Shown piece by piece: positions 1 to 64,000 of a stretch of DNA of 64,000 nucleotides. The stretch's first letter is position 1; each line of letters begins with the position of its first letter. The notes beneath the pieces were generated by a model. That model saw only the letters and a program-made list of their open reading frames with translations, was not told the DNA's origin and searched no databases. The stretch is from Cephalotus follicularis (taxonomy: Eukaryota; Streptophyta; Magnoliopsida; Oxalidales; Cephalotaceae). Location: assembly GCA_001972305.1 (NCBI GenBank), contig BDDD01001821.1:70715-134714 (forward strand). Direction: 5' to 3'. The position numbers and the translations under genes are program-made.

Positions 1-802
1 TTCATACAGTGGTTGGGTGTCACCGGTCGCTAACTCCTAGCACCAACGGTGCACCACTTAACTATCACCTTCACTCCGAAGATGATAGGTCGGCAATATT
101 TACTACCGGCGTTGGCGGGTAGTTTAATAGTAAGTTTTGCAAGGCAGACATTTGGGGGATCGCTGGTCAACTCCTAGCACCCAGGATCCTACCGTAGTCG
201 GTGACCGCAACCATCACTCGACTACCGGCAATAATCATAGACAAACAATTCAAGCATTTCATAATAATATTACATATATCATCAATATGCAATATGACAG
301 TGGCTCCTTTAGAAACATATAACATTTCAGTGATCATACATATCATATGAGGAAAATGATATCAGTACAGTAATGGTTTCCAGATGAGGAAACAAAACAG
401 TAGGTACCTCTCATGTAGGAAGAAAATCAGTAGTTCCTTTTAAACAATAAGTGTTCATTTGAAAATGATAGATAATATCATGTATTGTGCATATAGCACA
501 TAGTTGATTCAATCATTAGAATATGAAACAGTAGGTTTATAACAGTCATTGGTATATACTCATCATCAGCAGAACAATATTACAAATCAGTAGTTCTTGT
601 AAATAATAGTTTTCATTTGAAAATGGTGTTTAAAACCATGAATTGTGCATAAAGCACATAGTTCGTTCAATCGTTGAAATATCAGTAGTAGCAATGTTAA
701 ATAACATCAAACAGTATATACTATATGGTGGTAGCATATATAATTCAATAACAATACAAATCAGTAGCAATTCAATCAATGTTATGCAGAATCTACCCAG
801 AA

Positions 803-914
803 CAGTCGACTGCCCTCAAGAATAGTCGACTGCTTTGGTTGAGTAGTTGACTGCTTTACCTTGGCAGTCGACTGGATGGTTGAGTATTCCACTGTCATTA
901 TGAACAGTCGACTG
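803..914. repeat. Palindrome array F1 (CAGTCGACTG units)
   Basis: Perfect or near-perfect copies of the 10-bp palindrome CAGTCGACTG start at 803, 823, 844, 865 and 905, with a degenerate copy near 885. Spacing is therefore 20-21 bp, about two turns of B-DNA. The spacers between copies are unrelated to each other, so this is not a simple tandem duplication. The copy at 844 has TTGA in place of TCGA. Confidence 0.85.
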
Positions 915-1971
915 CTTCTGCCCAGAAAGTGCAGGCAGTAGCAGTTTGTATGCAACTACATGTCCAATTCAATACAATCAAGGCATGTAACAATGCAGAA
1001 AATGAAAATACATAATATGCATACTATATCTTCCATAACATATCATTACCCCAACCTCAAATGCTATCCCAAGATCAATTGGATTTGATCTTTCTCTTTA
1101 AAGCTTCCAAGCCTTTTCCCAACAATCCTTTGAATCCAGCAAGTTCAATCTATGTATGCATGTTTATGGACACATGCATAAGTACAAGTAGGTCTCAGTA
1201 AACACTTATAACAATCACAATTACAACAGTGGCTAATTACTAGCTCATTCAGTCTTGAACATCACTCTTACCATTCTACCACTTCCTCTTTGAACTCTAT
1301 GTCAAATATCATTAATTTTTGGGTTCATTGATCTTAACTTGATTTGACAGAAGATACATGTATACATTAATGGAATCAGTAGCTTATTTCATGGCAACTA
1401 ACGACAACTACAATCCAATTTAAAGATCATAGCTTCACTTTACTGGAACCATTACTACATTCCATTTCAATTCAATTCTAGAAGTTTGTTAACTTAACCA
1501 TGTTAACAGAAGATCAAACATCCATCTAGTTGCCTTATCAACACATAGCAGAGGGTTCGGATTTGGAACTTACCAAGAGAAGTCCCAGCTTCCAAGCTCC
1601 TCCTTTGAGCTCTAAACCATCCACATGCAAGCTCCTTCAATTCTCCAGCAATTCTCCTCAATTCAGTGTTTTCTAACACTCACATTCAGCCTCTGGACAG
1701 CTGAATATAAGGCTTTGAGACTTGAAATCGCCAGGCTCAATTACTCAGCCTCTCTCATCACATGCACCTCTCTTTCTCTCTTCCCTCTATCTCTTTCTCA
1801 CCTTTCTTTCTTTTTGTGTCTGCAGGTACAGGTCTGAAATCTTGCAGAGCAGATGCAAGGGCTTTCCTTGCATGTCATGGCAGCTGGTGCATGCCCACGA
1901 CACCTGTCCCCTTGCATGCCATGCTCCTGTTCTGTTTCACACATGCACAGACACCTGTTCTGCTGCAATTC

Positions 1972-2078
1972 CAGTCGACTATCCACAACACGCATCAGGC
2001 AGTCGACTGCTCCCCTATGACAGTCGGCTGCCCCTTCACAAACCAGGCAGTCGACTTCCTCCCTGTGGCAGTCGACTG
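1972..2078. repeat. Palindrome array F2 (CAGTCGACTG units)
   Basis: Copies of the CAGTCGACTG palindrome start at 1972, 2000, 2021, 2048 and 2069. They fall into pairs 21 bp apart (2000/2021 and 2048/2069) with a pair-to-pair period of 48 bp. The array lies about 170 bp inside the presumed 5' end of LTR F, the same place as the second array of LTR G. Confidence 0.85.
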
Positions 2079-2250
2079 TCAATGGTCGTTTTGGGGTTTC
2101 ATAAGTCCGATACATCACCAATTGTACATCCATTCGTTTCAAGCATTTACCAATCACAAATTATAATAATTGGACACATAATTCAATTAAAATGTATATT
2201 TATTTTAATCATGGAATCAATATGCATTAATTGAATTAGCGGTTATTACA

Positions 2251-2366
2251 CAAACTTAGCATACCCACTGACCAATGCCATCAGCAATTCGGTACTTGAG
2301 AGAGTCATATATGTACGATATTCTTAGGCTGTAAGGTCTTCATGGATTCAGGGCCAAGTGGGAGAT
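2251..2366 (+). mobile_element. Copia E: end of pol and polypurine tract
   Basis: Just after LTR F the sequence resembles the very end of a Ty1/copia polyprotein (the region that reads DPLTKA in relatives, here YPLTNAI). It is followed by the usual non-coding tail and the polypurine tract AAGTGGGAGAT at 2356-2366, next to the LTR start. The rest of E lies left of the window or has been lost. It is a broken fossil, and only this tail and the 3' LTR are visible. Confidence 0.7.
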
Positions 2367-3742
2367 TGTTGGAGTTGGGTGTCCCTGCAAGCCATGAAGG
2401 GGCTAATTGGGTGTACATATATAATACATTTCTTAGTTGGAATAATCCATGCATGCCTATGGTTGGCTGCATGTATGTACTTTACACTCTAATCCTACAT
2501 TCTAAGTTCTAGTTATGTTCTATTGTGCATATATATATTCACAATGGCAAACCGGCTGTATGTGATATCCCAAACCGTCAAAAGCGGATCAGTTGATTGC
2601 CATGTCAACTGATTACACATATAGCGCCCTGTCACCGAGGGGCTGGATCTCATGCCTAGAGAGGTAATCAGAATGAGGTCCTTAGTCCCTTCAGACAGAA
2701 GTTCCAAGTCATAAGTTCACTTTCTGGGAAATTGATGAACCGCAAAGACTTTCCGTATTATGCTTGCTCCCTCGTTTGTAGGACGGCTTCTCTTATTGCC
2801 GTTTAGATTGCACTAAAGCTGATGCGGGGTGCGTGCTAGAGAGCATGACACTGAATCGACCTACCATAGGTGACCTATCTGGATGGACATTACCCTTGTC
2901 GATAGGATCCGTATTGTTTTCGGTAGTGTATAGTCTATGGTGACTAGTAGGTCTTAGCCTACGTTGTATCCTTAGACCTGAGCGGCTGGCATGCGTTATG
3001 TAGTGACTGTATGACTTTGATTTTTGCCTTCCCCAGTACTAGCCAGGTCCTGGAAAAAGGGTTGTCTTTGTGTCATGTGGAAGCTGCATTGAGATGTGTG
3101 GGCGCAGTTCTCAATATGGAATCATCACACCCGTAATGATGGATGAATGGCTCTATATGATCGTGACCATTGTTAACTAAAAGACCTGGCCAGGCTTAGG
3201 CGGACTGGATCTAGGGTGACTCCAGGGAGGTCCGTCGAAGTCACAATGTGTTCATAGATTTATGTGGTCGCAGAATATCTTGAGTGGACATTTAATCCAC
3301 ACCCTTGTCCGTGGTTAGAGTCAATAGTGATGAGGGTTACATGACACATATGCCGAAGACAGGCTTAAACCTCTGGCTATCTAGTTATGGACTGATAGAC
3401 GTGGTGATACACGGATCCGGGGGTGATGAGAGCTCACACCGGGGCCATCTTCTGAATAGTCGAGAGGACTATTAGGATGGTCATACTAGAACTCGGGATG
3501 TTCTGAGAAACTTATCAACATACCAGATATCGACCATGCTTTTTGGGTCCTACCTGCTTTGAACAGGTTGACAAGTGTGAGAGATACATGTCATTTAGGG
3601 AAAGGACAACATTGAGAGGATGTTGCTTTGCCAGTGAGTATTTCATATGCTGGATTTAGGTCAATGCATTGCCATGATGAAATCTCCAAGCAAAGGGTTG
3701 AAAATGTATATATAGAAGAGAAATGTCTCATCCTTGCCTTGC

Positions 3743-4090
3743 GCGTCGACACCATAGAGAGTATGCATCGACGCCATGGATTTCAAGGACTTCTGGCATT
3801 GACTCCATGGAGAGAATACGTTGACCCATGAGAAAGCCTCTGGGTGTTAACGCCATGTGTACGCATTGACGTCAAGATAGGAAAAGATTGTGAGTCTCAT
3901 CCGTCCTTACACGTCGACACCATCTCTGGGCGTTAACGCCATGACAGGTGGATCCATTACACCGATGCCATGGAGAGCATGCGTTGACATTATGAAAACT
4001 AGGGACTTTACGCGTTGACGCTATAGGTTAGGCGTTGACGCCTAGACAGGAAGAGTCGACGCCATCGGTAGGCGTTGACGCCTAGAGGGG
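3743..4090. repeat. Palindrome-pair array E (GCGTYRACGCC units)
   Basis: Units of the form GCGTCGAC/GCGTTGACGCC occur as pairs at 3743/3765, 3796/3818, 3844/3863, 3911/3930, 3961/3981, 4012/4032 and 4053/4072. Within-pair spacing is 19-22 bp and pair-to-pair period is mostly 41-53 bp. A further unit sits at about 4235. Many units have TTGA or TTAA in place of the TCGA core. The spacers differ from pair to pair. Confidence 0.85.
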
Positions 4091-4130
4091 AGTATATATA
4101 GATTAAGATAAGCTTCTTTGACACATAACT

Positions 4131-4178
<48 letters not shown>
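4091..4178 (+). promoter_or_regulatory. Probable LTR E promoter: TATA-like box and CT run
   Basis: AGTATATATAG at 4091-4101 is a TATA-like box. About 35 bp downstream begins a 44-bp TC dinucleotide run (4135-4178), typical of plant initiator and 5' UTR pyrimidine tracts. The palindrome array ends just upstream, so the array occupies the enhancer position. Promoter use is inferred from layout only. Confidence 0.5.
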
Positions 4179-4181
<3 letters not shown>

Positions 4182-5037
4182 CTGGTTGTCTTCTCTCTTC
4201 AACCTACAGAACATACGCATCGAGTACATAGGTTAGGCGTTGACGCCCATATTGCCTGGTGCGATTTTTCTGCCATTTTCAACCATCATTTCACCCCTCA
4301 AAGCTCCATATAGGTGGAGATGATTTGTTCCTTGCATCTCATCTTTATCTATGCAGTTTATAGTGTAGGATAAACACTCAAACCTCTATCATCATCTTCC
4401 TTGTGCATGGATCAAGGAGGATCTTGGAGCTTTAATGGAGGATTTGGAATTAAAGTGATGAGGGAGCTCTTGAAGGAAAGAGCCATCACTTGAGGTAACC
4501 AATTTCTTGTCTCCCTCTTTTTGGATTCAGATTGGGGCTAGGGTTCATGATGAATGGGTATGTGGTTTTGTTATGGGCGACAAGCTATGTGTCATAGCGT
4601 GTGTGCTTCAGGTTGTGGCTCAGACATGCCTACCCTGGCCGAACCCCCTGGTTTCGTGGAGGAACCATTGCGATTCCTTAGGGTTAGGGATTGCTCTTGG
4701 TTCGAGTTTGTGGGTCAATTGTTTAGGGATTGTTTGTGTTCCCTTTGTACAATTGTGTGCGACCATTGTGAGAGTTTACGGTAACTCTCACTCCAAACCT
4801 GTTTCTCCCTTATGCTTGGATCGTTGGTGTCGGTTTGGCTACATGCTCTATTAGGATTCCTGGACTTATTAGGACAATTGTGGACAACGGGTAAGGATAC
4901 CATCTCTTGGGGATCAATCATTTGATTGAAAATCAAAATTGATCACCCTATAAACCTAATGCCTATAATTGATGTTTGTAATCGCTTCCGCCACGCATAA
5001 AGCCTTTACTTCCCCCATGGTTTGGGGGTTCCCAACA

Positions 5038-5228
5038 AGGTCCAATCACTATCAATTTAGAGAAGGGATTTTGTGCAAAAGGTCTTTCTTTTTCCCTCTG
5101 TTAAGATGTCTAGCTCCCTCAGAGGCCGACTATGCTCTAAGGGAGGTCCATGAAGGAGTTTGCAGAAATCACACGGGGGCAGAACCTTATCCAATAAATT
5201 GTTGAGGCAAGGCTACTTTTGGCCTACC
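5038..5228 (+). mobile_element. Gypsy D: island of integrase N-terminal region
   Basis: This 191-bp stretch lies between LTR E and copia block A. Its translation resembles the start of Tat-lineage gypsy integrase: a LYKRS-like motif, then LRCL, then EVHEGVC.NHTGA, the histidine half of the HHCC zinc finger. The matching second half (INFMQKCDKCQ) is at 18110-18160, directly after block A. The two parts are pieces of one element split by A. Confidence 0.8.
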
Positions 5229-6997
5229 TGATGGAATCGGACAAAACCGAGTCCGGTGCCAAAATGGACAAAGGGTGTAAAGGGTGTAGAATAAAACTTA
5301 ATAATTGTAATACCCGGTTCGTTCGTAAATATATTTTTACGGAATCGTAAATATTTTACGGATTTTATGTGTTTTCGGACTTTTAATTTTGTTTAATTTT
5401 TAAAGTCCGGTTGCCCAAAGATCGGGTTTATGTAAATTGTGCGGTATGATACCGGTCCGATATTTGGGTATGTTTTTCTATGTTGGGTTTTATAAATTAT
5501 TATTTTAATCCAAAATTATTTTATTAAAAACAAATTATTATTCTTTTATTTTAATATTCCTTATTTTTCCTTTTCATTATTAATTCATTTTGTTATTATT
5601 TCTTTTTCTTTTCTTTTTCCTATTTTATCATTTGAAATGGTGAAATACTGAGCTTTTATATCCACCTATGGGGGTACCATAGGCATGCTGTGAGCCTGGC
5701 ACGGGGGCATGACACTTTCCGTAACGGTGTGATTTGTTTACGGCGTCTCTCTGTGATATCCGTAGATCGGATTTGTGATAGAGGGGTATGTATCAATCCT
5801 AGTTATATGTTTTGTGATATGTTATGATATGGGAATTGTATGTGTAGTGCCGTACACTGCAATTCTATTTGGCAACGTGGGTGTCGCGAACCCCTTGCTA
5901 TTATGTGTTTCTGATTTGGTGCTCAGTTTATGGAACCTATGTTTTGGAAAAGATATGCTTTACGTTTTGAAAGTTTATTGATCCTATGTTTTGGAAAAAG
6001 GAAACTTTATGGTTTTCAAAGCTATGAACTTTGTTTATCCGTTTTGTCGTGGGCATTTATAAAACAGGTTTAAATTATTTATTGCTAAAGATTTCAGTTT
6101 TAAATGCTCTTTTTGGAAATCTTCCTGCTTTAAAATATTATTTACTGCTTTATATTCTATATCCGTACTGAGGTTTGCTCAGCCGCGTTTTTGTTTCCAT
6201 GCGGCAGGTTATCGGGAGCAAAGGGGCAATGTGTGATGAGAGTGACACCCATCTTATCTGAGGATTGTCTAGTAGTTGATCCTTTATGTTATGTGGTCAT
6301 AGTGGAACCCAATAATTAAATAATGTGTTATTTCAGTTTAAGACCTTTGGATTTTGCATAAATTTCAGTTATGATCAGTTTTTGTATGTTATGGATGTGC
6401 TTTAAACCATCACGTTTTTAATAAAGATGAACATTTTTAACATGATGTGATCTGTTTAGTTTTGGTATTATGGACTGTGGCGACTCCCACAGATCGGGGG
6501 TGTTACAATAATACAATCATGGCAGCGGAATAACATCCTAAATAACAAAACTAGTCCATAATGACACGTCCATAGATCACATGGATCACCACAACATCAA
6601 CAGAATTGAATTGGTGCCACCATTGTAAACAATGGTGACACACAAGCATGGCATAAGGAAGAAGGACCAAGAATTATACCAGTGGGTGAAGGCTCCTTCT
6701 TTCTTTACCGCTACAAGCTTGAGTAGATTCCCTTTGATGTTCTCCAAGCCTCGGGAACAACAAACAATCCAACCAGCAAAGCTAAAGAGCATGAACTCTC
6801 TCTCTTTCTCACTTGGCATAGAAAAGGTAAATTGATATTGACCAATGAAGTCAATGATCAATCCACCCTAGATAAGCCTTTGGTTGGTGTATATCAGATG
6901 AAGGAACACTCACAAACTGCAGAGAAATCTGAGTTCTCTATTTCCCAGCAAAAACTCAAACTTTTTCCTCCTATTTACTTTCTGCAGAAAATGCCTA
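5229..6997 (-). repeat. Copia A: left LTR (partial), holding solo LTR M
   Basis: 5229-5305 and 6508-6997 match the minus-strand LTR at 15939-18097. The two parts are separated by the solo LTR M. It is the 3' LTR side of the original minus-strand insertion and is only partly represented. Confidence 0.75.
5306..6507 (+). mobile_element. Solo LTR M (gypsy-type, 1,202 bp) with ATAAT duplication
   Basis: It starts TGTAATACCCGG and ends GGGGTGTTACA, typical TG...CA ends of plant Ty3/gypsy LTRs. ATAAT is present on both sides (5301-5305 and 6508-6512). The uninterrupted site in the sister LTR at about 16010 reads ATCAT between the same flanks, which proves insertion. No primer-binding site, polypurine tract or coding remnant adjoins it, so it is a solo LTR left by LTR-LTR recombination. 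The first third is AT-rich; no palindrome array is seen. It is younger than the A copy it sits in. Confidence 0.9.
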
Positions 6998-7016
6998 TAA
7001 GCTTAGACAGAGTCAC

Positions 7017-7290
7017 CTCAACATAGCTATCAGCTTAGACAGAGTCACCTCTATCTTGTTCATGTGAAAATTCACCAAGAACTATAAGAACGACTTAGGA
7101 AGGGACGTCAGAATCAGATCCACATATAGATCATGGTCCATGATAAACCCTAATTGAGCCAGCTGCTTAATCATGTCTATCATCTTCAATCCATGCTCAT
7201 GGACTGAAGCTCCCTCTAACATCTGAGCCTTAAAGAGTTTGCGAGATAGATTGAACCTTTGAGTCCTAGACTCAGCTCCATACATCTCCT
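7017..7290 (-). pseudogene. Copia A: inverted gag fragment
   Basis: The minus strand here matches the gag part of the plus copy at about 10345-10600 (shared residues include RTQR.NLSRKLFKAQMLEGAS and DHDL..DLILTSLP). It joins the plus-strand LTR piece that begins at about 7291. It is a rearranged scrap of the original minus-strand A element. Confidence 0.75.
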
Positions 7291-8227
7291 TGATCTTACT
7301 TAACCAATATTTGAAGGGTACATGAGATCACTAAAAGAGTTAGACTCTTTATGCTTCACTGGCCAGAAGGCGTCGATGTCTTTTAGAAAGACGTCGATGC
7401 TTAACTCTTTTTAAATACGTCGATGTCTTTTAGAAAGCGTCGATGTCTTTAGTGACACATTGCATAGGCGTCGATGTCTTTTGGAAGACGTCGACGTCTT
7501 TGAGAAGAACGTGCAACCTGTGCACGAGCTCACTTTGTGGGCACATTTTCTCTCTCATTTCCAGCAACAATCTCCTGTTCTTTATGTTATGGGAACATGG
7601 GGATCATGGCCACAGACTCCCTAGGAGTAAGGGCCATGATCCTAAGTGAGTGGGTGAGAGAATTTGGAGGCTAGTGATAAGGATTTCTGCAGAAAATGAA
7701 AAGGTGAGTTTTGAGAAGTTTTGTTGGGCAAGAGGCTTCGATTTTCTCTCTGCAATGTGTTCCTTTCATTTGTGATACACCAAGCAAGAGCTTGTCTAGG
7801 GTGGATTGATCATTGACTTCATTGGTCAATATCAATTTACCTTTCCTAAGCTAAGTGAGAGAGAGTGAGTTCAAACACTTCATCATTGCTGGTTGGGTTG
7901 TTTGTTGTTCCTAAGACTTGGAGAACATCAAAGGGAATCTACTCAAGCTTGTAGCGGCAAAGAAAGAAGGAGCCTTCACCCGCTAGTATAATACTTGGTC
8001 CTTCTTCCTTTTGCCATGCTTGTGTGTCACCATTGTTTGCAATAGAGACACCAATTCAATTTTGTTGATGTTGTGGTGATCCATGTGGTCTGTGGGCATG
8101 CCATAATGGATTGGTTTTTTTTATTGGGTGTTCTTCCACTGCCATGATTGTATGTTTTGTTTTATTCTACACCCTTTACACCATTGTCAATTTATGGCAT
8201 TGGATTTGGTTTTGTCCGTTTCCATCA
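7291..8227 (+). repeat. Copia A plus copy: 5' LTR (partial)
   Basis: It matches the 3' part of the full LTR (15939-18097, minus) and the LTR at 13305-14485. It ends TTTCCATCA at 8227, one base before the primer-binding site. It holds a palindrome array at 7371-7500. Confidence 0.8.
7371..7500. repeat. Palindrome-pair array in A 5' LTR
   Basis: CGTCGATG/CGTCGACG cores start at 7371/7392, 7418/7439 and 7470/7491. Each pair is 21 bp apart and the pair period is 47-52 bp. Units have the form GACGTCGATGTC. The same array is seen in the 3' LTR (13628-13752) and the inverted LTR (16687-16822). Confidence 0.85.
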
Positions 8228-8228
8228 G

Positions 8229-8240
8229 TGGTATCAGAGC
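8229..8240 (+). other. Primer-binding site of A plus copy
   Basis: TGGTATCAGAGC is the standard Ty1/copia primer-binding site, complementary to the 3' end of initiator methionine tRNA. It begins one base after the 5' LTR. Confidence 0.9.
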
Positions 8241-10010
8241 ATCCCACATCATCCTTAATTGAATATGTATGCCTTAGATGATGTACTGATTAATAGTTTA
8301 ATTAATGTATGTGCTTTGTGATCAAACTAAATTTTCAAAGTGCTTTAATGAAAATTGAATGAAATTGGATTTCATTGTGTTTTCGTGCTGGGAATGTTGT
8401 TTAAATGTGTTTAGAATTATGTTTGGAACATGCATAGTGCATTTTGGAATGCCAGAATGGTATACCAAAGTCTAAACCATTGATTTCTGCATTTTTCGAA
8501 ATGCAGAAACTGCCCAGGGGGCTAAAGACGTCGACGTTCTTGGTAGACGTCGATGTCAGGTTCATATTCCCAGGAAAGACGTCGACGTTCTTGATAGACG
8601 TCGATGTCTTGTTCATATTTTTGTGAAACGCGTCGATGTTCTTGTTGGACGTCGACGCCTTTTTCAACTGTTCTTGAGAAACGCATTGATGCTCTGTTTT
8701 TGGATCGACGCTTTGTTTTTCCAGAAAACACGTCGATGCCCTTTGGAAAGGCGTCGACGTCTTTTATAAAAAAAAAACTATTTTTAATAAAATTGGATTT
8801 TATACATTTTGGCCCTTGGAAAATTAAAAATCATTGCTTGATTTAGTGGGAGTTTGATCAATTAACAATCCTTGAATTAAATTGAGTAATTGGTTATTAT
8901 TTATGGCATGTGTTTTATTTGTGGTTTTATTATATTGGATATAATATAGATCTTATGCACAATGGATGGCCCGAAAAAGGACTTTGACCTAGTTTATGGT
9001 TTTCTATGTGTGAATGGATATTTATTTATATATTATTTTAAAGGTCTGTAATAAGGTGCCTGCGTGCACCATTTATTTTTCCTTACTTTTGTTATTTCTC
9101 CTTGTATTTTTAAAATGTAATTTTTCTTTTCAAAAATGTAATGTTCTTTTGGTAAAAGAAGACCTTGCAAGGAGAGATGGAGGAAAGGAGAAATGAAGTA
9201 CAAGACTTTTGAAGGCCATGTATGCATGGTTGTTGATGTAATAAATAGAATTAAATCTTTACACCTAGGAAGACCTAGTAGTGACTTTGGGCTCAAGTCA
9301 TTACTAATATTGTCCTTGCCAAATCCATTGACATATTTTAGAAATCTGTCCAAGGTGCATAAGATACTCGTCTTGCATGCTAAGCCATAATTAATTGGAA
9401 TTGGCTAATATAACCAATGAATTAATTAATGGCTCGGTAATTAAAACATGAGACCGCAAATTCCCTCACTGCAATAATAAGTCTTAACGTAGGAACCCGT
9501 GGAGTGGTTCCCCGTGGGCTTCCACAATTTTCGTTGAGTAGTGTTCCTGGGTTGTTGGTTTGTCATGCCCTAGTTGAGGCTGAAGACTTGGGGATATTAT
9601 GTCAACGTCGGTGTTGGGCACCGCAAAGGGTGGCTATGTTTTAGCACTTGGACACGCCTACGTGTGGGTGTTAAAACTAGTGCATTCCAATGAAAATTGT
9701 GGGTACTTGACTTATTAAGATTCTGATGGTGTTTCATGCCCTAGCTGAGGCCATATTGAATCTAAGGCCGACTACTATGATTGGATCTTATATTGGATAC
9801 AAATTGGCAAGAAAGCCTACCCATTGGATATATTATAGTTTGTCATGCCCTAGCTGAGGCTATAATATGATTGCGATGGATTCCAATCCCCACTAGGAAG
9901 TTGGACTTCTCGAATTCCATATGGGGGTATGACATACGATTAGAATAGTGGGAGGGACCATAAGCACTAAAGACCAAGTGTTATGGTTGTCATATATTAA
10001 AATGGAATAG
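8241..10010 (+). other. Copia A untranslated leader
   Basis: About 1.8 kb separates the primer-binding site from gag-like sequence, long for copia. No frame in it resembles a known protein. It holds a palindrome-pair array (8525-8763), an AT-rich part (8780-9150), and three copies of a CATGCCCTAGYTGAGGC motif at about 9564, 9735 and 9844. Its first 1.45 kb is repeated in reverse at 14487-15938. Confidence 0.7.
8525..8763. repeat. Palindrome-pair array in A leader, 51-bp period
   Basis: CGTCGACG/CGTCGATG cores start at 8529/8548, 8580/8599 and 8631/8650: within-pair spacing 19 bp, pair period exactly 51 bp. More degenerate units follow at about 8684, 8705, 8732 and 8753. The two units of a pair are complementary to each other, so each pair could also fold in RNA as a hairpin of about 12 bp with a 6-8 nt loop. 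The 51-bp period (17 codons) keeps reading frames open without implying coding. Confidence 0.85.
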
Positions 10011-13000
10011 ATGCTGACTCAACTTATATTTCCTTATCTAGGTTTCTATAAAATGGCTTTACAATCTACTATGTCCCACATTCTAGAGACAAATAAATTG
10101 ATAGGCCCAAACTTCATCGATTGGCAACGTAAACTCAAATTCATCCTAACGGCCAATAAATTGGCGTATGTGAAGAAATGGGGGCCTCCATGACTAGGTG
10201 ATGATCCTACGCCTGATGAGTGCGATCGTCTGGCCATGTGGCTGGAGGACGATGAGCATGCTCGGTGTATCGCCCTTTTGGGGATCACACCGGAGCTGCA
10301 ACGTAAGTATGAGAAGATTGAGACCTTATCCGCTATACTACATGATCTCGAGGAGATATATTGGGCCGGGTCTAGGACTCAGAGGCTTAATCTCTCACGC
10401 AAGCTCTTCAAGGCGCAGATGCTAGAGGGAGCTTCAGTCCATGATCATGGACTGGAGATGATAAACATGATTGAGCAGCTTACTCAATTAGGGTTTGTCA
10501 TGGATCATGATTTGCAGATAGATCTTATCCTTACATCCCTCCCTGGATCGTTCTCACAGTTTGTGGAGTATTTTCACTTGATTGAGATAGAAGTAACTCT
10601 TTCTGAGTTAGTTTCTATGTTGAGAACGGCAGAGGCCAATCTTGACTCTAAGAAGTCAGAGATCCCAGCCCAGGAGGGCAAGCTTGGAGTTAGTGGGAGG
10701 GATGCCAAGAATCTAATGAAGCAGCTAGCTGCTGAAGGTGCTTGTTTTCAGTGTGGTAAGACCGGACACTGGAAAAAGGATTGTCTAGTTACTGGTGCTG
10801 GAGTCTCTTCTGATGTTTTGCATGGTGCAAGTACATCGGGTATGTTCATGATTGAACTAAATCTAACTTTGAATAGCAGTTCTTCATAGGTATTGGATAC
10901 TGGATGTGGAACTAACCTTTGCAATTCATTGCAGGGACTAAGAAAAGTTAGAAAGCTTAGAGCTGGAGACTTGGACTTACGACTTGGGGATGGATCTAGG
11001 ATCATCGCTGAGGCTGTAGGGATTTATGATATTACTTTATGTAATGGTCATGTATTGACACTTGATCCATGTTATTTCATTTCAAACGTTGTAAGGAATA
11101 TTATAAGTGTTTCATACTTATGTAATTTGGGCTTGGAGCTCAGATTCCAAGACATTCAATGTTTTGTTTATTTTGACAATGTTTGTGTCGGTAATGGTTC
11201 TATCGATAATGGATTATTTGTCTTAAATACTGCAAAATCCAAAGTCCTATCCATAGAGCAAAGTAATAAGAAAAGACAAAGGGAAACTGAGTTAAATAAA
11301 TCCTATACCTGGCATTGTAGACTTGGTCATCTAAGTGATGCTAGACTATCACAATTGGTTAAGGATGATCTCCTTGATATCCAAGACTTAGAGTCTTATC
11401 CAACTTGTGAATCTTGTTTATTGGGAAAGATGACCAAATCACCCTTCTCTGGTCAAGGAGAAAGGGCAATGGACTTACTAGGTTTAGTCCATACTGACGT
11501 ATGTGGTCCTATGTTAGTCAGGGCGCGAGGTGGTTATATCTACTTCATAACCTTTACCGACGATTTATCTAGGTATGGTTATGTGTATCTGATGAAACAC
11601 AAGTCAGAATCCTTTGAGAAATTTAAGGAGTTCAGACTTGAAGTAGAAAAACAAACACGTAAATCCATTAAAATACTTCGGTCGGACCGAGGTAGAGAAT
11701 ACCTGTCAGCTGAATTCCTAGGTTATCTTAGAGATAACGGAATTCTATCTCAGTGGACTCCTCCTAGAACACCACAGCATAATGGTGTGTCCGAAAGGAG
11801 GAATCGGACTTTGTTAGACATGGTTTGATCGATGATGTCTTTTGCTGACCTTCCTACCTATCTCTGGGGTTATGCACTAGATAGATGGAAAGATCGAGAC
11901 TTATAAAGCTCGATTAGTGGCGAAAGGGTATAGGCAACGACATGGAGTCGACTATACTGAGACTTTCTCACCTATCACCACGCTTAAATCCATTAGGATT
12001 TTGCTTGATATTACCACTCATTACGATTATGAGATATGGCAAATGGATGTCAAGACGGCATTTTTAAATGGGCGTCTTGAAGAGGATATTTATATGTCCC
12101 AACCCGAGGGGTTTACATCTTCCGAGCACCCGCACATGGTGTGCAAGCTCGAACGATCCATCTATGGACTAAAGCAAGCATCTCGTAGCTGGAATCTACG
12201 TTTTGATGAAGTAGTCAAAGCTTTTGACTTCGTTAAAAATGTAGATGAGCCCTGTGTTTATCGAAAGAAAGAGGGTCCTAGTATCACTTTCTTAGTGCTA
12301 TATGTTGATGACATTCTACTCATTGGGAATGATGTAGGGATGTTGCAGTCTGCAAAGATATGGCTAACTAAGAATTTTTCCATGAAAGATTTGGGAGAAG
12401 CCACCTATATACTGGGTATAAGGATCTTAGGGGATAGATCCAATAGGTTTCTTGGGCTTTCCCAAAGCCAGTACATCAGCAAAGTGTTGAAAAGGTTTAG
12501 CATGGAGAATTCCTAGAGAGGCCTATTGCCAATAGGTGAAGGAATTCATCTTTCTCGAAAGATGTCTCCTCAGACATCTGAAGAGAGAGCACGCATGAGT
12601 CGGATACCTTATACTTCGGCAGTAGGTCGATCATGTATGCCATGTTATGTACTAGGCCTGATGTCGCACTTGCCCTGGGTATGGCAAGTCGTTTTCAGTC
12701 TGATCCCGGTGCGAAGCACTGGGAAGTGGTCAAGGGAATCCTGAAGTACCTTAGGAGGACTCAGGATATGTTCTTGATACATGGAAAAGATAGTGAATTG
12801 AAATTGGAGGGCTTTACAGACTCCAGTTTTGATAGTGATCCGGATGATCAAAAATCAGTCTCTGGGTACGTTTTTGTACTTAATGGTGGAGCTGTGAGCT
12901 GGCGCAGTTCTAAACAAGGGACTATTGCGGATTCTACCACAGAAGCCGAGTATATAGCAGCCTCAGACGCCGCCAAGGAGGGTGTTTGGATGCGCAAGTT

Positions 13001-13290
13001 CATTACTGAACTAGGAGTTGTTCCTTCCATAATTAGTCCAGTTGTAATATACTGTGATAATAATGGGGCTGTAGCACAAGCCAAGGAACCACGGTCTCAC
13101 CAGTGATCCAAACACATCGAGTGGCGCTATCATTTAATCCGAGAGACTATTGGTAGGGGAGATATACAGCTTGAGAGGGTCTCCTCAGAGGAGAACACAG
13201 CAGATCCACTGACCAAGGCAATGGGCACCAAGGCTCTGGAGCTTCATCATGGGACGATGGGTCTAGTCTATAGGAATTCATGGCTTGAGG
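10011..13290 (+). pseudogene. Copia A plus copy: gag-pol remnants
   Basis: In Ty1/copia order the region shows a UBN2-type gag (about 10050-10720); a CCHC knuckle (CFQCGKTGHWKKDC, about 10744); a protease motif (DTGCGTN, about 10896); the GAG-pre-integrase zinc region (H..H and C..C) near 11310-11430; integrase core (HTDVCGPM, SDRGREY, NGVSERRNRTLLD); reverse transcriptase (FLNGRLEEDIYM, YVDD about 12300); and RNase H (FTDSSF, STTEAEYIA). Integrase before reverse transcriptase fixes the copia superfamily. Lineage is uncertain; the long LTRs recall Angela/TAR-like groups. It is a fossil with about half a dozen breaks. Confidence 0.9.
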
Positions 13291-13292
13291 GT

Positions 13293-13304
13293 CAAGTGGG
13301 AGAT
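13293..13304 (+). other. Polypurine tract of A plus copy
   Basis: CAAGTGGGAGAT directly precedes the LTR start TGTTAG. The same tract type adjoins the LTRs of copia E, C and B in this window. Confidence 0.85.
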
Positions 13305-14485
13305 TGTTAGATATAGTGACCCGATAAGCCATTAGATGGGTTGTGATATTATATCTTACCATGTATGGAACAATCTTATTCCTTATATATGATGCATGCT
13401 AAATTTGTTATGGCTATATCACTTGTATTTTATCACATAATTGAAGTTGTTTATTAATTACCTACTTATACTAGTGATGCCCTGAAATAAGGTTGGATGC
13501 CTGGCATGGTGGCTGTGAGACTGGTTACCTATTCCTTATGTCAAATTTGTTCCAAGTCATAGGTTCACTTTGTGGGCATTAGTGAACCGGATAGACTTGC
13601 GAGTATGTTGCCTGCTCATGGAATCTGTCTTTTAGAAAGACGTCGATGCTTAACTCTTTTTAAAGACGTCGATGTCTTTTAGAAAGCGTCAATGTCTTTA
13701 GTGCCACATTGCATAGGCGTCGATGTCTTTTGGAAGACGTCGACGTCTTTGAGCAGAACGTGCAACCTGTGCACGAGCTCACTTCGTGGGCACGTTTTCT
13801 CTCTCATTTCCAGCAACCATCTCCCATTCTTTATGTTATGGGAATGTGTGGATCATGGCCACAGACTCCCTAGGAGTGAGGGCCATGATCCTAAGTGAGT
13901 GGGAGAGTGGGAGAGAGAATTTGGAGGCTAGTGATAAGGATTTCTGCAGAAAATGAAAAGGTGAGTTTTGAGAAGTTTTGCTGGGCAAGAGGCTTCGATT
14001 TTCTCTCTGCAGTGTGTTCCTTTCATTTGTGATACACCAAGCAAGAGCTTGTCTAGCGTGGATTGATCATTGACTTCATTGGTCAATATCAATTTACCTT
14101 TCCTAAGCTAAGTGAGAGAGAGTGAGTTCAAACACTTCATCATTGCTGGTTAGGTTGTTTGTTGTTCCTGAGACTTGGAGTACATCAAAGGGAATCTACT
14201 CAAGCTTGTAGTGGCAAAGAAAGAAGGAGCCTTCACCCGCTGGTATAATACTTGGTCCTTCTTCCTTTTTCCATGCTTGTGTGTCACCATTGTTTGCAAT
14301 AGTGACACCAATTCAATTTTGTTGATGTTGTGGTGATCCATGTGGTCTGTGGACATGCCATAATGGATTGGTTTTGTTTTATTGGGTGTTCTTCCGCTGC
14401 CATGATTGTATGTTTTGTTTTATTCTACACCCTTTACACCATTGTCCATTTATGGCATTGGATTCGGTTTTGTCCGTTTCAATCA
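13305..14485 (+). repeat. Copia A plus copy: 3' LTR
   Basis: It begins TGTTAGATATAGTGACCCG after the polypurine tract and ends TTTCAATCA. It carries the LTR palindrome array at 13628-13752. It is shorter than the 2.16-kb sister LTR at 15939-18097. At 14486 it meets inverted leader sequence head to head. Confidence 0.85.
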
Positions 14486-14486
14486 T

Positions 14487-15938
14487 TAACACCCACACGT
14501 AGGCGTGTCCAAGTGCTAAAACATAGCCACCCTTTGCGGTGCCCAACACCGACGTTGACATAATATCCCCAAGTCATCAGCCTCAGCTAGGGCATGACAA
14601 ACCAACAACCCAGGAACACTACTCAACGAAAATTGTGGAAGGCCACGGGGAACCTCTCCATGGATTCCTACGTTAAGACTTATTATTGAATTGAGGGAAT
14701 TTGCGGTCTCAAATTTTAATTACCGAGCCATTAATTAATTCTTTGGTTATATTAGCCAATTCCAATTAATTACGGCTAATCATGCAAGACGTGTATCTTA
14801 TGCACCTTGGACATATTTCTAAAATATGTCAATGGATTGGCCAGGACATTATTAGTAATGACTTGAGCCCAAAGTCACTACTAGGTGTTCGTAGGTGTTA
14901 AAGATTTAAATCTATTTATTACAACAATAACCATGCATACATGGCCTTCAAAAGTCTTGTACTTCATTTCTCATTTCCTCCATCTCTCCTTGCAAGGTCT
15001 TCTTTTACAAAAAGAACAATACATTTTCGAAAAGAAAATTACATTTAAAATTACAAGGAGAAATTACAAAGGTAAGGAAAAATAAATAGTGCACGTAGCC
15101 ACCTAATTACAGACCCTTAAAGATAATAAATAAATAAAATCCATTCACACATAGAAAACCATAAACTAGGTCAAAGTCCTTTTTCGGGCCATCCATTGTG
15201 CATAAGATTTATATTATATCCAATATAATAAAACCACAAATAAAACAAATGCCATAAATGATAACCAATTACACAATTTAATTCAATGATTGTTAATTGA
15301 TCAAACTCCCACTAAATCAAGCAATGATTTTTAATCTTCCATGTGCCAAAATGCATAAAATCCAATTTTATCGAAACCAGTTTTTTTTTTTTATAAAAGA
15401 CATCGACGCCTTTCCAAAGGGCATCGACGTGTTTTCTGGAAAAACATGAACAAAGCGTCGATGCAAAAACATAGCATCAATGCGTTTCACAAGAACAGTT
15501 GACAAAGGCGTCGACGTCCAACAAGAACATCGACGCGTTTCACAAAAATATGAACAAGACATCGACGTCTATCACTAAAGTCGATGTCTATCCTGGGAAT
15601 TTGAACATGACATCGACATCTACCAAGGACGTTGACATCTTTAGCCCCCTGGGCAGTTTCTGCATTTCTAAAAATGCTGAATTCAATGGTTTAGACTATG
15701 AAATACCATTCTGGCATTCCAAAATCCACTATGCATGTTCCAAACATAATTCTAAACACATTAAAACAACATTCCCAGCACAAAAACACAATGAAATCCA
15801 ATTTCATGCAATTTTCATTAAGGCACTTAGAAAATTTAGTTTGATCATAAAACACATCCATTGATTAAACTATTAATCAGTACATCATCTAAGGTATGCA
15901 TATTCAATTAAGGATGATGTGGGACGCTCTGATACCAC
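14487..15938 (-). repeat. Inverted copy of the A leader
   Basis: This is the reverse complement of about 8228-9680, with a palindrome array at 15400-15640. It belongs to the original minus-strand A insertion and ends at a minus-strand primer-binding site (15926-15937). With 8228-9680 it forms inverted arms of about 1.45 kb separated by about 4.8 kb. Confidence 0.85.
15926..15937 (-). other. Primer-binding site of minus-strand A
   Basis: GCTCTGATACCA on the plus strand is the reverse complement of the copia primer-binding site TGGTATCAGAGC. It is separated by one base from the LTR start at 15939. Confidence 0.9.
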
Positions 15939-18097
15939 TGATGGAATCGGACAAAACCGAGTCCGGTGCCAAAATGGACAAAGGGTGTAAATGGTGTAGA
16001 ATAAAACTTAATCATACAATCATGGCAGCGGAATAACACCCTAAATAACAAAACTAGTCCATAATGACACGTCCACAGATCACATGGATCACCACAACAT
16101 CAACAGAATTGAATTGGTGTCACCATTGTAAACAATGGTGACACACAAGAATGGCATAAGGAAGAAGGAGCAAGAATTATACCAGTGGGTGAAGGCTCCT
16201 TCTTTCTTTGCCGCTACAAGCTTGAGTAGATTCCCTTCGATGTTCTCCAAGCCTCAGGAATAACAAACAATCCAACCAGCAAAGCTAAAGAGCATGAACT
16301 CTCTCTCTTTCTCACTTAGCTTAGAAAAGGTAAATTGATATTGACCAATGAAGTCAATGATCAATCCACCCTAGATAAGCCTTTGCTTGGTGTATATCAG
16401 ATGAAGGAACACTCACAAACTGCAGAGAAATCCGAGTTCTCTATTTCCCAGCAAAAACTCAAACTTTTTCCTCCTATTTACTTTCTGCAGAAAATGCCTA
16501 TAACTAGCCTCATTTTCTCTCTCCCAATCTCCCATTCACTTAGGATCATGACCTTCACTCCCTGGGAGTCCGAAGCCATGATTCCCACGTTTCTAAAACG
16601 TGTAAAATCCAGAGAAACCGGCAAAGGATGTGAGAGAAAACGTGCCCACGAAGTGAGCTCGTGCACAGGTTGCACGTTCTGCTCAAAGACATCGACGTCT
16701 TCCAAAAGACATTGACGCCCATGCCATGTGGCACTAAATACATCGACGCTTTCTAAAAGACATCGACGTCTTTAAAAGAGTTAAGCATCGACGTCTTTCT
16801 AAAAGACATCGGCGTCTTCTGGCCAGTCAAGCATAAAAAGTCTAACTCTTTTAGTGATCTCATGTACCTTTCAAATATTGGTTAAGTAAGATCAAGCATA
16901 TGTGTTTCCAAAAAATGCAAAATCCACACAACCGATATTTGACACCAAGACTTAATATGTCTAACATATTAAAGATCTAATCATTATAAGGTCGGGACCC
17001 TTTAAAATCTTGGTTAAAAAGAGAGGTGTTCTCAAATTACCGAAATACCCCTAGGTTCGGTTTAGCCATTCTAAATGGTCCTCGACCAATTTAAATGCTA
17101 TTGGAATAATATCCAAATATTATCCATATGGAAAAATTAATCTAATTAATTTTCCCACACCTCAATAACCAAAGATTTTCTAAGTCGTCGGTTCGCGTGT
17201 ACTATAATCCCTTGTCATGCTTGGCCCCGATTGAGGTCTAGGGTAAGGATATGTGTCAACCCTAGATAAAAACTCAATGGCTAAAATATCTGATCATTAC
17301 TAGGACCTTTGGTAAACTCTCCGGAAATCTAATTTCCAGTCTGCCTCAACCTTGGCCAAGGATTTCATAAGTCCAAAGTATAATCAGACCATAATAGGGC
17401 CGATCACCTTCGCTCAGGTGTGACAATCCCTTATTGTGAACTCACTTATATTCGTATAGATTCAATCATACCCAAAGAGCACCCGATTGCCAGCCCTGCG
17501 TAAGGATTGGGTAAGGTGGAGATCAAAGCATAACCGTCTCCATACAATATAGAGTAGTCGCTCAGGTCTAAGGATCAGACGAGTTAAAGAACTCGCTAAG
17601 TTATGATCACTTATACACAACCGCAACAAGTAGGAGTCACTACTGACACGAGAATAGCGACTATCCAAATGGTGTCTCCTACGCGGGTCCTGTTCAGTGT
17701 ACACGCTCTCAGTGCGCACCCCATATTTGCCCTAGTGTCCAACACAGATGGTAGTGAGAGAATCCATCCCCCGATTCCATGAGCAGGCAACATACACACA
17801 AGTCTATCCGGTTCACTAATGCCCACAAAGTGAACCTATGACTTGGAACAAGTTTGACATAAGGAATAAGGTAACCAGTCTCACAGCCTCCATGCCAGGC
17901 ATCCAACCTTATGTCGGGGCATCACTAGTATAAGTAGGTAATTAATAAACTACTTCAATTATGTGATAAAATACAAGTGATATAGCCATAAAAAATTTAG
18001 CATGCATCATATATATATAAGAATAAGATTGTTCCATACATGGTAAGACATAATATGACAACCCATCTAATGGCTTGTCGGGTCACTATATCTAACA
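15939..18097 (-). repeat. Copia A minus-strand 5' LTR, full length 2,159 bp
   Basis: This is the most complete LTR of family A. On the minus strand it opens TGTTAGATATAGTGACCCG (ending at 18097) and closes GATTCCATCA (at 15939). It contains a palindrome array at 16687-16822 with units of the form GACATCGACGTC. It abuts the CTACC duplication at 18098-18102. Confidence 0.9.
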
Positions 18098-19030
18098 CTA
18101 CCATGCACCAAGATGCCATCAACTTTATGCAAAAATGTGATAAGTGTCAGAAGAATGCCAACATCAATAGAAGACCATCAGAGCCTCTGACATCCATCAC
18201 TGCTCCTTGGCCCTTCACACAGTGGGAAATGAACTTTGTGGGACCATTACCTGTGGTACTAGGGCAGAGAAGTGGAAGGAGAGCCTTTAGCCATAATAAC
18301 GGAGAGCAAGATGGAGAGCTTTGTCTAGAAATCAATCATATGCAGATTTGGGGTCCCCAGAGTAATTGTCTCTGATAATGGGATGCAATTTTATTGTGAA
18401 GCCTTCCGAAATTTTTGCAAGGAGTGGAGAATTGAACATAGGCTTGCCTCCGTAGCCTACCCTCCGAGTAATGGCCAAGCATAGGTCATCAACAGAGAAA
18501 TCATCTTAGGGTTGAAGAAACGTCTCAAAGCTAGCAAAGGAACATGGAAAGAGGAACTCCCCAGTCTGTTGTGGGTTTATAGAACTACTCATCGGACCAC
18601 AACTGGAGAGTCACCATTTAGCATTTGTTTCGGATCAGAAGCTATGATACCAGTCAAGATTGGAGTGCAATCTCTTAGAGTTGTACATTTCAATCAAACT
18701 GAGATTGAAGAAGGCTTGAGAGCACTCCTCGACTTAGTGGAAGAACTCAGAGATAAAGCAGCTATCAGAGTAGCAGTCTACCAACAAAGGGTGAGCCGCT
18801 ATTATAACAAAAGCATAAACCTCATACCACTAAGGGAGGGAGACTTAGTCCTCAGAAACGCGGCAATCGCTGACCCTACCAGCACTAAAGGGAAGTTAGC
18901 TCCTAATTGGGAAGGACCCTACAAGGTGAAGAAGGTGCTCCTACCAGAAATATTCAAACTTGAAACTCTGGGGGGCAGAGAGATTCCTAGGGCTTGGAAT
19001 TGCGAGAACCTACGGAAGTATTACCAATGA
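18098..19030 (+). pseudogene. Gypsy D: integrase (Tat-like), continued
   Basis: The sequence picks up the integrase zinc finger at CDKCQ (about 18138), then NFVGPLPV, SDNGMQF, an integrase core with a WVYRTTHRTTTGESPF block, and the C-terminal LAPNWEGPYKV block, ending in LRKYYQ and a stop at 19028-19030. The combination of YRTT.R..TGE.PF with LAPNWEGPY is typical of Ty3/gypsy Tat-lineage integrase. Reverse transcriptase and upstream parts of D are not in the window. It is a fossil with several breaks, older than both E and A, which lie inside it. Confidence 0.85.
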
Positions 19031-19204
19031 AGTTTGTAAAAATGTACAAGTATTCAAGACATGTCAATAAAGAGATTTTTCTTTAAACTCAAGAGCCAGT
19101 TCCAAGTTTGCAAGGGACAGGAGGTCCAATGTTCACATCTTTAAACCTCTGAACAGCCTCCAACAGTTCCCTCAACAAAAGCTTCATTACAAGCTTATCA
19201 AACT

Positions 19205-19521
19205 AGACTCCTAAGGGAGCATTCAGAGAAGACTCCCAAGGGAGCGATCAGATCAGACCAAGGTCTTAGGCAGACTAAGGTCTCGAGAAGACTAATGTCT
19301 CAAACAGACTAAAGTCTCCAATAAAAAGACTCCTAAGGGAGGAACCTTAAAAGACTCCTAAGGGAGCAATAAAAAAAGGACTCCTAAGGGAGCACTCAGA
19401 GAAGACTCCTAAGGGAGTAATCAAGAAAGACTCCTAAGGGAGCAATTAAAGAAAGACTCCTAAGGGAGTAGTTAAAGAACACACCCACGAGAGCAATCAA
19501 AGAAGACTCCCAAGGGAGCAA
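19205..19521 (+). repeat. Tandem GACTCCTAAGGGAGCA repeats of element D
   Basis: About ten copies of a 15-16-bp unit, GACTCCTAAGGGAGCA or close variants, occur with irregular 4-30-bp spacers. The unit contains a palindrome (CTCCTAAGGGAG, near-perfect) and could form small hairpins. A last diverged copy is at about 19770. The array sits between pol and the antisense gene. Confidence 0.8.
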
Positions 19522-19862
19522 ATGCTGGTCGGCAAACCCATAAGATCTTGTAGACCAGTCCTAAGATCGTATCTTGATCTGCAAACTCATAAGAACTCGC
19601 AAATATCAAGTTCGTTGGCTGGGCGGTTTGATACAAGTTCCCAAAAGCTCAGTCGACCTGGTCTAAAAAACATCATACCAGACCCTGATCTGCAAACCCG
19701 TAAGAACTTGTTAGACAAGAAACAAATCTTGGTCTACGAACACATGAGAACTCAATAGACTAAGTGAAAATTCCTAAGGGAGTTGTAAAAGCTTGAATGA
19801 AGCAAAAGTTACGTTTTATTACTTAAGGGAAAATTACACAAGTGTACAAAAAGAACAATTCA

Positions 19863-22200
19863 AACACTGTCATCCCTTAAAGGGGCACTATTTAAATGAG
19901 AAGAAGAAGACTCTTGGAAGTTCTCAGGTTGAGGAGTCAAGATAGTCTCTACAGCAGGTCCAGAGTAAAGGACAATGGCCCCTGAGTGCTTTGCCCTCTC
20001 CAACCCTTCATCCTCCTGGGCGAAGCTATTTTCTTCCTCTATGGTGACGCAACCTTTCACTTACTCTGCCTCAACCCGCTCGAGAAAGAAATCGAAGGCC
20101 TACACTGCCTGAGAACAAACAATAGGAGCGAAGGGAACCTCTGGATGAAGAGCAGTCACCCAGTTGTGGCAAGTGTAGAAGCCCCGACGGAAGAATGCCG
20201 CATATTCCTTCAAGACTTCCTTCTCAAAAGATGGGGAAGCCTCATAGTCCTCCATGGAATTTTCAATTAACGCCTGGAATTCAGCCGAAGCTTTGAACTC
20301 CATAAGGGCTTTGTCTACCACTGCTTGAGTCTAAACACTTCCATCTCTTGGATCTTAGAGAACCTTTCATTCGTAGCCTATAGCAGATCATGAAGATTTG
20401 TATTGTTCTTAACAACTATCTCTCTATCCCTTTTCTCCTTCACCAAAGCTTCAAGAGCCTACCTCTTCTCTTCCAGAAAAGACTCCTAGGCCCCAAGAAC
20501 CTCTTCCAGCTGGGCGTGGACCAAATTATCCGCTTGCTTGAGCTCTATGACCTCTCTGCAAAGCTGGTTGATAATTTCATGGTTGACCTTAGAGTTTTCC
20601 GTCATCAGATGGATATCATTCAGAGCCTAACAAAGAAAGACTAGAGTCAAAAGAAGAGCAGAAGGTGTATCTAAAAAGAAAAAGAGGAAGAAGTCACATA
20701 CCCTAATACTGCTCTTAGCGCAGTGATTCCAGAGCTGGTTAATGGTCCAACCCTTTCTTGCATTTAGCTCAGCGGGAAGGAAGCACGACATGCTGAGCTC
20801 AAAAGTCACCCCTGGAGTATTCAGGTCCACACCAGAGTCGCCCAATGCCTCAAGCTCTTCCTCAAACCTGTTGAAGTCCCAAGGCTCACCAAGTCGAACG
20901 GGGTCCCGAGAACTCACCACAGGGGGGACATCAATTTGCTCCGGAGAAGAGCCTTCTCCACTTCTTCCCTTCTGTTGTTTTTTTTTTGATGGAGCAGGGG
21001 GTAGGTACTCCACAACTCGTTTGCCACGGGCAGACCTTATCTCGGTAGCTGCAGCCTCCTTCTCTGCTCTCTTCTTTGCCACCTCAAAAACTTCCCTCAA
21101 GGCTCTCCGCCTTGCCTCCTCGACAACGCCCTGTTCTTTTTCTCTGTTAGCCCTCAAGAAGTCTACAGGAGGGCATCGAGAAGCCATTACTGCAGAGAAC
21201 AATGGAATTAGAGTTAAAATCATGAATTACAAAAAATAGTAAGTGAACAAAAAGAAGGAATTAGAAGCAGAGGAGGAGAGGAAGGTTTAATAGAGCTTTC
21301 CCCCTTGTCAATAGGTGCAGCTCCGGGTTCTTCTCTGTTCTCTTGAACTCCCTCTCTCTCAATCCCTACTGGGATCTCCTCCTTATCATCCAAGGCATCT
21401 CTGCGTCCTGAGGACATACTCAGCCCAACTCCAAGCAGACGATCCTTAGTTATGGTAGAATTCACCTCCTCTGGCACCTGCGCTGACAGCTTTGCAGGGT
21501 CTGCCTTCTCTGCCTCAGATAAAATTGTTCTCTAATTGAGGCGCTGGGTGTCCAACAAATCACACTAATGAGAGGGAGTGAATTCTGGGACATTCCTAAT
21601 AAGGAAGTACCTCTCCCTCCAGTTTTTGATGGATTTCGTAGGATCCACCAATAATTTTTTAGTCAGACCAGTGCGTGCCTTAAAGTAATAGCCGCGCTTG
21701 CCAAGAGACATAGCAGGAGCATGGAACTCCTTAAACAATCCCACTGTTGGTGTCACCCTTGCTTCCAAACACTTCACCAAGAAGCCCAATATGAAGCTCC
21801 AGGACCGTGCTTGAAGGAGTGGGCGATGAAGTCTAAAACTACTCAAGACCGCAATAGCGAAGGAGTGTATAGGGAGTCTCAGACCATGCGAGAGAGCATC
21901 CTTAAAAACCACAAAGAGGCCAGGTATGCTCTCAGTGGCCTCCTTGGGATCTCGTGGAAGGGAGAACACCAATCCTCTTGGGAAGTAATACTTTTTGCCC
22001 CGCTTCTCCACTTTCTCATGATGAAGTATGCTCCTATCGAAGTGGGTCCTAAAGGTTTGGGTCCCAGCCTCAGAAGAGGTGACATCAGGATTGCCCATTG
22101 CGGCGACATCCATGGCTTCCTCTATGCCAAGAGGACACTCGGCAATTGTCACCTCCTCAGTCATGTGGCGTACCTCTGCTAGAGTAGCTTATCTAGAAGT
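19863..22200 (-). pseudogene. Gypsy D: antisense gene with Transposase_28-like domain
   Basis: Minus-strand frames between pol and 3' LTR encode a protein recognisable by FVVFKDALSHGLRLPIHSF, followed by a GFLVKCLEARVTPTVGLFKEF block (about 21700-21980), as in Pfam family PF04195 ('putative gypsy type transposon'). Downstream exons encode a lysine/glutamate-rich, coiled-coil-like stretch (about 20900-21150) and an acidic end. A 3' splice site (TTCTCTGCAG) precedes MASRCPP near 21190, and a donor-like GGTATGTG lies near 20700, so the gene was probably spliced. Element K carries a homologue with the same splice landmarks. Antisense genes at this place are known in Tat elements; function unknown. 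It is a broken fossil. Confidence 0.75.
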
Positions 22201-22728
22201 TTGATTAACCCTAGCCATCAGGAACCTCGAGAAGAGAGAGAGAGAAAAGATGAGAAGCTAAGAAAAACCCAAGAGACGCCCAAACCAGTTTGCAAAACAA
22301 ATAACAGAGAACAACTCAATAAAATTTTGCTAAGAAAGATTTAAAGAAAAATCAATTGAGAGTTGGGAAGATCAAAGAGCTTTGTAGAGCAAGAACTTTG
22401 AAAATTGGAAGAAGAGTAGAGTAAAGAAACTTCTCTAAGAAGAAGGAGCAATTTAAAGGGCTCTAAACTGATTTTAGACCATGAGATCTCTGTGAAATCA
22501 AACGGCCTAGATTAGTTCATCAAATCAGACGCGGAAAACGAAGATATTGTATGCAGGAATTATGGTCATCTTGCCACGCTACAATTAATGCCAGAGATGG
22601 GCTAAAAAGTAAGGCCCATAAGCCAAAACAGGTTTAATTGCGCTCCAAAAGTCAGCCCAAAGCAAAACCACATCACTAATGCTCCTCCTTCTCTGCTAAG
22701 CACATAAAAGGAAGACCATAGGGGTATA

Positions 22729-23198
22729 TGATATGAAAAAAATTCATCTATTCTTAAAGCACTGACACGTGTTCTTTAATACACATAATTCAGGGTAAAA
22801 ATGGCCATGTACGTGGTCATAATGGGGGAGAAAACGCCTCCATCCACAATGAAGTAACGGCCTGGAATCTTGGCCATTACCAAGGGACCAGTAACTCTAC
22901 CATGATGCAAGCAGACGTTACAGCTAGGTATGTCTATAAATACTTCAAAAAAAACTGAGGGAGGGTTGAGCAATTTGCCATTCATACTTACTGTTTTCTC
23001 TACACTTAACTGACTTAAGCATCAAAGTGTCCCCGGGAGGAAAACCTCCTGGACTTTCGATAAATTGTTTTCTCTTTATACAGGTAACACTAAAGAACAC
23101 AAACTCAACATCATCCTCGGAGCATCCAATGTGTTTCCTCCAACAAATCTAACCTTCACACGTGGAAGACTGTTGTATAGTTGATTTCAGCATCAACA
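22729..23198 (+). repeat. Gypsy D: 3' LTR, 470 bp
   Basis: It starts TGATATGAAAAAAA after a purine-rich tract (AAAAGGAAGACCATAGGGG) and ends GCATCAACA. Both ends match the LTR of K (TGATACGGCAAAAAA ... GCATCAACA). A TATA box CTATAAATAC is at 22934-22943, followed by CTACACTTAACTGACTTAAG and a hairpin CCCGGGAGGAAAACCTCCTGG that K also keeps. It marks the right end of element D. Confidence 0.75.
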
Positions 23199-23900
23199 AA
23201 ATACATATGAGAATTACTCATATTATACACGTATTTGTAATTGTAATATTGAAAGGATGAAAAAAATATGCTTGTTATTAGCTAATATAATATGCCTTCA
23301 CCACAATTGTATTACTATATTTTTTTTTTTTCAAAAGTAAAACAACATCCATGTGTGTTAACAGAATTTGAAAAAAAAAACAGAAATTTCTAACTTAGAC
23401 ATAAAAATTAAATTTAAAAATATTGTAAATCCTTTGAAAATCATGTGCCTTGTTTGTTTATAAATTACTTTTTAATGAATGAGTTGTTTATAAAAATAAA
23501 AATAAAAAACGATAACAAGTAAATAAGGGTATTTTGGCATTTCAACAAAATATAACGGTTTATTAGTATTAGTTAATCGTTAGTCCTAAATTATTAGGTG
23601 CATCAATAACTCGAGGGAGTATGAGTAGTATCTTATAATATGTAATTAAATTTTGACAAAGATATGTCAAAGAGGTATTTGAAATTAGAGATCGTCATTT
23701 GGACTCGTACTTATGGGTGTATCTGTAAAATTATATATTTTGGGTTCTAAAATCAATATATGTTAAACATAGGTAATTTTGGTCATGCACACATTGCACC
23801 TGTGGATAACTATAAGCTAAAAGTTTAATTTGATGGAAAGAGACATACAATTCTCAATATTATAATATTACACTTTTGGAGTTTTGTTATAATCAAAGAA
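23199..23900. other. AT-rich spacer without recognised genes
   Basis: About 700 bp of AT-rich DNA flanks the right end of element D. I see homopolymer runs (for example a T run at about 23320) but no coding potential, repeat structure or RNA gene. Confidence 0.5.
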
Positions 23901-23904
23901 ATTA

Positions 23905-24382
23905 GGCTATGTTTAGATGACTGTTTTGAAAACAAGTTTTTGTTTTTTGGTCCCAAAAATACGTTTGGTTAGAGGTGTTTTTGAAAACAATTTTAAAAAC
24001 AAAAGAAGAAAACGGTTTTCATTTTTTGTAAAGGTCATTGAAACAAGTTTGCTTGTTTTTTATTTTTGTTTTTGTATTTTCAAGAGAAACAAATTCTAAA
24101 AACAGTTTTCATTAAATGGGGGGTGTATAAAGCATGTTTAGTTAATCAAATTCAAAAAACAGATGTTATCCAAACATGTTTTTCATTTTTATTTTCAAAA
24201 TTGTTTCCCAATGTCCATAAATCAAACATACTAACATTGTTTTTTTGTATTTGGAATTATTTTTAAAAACATCATACCAAATATCTTATGGATCAAAAAA
24301 CATTTTCAAAACAGTTTTCTAGTTTTTGTTCTCAAAACAATTTTCTAATACTAAAAACAGAAAACAGTAACCAAGCATAACC
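23905..24382. mobile_element. MITE-like element, 478 bp
   Basis: The left end GGCTATGTTTAGATGACTGT and the right end, read in reverse, GGTTATGCTTGGTTACTGT are imperfect inverted repeats. The interior is built of A/T-rich stretches such as GAAAACAAGTTTTTG and AAAACAGTTTTC that pair across the element. No transposase is encoded, so this is a non-autonomous DNA transposon. A clean target duplication is not visible, so the superfamily (hAT-like is possible) is unassigned. Confidence 0.65.
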
Positions 24383-25160
24383 AAATAAATTATCAAAACT
24401 CTAGATAGTTTATAACATTTTCCTATAAACATAAAACTAGAACAAATATTGAACTATACAATTAGGCTTGATGATTTGAATGGTTGCTTTTCGTGTTCAT
24501 CTTAAGAGTCAAATTAATGAGTGAATTTCAATAGTCATATGACCTAAATTAATGAATAAATGAGTTTGATTCATGAACCTATGGTTAACATAAATAGGTT
24601 CATAATGGATATGTCTATTTAAAACTTCAAACACTTCATATTTATTATCAAATGTGACTTTTGATTTGCTTTATTAATTATGATATTTGTATTTTATCAT
24701 TAATGGTGACCTTCTGGTTTATCATTAATAAAGACTCTTCATGTGGCTCGAAAACTCTATAAAGAGGAGCATTGGGTTAAGGCTTTGAGATATACCTAAG
24801 AATTGAGAGAAAATCCATTTCAGTTCTGTGTTATTTGTCCACAGTTCAGTTTGTGAGATTAAGTTTTATAACAAATATTGTAGAGCCCAATTTGTGTTGT
24901 TTGTTGATTTGTAAAGCTTTACTTTCAAGTGTTTGGTCGGTGCATACCAACACTCAACTATTGTTCCTAGAGATGGTTCGGTCATCAGATCCTTGCACTG
25001 GAGTTGGGTCGAATACCATTTTAAGTAAACCATAAAAGACGCACTACGACTCTAGTTGTATTCTTGTTGATTTTATTATAGACCCGATCTTCTCACTCAT
25101 TATTTTTACGTTTCCATTTATATTGTTTTTCCCATATTTCTCCAACAATCTTAAGATGTT
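24383..25160. other. AT-rich spacer, possibly a decayed copia LTR
   Basis: No gene is seen. The part from about 24770 to 25145 has a 'GGTCGAATACC... GACTCTAGTTGTATTC' character and ends TTTCTCCAACA just before gag-like sequence. It could be the remains of a 5' LTR, but no convincing primer-binding site follows. Confidence 0.35.
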
Positions 25161-25164
25161 AATC

Positions 25165-25640
25165 AGATAAGATGAATTCAGTAAAGGCAATAGGTATTGA
25201 TGGTCTAAAACTTGAGAACTTTGACGGTTCTGATTTCAACGCATGATGTTGTAAGGTGACTTTTTGGGATGCAACTTCTACAAATCCACTACACTATTCA
25301 AGAGGAGAAACTAGACAATGAAGAAGTGACAATCACAGAAAAGGAATATTGGGATCGTGATGATGATTTTTATAGAAGCTAATTGCTTAATTGTTTATCT
25401 GATCATCTTGCTGATGTATACGCTCAAAACACCATAACTAAGGTAGTTTTAGGTGCTTTGGAACAACAACACAAAGATTAAGAGAAGTTGTCCAAAACTC
25501 ATATAATTGACTAGTTTTTGGATATGAGATTCGAAGATGGGAAAGAAATCTTGCCTCAAGTTAAGGAGCTTGAAAAACTGGTCTTGAAGCTCAACCAAAC
25601 AAATATCAAGCTTAGTAATGTATTTATTTCAAGTGTTTGT
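25165..25640 (+). pseudogene. Copia gag fragment
   Basis: Translation shows LENFDGSDFNAW, then EKEYWDRD, LSDHLADVYAQ and VLGALEQQHKD, a UBN2-type copia gag pattern. It may belong to the same element as B (RT at 38241 onward), with Tat-like elements I and J inserted between, but most of B's middle is not seen, so this is a guess. It is broken in several places. Confidence 0.55.
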
Positions 25641-25719
25641 CTCCAATAAGATGAAGGCCTCTGTCAATTTATACTATTCTCAAGCCAACATGCTGCCAAC
25701 TTGATAGAGACAAACACCT

Positions 25720-26708
25720 TGTCTCTAAAATTGACATAACTGACCGATGAAAGTATGGGCTAGGCTAATTAAGACTCGACCGATTAGAGATGATTTACAT
25801 CAGTAATGACTGATGTACGGTCATAGCATAAATGTGCAACAAACTTCCCTTTTGATTTTTAGCAACTGCAACATGTTTGAACGTTGAGAATGACTACATT
25901 AATCCACTAATGGTTTATGGAGATTTTGTAGGAAAGGTGGAGAGGCAAAATGGAGGAATGGGTTACATGACACCTAGTGAGAAAAATGTGGAGCCAACCA
26001 CTTACACAAATCCAACAACTTTCAAGAAGGTGTTTTCTATAAATAGGAGATTTCCTCTTAAAAGAAAGGGTCCTGCACCAGTCAACCAAAAAATTCAAGG
26101 GTTCCGCACCTTCAATTTTACTTCTAGTCAGTTTAGTACTTCAATTTTAGTTGCTTCAGTTTCAGTCGATCAACTATTGTTACCAGCTTAAGGAACTTCT
26201 ATTTTTACTATTCAAGTTTGAATTTTGTTTGTTCCTTGACTGAGTTCAGTGCTCAAGTTATGAAGTTTGCTTATTACAGTATTTTCTGTAATTTAATCTA
26301 CTTTTCAGTAGCTAATTCATGTTATTTACTCAGTCCTTTGCTCAATTCAAGTTTATTTACTGCTTATACTTTATATTTCATCTGGCATTGATTTTTTTGT
26401 ATTATTTAATTCCTTTAATTCACAAGGGTGTCATAAAGAACTTTAAAGAAACTACCCTAGTACTTTTATACATTCGCTTGTTAATTTTCTTTTATTTCTT
26501 ATTATGGTGTTCAACTCCACGGTCGATTTTGGGTCTGATAGTTCCTTGTGGTTCACTTATAGAATTAGTTATCAAGTTGTAGGATTTAAAGCAGGGGTCA
26601 TAGAGTACCTTCAATTTACTTTGAGAATAGTATAAATCTCTGGCACGCCCACAATCGACCAATTTATGTTGGAGATTATTCTTGGTGTAAGTTTGAGGCA
26701 ATAATCTG
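25720..26708 (+). repeat. Gypsy I: left LTR, about 990 bp
   Basis: It aligns with 36809-37436 from TGTCTCTAAAATTGACATAAC onward. A TATA box CTATAAATAG lies at about 26037-26047. Its end is placed just before TTTTGGCACACCCGGTAGGAC (26709-26730), which corresponds to the primer-binding-site region of Tat elements. The start is supported by alignment; the end is approximate. Confidence 0.65.
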
Positions 26709-26879
26709 GTTTTGGCACACCCGGTAGGACCCATTCATCTCAATGCCGCCAAAAAATAGACATTTGACAGGCCACATCATTTAGGCCATCTAGGATGAGG
26801 GAGAGTCCAATTATCCCTAGCCTATTTTACTAGTTAACAATGACGTTCAGGCTAATCCTTAGGTAGACTCTTTCGAAAC

Positions 26880-28370
26880 TAAAATGCAATGGTTCGTCGG
26901 CTTGTTATCCACCAACCTCATCAACAGCCTAGAGGCCATGTTGGATGAAAATAGAAAGCATATGGTTGAGGAAACGAGGTCTCAAATGGATGAAGCTGTC
27001 AACAGACTTTCCAGGAATCAGAGGACAACCGAGGGGCAAGACCTCAACCCTAACATGCCACCAAGGGTCCCTAAATTTGTCAACAACCCACATGTCGACC
27101 AACCAAACCCACAACAAGTTAATGGTCAAGGCCGCATCAACAATTACTAGGCTCCAAAAATGAGGAATCCCCAGCCGATACTCGGGGGGCAAGGGCAACT
27201 GGCACAAAATAACATCCTGATTTATCGGAACCAAATCATGGAAATTATCCATGAATGTTATTGTTGCCTAAAATCTACACCAATACTAATCTCGGCACCG
27301 CATTTCCAATTGGTCGAATCCTAATTGCCTGAGACCCAACTCCCTATATTGGTCGATCATGTAAATTTTAGACATAAACAGTTGTGGACCTGGCTTAAGA
27401 AGGATTGACTGTCCAATTTATCAAAAGCGTTATCCAGATTGGATCGATTGACATTACAAGTTTCCTCGTGGATATAAGGTTCTATAATTTTCCCTCTTCT
27501 CAGAAGACTATTATCAATCAACTGTAGAACACGTAGGAAGTTTCATAGCTCAATGTGGGAAGCATCTATGAATGACTACTTAAAACTAAGGTTGTTTGCA
27601 AATTCTTTAACGGCAACTGCTTTTACATGGTATATCAACCTGCTGCCAAACTCTGTTCATTCATGGAAAGAGATGGAGTTGCAATTTCACACTCAATTCT
27701 ATCGTAGTGAGCCCGAAGTGTCCATGGTTGATTTGTCCCGCTTAACCCAATTCGTAGGAGAGTCGACCAAGGCCTATATTGCCAGGTTCAACAAGGCCAT
27801 GAATAAGTGTCATGTTATACTGCCTGAGCAAGAATTTGTAAGGCTTGCACATAATGGTCTTGATATAGAACTTAGGAAGAAGTTCGATGGTATGGAGTTA
27901 AGAGATTACTTTGAACTCTCCACCAAAGTTTCCAGATACGAGAATTTGTTAAAAGAAGAGGGGAAAAGAACAAATTTTTCTCACAAAACTTATTATCAAG
28001 ATCCTAACTTTCAACTGGCCATAGCTGAGATAAGAGAAGACAAATCTTTTTTCTGCCCATTGTTAGTCAGAAACGAGAAACGACCAGAATCTTTCTCGGC
28101 CAAAAAGAGCCCTTATGAGGCTGAAAAACAATAATCGTTTGATATTTCTAGGGCCAATGAGATCTTCAAATTTTTAATGACTAATGGATATATTTCATTA
28201 CCAATCGGCCATAAGTTACATAAGGCTGAAGAGATAAAAAATAAAGGTTATTGTAAGTATCATGATTCTTGGAAACATTTGACCGGTAATTGTCTTGTGT
28301 TTGGAAATGTTATACAGGAAAATATCGATAGAGGAATCATGAAGTTTCAAGAAAGAGGCAAATAATCGGT
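26880..28370 (+). pseudogene. Gypsy I: gag remnants
   Basis: A coiled, polar N-terminal part (about 26880-27150) is followed by a Retrotrans_gag domain (about 27550-28000: LFANSLTATAFTWYINL, LTQFVGESTKAYIARFNKA) and a zinc-knuckle-like region reading YCKYHDSWKHLTGNC (about 28250). The CxYH...H...C pattern is typical of Tat-lineage gag. Broken. Confidence 0.8.
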
Positions 28371-29499
28371 CGTGATAGACATTAATCCTTTTCCATTGGC
28401 GACTGTGAATATAGAAAATGAGGATTTAAGGTATATATCAAGCCGAAATGACAAACTGGACCTTAGACCTCAAGTTGAGTGGTATAGGAAAACAGAAAGG
28501 AAACAAGACTTAAAGGATTTACTTAACGGAAGAAGAAGATTTTAAGGATGCTTTATGCACTGTAGCAGACGTTGGCCAATGCAACATAGGCCAAAACAAG
28601 CGCGACGCTGATAAATAGGGTATTGGACAGAATTTTAGAGATAATAGATAATCTCAAAATATTAACATCCACATGGACCAGTCAAAAATGGTGATACGGC
28701 CGAGGATGATAACTCCTCCAAATTTGCCCACAAGCCAAACATGGGAGAGGGTAGAGCACAAGAAATTCCCAATGGCTATGATGAAGACTCAGAAAAGAAG
28801 GCATAAGAGGAATATGGCTGCAGCTAGAAGGATGCAGGCTACCCTTACCCGACCGAAGGGCATTTCCAGCATCATGGTTAGACCAAAGGACTTGGGTACG
28901 GCCAATTCCATGAAAGCAAAACCAGGAAAGGATAATCTTACCCAGAAGCCCATGAATCTACTCGATTTAGGGAGTACAAGCAATCCCATGGCAATTCTCG
29001 AAGAAAACCAAGTGGAAGAAATGATCTGAAAATTGTATGACGAGAGGAATACAATAGTTCTCAACCAACAACAAGGGAAGAAATACTGCAAAGCTAGTGA
29101 GGAGCATACGACCGCTGTTGATGAATGCCTTCGATGATATTCTAAATGATAACTTGATGTGGATAGGTAAGTATCCAATGAATCTTGATTGTTATACTCT
29201 TACTTTACCACTAGTGTTTCAGGCCAAGTTGATTCAACCAAAGAAAATGGAGGGAGATGCATATGAGCTAAAGACCAGGTACGAGGGGAGGCCCACTGAA
29301 CTTCTTCATTCTCTTCTATACGAACGAGAGGAAAGATTTCGCAGGGATCCATACCAATCTTTGTGACTGATAAGCAAAATAACCCAAGCAGATGACTAGG
29401 TTGGTTGAGATCAGCGAAAATGAAATGGAAGTTAATCAAGTCACCTTGAGTAAGCCAAAGAAGATCATGACCATGCATAGACGACCGTTGTATATTTGA

Positions 29500-31700
29500 G
29501 TATTCATAGATGGTAAGCCAGTTATCAGAGTATTGTTTGATAATGACACGATCGTAAACATCTTACCTTACTCTATGATGCAACCATTGCAAAAATCGAC
29601 CGATGATGGGATCCCTACAGAAGTAACAATCAATAATTTTCGGGAGGAGTCACCCAGGCAAGGGGAGTTCTCCCTATAGAACTTACCGTTGGAGGAAAGA
29701 CCTCAATGGCCCCACTCTTTATGATTGATTCTTCTTCAACATACAACGTTTTTCTAGGGAGAGATTGGATACATCCAAATTAGTGTATCCCTTCATCCCA
29801 TCATCAGTGTTTGATCTTATGGAATGGAGGAGACACAAAAGTTGTCCAAGCAGATGGGCAACCATTTGTGGCGAGTTCGAATGCCGTGGAAGCCAAATAT
29901 TATGATGATGATATTGGAGCAATCAAGTTGATCGGAAAAGATAGGAATGGCCAATTCAAAGAGGTTTTGGTGGATCTAGAAACTTTATCCAGTAAAAGTC
30001 TGATTCGTCAAGCTTGTGAAGAGATCCTTCGACCGAATATGATAATACCTTATCAGTCGAATAGGAACGCACTTATAATTGAAGAAGTTAATGATTAGGT
30101 CGCAAATAGAAGAAGCTAGGGCATCGGTCGTAAGAGAAACCATGAACAGGTAATGGGCTTGTGTTATAGAGAAGAAGAGCTTGAAAGGGGATTCAGTCGG
30201 TGTGGCCAAATTAATTTATGAAGATTAGTCTGGGACGAAGACCAGATAGCAATCACAGATTTGGAATCAACACTTGATAAAATGGAAGATTTGAGGGTTG
30301 ATGTCCATGATCCTTTATGCAAAGTAAATTTGGGATCTGATACGTATCCTCGGCCTACTTACACCGGTGCCTTACTCCATGCCAAAATGGAGCAAGAATT
30401 AGTTACCATCCTAAAAGAATTCAAAGATTGTTTCGCTTGGAACTATGACGAGATGCCTAGCTTGGATAGGCGACTAATTGAACATCGGTTACCCATCAAT
30501 GAAGGGTATTGTCTATATAAACAACCACCAAGATGGATGACTATTGAGGTCACTTTGAAGGTGAAAGAAGAAATTTTTTGACTGTTGTCGGCTCGTTCTA
30601 TACGTATAGCCAGGTATATTCAATGGATATCTAACATAGTTCCAGTTATTAAGAAAAATGGGAAGTTGCACATATGCGTAGACTTCAGAAACTTAAACTC
30701 GGCAATTCCAAATGACGAATATCCAATGCCAATGGTTGATTTATTAATTGATAGGGTTGCGTGGAACGAAATGCTTTCATTTATGGACGGCCACTCTAGG
30801 TACAATCAAATTTTTATTGCAGAAGAGGATGTCCCGAAAACTGCTATCAGATGTCCTGGATCATTAGGCATTTTTCAATGGGTAGTGATGCCTTTTGGTT
30901 TGAAGAACACAGGTGCAAATTATTAGAGGGCCGTGAATGCCACCACTCACTATATGATCAATAGATTCATGGATGTTTATATCAATGATATTATGGTAAA
31001 ATCGCTAACCAAAGACAACCACACCTCAGTTTGAGAAAGGTATTTGAAAGGATGCGAGCCCATAAACTCAAGATGTACTCGAATAAATGTGCTTTTGGAG
31101 TATCGACCAGAAATTTCCTTGTATTTTCGATGCACAATAGGGGGATCGATGTGAACATAAGTGTATCAAAGGCCATCATTGATGCAAAACCTCCTTCATC
31201 AAACAAAGATTTGCAACAGTTCATCTACCAAATAAACTTCCTTCATCGATTTATTTCCAATTAGGCCAGAAAGATCCAGGCCTTCTCACCTCTATTGAAA
31301 CTCAAAGACGCAGAAGATTTCAAATGGGAGCAGTCACATCAACAAGACAAAAGAATATTTGACTCGGCCGCTAGTTTTAGTTCCCCACAGTTTAAGTAAG
31401 CCATTGTTACTTTTTTGGACAGCTGCAAATAAGTTATTAAGATGCTTATTAGCCCAAAAAGATGAAGTGGGAGTAGAAAAGGTTGTGTATTATCTGAGCA
31501 GGATGTTAACTCCAGCTAAAGTTAGACACTCGGCTATTGGACTTTCATGTTTAGATTTGAACTTTTCTACACGAAAATTAAGACATTACTTAATTTATTT
31601 TGAAATACAAGTTATTTCAAAAGCATATGTAATAAAATATATGTTGAGTCGGCCAATTCTTAGCGGCTATATGGGAAAATATGCGTAGCATCAACATAAT
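29500..31700 (+). pseudogene. Gypsy I: protease and reverse transcriptase remnants
   Basis: A protease-like VRVLFDNDT/NILPYSMM stretch lies near 29530. Reverse transcriptase follows with VDFRNLNSA, MLSFMDGHSRYNQI and WVVMPFGLKNTGA (30680-30920), and a catalytic YINDI-type box near 30980. The FMDGHSGYNQI plus VMPFGLKN signature belongs to Ty3/gypsy. Downstream is the RNase H connection region. Broken. Confidence 0.8.
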
Positions 31701-31839
31701 TCAACTTTAAATATGTACCTCAAAGGGCAATCAAAGGTCAAGTTAGGGTTGATTTTTTGGCCGATCATCCTAGACTGGAAGTACAATATGAAAACCAAAG
31801 AATTGTAGAGTTAATTTACCCCCTAGAAAATATTATTTG

Positions 31840-33580
31840 ATGGGTCGAGTATAGGTGCAGCCACAGGGGTTGGGATTGTAATCATATCCCCAGTCGGTCA
31901 AAGGACTAAGGTTTCCTTCCAATTGGGATTTGAGTGCACAAATAACAAGGCTGAATTCGAGACTCTAATTATTGGGTTCAATATCCTAATTGAGATGGGG
32001 ATCACGGTTGTACAAATTATGAGGGACTCTCAGTCAATGTTAAAGTAGTTAAGTGGCGAGTACAAATTTACTAGCCATACGTTGATGATGTATTTTGCTG
32101 TGGCTACCAACTTTTGGGTGAGTTTGATGAAGTCACGTTTAGGCACGGGCCTCGAGCTGATAATAGTGAAGGAAATGATCTAGCTTAGTTGGTATCTGGA
32201 TCAATAATGCCTGAAGGCATCATGAAAAAATTGGTGACGATTGAAAAGCGGCTGTTACCGTTCAAGAAAGAAAAATGGTCGAGGATTTGTTTCATGTTGA
32301 CATAACTCCGACGGATTGGAGATTCTAAATAATTCAATAATTAAAAAATCCAAGCCTAAAAGTTGAGAGGAAACTTAAAATCCTAGATTTTAATTACTGT
32401 CTCCATGAAAATGAGTTGTACAAAAAAGGACACAATGGTTTACTTTTGAGATCCTTGGGATTTGAGGAAGCCATGCAAGTAATGATGGAAGTCCATTAAG
32501 GAACTTATGGAGAACATCAATCTAGACTACAAATGCGTTGGTTGATAAGGAGCCATAGATGTTTCTGGCTGACCATCACGACCGATTGCATAAAAAATAC
32601 AAAAGGATGTCGTGCTTGTCAAAAGCACAGTGATATTCATAATATACCTGCGGCCGAGCTTCATCCCATTGCTAAGCCATGGACATTTAGAGGTTGGGCT
32701 ATTGATTTAATTGGGAAAATATATCCAGCATCATCTAAACAACATACATTCATTATTGTTATGATCGATTATTTTACCAAATGGGTTGAAGATAAACCCA
32801 TGAGGAAGATAGAACGGTCGAATGTCATTGATTTATCAAAGAGAATATAATAGATCGGTTTAGTTTTCCCGAATTCATTATGATCGACCAGGAAATAGCT
32901 TTTGCTAGAAGTCATGTAAGGGATTTTGCTGAGAGTTATGATTTTAAGATAATCCATTCTACCCCTCACTATGCTCAGGTTAAAGGTTAGGCCAAAGCCT
33001 TGAATAAGGTGATCATAACATATTGGAAAAATGATAGAGGAAAATCCTAGAGAATGGCACAAATTACTTTTTGAGATACTATGGGCATATAGAACATCAC
33101 GTCAGTCAGGGACGAATGTTAGTCCATTCTCATTAACATATAGGCATGATATGGTAATTCTAATGGAAATGGTTGTTAGATTAGCATGGGTAGCAATGAA
33201 ACATAAGCTGACCTCAGTCGAATTTTCAAAAGCCATGGCTATGGAACTAGAAGGGTTGGATGAGGAAAGGCTGAGAGCTTTCGACCAAATTAAGATACAA
33301 AAGAAGAAAGTGGCCAGAGCATATAATAAATGCCTTAAAGACAAAAGCTTTGCTGAAAGAGATATAGTGTGGAAGCAATCTTACGTGTTGGGTTAAATAA
33401 CCCCAAGTATGGAAAGTGGTCTCCAAAATGGGAGGGTTTGTTTCGAGTTCATATGGTTCTAAAAGGAGGATCTTATTGGTTGAAAGATCTAGAAGGTCAA
33501 CTCCATGTGAGGTACATTAATGACCGATACCTAAAAAAATATTATCCTACCATATGGTACAAGACGAAGTCAATAAAGGA
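31840..33580 (+). pseudogene. Gypsy I: second RNase H and integrase remnants
   Basis: FDGSSIGAATGVGIV (about 31835) followed by NNKAEFE is an archaeal-type RNase H, which Tat elements carry in addition to the ordinary one. Integrase follows with CRACQKHSDIH (zinc finger), WAIDLIGKI, and a C-terminal GPNKYGKWSPKWEGLFRV-like block (about 33390-33450). A 43-bp tandem duplication occurs at 33549-33634. Broken. Confidence 0.75.
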
Positions 33581-34150
33581 AAATGCATGTTACCATATGG
33601 TACAAGACGAAGTCAATAAAGGAAAATGCATGTAGGACGAATCAAAACTCAATTGGTCAAGCAAGGTTGGTCATCCATAATAATTAAATTAAAGTATTAA
33701 ATAGAGATATCCATATATCCCAAAGGGTTGTTTAGAAGACAACAAGCCACCATTGTGACTGCAAAAAATAATTGTTTAAAAAATCACCGCCTCATACGGT
33801 TAACATTACTTAAAATCCATGGCCTGTCGGCCAAAATTGTTTTTACATCATGAGAGACTTTTAAAAAGGAGATTGTAGCAAATGTTCCATTCTTTTAAGG
33901 GGTCCTTGATCTTTGCATCGGCCGTTTCGTAGTCATGCACCAAGGCTGTATAATTGGAATTGTATTCTGTCAGGATAGCCATGCTCGTGTAGACCTCTTA
34001 CTTCTTCGCCTTAATCTTCTTCTTATTGTCATCCATTTTTCATAACCGAGCATTAACCGTGTTCTTCAGGTTGATAATCTTGGCTTGAAATGCTTGGATT
34101 GTTTCATTTTTGGCCACATTTAGCGCTTCGATTTCAATATTCTTCTCTTT

Positions 34151-36655
34151 TTACCCATCATGTTGGTCGTGCTTTTCAATGAGGAATTTGACCAAGTCTT
34201 CATGGCTTTTTAGCTTTTTCTCAGTTGATGACTTGTCATAAATGGCAATCGGATATCGCTTGCTTAAGATTTGAATGGTGGTAGAAGTTTTGTTGAGCCA
34301 ATCAATTTGATTAGAGGACAAGGTGTCATCACGAAGAAGAATGGAGATTGTGTTCACTAAAGAAGGACCTTTCTTTTGACCGACGAAATCCTCCGGAGAC
34401 AGACCGAGAAGATTCTTGATGGTTTCCTCAGATTCAATAATTTCATCAGCTGAGATGGGTACAGACGAGCTAGCTAGATCCTCAGTGGCCGATTTAGGAG
34501 AAAGATTCAACAATTCATCGAGGCCTCCGAAGGGGTCATCATCAGGAGAGTTAACCTCTTCGTTCGTTTCATCTTCAGCGGTTGAGGTTTTCTGAAATGA
34601 TAAATAAAGCATATTAGTCAAGACAACAATGAGCCATGTGAAAAGATGAGAAACTTATTGCTTTTTTCTTCTTGCGGACAAGTCTAGAACCTTCTTCATC
34701 TTCTGGAATATCAATTAGATTGGAGGGATCGCTTAAGAAGGACAACCGAGGGGATATGATACCCTTAGCACGGGATCTCGTGCTTCAGTCAGAAGGAAAA
34801 GCTCTTTTGATTGGAACAGATTTCATTTTGCATAGAATTGGGGTTGGTGCAGGAAAATTACGTGGTGGATTTGGAGTGGGATCATTTGGTTCAGGAACAG
34901 CTTCGTTCACCCGAGTGGATGAGATGGCTGAGGAGGAATTTGTGAGGTAGACAAAAAAGTTAGAGATCTAAAATGGACTGTGTATTAGGAAAAGAGGGAG
35001 AACGTTAAAAATACCTGTTGGCCGTGTCCTCTTTTCGACCGATGCCTGCATAATAGGGTCTGGAGGGGAGAGTCTTGTTAGCAAAATAGCTAAATCGATT
35101 GTGCACCAATGACGCGTGTATTCCATCTACCAAGGTTTAAAAGCAGGCAAGAAATTGGAACAAAAGGGAGTTTGATCAAACAAAAATCAGCAATGAGGTT
35201 TTGGTTGTTCTCAATAACAGTTGTAGGACAGAGATCATCGAAAAAGATCACACGACAAATGAGTAAATCATTCCAGGAAGAATTTGAGGGAAGGAGGATA
35301 CCCTAAATAAAGCCAAACTGCCTTTCACAATGATGAGGAGCATACATTTCTACACCCATTTTGGAGTTGAAATCATGAAGACTCATGTCGTAATTCAGAT
35401 TTCAGGCAAGAAGGTAACTTGCCCAGATTGGTTCTTGTTCCTCACGAACGAACTCGAGATTTTTGGCCGTAATCAGTTAGGTGTACCATGAAGGGCCATA
35501 AGCTGAGAGGAAAAGGGAAAGAGTAGATTATCAGACCTCGAAGCGAATTATTGGTAGAAGTGGTAATAGGAATCTTGGAATGACCGATTGCTGACACGGG
35601 TATTCTTGAAGAATCGACCATAATTATCAGGGGCACTATCAGTAGTCAAGAGGAGCAAGTTCATGAAAGTAATGATAAAGCTAGCGTTGTAGAATCCATA
35701 AGGGGCCACCAGCTTTTTGGAAGGGATCTGTGGTAGCATCCCTGTAGTCGCTATGCATATAGGATAGAGTGAAAGGAGCAAGAGTGAGTTTGCGACCGCT
35801 TGCTAGTGCCACTAGAATAGGGATGAGTTCCCTAGAGACTTGTAAAGCGGCAATGCAAAAGAGGAATTTTTAGAGAAGAATTAACAAGAAGGAGCAGTGT
35901 TCTTGCTTAGAACAAGGGATGTTAGGCTTGAAGCACTTTTTCATATAAGAATTGTAAGGATATTTTGCAGTCCCTACAGGGTCAAAATCAAAATCCTTGT
36001 CGGTTGTGGCCAAGCAGGCTGAGACCACTTTCCCCAAAACAAATAGTGATGTAAAAAGAAGTGACATCAAGAAGAGTGATGGTCATTGGGCCGCAAGGAA
36101 AGTGAAGGCAATTGTGAGAACGAGACCAGAAATAGAGTGTGACCGTATGAATAGATTGGTGGTAGGGTAATTCATAGGTGGTCATTTTAATGAAATTCAA
36201 AATGTCTAGTTCTTTCCAGAGAGGTGAAAACTTTGGGGACACGCGTTCAACCTAGGCCACCCAATCAGGGTTGGTTCGTGGCCAGGTTCTCAAGGGATTG
36301 TTGATCCACTGTGTCCAGGTTATGACGTTTTTTTCTAAAGGAAGGGCTTCAAAAGTAGACCGTGAGAAGTGTAGACCTAAGATAGTATTTGGCAGAGAAG
36401 TAAAATTGGACTAAGAATATGCAAAGAATTGAAGGGAATGAGTTCCTGATCCTGCACATTTTCTCCTTCTATTTCAACGACGTTGGCAATAATCTCTATA
36501 ATAGCTTGCCTAGAGTGGGATTTGAGGCCATTTTTGTTGAAATTGAAATTTTTTGGAAATATTGGAAGACTATGAGGTTTTGGGTTTAGAGTGTCAGAGA
36601 GAGGGAAGTGAGATGACAGGAGGAGAGTGCTGTGGAGGATGACGTGGAAGGTCAC
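34151..36655 (-). pseudogene. Gypsy I: antisense gene with plant mobile domain
   Basis: Minus-strand frames between integrase and the right LTR encode a plant mobile domain (PMD, aminotransferase-like; Pfam PF10536). Key stretch: WKELDILNFIKMTTY (about 36215), SRSHNCLHFPCGPMTITLLD (about 36080-36150), then the glycine/proline-poor continuation toward 35450. A separate acidic, serine-rich region with SPDDDPFGGLDELLNLSP (34151-34621) may be its C-terminal part. PMD proteins MAIN and MAIL1 are host nuclear proteins linked to transposon silencing, and related domains are carried by plant transposons. Broken in many places. Confidence 0.75.
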
Positions 36656-36808
36656 GAGGCGCTTTAAATGTAGCCGTTTTTTTATGGGAAGCTGTATTTT
36701 TTTAACAGTTTTGGAAAAGTTGAAATTTTAAAAAAGGGATAAGAGTAATAACATAATAATAAATCGTTTTATCAGTTTGTTGCAAACAGATAAAAACGAG
36801 GGGGGCAC

Positions 36809-37436
36809 TGTTTATCCGTAAAACTGACATGAATAATCGATAGAGTGAGTAGGGGCTCGACCGGTTAGGATTCGACCGATTGGAAGTGCGGTACACATGA
36901 ATGACAGATAAACAGTTGAGGTAGGAATGTGCAACGAGAATTTGTAGGAAAATTGGAAAGACGAAATGAAGATGTGGGTTATCCATGATCTGGCAAGAGA
37001 TCTCTATAAATAGAGAAGAATGCCCTCAAAGCAAAGGGTTCAGCACTTCAACAATGAAACTCAAGTTTCAACAATGTATGTCTCTTAGATTATGTTTTCT
37101 ATTGTATTTATTTAATTTGGTCATGTACCTGTGATTTGTTTATGTTCATTGTGTTACTTCAATTTCAATTGTTTCCCTTAGTTGCAATTTATCAATTACT
37201 GTTAACCAGCTTAAGAAATTTTCTTCTTTATTGTTCAAGTTTGAATCGTGTATTTTCATCGACCGAGTTCAATGCTCAGGTTGTGAACTTTGTTTAGCAC
37301 GGTATCTTTTGCATTCTAATCTATCTTTCTGTGTTTAATTCATGTTGTTTACTCAATCATATGCTTACTTCATGTTTATTGATTGTTTTAAGTTTTATAT
37401 TTCACACGACATTGATTTGTTTACTTACGAGTCTGT
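36809..37436 (+). repeat. Gypsy I: right LTR, partial
   Basis: A purine tract AACGAGGGGGG (about 36795-36805) precedes TGTTTATCCGTAAAACTGAC, which aligns with the start of the left LTR. A TATA box CTATAAATAG is at 37005-37013. Similarity runs to about 37436. Confidence 0.7.
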
Positions 37437-37543
37437 TCAACCGTTTTTTCTTTCCTACCATATGATGATCAAGATGTCTGCAGATCATTCCACAAACTTC
37501 CCAAGTTGCATCAGAACATTGCGAACTTAGGAAGTTGGGGACT

Positions 37544-38236
37544 TGTTGAGGATGAGGGTGTTTCATATCCCAAGGAGGAGTCACGAGTATGGCTCTGTCT
37601 CATCCGAGCTAAGGTCATTCAAGCTGAGGTTTTCGAGCCTAGATGATCAAGCCCAAGGATGGGAGCGAGGTCGAACGCCAATGTTCTCCTCAACAGCCGA
37701 TCTAGATGTCATATCAATATCTCCTCCAATTTGCCCATTTAATGGACATGATGGCCCATTAAATGAAGTTGATGACTCATTAATTGGACAGGATGGCCCT
37801 GACGCTTTGGGCAGCTCCTGGGGTGAAGTGTAGATATTTTACCCTAGGAGAAGTTACTTGGAGGTCCCTGCTTAAGAGACAGCTAACACGGGTATATCCA
37901 ACTTTATAATGTCGCATCTCCTACTATAAATACCCACACAAACCGTCTTAATGAGGGCTAGTGACTTTCTCACTCTACAGATCACTAAAAAACCTAGGCA
38001 CACACCCAAAAGATCTCAGTTCAGACATAATCTTACCGGCTGGCCTGCCCAAAGCACCCAAACACATACACAGTGATGGACTCTGACTCAACCATCGGAG
38101 GGTAGTACCAGAGACCACTCCGGTGCTACCTTCTGACCATTTTTATTTGATCTCAGGTCACTTTTAGCGATAGCAAACTGTTGAACGTCTAATCTCAATC
38201 CAACCTCAGGGAAGGGTACTTACAAATTCATTATTG
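37544..38236 (+). mobile_element. LTR J: Tat-like gypsy LTR
   Basis: It opens TGTTGAGGATGAGGG after a purine-rich GGAAGTTGGGGACT. It has a TATA box CTATAAATAC at 37924-37933, then CTCACTCTACAGATC and a GACTCAACCATCGGAGGG block, landmarks shared by Tat-lineage LTRs. It ends TACTTACAAATTCA just before copia B reverse transcriptase sequence resumes. Its two boundaries are approximate. Confidence 0.55.
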
Positions 38237-38240
38237 GTGA

Positions 38241-38406
38241 TTCTCAGCGTTAACATCGATGAAGATAAAATAGTATTTATTTGTCTATATGTTGATGACA
38301 TGTTGATCATTGGGACTGATATACAGATCATTGATTATGTGAAGAAGTTTCTTTCATCCCATTTTAGTATGAAAGACCTTGGAGCTACCAAAACAATCTT
38401 GGGGAT
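38241..38406 (+). pseudogene. Copia B: reverse transcriptase piece
   Basis: VNIDEDKIVFICLYVDDMLI ending in FSMKDLGATKTILGIK is the catalytic core of a copia reverse transcriptase with intact YVDD (about 38290). It stops at the CAAAA duplication of element C. The next residues of the same protein resume at 45240 (MKSGFSLSQPHYIE). Copia B is thus the older host of C. Confidence 0.85.
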
Positions 38407-38411
38407 CAAAA

Positions 38412-38899
38412 TGTAAGATAAAATTGTATGCCTGATCAATTTATCAATCCCTAGGATCTCCTTAGAAAGAATAGAAACACCTAAATAACAATGATAGAAA
38501 TCGTATCTTGTTTAGGATCCATAATAAGCAGTGGAAATCTGTAGTGATCCTTATTGGCAAGGTACAGCTCTCTTAATTCCCTAGAACACTGGCTCGATGA
38601 GGCACCGTAATGCACAAGAAGATAGCCGCCTATCTCCTTTACTGTCGTATGTGTATTTTCTATTGTGTCAAAATTGTTAGGGTTAAGAGAGGAGACCTAG
38701 CTATTTATATAATCCTTATTAGTAACCTAATGGGTTCGCTCATCAAAACCCTAATTAGTTTACTACAACCCACACTAGCCAGTCCATATACGACTATTTA
38801 GAATATGTATGTCCCACTTTATTAGACCAATAGTCAGCCTTGTTTTATTTAATAATAAATACCCAATTAATATAAGCCCACATAGAAAATATTCGAACA
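38412..38899 (-). repeat. Copia C: 3' LTR, 488 bp
   Basis: On the minus strand it runs TGTTCGAATATTTTC ... TTATCTTACA. The polypurine tract (CCAAGTGGGAGAA on the minus strand, 38900-38912) adjoins it. A TATA box TATATAAATAG lies at 38701-38711 (minus). Confidence 0.9.
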
Positions 38900-39591
38900 T
38901 TCTCCCACTTGGGCTATATTAATTGTTATATAATAATAAACATAGATATATTTATTTTATCAAAACAATTACACAGGCCAACTAAGTTTTAAAGTTTTGC
39001 GCGCATAAAAAATATTAGTCTAGAGACTGTTCCAATAGTCAATCCTGTCTCATAGAACCTCAAACTCCGAATCATGGCGATAACTGCATCTTTTAAGCGA
39101 TACAGGACCTTCCATGGTCACGAAAGCCTTTAGCACTACTAACATGGATTTAATATGGTAGTGTGGCGATTTGATAACACTTTACAAATTCCTTATGTGT
39201 TATCCATCGACGGTCACCAATTTTCTTTCCTTAAGTGGCACAGGCACACCAGAGAAAATCTATATGGTTCAATGAACCTGTATGTCTTTAATCTTTATTT
39301 CACGTGAAAATCTTTATGTGTCATAAGACATACCTTTAAGGCCAATAACTGAATGCCCCAGCCTTTGCTCAAGATTGACACATATCTCAAGACTTTAAAC
39401 AATTATATATATGACATGTCAACATGTAAAACACCAATGTGTTTAAACAAAGTAGTCGAAATAAAAACTGAATTTATTCAACTTAATTAATTGCAAAAGA
39501 CATAGTCAATATAATCCGATATAGTATCAAAAGATAAAACAGTACAGATGAAAACCCAAAAAATAGAGCAAAAAAAAATAACTGACTCCCA

Positions 39592-40985
39592 CTAAACAAG
39601 CGCATCCCATGATGCAACCAAGCCCATGCTAGCTACATGTCTCTCAAAAATACAAGGACGAAGGCCTTTAGTCAAGGGATCAACAACCATATCATCTGTA
39701 CTAATATGCTCTACTGCAACATCACCATTCTTAACCTTTTTTTTTATGGTCAAGTACTTTATCTCTATGTGTTTAGACCCTGTGATACCTTTATTATTAT
39801 TAATAAACAATACAGCAGAGCTGTTATCACAGTACAATCGGATAGGTCTAGACACAAAATCAACAATAGTGAATGTCCTCATAAAATTCCTGAACCAAAC
39901 TGCCTGCGCAGCTGCTCCATAGTACGCTACAAACTCTACCTGCATGGTCGAAGATGCAATCAACGTCTGCTTTGCACTTTTCCAAGACATTGCCCCACCT
40001 GCCATCATAAAAACATAACCTGATGTGGATTTCCTGTCATCCTGACAGCCAGCAAAGTCAGAATCTGTAAAACCCACTAACTGTGGATCATCAACCCGTC
40101 TATAAGTCAACATAAAATATCTTGTTCCTTTCAAGTATCGTAAGACCTTCTTAGCAGCTACCCAATGATCATGACCAGGATTAGACTGATATCTACCAAG
40201 AAGTCCTACTGAAAAAGCAATATCCGGCCTAGTACATACTTGAGCATACATAATGCTCCCAACTGCACTAGCATAAGGTACTTTCTTCATGGCTTCCCTT
40301 TCAACATCATTCTTAGGACACTGTAACAAATTCAACTTATCACCTTTGAGAACAGGAACATTCCCTGGTTTGCAATCCAGCATACTGAATCTCTCCAAAA
40401 CACGATCAATATAAGCCCTTTGAGATAGACTCAACAAATAGCGAGAATGATCTCTATGAATCTGAATGCCAAGGACAAAAGAAGCATCACCAAGGTCCTT
40501 CATGTCAAACTCACTAGACAACATCTGTTTGGTCATATGTAGCATGCATAGATCATTGCTTGCTAACAAGATATCATCCACATAGAGCACAAGAATAATG
40601 AATTTGCTCCAACTGACCTTGTGATATATACACTGATCCACCGGATTTTCCTTAAAAATGAAAGAAGTCATAACATCATCAAACCTGAAGTACCATTGTC
40701 TGGAAGCTTGTTTTAAACCATATATAGACTTCTTGAGTCTACAAACAAGATGACTACCACCTTCAACTGCAAAACCTTCAGGCTGCACCATATAGACCTC
40801 CTCATCAAGATTACCATTCAAGAATGCGGTTTTTACATCCATCTGGTGTAACTCCAAATCAAAATGAGCTACTAATGCCATAATTACCTTGAGAGAGTCT
40901 TTCGAAGATACTGGGGAGAAAGTTCCATTATAGTCTATTCCCTCTCTCTGAGTAAATCCTTTGGCTACCAGTCTGGCTTTAAACC
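39592..40985 (-). pseudogene. Copia C: reverse transcriptase and RNase H
   Basis: The longest open stretch covers reverse transcriptase (VKTAFLNGNLDEEVYM, SIYGLKQASRQW, LYVDDILL) and RNase H (FTDSDFAGCQDDRKSTSGY, YCDNSSAV, HIEIKY), ending with a GLRPCIFERHVASMG tail. All copia-type catalytic motifs are recognisable. It is part of a fossil polyprotein. Confidence 0.9.
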
Positions 40986-41072
40986 TCTCAACCTTCCCTT
41001 CGGAATCCTTTTAGTCTTATAAACCCATTTACAACCAATAGGTTTGCAACCTTCAGGCAATTCAACAAGTTC

Positions 41073-42360
41073 TCAAACGCCATTCTGTCTCATTGACTGC
41101 ATCTCATCTTTCATTGCATCCATCCACAAATCTGATTGAGTACTAGCAGCAGCATCCAAATAAGTCAATGGGTCGATTACACAACCGATATCATAATCAC
41201 TTTCTCCCAAGTAGATCTCATAGCAAGGCGGTATCGTCGATCTTCTCTCATGAGTCGATCTCCTGACTGGAACCTCTGCTACTACAACCTGTGTCTGAAT
41301 AACATCCATAGGTATGGTATCAACAATAGGCTCTTGAACAGGTGTCTCAACCTCAACAGGTGCAACTGTATGTGTAATAGGCTCAACATTAATTTTGGTA
41401 GGTAAAGAAAAAGATACAGTCGTCGTTTCATCCCTACTATCTTCAACCGTTTTAGAACAATCACCCAGTTCGGCTACATCGAACTCTAAAAACTTCGCTG
41501 TCTGTGACTCCACAATTCGGGTGCCTCCGTATGGGTTATAGAAACGGTATCCCTTCGAATGATCTGGATAACCAACAAAGAAACAACGAACAGACCTCGA
41601 ATCTAGCTTATTCAAGTTTGGAGTGTACAATTTCACCTCTGCAGGACAACCCCAAACTCTAAGATGATTAAGACTAGCTTTACGTCCAGTCCATAACTCG
41701 AAAGGAGTAAGTGCAACGGCTTTACTTGGAACTCTGTTTAGAATATAAAGGGTTGTTTTCAATGCTTCACCCCAAAGAAACTCAAGCAAGTTTGTCCTAC
41801 TAATCATACTCTTCATCATCTCCATAAGAGTCCGGTTACGCCTTTCAGCGACTCCGTTTTGCTTAGGACTTCCAGGCATAGTAAATTGAGCAACTATCCC
41901 ACAATCCTCCAAGTATTTGGCAAATGGGCCTTTAAGCTGTCCAGCATCCCCATGTCTGCCATAATACTCACCACCCTTGTCAGATCTAACCACCTTTATG
42001 ACTTTTCATAAACTGTTTCTCAACTTCAGTCTGAAGATCTTGAATTTTGAAAGATCTTGAATTTTGAAAGAGCTTGAGACTTTTCCTTAATCAAGAACAA
42101 ATAACCATATCGGGAATAGTCGTCAATGAACGTAATGAAATAAAAATTTCTACATAATGTGGCTGAATATGGTCCACTGATGTCCGTATGAATCACTTCT
42201 AATACATCATTACTACGGATTGACGTTTTCTTCTTTATCTTGGTCATTTTGCCCCTACAGCAATCTATACATGTCTCTAGGTCACTGAATTCAAGAGTAG
42301 GTAGGATGTCAGACTTTATCAGCCTCTCTACTCTTTCCCTAGAGATATGGCCAAGTCTTT
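41073..42360 (-). pseudogene. Copia C: integrase
   Basis: Integrase motifs include CCRGKMTK (end of the zinc region), [28 protein letters not shown], and [14 protein letters not shown], followed by [11 protein letters not shown]-like and GCPAEV blocks and the C-terminal [13 protein letters not shown] region. A proline- and valine-rich linker leads to reverse transcriptase. Broken. Confidence 0.9.
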
Positions 42361-42364
42361 TACG

Positions 42365-43770
42365 TCATAACATAAAAGATTGTTCCTTAGGTAAGGGTCT
42401 TTTAGATGCAATGTTGTTAACATTATAGCAGACATAGATATCATTGGAAGTCAAACACACTCTATATAGTCCACGAGACAATGTGCAATGGCCAACCATA
42501 TTTGAATTGAAAAAGAGATTAACCGTAGAGTTTTTTATTTCAAATTCAAAGCCAAGATTGTCTAACAAGGAAACTGAAATTAAATTCCATCTAAAGGACG
42601 GTACATAAAGTGTATTTCTTAACATTAATTTAAAACCAGAATCTAAAACTAAATTAACATCTCCCACGAACTCTACGTCTGCATCTTTATTGTTTCCAAC
42701 TGTGAGCTTCGACTCATCTTTATTTGGCTTCCTCCGATTTATGAACCCCTGTATGGTAAAAGCAACATGATTAGTTGCACCGCTATCCAGCCACCATGAA
42801 CTAGATGGGGCTTTAGATAGATTGGATTCACAAACTAGAGACAAAGAATCGTTACCTGTATTCTCACGTTTGACCAACCAAGCTTTGTACTTTAGACAAT
42901 CCTTCTTCATGTGACCTTTCTTCTTACAAAAGAAGCTGTGGTCACCCTTTTTCTTAAAAGAAACTTTATTTGGACCTATATTACTAGACTGACCAGGTCC
43001 TTAGTGGTTCCATGAGCAACTTTATTAGTATAAGTTTTGGACTTCTTACCGTTATGAGAATTGGAACCAGCAACATATAGAGCAACTTGATCTTTCTCCT
43101 TCTTTAGCTTTTCCTCCTCAGCAACGACCCTAGAAATCAAACCATTGATAGACCACGATTCATCTTGAGAGTTGTAATTGGTCTTAATGATGCTGAATTC
43201 AGGAGGAAGAGTGTTCAAGGCTTGGTGCGCAATGCAAGTATCTGGAAGATCAACATTAAGTGCCTTCAGCTTAGTCTGATAATCCACCATACGAATAACA
43301 TAGTCTCTAACCCCTCCATTACCATCATACTTCATGTTGAAAATCACTTGCAGTAGAGATCCTATATCAGCATTCGATGAAACAGGATACCTTTCACTGA
43401 TTGCAGTCATCAGTTCCTTAGCAGTGCAATCAGTCGGCAAGACACTTTTCAGGTGATCCAAGATCGACCTCCTCATGGACAGTAGATAAATGCGATTACT
43501 TTTCATCCAGGCAGCATGCACTAATTTCTCATCATCAGTGCTAGCGACAGTCAAGTCCCCAGGTTTATCCATAACAAGTGAAAGATCTACATCTACCATT
43601 TCCATAGCAAACTCTATGCCTTCCTTCCACTTCTTGAAGTTTGACCCAGTGAGGACCTCAATAGTTACCATATTATTATTGACAGAGAAGGTGACTGAAA
43701 AATAAGCAATGTATAATATTAGCACAATGAGAGTAAAAAATGTGTCACTTGAAACCGTATAAGAACACAT
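42365..43770 (-). pseudogene. Copia C: gag and protease
   Basis: Gag (about 43770-42980) has the LTGSNFKKWKEGIEFAM opening and the MVDYQTKLKAL and LPPEFSIIKTNYN blocks of UBN2-type copia gag. A CCHC-like knuckle (CKKKGHMKKDC, about 42900) follows. Protease has LDSGATNHV (about 42770) and the WNLISVSLL block (about 42590). Broken. Confidence 0.85.
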
Positions 43771-43789
43771 GAAACTCCGCAGGCATCAC

Positions 43790-44733
43790 CATACAAACAC
43801 CTTTGGGCGAATGCATGACATGCAGTTGTAAAACTTTTACATAGAAGCGGCCATGAGAATATATTCTAACCATAGACATCCCACCACCTTTGAGTGTATA
43901 GGCCTCCATGACTAGTCAATTCCCAACCATATGCTCCATATGTACCCTCTTGATTCTAATACACAACCACCACCTTTGGGCGTATGATCATGCACAAGAA
44001 CTAGAGAAACTCCATCATCGTACTAGATAGACATCACAAATCCAACCAAGAAGGCCGCTTTGGTGACTACATCTTGACTAAACCATGAAACTATTTCATA
44101 CTGGAGTATGCTTTATATTACCCTCACCAAACCATAGTGTGATTTTAGAATGATGGACAGAAGGGGGCCTGAATTGTCCCTAAAATCACAAGTCATGCCA
44201 ATCACATTGTTTAAGTATTTTAATAATTAAATGTATACGCATGTAATATCACAATACCGAATATATTACTGTCTGTATGCGCATTTAAACAATCAAGACT
44301 TTTCCAAAGACATCGACGTCTTGAAGGAAAACGTCGATGTTATAGCAACAGGACACAAAGACATCGACGTCTTGAAGGGAAAACGTGGATGTTATATCAA
44401 CAGGGCACAAAGACATCGATGTCCTTTAAGAAGACATCGATGTTTTTCGTTCAAAAAAAAATTTCAGGTCAAAAAATCACAAAGACATCAATGACTTTCG
44501 CCAAAGACATCGATGTCTTTAGTTCAAAAGTTACAGGTCGATTTCTTATAAAGACATCAATGTCTTTCGCGAAAGACATCAATGTCTTTCGCGCGAGAAT
44601 ATTTTTTTTCTTCATGATTTATGTTAAACCCTAAAATAGCAGTTTTATACAAAAACAAAGCCATACCCAAATCATAAATCATACACAATTATTTCTTTAA
44701 CTTGATTAGGATTTCAATTCTAATCTAAGGTCT
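43790..44733 (-). other. Copia C untranslated leader
   Basis: About 950 bp lies between the primer-binding site and gag. The gag-proximal part has several TTTGGGCG/TTTGAGTG-type repeats near 43800-43990. The LTR-proximal part carries the palindrome array (44306-44594). No protein-coding frame is supported. Confidence 0.65.
44306..44594. repeat. Palindrome-pair array in C leader, 51-52-bp period
   Basis: Units AAAGACATCGACGTCTTG start at 44306, 44357 and 44409 (period 51 and 52 bp). Each is followed about 22 bp later by a second dyad of the form ACGTCGATGTT. More degenerate pairs follow to 44594 (for example AAAGACATCGATGTCTTT near 44507). Read on the element's sense strand, the order 'ATCGACGTT, short spacer, AGACGTCGATGTCTT' is the same as in the leader of copia A. 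Confidence 0.85.
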
Positions 44734-44744
44734 CTCTGATACCA
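44734..44744 (-). other. Primer-binding site of copia C
   Basis: CTCTGATACCA on the plus strand is the complement of TGGTATCAGAG, the initiator methionine tRNA primer site. It lies two bases inside the LTR border at 44747. Confidence 0.9.
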
Positions 44745-44746
44745 CA

Positions 44747-45234
44747 TGTAAGATAAAATTATATGCCTGATCAATTTATCAATCCATAGGATCTCCTTAG
44801 AAAGAATAGAAACACCTAAATAATAATGATAGAAATCGTACCTTGTTTAGGATCCATAATAAGCAGCGGAAATCTGTAGTGCTCCTTATTAGCAAGGTAC
44901 AGCTCTCTTAATTCCTTAGAACACTGGCTCGATGAGGCACCGTAATACACAAGAAGATAGTCGCCTATCTCCTTTACTGCCGTATGTGTATTTTCTATTG
45001 TGTCAAAATTGTTAGGGTTAAGAGAGGAGACCTAGCTATTTATATAATCCTTATTAGTAACCTAATGGGCTCGCTCATCAAAAGCCTAATTAGTTTACTA
45101 CAGCCCACACTAGCCAGTCCATATACGACTATTTATAATATGTATGTCCCACTTTATTAGATCAATAGTCAGCCTGGTTTTATTTAATAATAAATACCCA
45201 ATTAATATAAGTCCACATAGAAAATATTCTAACA
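44747..45234 (-). repeat. Copia C: 5' LTR, 488 bp
   Basis: It is equal in length to the LTR at 38412-38899 and about 96% identical by hand count. A TATA box lies at 45036-45046 (minus). CAAAA follows at 45235-45239. Confidence 0.9.
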
Positions 45235-45239
45235 CAAAA

Positions 45240-46645
45240 TTCTGAGGATGAAGTCTGGATTTTCCCTATCTCAGCCTCACTACATAGAGAGTATGTTAAA
45301 GAAATGTGGTTACTTTGACTTGCTAGAATTATCGGTTCCACATGATTACAATAAGAAGCTTCATGCCAATATTGGAAGAACTGCCAAGCAGTTGGAATAC
45401 TCAAAGATAATTGGTGGTCTAATGTGCGCAATAAGTTGCACCATACTAGATATTTCTTTTTCTGTGGGAATGCTTAGTAGGTTTACTAGAGATCCTTAGA
45501 AAATTCATTGGGAAGCAATCAAGAGACCAATGAGATACTTGAAGGGTACTCTAAATTATTGTTTATTTTTCTTTTGTTATGCTCCAGTGGTAGAAGGATT
45601 CTTAGATACCAGTTGGTTTTTAGAGCCAGGTGATTGTAGATCTACTGGTGGTTATATTTTTACCTTGGGAGATGTTGCTATTTCATGGAAATCTAAGAAG
45701 CAGACTATGATATCCTATATGGAGTCAGAGTTCTTTTCTTTGGCAAGTGCAAGAAATGAGGCTTTGTGGCTCAAAGATCTTCTGCTAGATCTTCCGTTGA
45801 AGAAATTGCAGTAGTCTGCAATTTTTATCTTTTGTGATAATCATGCAGCTAGTGCTGCTACTGAGAACACACTTTTCAATGGAAGGAAAATGATTATTCG
45901 AGTGAAGCATAGCTATCTAAATGAGTTGACACGTCAAGGAATCATCTCCGTAATTGTTGTTCACTTTTCAGAGAATGTTGTTGATCCCATGACAAAAGGT
46001 CTGGAGAAGGAATTTGACCTACAGACATTGGCTAGAATGGGACCTAAGGCTATTTAAAGATAGTGAATTGTATATATATATATATATTATCGAAATTAAT
46101 TATGTGGTTCAAAGACTTGTCTACCTAATAATGTTATTTTTTCTTCGAAGAATAAAATACAGAGTTGGCTATGTTCATATGTTGCAAATAAAATCTCATT
46201 CTATTATCATGTTGTATGTCCTGATATGAGTGAAGGATGGTTTTTAAGCCTTAATGAGTCCGAAGCATTATGGATGCGCGGTGCCTGCCATGAGCACTCT
46301 AAAGGACTCACTTATGTCAGATTGGAGATTTGTCCATCTCATATGGAGTTTTGATAGGATAATTCCTAGAGCCCTCACAGAATGTGGGATAAACATATGG
46401 CCATTAATGTGTTGATTGATGGTATGATAGTTCAAGACTTAGTTCACTATGCATACGCATCTTGGATCAGTTATTACGTGATCTCCAATTAGTCTGTGAA
46501 ATTATAGTTAAAAACTCAGTTTACTATTTACTTTCACTTCTATTTAGAGATCTAGTAAAGATTCAATTCTTCAAACATCTTTATGATGCATAAGGATTAC
46601 AGTTCTTTGACTAATTGGTCGATTTGAAACATGTGGGAGATTAGT
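45240..46645 (+). pseudogene. Copia B: end of reverse transcriptase, RNase H, 3' tail
   Basis: The reverse transcriptase resumes (SLSQPHYIESMLKKCGYFD, QLEYSKIIGGLMC) and RNase H follows (GFLDTSWF, RSTGGYIFTLG, VAISWKSKKQT, FCDNHAAS, KHSYLNEL), ending with DPMTKGLEKEF near 46010. After a TA microsatellite (46072-46088) a 560-bp non-coding tail leads to a polypurine tract ATGTGGGAGAT (46632-46642). The element is older than C, which lies inside it, and has several breaks. Confidence 0.85.
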
Positions 46646-47085
46646 ATTAAAACATTTAAAACATAATCATAAATCGTTATCAAACGATATCGTTTCCCAT
46701 ATACTTTCATAATCAAAATGCAACTCTTTTATTTTCACAATAAAGAGACATTTGCATAGCATTTCGTAAACATAGCGGAATCCGTTAAGCCAGAAAATAT
46801 ATTCAACAAATATAAACTGACTTCATTTCAAAATCCAACAAAACAGAGTTCATAAACCAAAAGGGAACATATTCACCAAAAACACATAACTAAAATAAAA
46901 TCACCAGAGTGTATCAAGGAACGAAGATCCGTACCTTAGCAGGTCGAAAATCTAAACAATTAGAATATCGAACAAAAGCACTCTATAAGTATCCTAAACT
47001 CCACCAATGATGATATCAACACCTAATCATATGAGTCAAAACATCACATAACATAAAAAGGACAAAACACTAAAACTGCCATAAA

Positions 47086-47215
47086 GCGTCGACAGTTTGT
47101 TCTTAGGCATCGACGGTTTAGTTGTACAAAAGGACAAAGCGTCGAGCCAAGAGTCGACAGACCAAAGCATAAAACGATACAAAGTGGCGACGCTCAGAAC
47201 GAAAGCGTCGACGGT
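47086..47215. repeat. Palindrome array G1 (GCGTCGACGG units)
   Basis: Units GCGTCGACAG, GCATCGACGG, GCGTCGAGCC, GAGTCGACAG, GGCGACGC and GCGTCGACGG start at about 47086, 47107, 47139, 47151, 47186 and 47205. The first pair is 21 bp apart and the last about 19. Symmetry is weaker than in F and E. Confidence 0.7.
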
Positions 47216-47965
47216 TTGCGTCAGACCCAAAATACCAATTGCAGGAAGCAGTTTCAATTTCATGAATAATCTTATTTTTGATCAACACAATGCATAACTA
47301 ACAACATGTAGGTTCAGTGACATGTTATATTATTTCAAAAATGCCAGAATAACCTTATGATTTCATACAGAGAGTAAAATTCATTTTGAAACCTAATTTT
47401 CTTCCATATAAATAGTTTATGCAACCATAACAAAATTCCGAATTTTCTATATATAAATCCTAAAATCAGTGACATATACATATATCTACATTCGTCAATA
47501 GTATGATTTATTTGTCTTTAAGGATCCACATCACTAGTTACACATAAAACCCATGAATGATCATATAAAAACAACAGCAGAATTTAGTTTCAACAGACTT
47601 CCAAAATCATGCCCGAATTCAAGTTATAGTCGGTTTTAATACGAATTAAAAGATGATACAGAAAATACATAGTATAAACTAAAATTTTCGTATAGAAATT
47701 ACCTCCAGAAAACGTCGAAATCAGTGTAGAAAAACGTGTTCAAAGCTGCTGTTCGTTTGTAGAAATATGCAGAAAGGGTTTATGCTTTAAAACGATTTTG
47801 TCTGATTAAATGCACAAATCCATGTTTTAATTGTTAAAATCGGTATTTTAAGACATTACCATACTAACCAAAACGCGTCACTTACATAAGAAAATCGGAT
47901 AGCCAGAAAAAGGAAAGAATCCAACCTTCCAAAAACACTGTCACCGTCCAAACTGATATGGAAAG

Positions 47966-48105
47966 CCGACTAAAGCGTCAACTGTTTACTTAAAGCGTAG
48001 ACGGTTAAACGATTAAACACAAAACGCGTCGAAGTCACACATTTAGGCGTCGACGTGCCACACAGTAGACAAAGCGTCGGCGGTTCTAATAAGAGCGTCG
48101 GTGCT
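47966..48105. repeat. Palindrome array G2
   Basis: Units related to GCGTCGACG (for example GCGTCAACTG, GCGTAGACGG, GCGTCGAAG, GCGTCGACGTG, GCGTCGGCGG, GCGTCGGTG) recur every 20-30 bp. Position relative to the LTR end matches array F2. Confidence 0.65.
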
Positions 48106-48228
48106 TTGCGCCCAGAAAACAAAAATAAAAGAAGTTTAAACCAAAAATCAAAGCGTTCACAACCATAGCATATATCAAAAGATATAAACCCAACATAAAA
48201 CATGCAAGCATAGGAACGGGATATTACA

Positions 48229-49629
48229 TCAATGGCTTGATTGGTTCTCTGGTTCTATAATTAGTACATCCGTCTCTAATTAGATTAGGAAATTAGATTA
48301 TGTTGTGTCTGTTTACCACATATGGTATGAGAAGAACAAGATAATCTATCAGAACATGTTCATAGATAGAAACTAGGTCACCCTCATGATTGCAAGGGAT
48401 GTCTCAAGAAAGATCTTGGCAAGTGTTAGTAGTTTTGGTGATTCCCCAAGCAATAGATCCCTATGTGAAAATTGGGGCATTATAGAAAGTATCCTATCCT
48501 TGTCACATTGAATATTATCATCGCCCTTGGATCAGCTGGATGAGTGATTCAAGATTACTGCATGTCCTCCAAATGGTTTTGATATGGGGGTTGTCAAATG
48601 TCAAGAGGCAGTCAGTTGCCGTGAACAATGTTATAAGGAGTTTGGGGAGCTTTTGGGACTAGCTTCGGGAAGAGTTTTTACAAAAATTAAAAAGCTCTGT
48701 TTCGAATTTTTTTGAGCTTTTGGTTATAGTTTTTATTGTTTTTTTTCCCCTATATCTATATATTTTTCACAATACCATAATTACACATATAATCTAACAT
48801 TGAGATTATCATATGCTTTTTCTTGATTAATTTAAGTTAGAAAAGCTCTTCTTAAATTATCATCCGAATACAACTTTTTTTATACAAAAACTATTAAAAT
48901 ACTATTTTACCAAAAGTACAAGCCCCGCAAACAGCTATTTAGTATAGCTATAATGCTTTCTAGTGTTATACCGTTTACATTAAGTGTTAAATGCTGAATG
49001 TTGAATCAACATCTGAATAGTCTGAATGAGTTAGGAGGCATTGTCTGGATGCTGATGTTTAAATTGTTAAGATAGTTTGGTGACTGAACTATTTATAAAA
49101 TCTAAATATGTTTAATTTCTCTTTTTTATATTGTAAACTGTTACGAACAAACTATTTGATAAAAATTAAATAAACCACAAATTTTCTAATGTATTAACAT
49201 GCAAACAAGTTGTATTTCATGTTGAATTACCAATTTTGACATAAACTGTTAAGATAGTTTTGATATTTGTAAAATATTATAAGGACATAATTGTTCACAA
49301 AAGTCATTAAGTAGAGTGCTTATCGAATAAGAGTTAGGTAGAGTGATTAATTGGTATTCAGACTGAATTTAAGTGACAAAACAAATGTCCTTATTGAGTC
49401 AAAATCTGGTCCAACCAGATCCAAACGCCTAATCAGAGTAAACAAGTACACCCTTAGCTCTCCTGTAATAGGGTTAATTTGTACATTTAGTTTTGTTGTT
49501 GGTGGCTTCTACAGTGGGTTCCCTTTCCATGAGCTTCAAGTGAGCTCCTTTATTCTTTTAAAATATATGGCTATAATTATGTCACACCTTATACATTTGT
49601 AACCTATTATTAACAGGTAATCGGTTTTT
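48229..49629. other. Spacer, possibly remains of copia B 3' LTR
   Basis: 48229-48650 may be the rest of copia B's 3' LTR behind LTR G, but no second LTR is available to confirm it. 48650-48960 has GAGCTTTTGGG...AAAAGCTCT segments that pair with each other, as in a small MITE, without clear ends. The remainder is AT-rich. No gene is seen. Confidence 0.35.
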
Positions 49630-50420
49630 TGATAACAAATATTGTAAGAGATGTAATCAGTACAGTAAACCATAACCAAACAATGTAAATGTACAACAAA
49701 ATCAGTAAAGTTTGTAAACTATAAATAAATCTCAACTAGAAATTATAAACAATATAATCGTAATGTAAAATTCAACTATCACGATAAAGTGTAACCCTAA
49801 ATGTAAATTTTAAACTAAAAACGTAAAGTAAATAATTAAAAAAAATCACAACAAATTTGATAAAGTGTAACGAGTAATGTAAACTATAAAAACTGTAGTG
49901 AAGTATAACAGAAACAACAATTTTATAAGCAGATCTATAATTTGACGAACAGTAAGGTTTTTAAGAAAACTTATAAAAACGGTAACAATACTGTAAATTG
50001 CAATCAAAATAGTAAATAACAACAAAGTTTGTAAATCGTAACTAATATTGTTTATTTTTAACTGTACAAGTAAATAATAAGGTATTTAATAAAAAAATAA
50101 CAAAATATGTAAAAGATAGTCATTTCAGTAAACAGTAACAAATATTGTAAAGTTATTAAATTTAAATATAAAGATTAATAACATTTACAGATATTATAGA
50201 ATTGTCAAGAATAATAGTAATGATATCATATTCGGTACAATGTAACAAAACACGTAACAAATAATGATTTTGGTTAACAGTAACAAATGATGCAGAGTTG
50301 TAAAAAAACGTAAATGATAACCACATTGTAAAATTACAACACTCATTGTAAACTGTTGACACTTATGGTAAATTGTAGTTTTTATTGGCCATTAACGTTA
50401 CAAAATTTCAACTTTATGTT
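49630..50420. repeat. Degenerate AT-rich repeat (GTAAAC-TGTAACAAA motif)
   Basis: Variants of a 15-25-bp motif, roughly GTAAACNGTAACAAATATTGTAAA, recur dozens of times over about 800 bp on this strand. Spacing is irregular and copies are diverged, so it is an old minisatellite or a chain of slippage products. No coding potential. Confidence 0.6.
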
Positions 50421-51559
50421 ATTACATATTCCTTTTCTCATTGAATAAATTATGCTCCCTTGGTTGGTGCGATTAAAAAGTATGTCATCTTAATCATATC
50501 GAGTTGGCTTGTTCCATTGGTGAGAAGAAAAGAAGGTTTATATGGTGATGAAATATGTATAAGGTTTCTGTGGTGATGAAATATGTATCAGATTGAACAA
50601 TATGTTGCAAAAAATTAGTAGATCTCCATCTGAATAAAATAGTCATAATCAAAGTTTTGACTATTTAGAATTCAAATTTGAACATCATTATGTTACTAGA
50701 TCTGGTATTGCTATTGTTCTACTTAGTTAATTGGACATGACACGTATTGTAACATCCGAAATTTTACAATAAAAGGAATGGTTTTGGGCTTGGGAATAAA
50801 CCTTATGGTGTTTGGACTTAAAATATGTTAATGCGCTTTTGGGCCGAAAGTGAATGTAGTGTTGGGCCGAATTCGTTTAAAGGAGAATTGGGCTTGGGAG
50901 GTTTATTATTGTTATTGGGCCGAAATGTGATAAATGGGAAAAGGAAGCCTTAGACAGAATCTGGTCCAAGGAAGAGAAATAAATGCTTATTGTTATTGTT
51001 GGGCTGGAAACAGATTTAAGAGAGGAAAGGGAGTATTGGGCCGACCTCCCTAGCTCTCAGCCCATTTTGTGAAGGAAATGGTAGAAATGTGTAGGAAATT
51101 CCAGAGTCTTCCACTGGGTCTCTATAAAAAGGAAAGAGCAGTGAGTGGGACGGTTACTGTCTGGGAGAGAAAGAGACAAAGAGATGGCATTTTTCTAAAG
51201 ACTTCCTGTCTTTCTTTCTCTCACCCTCTTTTAATTCCCTCACTCTCAACCTTAAAAGAGACAAGGAAAGCTACCAGTGAATGAGCAAAAGAAAGAGAAG
51301 TGAAGGAAAGGAAGCATGGGGCGAGCTGAGCAAAAGGAAGTGAGCTGTGAGCTTCTCAGATTTAAGGTAGGATATACTTCCTACTCACAGCTTTCATTTC
51401 TTATGGGTATTGTTTATTAATTGTTATAATGATGTGATTGCTTACACTAGAATTAGGAAAATTATATAAAATAGAATTATTGGAATGGGTCTTATGGTTG
51501 CCTAATCGCGTGAATGTTCATATATATATATATACACACACACGTCCTGCGCTTCAACT

Positions 51560-52900
51560 ACACGTATTCAGGCAATGAATCCCGAGTATGCTGAGCGCCG
51601 AGTATGCCATGTGTCTCATGACGTCCGAGCATGCTATGCGCCAACCACATAGTGCGTCCCAGCACCCCATTCATGTGCCGAGCATGCATCCTGGCATCCA
51701 TGCACTAAAACAGTGCGTCCTCACCATGCATGCGTCCGAGCATACAGAGATGGCACCCAAATGTGAACTGGCATGCATCCGGGCATGCGATGTCATGCCG
51801 AGATCCTTAACGCCATGCGTCCCGAGCATGGCATAGCTTCTGAGCTCCCTATCGTCGAGGTGCCGAGCTTTCCATTGTAAGCATGTGCGTCCTGTGCATG
51901 CCCGAGGTGCCGAGCTCTCCATTGATGCACACCTGAGCTTTCCACTGATGCGCACTCGAGCTCTCCACTGATACGCACCCGAGCTTGTCATAACGTGCAT
52001 GTTCCATGTATGCCGAGCAATGAGCCATAGTAAGCATTTTGAGCATGCAATGGCGCCGAGCTCCACTGTGAGGGTCCTAAGCATGTAATGGCGCCGAGCT
52101 CTCCACTGCATTCATTTTGAGCATGCAAGGCGCCTGACCACTATCAGAGCATGCATGTGTCCGAGATGTCGAGATGGCGCCTAAGCCAGCCATGCTGCGT
52201 CCGAGCATGCATGTGTCCGAGATGCCGAGATGGCGCCTAAGCCAACCATGCTGCGTCTGAGCATGCATGTGTCTGAGATGTCGAGATGGCACCTAAGCCA
52301 ACCATGCTGCGTCCGAGCATGTCGAGATGGCGCCTAAGCTAACCATGCTGGCGTTCGAGAATGCATACATCCGAGCATGCCGAGATACCGTCAAAGCATG
52401 CCATGCATGTGTCCGAGTATGCATGCGTCCCGAGCATGTACCATCGTACGTCCTGTGCATGTCAGGTAACGCGCCAAGCATGAAATGCTAGGTGCCCGAG
52501 CTCCCCAAGCATGCGTCCCAAGCATGCAACATTGTGCGTCTGAGCTCTCCAACCCAGTGCATCTGAGCACGCTGAGCAATACATCTTGGAACGCCATGCA
52601 TGCGCTACATCCGACCATGCATGCGTCCAAGCAGAGATGGCACCCAAGTGTGAGCATCCATGCGCCCGAGCAGTGAAGTACCCATGCGGAGCAATGCATC
52701 CTAGCCTACCATGCATGCACTAGAGCAGTGCGTTCTCACCATGCTGAGATGGTGTATAAGCATGCCATGCATGCTGCTGTGCGTCATAGCACTCCATGCA
52801 TGAGTCCAAGCAGTGTCCAAGCTAGACGTCGAGCACGCCTAGATATACAATCGAGTCTGCCAAATGGTGCGTCCTGCACCCGAGCACATCTGGCTATATT
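51560..52900. repeat. CCGAGCATGC repeat field in LTR L
   Basis: The field is GC-rich in an AT-rich window. Short units with a CCGAGCATGC or GCATGCGTCC core recur dozens of times. Within it a 56-bp unit is repeated in tandem, starting at 52151, 52207 and 52263 with a partial fourth copy. GCATGC is itself a palindrome. Confidence 0.8.
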
Positions 52901-53049
52901 CATACCCGATGTAGACTAGGGTGGCCATGTGAAAGGATTGAAAGGGAAATGACTGTATTGTAAACTAAATGTAATGAAGGCAGACCTCACAGAGAAATAG
53001 AATGCAGTGTTAATGTAATGTTAATGTAGTAATGAGTAATGTAATGTAA

Positions 53050-53222
53050 TGCACTGGGTCACCAGAGATGAACGATATGGGGGTCACCACCGAGATGAAC
53101 CAGTAAGGCTAGCCTTGAGATGAACCAATGGGTCACCAACTGAGATGAACCAGGAGGGTCACCAAGATAGCCTAGTGGATCACCAATCGAGATGAGCCTA
53201 ATGGATCACCAATCGAGATGAG
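53050..53222. repeat. GGGTCACCAACCGAGATGAACC repeats in LTR L
   Basis: About six imperfect copies of a unit with GGTCACCA and GAGATGAACC parts occur every 25-35 bp. The field is separate from the CCGAGCATGC field and lies downstream of the TATA box. Confidence 0.7.
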
Positions 53223-54088
53223 GCACAAATGTTAAGTGAATGTTAATGTTTAGTGTATAATGTTATATCTGATGAGGTCTGACTAAAGGAAAGTGAAAGG
53301 GTGTGTGTTCCTCTCCTCTGCCTATAATGTCTAGAGCGCGTATATTGCTTTTCCTAAAGCCGAGGAACCCGAGTAACCGGTCTGCCTAAAATGCAATGTT
53401 ACCCCATCCTGGCTCATTTGCCTTTAACGTCTGAAGTGCGTCTACCTACCTCTCTCCCTAAGTAGGGGATGCCGAGGAAGAAGGAAAATGATTGTTAATG
53501 GTACTGTAAATGACTGTACTGTAAATGATTGTTAATGGTACTGTGAATGTTATAAATGATTGTACTGTATGGTTGGTTATGCATTGCATCTCTCATTGCA
53601 TACATGCTGCATTGCACTTCACATATGTATGGATAGTAGTTCCTACACAACCAGTGGTTGCTGACCCATTGCATTTCAATGTAATGGGTCAAGTACAGGT
53701 GGAGCTTCGCAGCATGCCGAGAATTGAAGTACTGAGTAAGTCTCCTCTTTCCAGTTGCATTTCGACGACCTAAGAACATAAGGATATTGAATATTGTATT
53801 TGTTTTCTGACCTGCCGAGTTGTGACAGAGTTTATATTGAACAGTATTGTACACATTGGGTTTTATCCACATAAGTGATGTTTTTATTGGATTCTCCGCA
53901 TGCATTATTGTGTTATAAATTGTTTTAAATTTATTCCGCTGAATATTGGTAAATGAATGGTATTGCTTGTGGCGCATCAAGTATTGGGGGTCCACCATTG
54001 GGGTTTGGGGCGTTACACGTATCTTTAATCTATGAAATTGGCTTCACAAGACCGAGTCTTTCAAAATTGAGTATGATGCATGTCATAA

Positions 54089-54240
54089 ATTTATGAGATT
54101 GACTTCCAATATGTGAAGTATTCATCAATTTATGAGATTGACTTCCAATATGTGAAGTATTAAAAAATTGGATATGACACATGACATCAATTTCATGAAA
54201 TTGGCTTCCAATGTGTCAACAATTTTAAAAAATTGAACAT
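54089..54240. repeat. 39-bp tandem repeat
   Basis: TTATGAGATTGACTTCCAAT starts at 54091 and again at 54130, giving a 39-bp unit in two close copies; a third, diverged copy (CATGAAATTGGCTTCCAATG) follows at about 54195, and another partial one precedes at about 54035. Confidence 0.75.
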
Positions 54241-54252
54241 GACAATGATAAT

Positions 54253-54342
54253 ATGATTTTGAAGTGTCCTTGAAAGAATTACTTTGCCCAAACATGATTT
54301 TAACATAAGGATTTCATATTTATAAAGACACTTCAAAATCAT
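54253..54342. repeat. Short inverted repeat, 16-bp perfect arms
   Basis: ATGATTTTGAAGTGTC (54253-54268) and GACACTTCAAAATCAT (54327-54342) are perfect complements around a 58-bp loop, which holds a second, smaller pair (AAACATGATTTT and AAAATCATGTTT overlap the arms). It may be a miniature element or a stem-loop. No target duplication is evident. Confidence 0.6.
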
Positions 54343-54975
54343 GTTTAAGCAAAATTTGATGGTGATATAAACAATTTTACTGATTTTGTTACATTTTTCT
54401 ATTATTTCGTTATAATTTACTGTACTGATTAAGTATTTTACTAAATTGGTTATCGCAAAAACGATTATCTGTTTAATAACTTGTGAAGTAGCCTAATAAC
54501 CACATATTTTGAGAAAAGCAGAACAGCTTACCTAAAGCTCATGAGAAAGGGGTTCATTGTATTCAAAACTTTTGTTTTTTTGTTAGTCAGTTGAGTAACT
54601 GAAATAGTTTATCCTTTGGTCCTGTCTTAAATCCCCCTATCTTCTTTCTTTTAATATGTACTCTTGAACATGTAAAAAAATAAAAACACCAATAACCATG
54701 GCTTTTCATTTTGATTTTTTTTCAAGAAAAAGGTGACCCATGCAACACTTAAAATATAATTAAATTCCCTGAACGAAAGTGTGAAGATTTGAACGTTAAC
54801 CTAATAGGCTAATACATACTCATTGGCAACACTGTGCAAGCGTATGTGTTCTCAGGGAACAATGTAAGCACCACTGAATAAAAAACTGTATATTGGTTCT
54901 CTTTAGAATTACAAGACGATAAGAGAAGCAAAGAAATTTAGTTCTAATAAAACTAATGGCTAACTTTAAAAATCA

Positions 54976-57204
54976 CTATGGCTGCATTTGTTCTCTCAGA
55001 TTTCCAAGAGGGCCATTGCCTTTCTCTTTAACCGCTTCATTGCTGCAACTGCAATTACCAGTGTTCAAATTTGTGGCGCATCCAAGACATACACCTTTGC
55101 ACTTTGGATCACAAACGGCGTTTATGGTGATTTCCAAATGCACCATGTCTCTCATGGGCTTTGAAATGTCAAATTCTTTTTCCTGACGAGGGAAATATAG
55201 CCAATTGTCCATATCAGTTGAAGCTTCATCATCTTCCTCTTCCTCCTCACTATTTCCATTAGAATGGAGCTTATTTTCTCCATAGACCACTCCCATGTTG
55301 ATTATTTCGGGTTCTTGAATGGGTTCTTCTGTAAGTACGAGTGAGAAGTTGGAGAAAATACACTCAGCAGATTGCTCACCACACCTTCAATGTCAAATAA
55401 ACCAAGGAAGAGATCGAGTATTAGTACTATGCATATAGCCTAACAAAAGCAGATTTTGTCCTTCGTATTACCTGAAGAGCACATTAAATGTGTTTTTTTT
55501 TTCTGGTAACAAGTAGAATTTCATCAAAACCAATTCTGATAAGACAATCAATACTATCAAAGCGCTAAACGAGCAAACCTCACAAATAAATTTACTCCAT
55601 TTACCTGCCAGCTATACATTCCTAGAAGCATTCATTTAATTTTCCCAAGTATTTTTTATGAGGTAGGATTCATTGACACCTGATGATAAACTTTTTAGTT
55701 TATCACCCCATCTTATATCATTTAATGAAGTGCATTAATTTCAAAACTTTAATTAATGCATTCTATTGAGTAGTATAATATGTGGTTGGACAATAGATCC
55801 TATCTCATTTTTAATTGGTGCGGGATTTATAGAATACCTAGACACTCCACATAACTTGCAAAAGTTGAAGGATATCTGTCACGATGACAGCCATAGTTAT
55901 TTATCTTACTAGTTACTCTCCTTATTCCAGGAGCTGAGGAAACCAAATTGCCTGTACAGAGTTTTGCATATTCTTTCCCAGATCTCATACTTGAACACAC
56001 TTCAAAAAAAAAAAAAAAAAACAATAAGTAGATACACATTAAGCAGCCATTGAAAATTTGTAGTTCCTGCTAATCTATTGCAATCCATTAGTTGAAAGTT
56101 GCTACAGGTTTCATTAAATCGTACTGAAAATTCTTGTTAAAAAGCTTGGCTCCAAGTGACGAGCAAGTTGGCATTTGACAATTTCATAAGATTAGAATAA
56201 CTCAGACGCTGGTTCTAACATAATTATCAAGCTATAACTGTAGCTTCTTTGTTTTCTAGGAAGAGAAGACATGTTCCTACCTCCGAGGGACCAAAGACAC
56301 CTACTCCTTTGTTAATTAACCAGAATTGGCAATTACAGATACAACTACATGTCTAAATATATTAACAATAGAGTAATCTAACAAGGAGGGTGTTGCTCTA
56401 AAGGACGTTTCCACTTTTATCCCAACATCTCTACCTTGCGAATGGTAATTAGATGGGGACAAACACAAACTTCCTCTTAAAATAACAATTAAAATTGTCA
56501 AGTTGGGTAATAGTATTTTAAAAGCATGTATACTAAATTCAAAAGGGTAAAGAAAGAAAACATAACATAGAAAAATTAACATTAAAAAGATGTCTTAAAT
56601 GACTTGGCGAGCAAAAAAGCGACCATTGAATAGATAAAAACTAATGACAAATGAATTACCTATTGCAATCAAGTGTGATCACAGTTTTAAGAATCCCATC
56701 AAGCCTCAATTTTTGCTTCTACCTTGTCACATCAATGGATATTTGAACAGGCGTTCCAAGGGGATAATCCTTGAAGGATTTTGTGACAAGTAATCCCATA
56801 ATGGAAGCCCTAGATTTTGAGGTTTCAGTGGAAAGCCTTCCCAATCCAAGCCTCTCTAAGGTTGTGCAGTACTCCACATGTGAAATTGATGGGTTCCTCC
56901 GGTAAATAACAGCCCCTTCCCATGGGGAACCATAGTCTTCACAGTCTTCTTCATCTTCCCAATCAAAGTTTGTTTCAGAGAATGACATATTAGTTGGGTT
57001 TAAGGAACTTATAGCAGTAGACTTGGTAATACCACCAGGTGGTTTATTTCTGAATAATCTATGGATATTGCAGATAACAACAGCCGCCCATGAAATGTTG
57101 CAATGCATGAGAGAAGAGCTTGAATTTGATGAAGCATATCTTTGGGGACGTAATTTGATATGCAAAGAGGAAGCTACAGAGGATAAGGATAGTGTAAGTG
57201 ACAT
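54976..57204 (-). CDS. YceD/DUF177-family plastid rRNA accumulation protein, with in-frame TAG
   Basis: Two coding exons: 57204-56660 and 55384-54976 (317 codons if the TAG is read through). The N-terminus (MSLTLSLSSVASSL..., rich in S, basic, no acids) looks like a chloroplast transit peptide. The body has PWEGAVIYRRNPSISHVEY, LGTPVQISIDVTR and LDGILKTVITLDCNR|CGE, where the bar marks the exon join and CNRC is the family CxxC. The C-terminal half has an acidic linker, then CDPKCKGVCLGCATNLNTG and a last CSC. This matches plant DUF177 proteins (large rRNA subunit accumulation protein YCED homologues, probably homologue 2), needed for plastid 23S rRNA. The start is the first ATG. Codon 162 is TAG (56719-56721) where relatives probably have lysine. 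Either the allele is disrupted or splicing avoids the stop. Confidence 0.85.
55385..56659 (-). other. Intron of the YceD-family gene, 1,275 bp
   Basis: The donor is AATAG|GTAATT and the acceptor TTGACATTGAAG|GTGTGG, both on the minus strand, in phase 2. The intron is AT-rich. It contains a small inverted repeat GATAAACTTTTTAGTTTATC around 55684 and an A-run at about 56003-56020. I see no gene in it. Confidence 0.75.
56719..56727 (-). promoter_or_regulatory. Candidate alternative 5' splice site over the TAG
   Basis: The minus strand reads ACAAG|GTAGAAG, with the putative exon end at 56723. Joined to the downstream exon at 55384 it is also phase 2, so ACA AG|G TGT GGT stays in frame and gives a 296-residue product without the stop. 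It omits 21 codons, including the TAG and the first cysteine of CxxC. Use is inferred only. Confidence 0.45.
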
Positions 57205-58014
57205 TTTTCTTTATCAGATTTGACAAAGCGAAATCCTATGAGATAGAGAAGTTGAAAGGATTTCCGATGATGATGCAGAGGAATGGACAAGCGTGACAAA
57301 TTCTGAGCAGAGAAAAGCAAGGGCAACGATATTAATCCAAATTTGTGGACGAGTCGGGAAAAATCAAGAACAAATTGTCAATTAGTCAGCGAAAAAAGTG
57401 CAATTAATAAAATGGAGACGAGCCACAAAAAATGATAGACAGACATATGAAGTGACAGTAATGTTCTCTTCAAATTATAATGACAAACCTAACTATCTAT
57501 ACGGTTCGAGACATATAGAATCACGTTGTAAGCATAACAACTAACAGAAGATGTAAAATTCTTACAATTCATAAGCCCAATAATCATGAAATAACAATAA
57601 CGCACTAAGCAATATATTTGTCTGTATTGAGACAGGTATTTTTGTAAACAACTTTCCAACACTACCTTATCCATGAACGACCCAGTTTTATAATGTGACT
57701 CAAGAAAGGGAAAAGATAATTAATTTAGTAACTGGGTTTGATTGTTTAAGTGACGAGAAGAAGGGAGAGTTTACCTGGTTGAATTACATGCAGAAGAAGA
57801 TAGAAGCTGAATTGGCATCGTTTAATGAGAAATAAAATATAGTAGCAGTTTTTTCATAGTCATAGATGTAGAAAGTGAAATTCACGATAGAGATAGCACG
57901 CACTGAAGCTTTATAATTATCACAGTAAGCTTTTTTTTTCGTTCATATCCCACTGACATATAGCATCTGCTGTTCTCCATATATATATACCGCAAAAACA
58001 AATACTCTTGGTAC
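57205..58014. other. Upstream region of the YceD-family gene
   Basis: About 800 bp upstream of the start codon hold the presumed 5' UTR and promoter. Short AT-rich tracts are present (for example TATATATATA at 57979-57988), but no element can be assigned with confidence. I see no other gene. Confidence 0.4.
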
Positions 58015-58325
58015 TTATATTTTTCGTACTCTTTTATTTTTAGTTTTTTATTAATATATGATTATATTTTTTAAATTCAAATTATCAATTTTTCAGTTCA
58101 TCAAAAATCTATAAGTATGATGTCTTTAATGATATTTGCAAAAAACTGTATAACAATCGAATTTGTTATGTATCAAAAGCATATTAATAGATTTCTAATT
58201 GACTTGAAAATTGATATGCACGATCTATATAAATAGTTGACAAAATTCAATGGTTGAATTTAAAAAATATAATTATATGATACGATAAAAAACTAAGTAT
58301 GAAAGAATATGAAGGAGATAAGCAT
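58015..58325. mobile_element. MITE-like element with long inverted arms, about 310 bp
   Basis: The left arm (58015-58081: CTTATATTTTTCGTACTC...TTTTTTAAATTCAA) and the right arm (58255-58325) are inverted repeats of about 65-70 bp, best over GTTTTTTAT...ATTATATTTTTTAAATTCAA. The centre is AT-rich and encodes nothing. The shape is that of a foldback-type or Mutator-like MITE. It lies about 0.8 kb upstream of the host gene. A target duplication was not resolved. Confidence 0.7.
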
Positions 58326-58330
58326 AAAAA

Positions 58331-58658
58331 TAAAAGATCTCTTTGACATCAATTTTACTTAATCCGTTTAAGGCAGTCATAATGTAAAAACATGGTCGTT
58401 TTGGAAACTATTAAGCTTTAATTTGATTATTTAATATATTATGCCGAGATTTTTATTTTTATAAATTTAGCTTATTTGTAATTGTTTGTTTTCATACCTT
58501 TTAAATACTCATGTTAGTTGTTTTTATTTTAGAAAAACTATTGTTTAGTCATAATTATGCATATTTTTTTAATTTCAAAATTTTTGCATACTTTTGTTGT
58601 TTTTATGCTTTTAGATTCTTATAATAATTGTTATGATTGTAGATAAATTATTGGTTAA
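58331..58658. other. AT-rich spacer
   Basis: Between the MITE and LTR K I see only AT-rich DNA with T-runs and no supported feature. Confidence 0.5.
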
Positions 58659-59420
58659 TGTTGATGCAAAAATCCTTCCTTCAACAGTATCCTACGTGGA
58701 AGACTTTGATTTGTTAATACAAACGCTGGAATATGTCCGAGAAGAAGCTTTGGTGACTAATAATTCCTGCGCAAGTGAAACAAACACGTTGAAGGTTCAG
58801 GAGGTTGTTCTCTCGGAGACACTCCGACGCTCGAGTTAGGCAATGCACAGAGAATATAGAGTACTTTTGAGAGTAAAAATGGATGACCTTCGTTTAGGCT
58901 GTGAAACTGGTATTTATAGTGTTAGTTTGTAACTGTCTGAGCGTGAATTGCGGAGGTGATAGCTGTCCCCTAAGGAAATGCCGAGGATCTCGGGATTTTT
59001 CTTATCTCCACCTGATTTTGCGTAACTGTTTGCTGATATTGCGGAGGTAAATCCTTGTAATGTTGGCTTGACTTTCGGGCCTTATCTGGTGAAGGAGGAA
59101 ATGATTCTCTGAAATACTGCCGAGGATCTCAGCTGGGGTCCTCTGGAGGACGACCGAGGATCCTGACCTTCTCCTTCTCTGCCCCGGAATGTTGGTTGGT
59201 CCTAGTGTCATACTGTTGTGGACGAGGGGATCCTCTGACGAGGAGCCGAGGATCTCTCATATTTGTCCTCTGGAAGTCGAGGACATCATCTACTTCCTTC
59301 GTTGGAATTTAATGATCTTCCTCTATGTTTCATACATGTAAGCTCTGACCCACTTATGCACGTGGCAATATCCACATAGGACATGTGTCACTATAGGTAT
59401 AGATAGATTTTTTGCCGTAT
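58659..59420 (-). repeat. Gypsy K: 3' LTR, 762 bp
   Basis: On the minus strand it opens TGATACGGCAAAAAATC after a purine tract (GAAGAAGGAACAGGGGGG, about 59425-59445) and ends GCATCAACA. Both ends match the LTR of element D. A TATA box CTATAAATACC lies at 58909-58919 (minus), followed by a GTCTCCGAGAGAACAACCTCC hairpin region parallel to D. GAGGATC repeats (for example GCCGAGGATCTC) are scattered in its upstream half. Confidence 0.75.
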
Positions 59421-61550
59421 CATATGCCCCCCTGTTCCTTCTTCTCTGCCCTTAGCAGAGGAGGAGGAACAAAGCTGAGAGTTGTTACTCGGCATAACTT
59501 CGTGGTAGTGTTGGATTCAAACTGACAGAGGAAAAAGATCTTTGTGGGATTCTTTGACAACACCAGGCTGGCCTGATAAAGATTAAAAAGCAGAGGTGGA
59601 GGGCTCTTGCTCAGTTCGTCACCTTGGGACATGGTTGGGCTTGCCTTAGCATCTTTGGGCCCAAACCTAGCATTCTTAGTAGGCGTTTCGAACACAATTT
59701 ACACGTGGCAGGTCCTACATAACTCCCGCTTTGTCTCTTCGTTTCCCGCACCAGATCCAACGGTCCATTTGATCTCTAGAGATTGTGTGGCTTGGATCTT
59801 TTCTTGAGTCTTTAAAAAGATATTTTCTTCTTCGATATGCTTCTTTTTACTCTCTTCGTCGTCAGAAGGTCATCCCGTTGTGCTAGACTTCTCTGGTTTC
59901 TTGGGCTGTCAAGTCAATCTAACTTCCTTCATCCATCTTCAAACTTCTAGGTGAGTTTTTCTTAGCTGTCTATTTTTTCTGCCTATCCTAGATCTTTGCC
60001 TTAGGTTCTCTCAGTTTCCCATACCCCTTCTCTGGTTGAGATGGCTAGAAATGAGAGAAATCGTAGATCTCCTACCCCTAAGGATGTCACTCCCTTGGCG
60101 ATGGTGGTACCTATCGCCGAGGGCTCCCGTAGCTCTGAGGGAAGTGTGGGTACTGCCATGGGAGCCCCTGATGCTCCCGCCGCTGAAGTTAGACCTCAAA
60201 GCTCTGCTGACTACCTTGAACTGAGTACCCTTTCCCGTGGGAAAGTATTAGAACTCGCCAAAAAACACCGTTTTCCTGGGGCATAAGATTTAACCTCCCC
60301 TAAGATCCCCAGATGGCTTTAGAGAGCGGACCTGGCCTCTTCGTGGTGTTTGAGGATACCCTTTCACACGGCCTGCGAATACCAGTGTCCCCTTTTGCTA
60401 CTTTGATCCTGAGGAGTTTTGGGTTGTACCCCACACTCCTCCAACCGCAGTCCTGGAGCTTTGTAATGGGTTTCTTGGTCAAGTGTCTCGAATCAGAGGT
60501 CACGGCGACTGTGGGATTATTTAAAGAGTTCCACGCTCTTTCGACCTCCCTAGGTAAGAGTGGATACTTTTTCAAATCCCGCCCTGGCGGCAAGAAACTG
60601 CTAATAAAGCCTACCAAATCCATCAAGAACTGGAGGATGAGGTATGTACTGATAAAGAACCATCTTGAGTTCATTGCCCCCCGCTGGTGTGACACACTAG
60701 ATACACCACTCATGAATAAGGGGTCTCGTCTGTCTTCGAGAGAAAAGGTGGACCTCGGCAAGCTCTTGGCCTTAGAGGTCGAGGAGGTGAACTCAGCGAT
60801 TCTTGAGGATTGTCTGATTCGAGTTGGGTTGGGCACGATTCCCGGCCAAGTTCCCCACTGGGGTGATTCCAAGGACACCTCAAAGGGGGCAGACGTTCAG
60901 GGGGAGAAAGTGCAGGATAGATGCTCAACTGATGAGCCGGGGGAAAGCTGTATTAAGCCTCCATCTCTTCCTTTAAATTTATTTCTTCCAATGCTTATTT
61001 CATCTCTGACCGTTTTATTTTCTTGTGGCTTCTTTCAGCAATGACTCCTCGGCGCGTCTTTTTTGACATCCTGAAGGGCACTGACAAAAAAAAATTGTTG
61101 CAGACGGCTCAAAAAAGACCGAAAAGTTTGCTGAGATCGGAGGGTCAAAGAAAAAAACCAACGCTCCCGAGGCTGCTAGGGGTGCTACTGTCTCCTCGCT
61201 ACTGAGAAGAGGAAAGATGGGAGCAAGAGGTCCATCGAAGAAAGCTCCCCTAGTGAGGTCAATGTGCCCCTGAGGAAGAAAAGCAGAAAAGGGAAGGGTG
61301 CCGAGGAGGTTGTCACTCTTGGCACGAGTCCGCAGGACCCAATCTTGCTTCCCCCTCCTCGGGAGATTAATAGTGTTCTCAGCGACCTGGAGGCTTTGGA
61401 TGGCTCCAAATTAACTCTGAATGCTCCTGGGGTCCCTCAGGCAGTTAGCCAACTGGTCTTCTTTCCCTTGGAAATGATGGCGAGGAAGGAGTGGACCAAC
61501 GAGGAGTTTGTAACACAGTGTCTTCAGAGCAACCTCAGGGTAAGTGACCT
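59421..61550 (+). pseudogene. Gypsy K: antisense gene with Transposase_28-like domain
   Basis: K lies on the minus strand, so its antisense gene reads on the plus strand. A proline/serine/alanine-rich start (MARNERNRRSPTP, 60041) precedes the domain GLFVVFEDTLSHGLRIPVSP ... FVMGFLVKCLESEVTATVGLF (60330-60530) and FKSRPGGKKLLIKPTKSIKNW, clearly homologous to D's antisense product. Splice-like sites match D: TTTCTTTCAG before ATGACTCCTCGG (about 61041) and CAGG|GTAAGTG near 61540. 59450-60040 may be its promoter and 5' UTR, with a CT-rich leader. The gene is cut by LTR H at 61551 and is broken. Confidence 0.75.
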
Positions 61551-62089
61551 TGTCACACCCCGTTCCCATAGCAACAATAAAAGTGGTGGCAATCAACATA
61601 TAAATCCGGCTTATGCAATTTATCATAAATTTAAAACTTTCCATATCCATTAACTTGCGAAAGTATTTAAATATAAGCCGAATAATAACGTAACATGCAT
61701 CCCATACTACATGCTACAACAATAAACATCATCAAAGTTAACTGCCCACAAACGGAGCGTGAACAATATACAACAATATATCGATTCATTTATTACAATG
61801 ATCCATTGACATTTCTCAAAAGTAAAAACAACATAAAACTCCATTCGCTCCACGGAGCTCAACGGTAACAATCCGCTGCATCAACCTGAAATCAATCTGA
61901 AATTGTAGGGGGTTAGCCTTTGTCCTCACTCGGCTAAGTATAAATACAGTTCGGTTTCAATGATAATGCATGTCATGTATGAATGCACAGTGATGCAGTA
62001 CGGTATATATAACAGTATATACATATATGTATCTATATATGCATATACACAGTACAGGTGCAACCCGTTAGGGCTACATCAACACAATC

Positions 62090-62600
62090 ACGGTCATGTC
62101 CTCAGCGGACCAGTCACATACATGTCCTCAAAGGACCGAGCAAACCATCAGTTATGCCTCAACGGGCCAACAACCAGTCCGAGTCCGATATCTACCACCC
62201 GAAGGTTGGTAGTATCACATATCGATGCTAACCGGCACGTAGGCGGGGAAAGCTCGATCAAACAATCAATCAAACACGTCCAAAGGACCAACCACTACGA
62301 AGCGACGCTAACCGTCCCGGACCAGAAAAGCTCGCGGCTATCTGGCCCCAAGCTGGGAAAGCTCGCCCCATGTCGATACTAACCGTCCAGGGCTAGGAAA
62401 GCTCACAGGCTAACCGGCACATGGCTAGGAATAGCTCGACCATCAGTCAATGATGCTAACCGGCCCCGAGCTAGGAAAGCGCACAGCTAACCGTCTCGTG
62501 GTGCTAGGAAAGCTCAACAATCCAAAGATGCTAACCGGCCCCGAGCTAGGAAAGCGCGTAGCTAACCGTCCCGTGGTGCTAGGAAAGCTCACAATCAATC
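62090..62600. repeat. GCTAACCGKCC...GCTAGGAAAGCTC repeats in LTR H
   Basis: Units made of GCTAACCG, then a CCCGTGGTGCTAGGAAAGCTC-like part, recur throughout. A higher-order 75-bp unit starting GATGCTAACCGGCCCCGAG is repeated at 62452 and 62527. A related TAGCAC repeat is found at the same relative place in LTR F (about 25-190). Confidence 0.75.
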
Positions 62601-63138
62601 AATAACATCCACGTTACTAGCACGGCGGCTAAGTAACAACAATCAATACACGGTAAACGATACTAGCACGGTGGCTAAGTACCAACACTATTCACAATCA
62701 CGATAACAGTGCAATCACAGCACACAAAACCACTCAAGTAGTTTATAAAATAAATACTTGGTCAAAACATCTCGTTCAAAACATTGCAGTTCGTTTCCAA
62801 AACGTTTAAAAGTAAAAATACTTACAACATATAAATATTTGTCAAAATATATATATAACTCTCCATTTCCCAAGTAAATTATGCTTCATAAAATACTTGC
62901 AACAATACATTTCCCTTCAAACACTTCAAGTAATTTATAGATATAAATACTTGAAACATATATATTTGTCAATATATATAACAATCCTTTTGGAAAACAT
63001 ACTTTTCCATATAACAATGATTTAATAAACCATTTATACACTTCTAAAATGAAGAACATTTTAGAAAACAGGTGATAGCTCAATCAACAATCGTATGCAA
63101 TGCGAACATTTGCTCAATAATGCAAACGGGCTCTATTC

Positions 63139-63390
63139 GCGTCAACATACACCATATAGGCGTTAATGTTCAACCCAATCACTTAAGCGTCGCCGCTTAA
63201 CTCTTAGTGTCAACGCGTTCAACCATAAACTTTACGCGTCAACATCTCATCCCTTTGGCGTCGATGCTCTGAGGTAGGAACCTCAGGCGTCAACGGCACA
63301 CATGTCCATTCTCACATACAACAAATCATGACGTCGACGTTTTCCGTAAGCGTCGACATTTTTCGCGAATTCTTTCCTAAGCGTCGATGG
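63139..63390. repeat. Palindrome-pair array H (GCGTCRACG units)
   Basis: Units start at 63139/63160, 63187/63207, 63236/63258, 63287, 63331/63350 and 63381. Within-pair spacing is 19-22 bp and pair period about 48-50 bp. Cores are GCGTCAAC, GCGTCGAT, GCGTCGAC and ACGTCGAC. The spacing rule is the same as in arrays A, E and F. Confidence 0.85.
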
Positions 63391-64000
63391 TTAAGCGAAC
63401 CAAAACACGGTTCCTTCAACACGTCTCAAAACCAAAAGAGTTCAAAACACAGAACACGTCATTCAATTCGCAATCATCGCAAAACACAATATGCAGACAC
63501 GTTAACTATTTATAGCAACCCTAACACAGTCACACAATCCACATTCCGCAAACCATGCATTTCATCAATGGCATTACAATATTATTAAACTCAAACTTGC
63601 ATGTATAGCTTCCCTTACCTGTTACAGCAACACAGTCGAGCCGCAGGTTCAATTGCCGAACCTTTTCGATAATCGTTGAACCGAAGCCGGTTCTCGCCAA
63701 TTGATCAATTCCTCGATGCCAAATCCAATTGCCGCTTACACACTGCACATACAACACATTTCCGTTATGTTCGACACACAAAACATTTCCGTCGTCGAAA
63801 CGCCGGCCGGATTCCGACCGACACAACCAGGCGACAAAACACCCATCAACGGGTTCCACATTGAACGGTCTACTCAAAACTGGTCAAGACTCGCCGGGAA
63901 TCGGCGCCGAACGCCGTGCCACAGCCGACAGTGAGTTGCGACTCACTGAGTCAACTCGCCGGACCTCCACAAGTCCGATCACCACCCAAAAATGCCACAC

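Follow-up and report, generated by a model that had tools for sequence, protein, structure and literature searches.

Paired TCGA-type palindromes recur in arrays across six retroelement families in a 64-kb stretch of the Cephalotus follicularis genome

Arrays of paired palindromes (dyads) of the TCGA type were found in six retroelement families, here A, C, E, F, G and H, in the window, i.e. the whole stretch of 64,000 nucleotides analysed (contig BDDD01001821.1, positions 70,715 to 134,714; positions below are those of the stretch). Twelve arrays were located, of which nine are distinct, since three are copies of A arrays; an earlier reading of the sequence alone had counted at least twelve. 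The palindrome-pair observation of that reading is confirmed, and chance clustering of dyads was ruled out by two shuffle tests. In the first (100 local dinucleotide shuffles of the window, A copies included), 21 dyad pairs were observed 19-23 bp apart against 0.56 in shuffled sequence, 20 against 1.23 at 47-53 bp and 20 against 1.33 at 67-74 bp. Units with at least two of the four outer pairs numbered 146 against 95. The second test was made with A copies masked (60 shuffles), and all 16 palindromic 4-mer cores were compared. The TCGA core gave 9 against 0.10 and 10 against 0.15; at the short distance the other cores gave 10 against 1.92 (ATAT), 3 against 1.47 (TATA), 2 against 0.03 (CGCG) and 1 against 0.03 (GGCC). 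The sequence-only reading had made its case depend on an excess at about 20 and about 50 bp, and an excess was found at both distances. The arrays and the elements around them are as follows.

795 to 925, no strand assigned: F array 1, CAGTCGACTG dyads at 807, 827, 848, 869 and 909 (span 807-909), with an extra unit, a decayed dyad near 890, read by eye
1960 to 2090, no strand assigned: F array 2, dyads at 1976, 2004, 2025, 2052 and 2073 (span 1976-2073)
2367 to 5037, plus strand: E element, 3' LTR TGTTGG...CCAACA, PPT AAGTGGGAGAT before the LTR; a single additional dyad unit lies at 4241
3735 to 4090, plus strand: E array, 13 GCGTTGACGC-type dyads (span 3747-4076)
7360 to 7510, plus strand: A 5' LTR array, six GACGTCGATGTC-type dyads (span 7374-7492)
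8229 to 8240, plus strand: A primer-binding site, TGGTATCAGAGC
8520 to 8770, plus strand: A leader array, 10 dyads (span 8532-8755) lying after the primer-binding site and ahead of gag
10194 to 12513, plus strand: A coding pieces, gag, integrase and copia reverse transcriptase in three separate open frames
13600 to 13800, plus strand: A 3' LTR array copy (span 13644-13741), its first unit broken by a deletion
15350 to 15700, minus strand: A' leader array copy (span 15404-15633)
16640 to 16850, minus strand: A' LTR array copy (span 16693-16810)
39595 to 41010, minus strand: C copia reverse transcriptase
44300 to 44595, minus strand: C leader array, AAAGACATCGATGTCTTT-type dyads (span 44314-44580), with the primer-binding site (44744) on one side and gag on the other
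47075 to 47225, no strand assigned: G array 2, dyads at 47090 and 47111, and by eye at 47188 and 47209
47965 to 48115, no strand assigned: G array 1, six dyads (span 47979-48099)
60304 to 61041, plus strand: frame matching PF04195, 'putative gypsy type transposon', about 2.1 kb to the left of the H array
63125 to 63400, no strand assigned: H array, 10 GCGTCAACGC-type dyads (span 63143-63385), 63143 by eye

All 11 hand-read pairs of the sequence-only reading were found at the places quoted, with the dyad centre 1-4 bp to the right of the quoted number. Its description of the units as centred on TCGA was accurate for 42 of the 69 units listed, the others being variants (TTGA in 9, TCAA in 8). 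Among the 22 hand-read units the centre was exactly TCGA in 12 (E 3 of 8, A 6 of 6, F 3 of 4 and H 0 of 4) and TTGA, TCAA, TTAA, TCGG or TCGC in the remainder. The 69-unit list contains six by-eye additions to the scan (1976, 2025, 3822, 47188, 47209 and 63143) and omits three automatic matches at the arrays (8481, 44539 and 47017) together with the isolated 4241 unit and the weak cluster at 54100-54188. In the comparison of hand-read units and arm matches, the G units 47188 and 47209 were placed one base off. CpG observed/expected was 1.12-1.94 in seven of the nine arrays and 0.51 and 0.71 in F, compared to 0.54 elsewhere in the window. A general sense-strand C-to-T bias behind the TTGA centres was rejected; outside the arrays, A and A' gave CA 11 and TG 5.

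The 69 units gave 60 gaps: 34 of 19-22 bp, 19 of 26-34 bp, seven larger and none of 23-25 bp. By-eye units bias the count towards the expected gap, and a recount was therefore made with automatic units only (57 gaps), which gave 31, 17 and nine, respectively, with at least one gap of 19-22 bp in each of the nine arrays. The shuffle tests are independent of both lists. Of 51 pairs of neighbouring gaps, 34 alternated between short and long, compared to 20.6 when the order was shuffled, and none of 5000 shuffles reached 34. Pairing at 19-22 bp was seen in all six families. The short gap is compatible with the two helical turns suggested earlier, but the long gaps are not phase-locked (Rayleigh R 0.35 at 10.5 bp), R stays flat between 9.5 and 11.5 bp when all gaps are taken, and strict helical phasing of every unit is unsupported.

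Spacers had been described as not conserved. Between families this is correct, the likeness of short spacers being 0.43 compared to 0.43 when shuffled, but inside some arrays spacers are alike (A LTR short spacers 0.92, n=3, and long spacers 0.29, n=2; C long spacers 0.89, n=2). Periods of 51-52 bp were found within the A and C arrays. Against the related statement, that simple duplication of one ancestral repeat does not explain the geometry, duplication does account for the growth of some arrays, and A and E are homologous.

PF07727 was matched in A and C, which assigns them to Ty1/copia. E is probably copia as well, through LTR homology to A' (756 bp, 63%). Counted from the last homologous block, the array starts after about 345 bp in A' and about 357 bp in E, and the unit letters differ. 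On this comparison the A and E LTRs are related and carry their arrays at matching places. The A and C arrays align at 67-70% across about 140 bp; outside the arrays, little homology was found among the A/E, C, F, G and H regions. The frames scanned at F, G and H gave no match above a curated cut-off. F and G have a TGTAAT-type end, which we take to be gypsy-like, on one side only, and H is without an LTR end. Of the earlier assignments, copia is verified for A and C and probable for E; the gypsy label of F, G and H, and with it the presence of two superfamilies, remains putative. A single scan of viral contigs with a piece of the A reverse transcriptase confirmed no relative.

An extended dyad of about CRTCGAYG, with similar flanks, is common to A, C, E, G and H. 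The F dyad (GCAGTCGACTGC) is set apart by arm letters unlike those of the other five families, so that the core letters, previously said to differ by family, do so for F and are largely common to the rest. The array consensus was CGTCGACG, CATCGATG or CAGTCGACTG. When profiles were trained on the single families A, C, E, G and H, 36, 34, 40, 40 and 40 of the top 40 outside sites fell in the other arrays (A copies included; 1.0-1.5 of 40 expected by length), and 32 of the 34 array matches of the C-trained profile fall in A. Outer-position scores of the five families under each other's profiles were -6.4 to +13.8 bits, with E and H units negative under the C profile (-6.4 and -5.4), compared to averages of -10.8 to -18.7 bits for 1031 TCGA/TTGA/TCAA sites elsewhere, a comparison in which the array units, picked for symmetry, are favoured over the control sites.

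Conservation was compared between two copies of A, A and A'. Nine of 138 sites had changed in the LTR array against 137 of 806 in the rest of the LTR (P 0.0009), and 11 of 13 CpGs were kept against 4 of 18. This contrast is due to a fast block at 7561-7850 of the A LTR (23-30% change). The immediate flanks of the array were equally conserved (11 of 140 changed, P 0.82), and purifying selection on the arrays was therefore dropped. The leader array had 16 of 245 sites changed and the rest of the leader 68 of 1197; units had 14 of 192 and spacers 11 of 191. Covariation of the two arms of a unit, as expected from compensatory change, was likewise unsupported, with 240 matches against 235 from the array consensus (P 0.21).

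The extended motif, the common pairing and the unrelated spacers between families fit the common constraint proposed in the sequence-only reading; the lack of extra conservation between A and A', the duplication within arrays, the homology of A and E and the putative gypsy label weaken it. The reading we favour, tentatively and at somewhat less than even probability, sees in the arrays cis-regulatory DNA of LTR retrotransposons to which a dimeric host factor binds, and which grew as pairs spanning about 50 bp were duplicated. Dyad clusters (10-16 bp, core CGTCGACG) in LTRs and 5' leaders would act in cis, the core tolerating CpG to TpG or CpA change. One dimer of a host DNA-binding protein would occupy each dyad, and the distance of about two helical turns to the next dyad would place two dimers next to each other, the effect being activation or silencing. 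The same site would be found in different families because they use the same host factor or are caught by it, and local duplication would extend the arrays with the geometry kept.

In A, C and E the arrays lie in LTRs or leaders. TATA-like sites of E lie on both sides of its array, at 3707 (40 bp ahead of the first centre) and at 4093 (17 bp beyond the last), and the latter was counted for a cis-regulatory role, as was the place of the array, which is kept in the A' and E LTRs despite differing unit letters. Counted against it were the A/A' array changing no slower than its flanks, the lack of arm covariation, the long gaps without phase, the separate arm letters of F, the position of leader arrays downstream of the promoter, and the C profile, which found mostly A and gave negative scores for E and H. 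A pattern search of the A LTR found no TATA-like site from the array to the LTR end. H has one (CTATAAATAG at 63514, minus strand), by which its sense strand was set; the sense strands of G and F are assumed. With the support from selection withdrawn, the probability given to the host-factor reading fell from even to somewhat below it. A wider version is unlikely, and became slightly more so by the same step: a single host system would read a fixed grammar of CGTCGACG dyad pairs, 19-22 bp apart and repeated every 50 bp or so, and copia- and gypsy-type elements of one plant would each have gained or retained it on their own, in LTRs and leaders, as a control code across superfamilies.

The same withdrawal raised a neutral explanation, now rather improbable but a serious competitor, in which one ancestral array was inherited or moved by template switching and kept by slippage as a mere minisatellite. 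The regular periods and alike spacers of A and C, the A/C array alignment, the homologous A and E LTRs with arrays at matching places and the A/A' change at the pace of the flanks would all be expected from it, and tandem arrays of other motifs do occur at 19.2-19.5 kb, 51.6-52.8 kb and 62.2-62.6 kb. It accounts poorly for the dissimilar spacers and scant outside homology between families, for a constant 19-22 bp gap between unrelated spacers and for TCGA standing out among the 16 cores. Hairpins formed by neighbouring dyads in RNA or single-strand DNA, serving replication or packaging or cut by the host into small RNAs that silence the element, a route put forward for maize Sireviruses, seem less probable still, though they too are a live competitor. 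Compared with shuffled sequence, predicted folding was lower for every one of the nine arrays when the plus strand was folded (z -2.5 to -11.6) and for eight of them with the minus strand; for the sense-taken strand, z was -11.6 (A LTR), -6.8 (A leader), -10.0 (C), -4.4 (E) and -3.2 (H). However, any palindrome array folds (a control solo LTR gave z -3.5, the 19-kb array -5.5), G array 1 gave +0.33 on the minus strand, and H folded less well on the sense-taken strand than on the opposite one (-5.6). Inner arms of a pair matched in 110 cases against 103.4 when re-paired (P 0.016, four tests of this kind having been made), but the outer arms gave P 0.13. The central CpG in E, C, H and the A leader reads TG 16, CA 0 and TA 3 on the sense-taken strand, as wobble pairing would allow, whereas the A copies lack this bias (TG 1 and CA 2 in the leader and LTR of A') and F has CA 1. 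The A and C leader arrays are within the transcribed part, but hairpins do not demand a gap of 19-22 bp. A scan of the 64 kb for Rfam families gave no match at the gathering score.

It is very improbable that the arrays bind a protein encoded by the elements, such as an anti-silencing factor of the VANC kind, Gag or integrase. VANC targets are described as short dense motifs in tandem repeats of non-coding element parts, specific to a family, with motifs gained and lost together in VANDAL repeats (PMC5735166, PMC10398659). The arrays here are likewise short motifs in non-coding tandem repeats, but one motif is common to five families, and the four A and four C frames scanned gave gag/pol matches or none. 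VANDALs, moreover, are DNA transposons whose 9-base motif is arrayed in a single orientation and bound by a protein of the element itself.

The closest precedent is the palindromic motifs of Sirevirus LTRs, a resemblance without a match. Passages of Bousios et al. (2010, PMC2829016) describe the RM boxes as CpG-rich palindromes of 10-20 bp, present many times over and clustered in the LTR ahead of a TATA box, and state no distance from box to box. Of the RMs published there two are TCGA-centred, Vitis CGGTCGACCG and Tnd-1 ACAATCGATTGT; the core is CGG-CCG except in Tnd-1, and the RM is stated to be absent from classic copia. Both systems have clusters of many palindromes in LTRs, whereas the core here is CGTCGACG, the arrays also occur in 5' leaders, and one motif and spacing extend over several families of one genome. 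The Sirevirus marks looked for were the PBS junction CA/ATTGG/TATCAGAGC and more than one copy of the PPT AGGGGGAG ahead of the 3' LTR. A and A' have CA-GTGG-TATCAGAGC and C has ACA-TGTGG-TATCAGAG; ATTGGTATCAGAGC is absent from both strands of the window. The PPT at the LTR border of A, E and C is AGTGGGAG, and no AGGGGGAG occurs in A at 12601-13310. A, C and E fail the Sirevirus tests made on these features (PBS junction for A and C, PPT and RM core, CGG-CCG being different from the array consensus). A search of the literature on LTR palindromes, in titles and abstract openings and with subscription journals mostly outside, gave no match to the motif or spacing.

Palindromic LTR boxes were previously tied to Sireviruses and are found here in several other families of one genome, with motif and spacing common to families whose spacers and most flanks are unrelated. 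A common host factor, if true, would bear on the way in which one plant recognises many retroelement families together or is exploited by them, and a short testable sequence is available for fishing out a candidate. The palindrome-rich cis region of maize Sireviruses (copia) was reportedly found by Bousios et al. in 2016 to be a small-RNA hotspot. Clusters of cis-regulatory palindromes in these LTRs can form hairpins, according to PMC10760457 and PMC5311732, as is predicted for the LTR clusters here. LTR elements with binding sites for factors in their 5' leader include Drosophila gypsy, with its Su(Hw) insulator, and copia, with its leader enhancer; the likeness is of layout only, these being animal elements with other motifs. 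PMC2829016 refers to a symmetric activator within the 5'UTR of copia. Compared with the Sirevirus layout of dyad-symmetric boxes, at least eight per element and in the upper half of the LTR before a TATA box, E has its 13 units in mid-LTR with TATA-like sites on both sides, the A LTR has six units, and the C array lies in the leader only.

The window is richly populated with plant-type LTR retroelements. Twelve arrays of TCGA-type dyads were located at the positions given by the sequence-only reading. Three are copies of arrays of element A, leaving nine distinct arrays in six families (A, C, E, F, G and H). The centre was exactly TCGA in 42 of the 69 dyad units analysed. Other retroelements of the window lack a TCGA array, so such arrays are not universal: a scan of the window for dyad units found none in the gypsy-type coding region at 27.5-31.7 kb, and the 1-kb bins containing a solo LTR held no TCGA.

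Elements and arrays of the window
7374-7492: LTR array of A; copies in the A 3' LTR and in A'
8532-8755: leader array of A; copy in A'
LTR ends near 5229 and 18097: A', inverted relative of A, flanked by CTACC on both sides
5306-6507: solo LTR beginning TGTAATACCC and ending GGGTGTTACA, target-site repeat ATAAT; splits the left LTR of A'
38411-45234: element C, target-site repeat CAAAA on its flanks

A appears to have inserted in A'. The A 3' LTR (13305-14485) is without about 965 bp that the A' LTR (15939-18097) has, the break falling within the first array unit. C seems to be nested inside another copia element. A reverse transcriptase piece of this presumed host lies at 38174-38413, and its later part is perhaps 45240-46060, a region without Pfam match. 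Among the frames scanned, a single one matched a host-gene-like Pfam family above cut-off: it is YceD-like (PF02620; 54979-55386, minus strand).

A and C were assigned to copia from a PF07727 match, and E, following A, is probably copia too. The primer-binding sites (PBS) and the polypurine tracts (PPT) before the 3' LTR of these elements do not match those given for Sireviruses. At F, G and H, none of the scanned frames had a match exceeding a curated cut-off; a PF04195 frame (60304-61041), which lies some 2.1 kb away from the array of H, might be part of the H element. F and G each have a TGTAAT-type end on one side, and such ends are common in Ty3/gypsy. No LTR end was found for H. The array of E is placed mid-LTR with TATA-like sites on either side (3707 and 4093), A has one array in the LTR and one in the leader, 303 bp past the PBS, and that of C sits in the leader. 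The H array lies 129-371 bp downstream of a minus-strand TATA-like site, if minus is the sense strand. Array positions include promoter-side and transcribed parts. Splice-donor-like GGTGAG/GGTAAG sites occur close to arrays at 7703 (A), 63619 (H) and 1574 (F), with none in G; given these sites, which may be chance, the leader arrays might be intronic.

Dyads were compared with 100 local dinucleotide shuffles, A copies included. Units with at least two of four outer pairs numbered 146 (95 in shuffled sequence). Dyad pairs were counted at 19-23 bp (21 against 0.56), 47-53 bp (20 against 1.23) and 67-74 bp (20 against 1.33). All 16 palindromic 4-mers were then compared with the A copies masked (60 shuffles). 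TCGA gave 9 pairs against 0.10 at the short distance and 10 against 0.15 at the long distance. Other 4-mers at the short distance were ATAT (10 against 1.92), TATA (3 against 1.47), CGCG (2 against 0.03) and GGCC (1 against 0.03), and at the long distance ACGT (2 against 0.10). Because each array is a single event, not many, the ratios of both comparisons overstate independence.

The 69 units of the nine arrays, six of them added by eye, gave 60 gaps. Short gaps of 19-22 bp made up 34 (mean 20.5, s.d. 1.0) and long gaps of 26-34 bp 19 (mean 29.5, s.d. 2.2); seven were larger. With automatic units only, the 57 gaps comprised 31 short, 17 long and nine larger, and all nine arrays had at least one gap of 19-22 bp. 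Short and long gaps alternated in 34 of the 51 pairs of adjacent gaps, compared with 20.6 in shuffled order, and none of 5000 shuffles was as high. F array 1, with runs of 20-21 bp, breaks the alternation. The proposed spacing of about two helical turns agrees with the short gap, but the long gap is not fixed at three turns, and a placement of all units on one face of the DNA is therefore unsupported.

Consensus units were derived per family from profiles made symmetric.

Consensus units
A: AAGACGTCGACGTCTT
C: AAGACATCGATGTCTT
E: GGCGTCGACGCC, middle often TTGA
G: AAAGCGTCGACGCTTT
H: GCGTCGACGC
F: GCAGTCGACTGC

Each single-family profile was run over the window outside its own family, counting A and A' copies. 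Other arrays took 36 (A), 34 (C), 40 (E), 40 (G) and 40 (H) of the 40 best sites, where 1.0-1.5 were expected from length; these matches are partly owed to the core, since the arrays were first found through TCGA. The A/A' copies supplied much of this (32 of 34 for C, 27 of 40 for E, 26 for G, 23 for H). Matches of the A profile, made without those copies, fell in E (11), C (11), G (8) and H (6). The F profile placed 10 of its top 40 and 2 of its top 20 sites in other arrays. On outer positions only, A, C, E, G and H units scored -6.4 to +13.8 bits under each other's profiles, whereas 1031 TCGA/TTGA/TCAA sites elsewhere averaged -10.8 to -18.7 bits. The negative scores were all under the C profile (E -6.4, H -5.4, G -0.8). 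F units scored -4.8 to -15.3 under the other families' profiles, but +0.5 under G. These matches and scores show an extended dyad common to A, C, E, G and H, with C the most derived; F has only the centre and gap in common with them. Letters beyond TCGA, earlier described as family-specific, thus set F apart but not the other five.

Spacers were likewise described as not conserved. This holds between families, where likeness did not exceed that of shuffled spacers (short 0.43 against 0.43, long 0.38 against 0.39), but within arrays it exceeded shuffled values (short 0.55 against 0.46, long 0.49 against 0.41), most clearly in the A LTR and C. Tandem Repeats Finder reported 51-52 bp units in the A and C arrays. 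Some arrays were thus enlarged by duplication. Homology between the A' and E LTRs extends over 756 bp (63%, E-value 6e-49), and their arrays begin about 345 and 357 bp past this block, the place being kept and the letters changed. The reverse transcriptases of A and C share 53% identity. Among eleven regions compared, between-family similarity outside arrays was slight; the exceptions were A/E and matches, short or weak, that reached about 160 bp.

Protection of the A LTR array by purifying selection at first seemed apparent. Between A and A' the array changed at 9/138 sites and the rest of the LTR at 137/806, with 11/13 and 4/18 CpGs kept. The immediate flanks had changed as little (11/140, P 0.82 against the array; CpGs 2/4), and the contrast stems from block 7561-7850, with 23-30% change where neighbouring stretches have 6-11%; the block may reflect a mosaic LTR or be a fast-changing part. 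The leader array changed at 16/245 sites and the leader at 68/1197 (P 0.65; CpGs kept 18/24 and 13/21). Within arrays, change was similar in units (14/192) and spacers (11/191). The LTRs of A differed from each other at 3/127 array and 26/723 other sites (P 0.60), with CpGs kept at 10/11 and 5/11 (P 0.06). On these results the copies A and A' offer no evidence of purifying selection. CpG observed/expected was 1.12-1.94 in seven of the nine arrays and 0.51 and 0.71 in the F arrays, against 0.54 elsewhere in the window.

RNA hairpins would accord with predicted folding, which was better than shuffled for 9/9 arrays read on the plus strand, with z from -2.5 to -11.6, and for 8/9 on the minus strand; among seven control stretches, the array near 19 kb reached z -5.5 and the solo LTR -3.5. 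Arms within a unit showed no covariation beyond consensus (P 0.21). Between neighbouring units, slight covariation was seen for inner arms (P 0.016) and none that was clear for outer arms (P 0.13), and direct likeness between neighbouring units did not exceed expectation (P 0.38). Among the units of E, A, C and H, flanking CpGs decayed mainly to symmetric forms, chiefly in A and C (left CA 15, TG 4; right TG 18, CA 4). On the strand taken as sense, the central CpG gave TG 16 and CA 0 in E, C, H and A leader units, and TG 1 and CA 2 in the A' copies. The constant gap, the common motif and the indifferent spacers between families favour protein-bound DNA over both RNA hairpins and a bare minisatellite. 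The equally little changed flanks of the array lower the probability of protein-bound DNA, which we put at somewhat less than an even chance.

In PMC2829016, Sirevirus LTRs are described as carrying repeated palindromic motifs with a CGG-CCG core upstream of TATA, which classic copia elements are reported to lack. Later work treats these palindromes as small-RNA hotspots and reports that in maize Ty3 elements such structures form no obvious peak (PMC10760457, PMC5311732). The VANC targets of VANDAL transposons, as outlined in PMC5735166 and PMC10398659, likewise form tandem arrays of motifs in non-coding parts of the element.

Other repeats were also observed in the window. A near-palindromic tandem array of GACTCCTAAGGGAGC with a 25 bp period lies at 19204-19521; it follows a stretch that by eye resembles a gypsy integrase fragment, for which the only match, to Integrase_H2C2, was weak and below cut-off. 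Long degenerate repeats of the CGAGCATGCATG / GGCGCC type, in 56-58 bp units, occupy 51600-52870, about 480 bp past a TATA-like site near 51123 (by eye), in an element that starts TGTAACATCCG at 50748. Tandem repeats of 75 bp, GCTAACCGGCCCCGAGCTAGGAAAGC, at 62227-62603 adjoin the H array.
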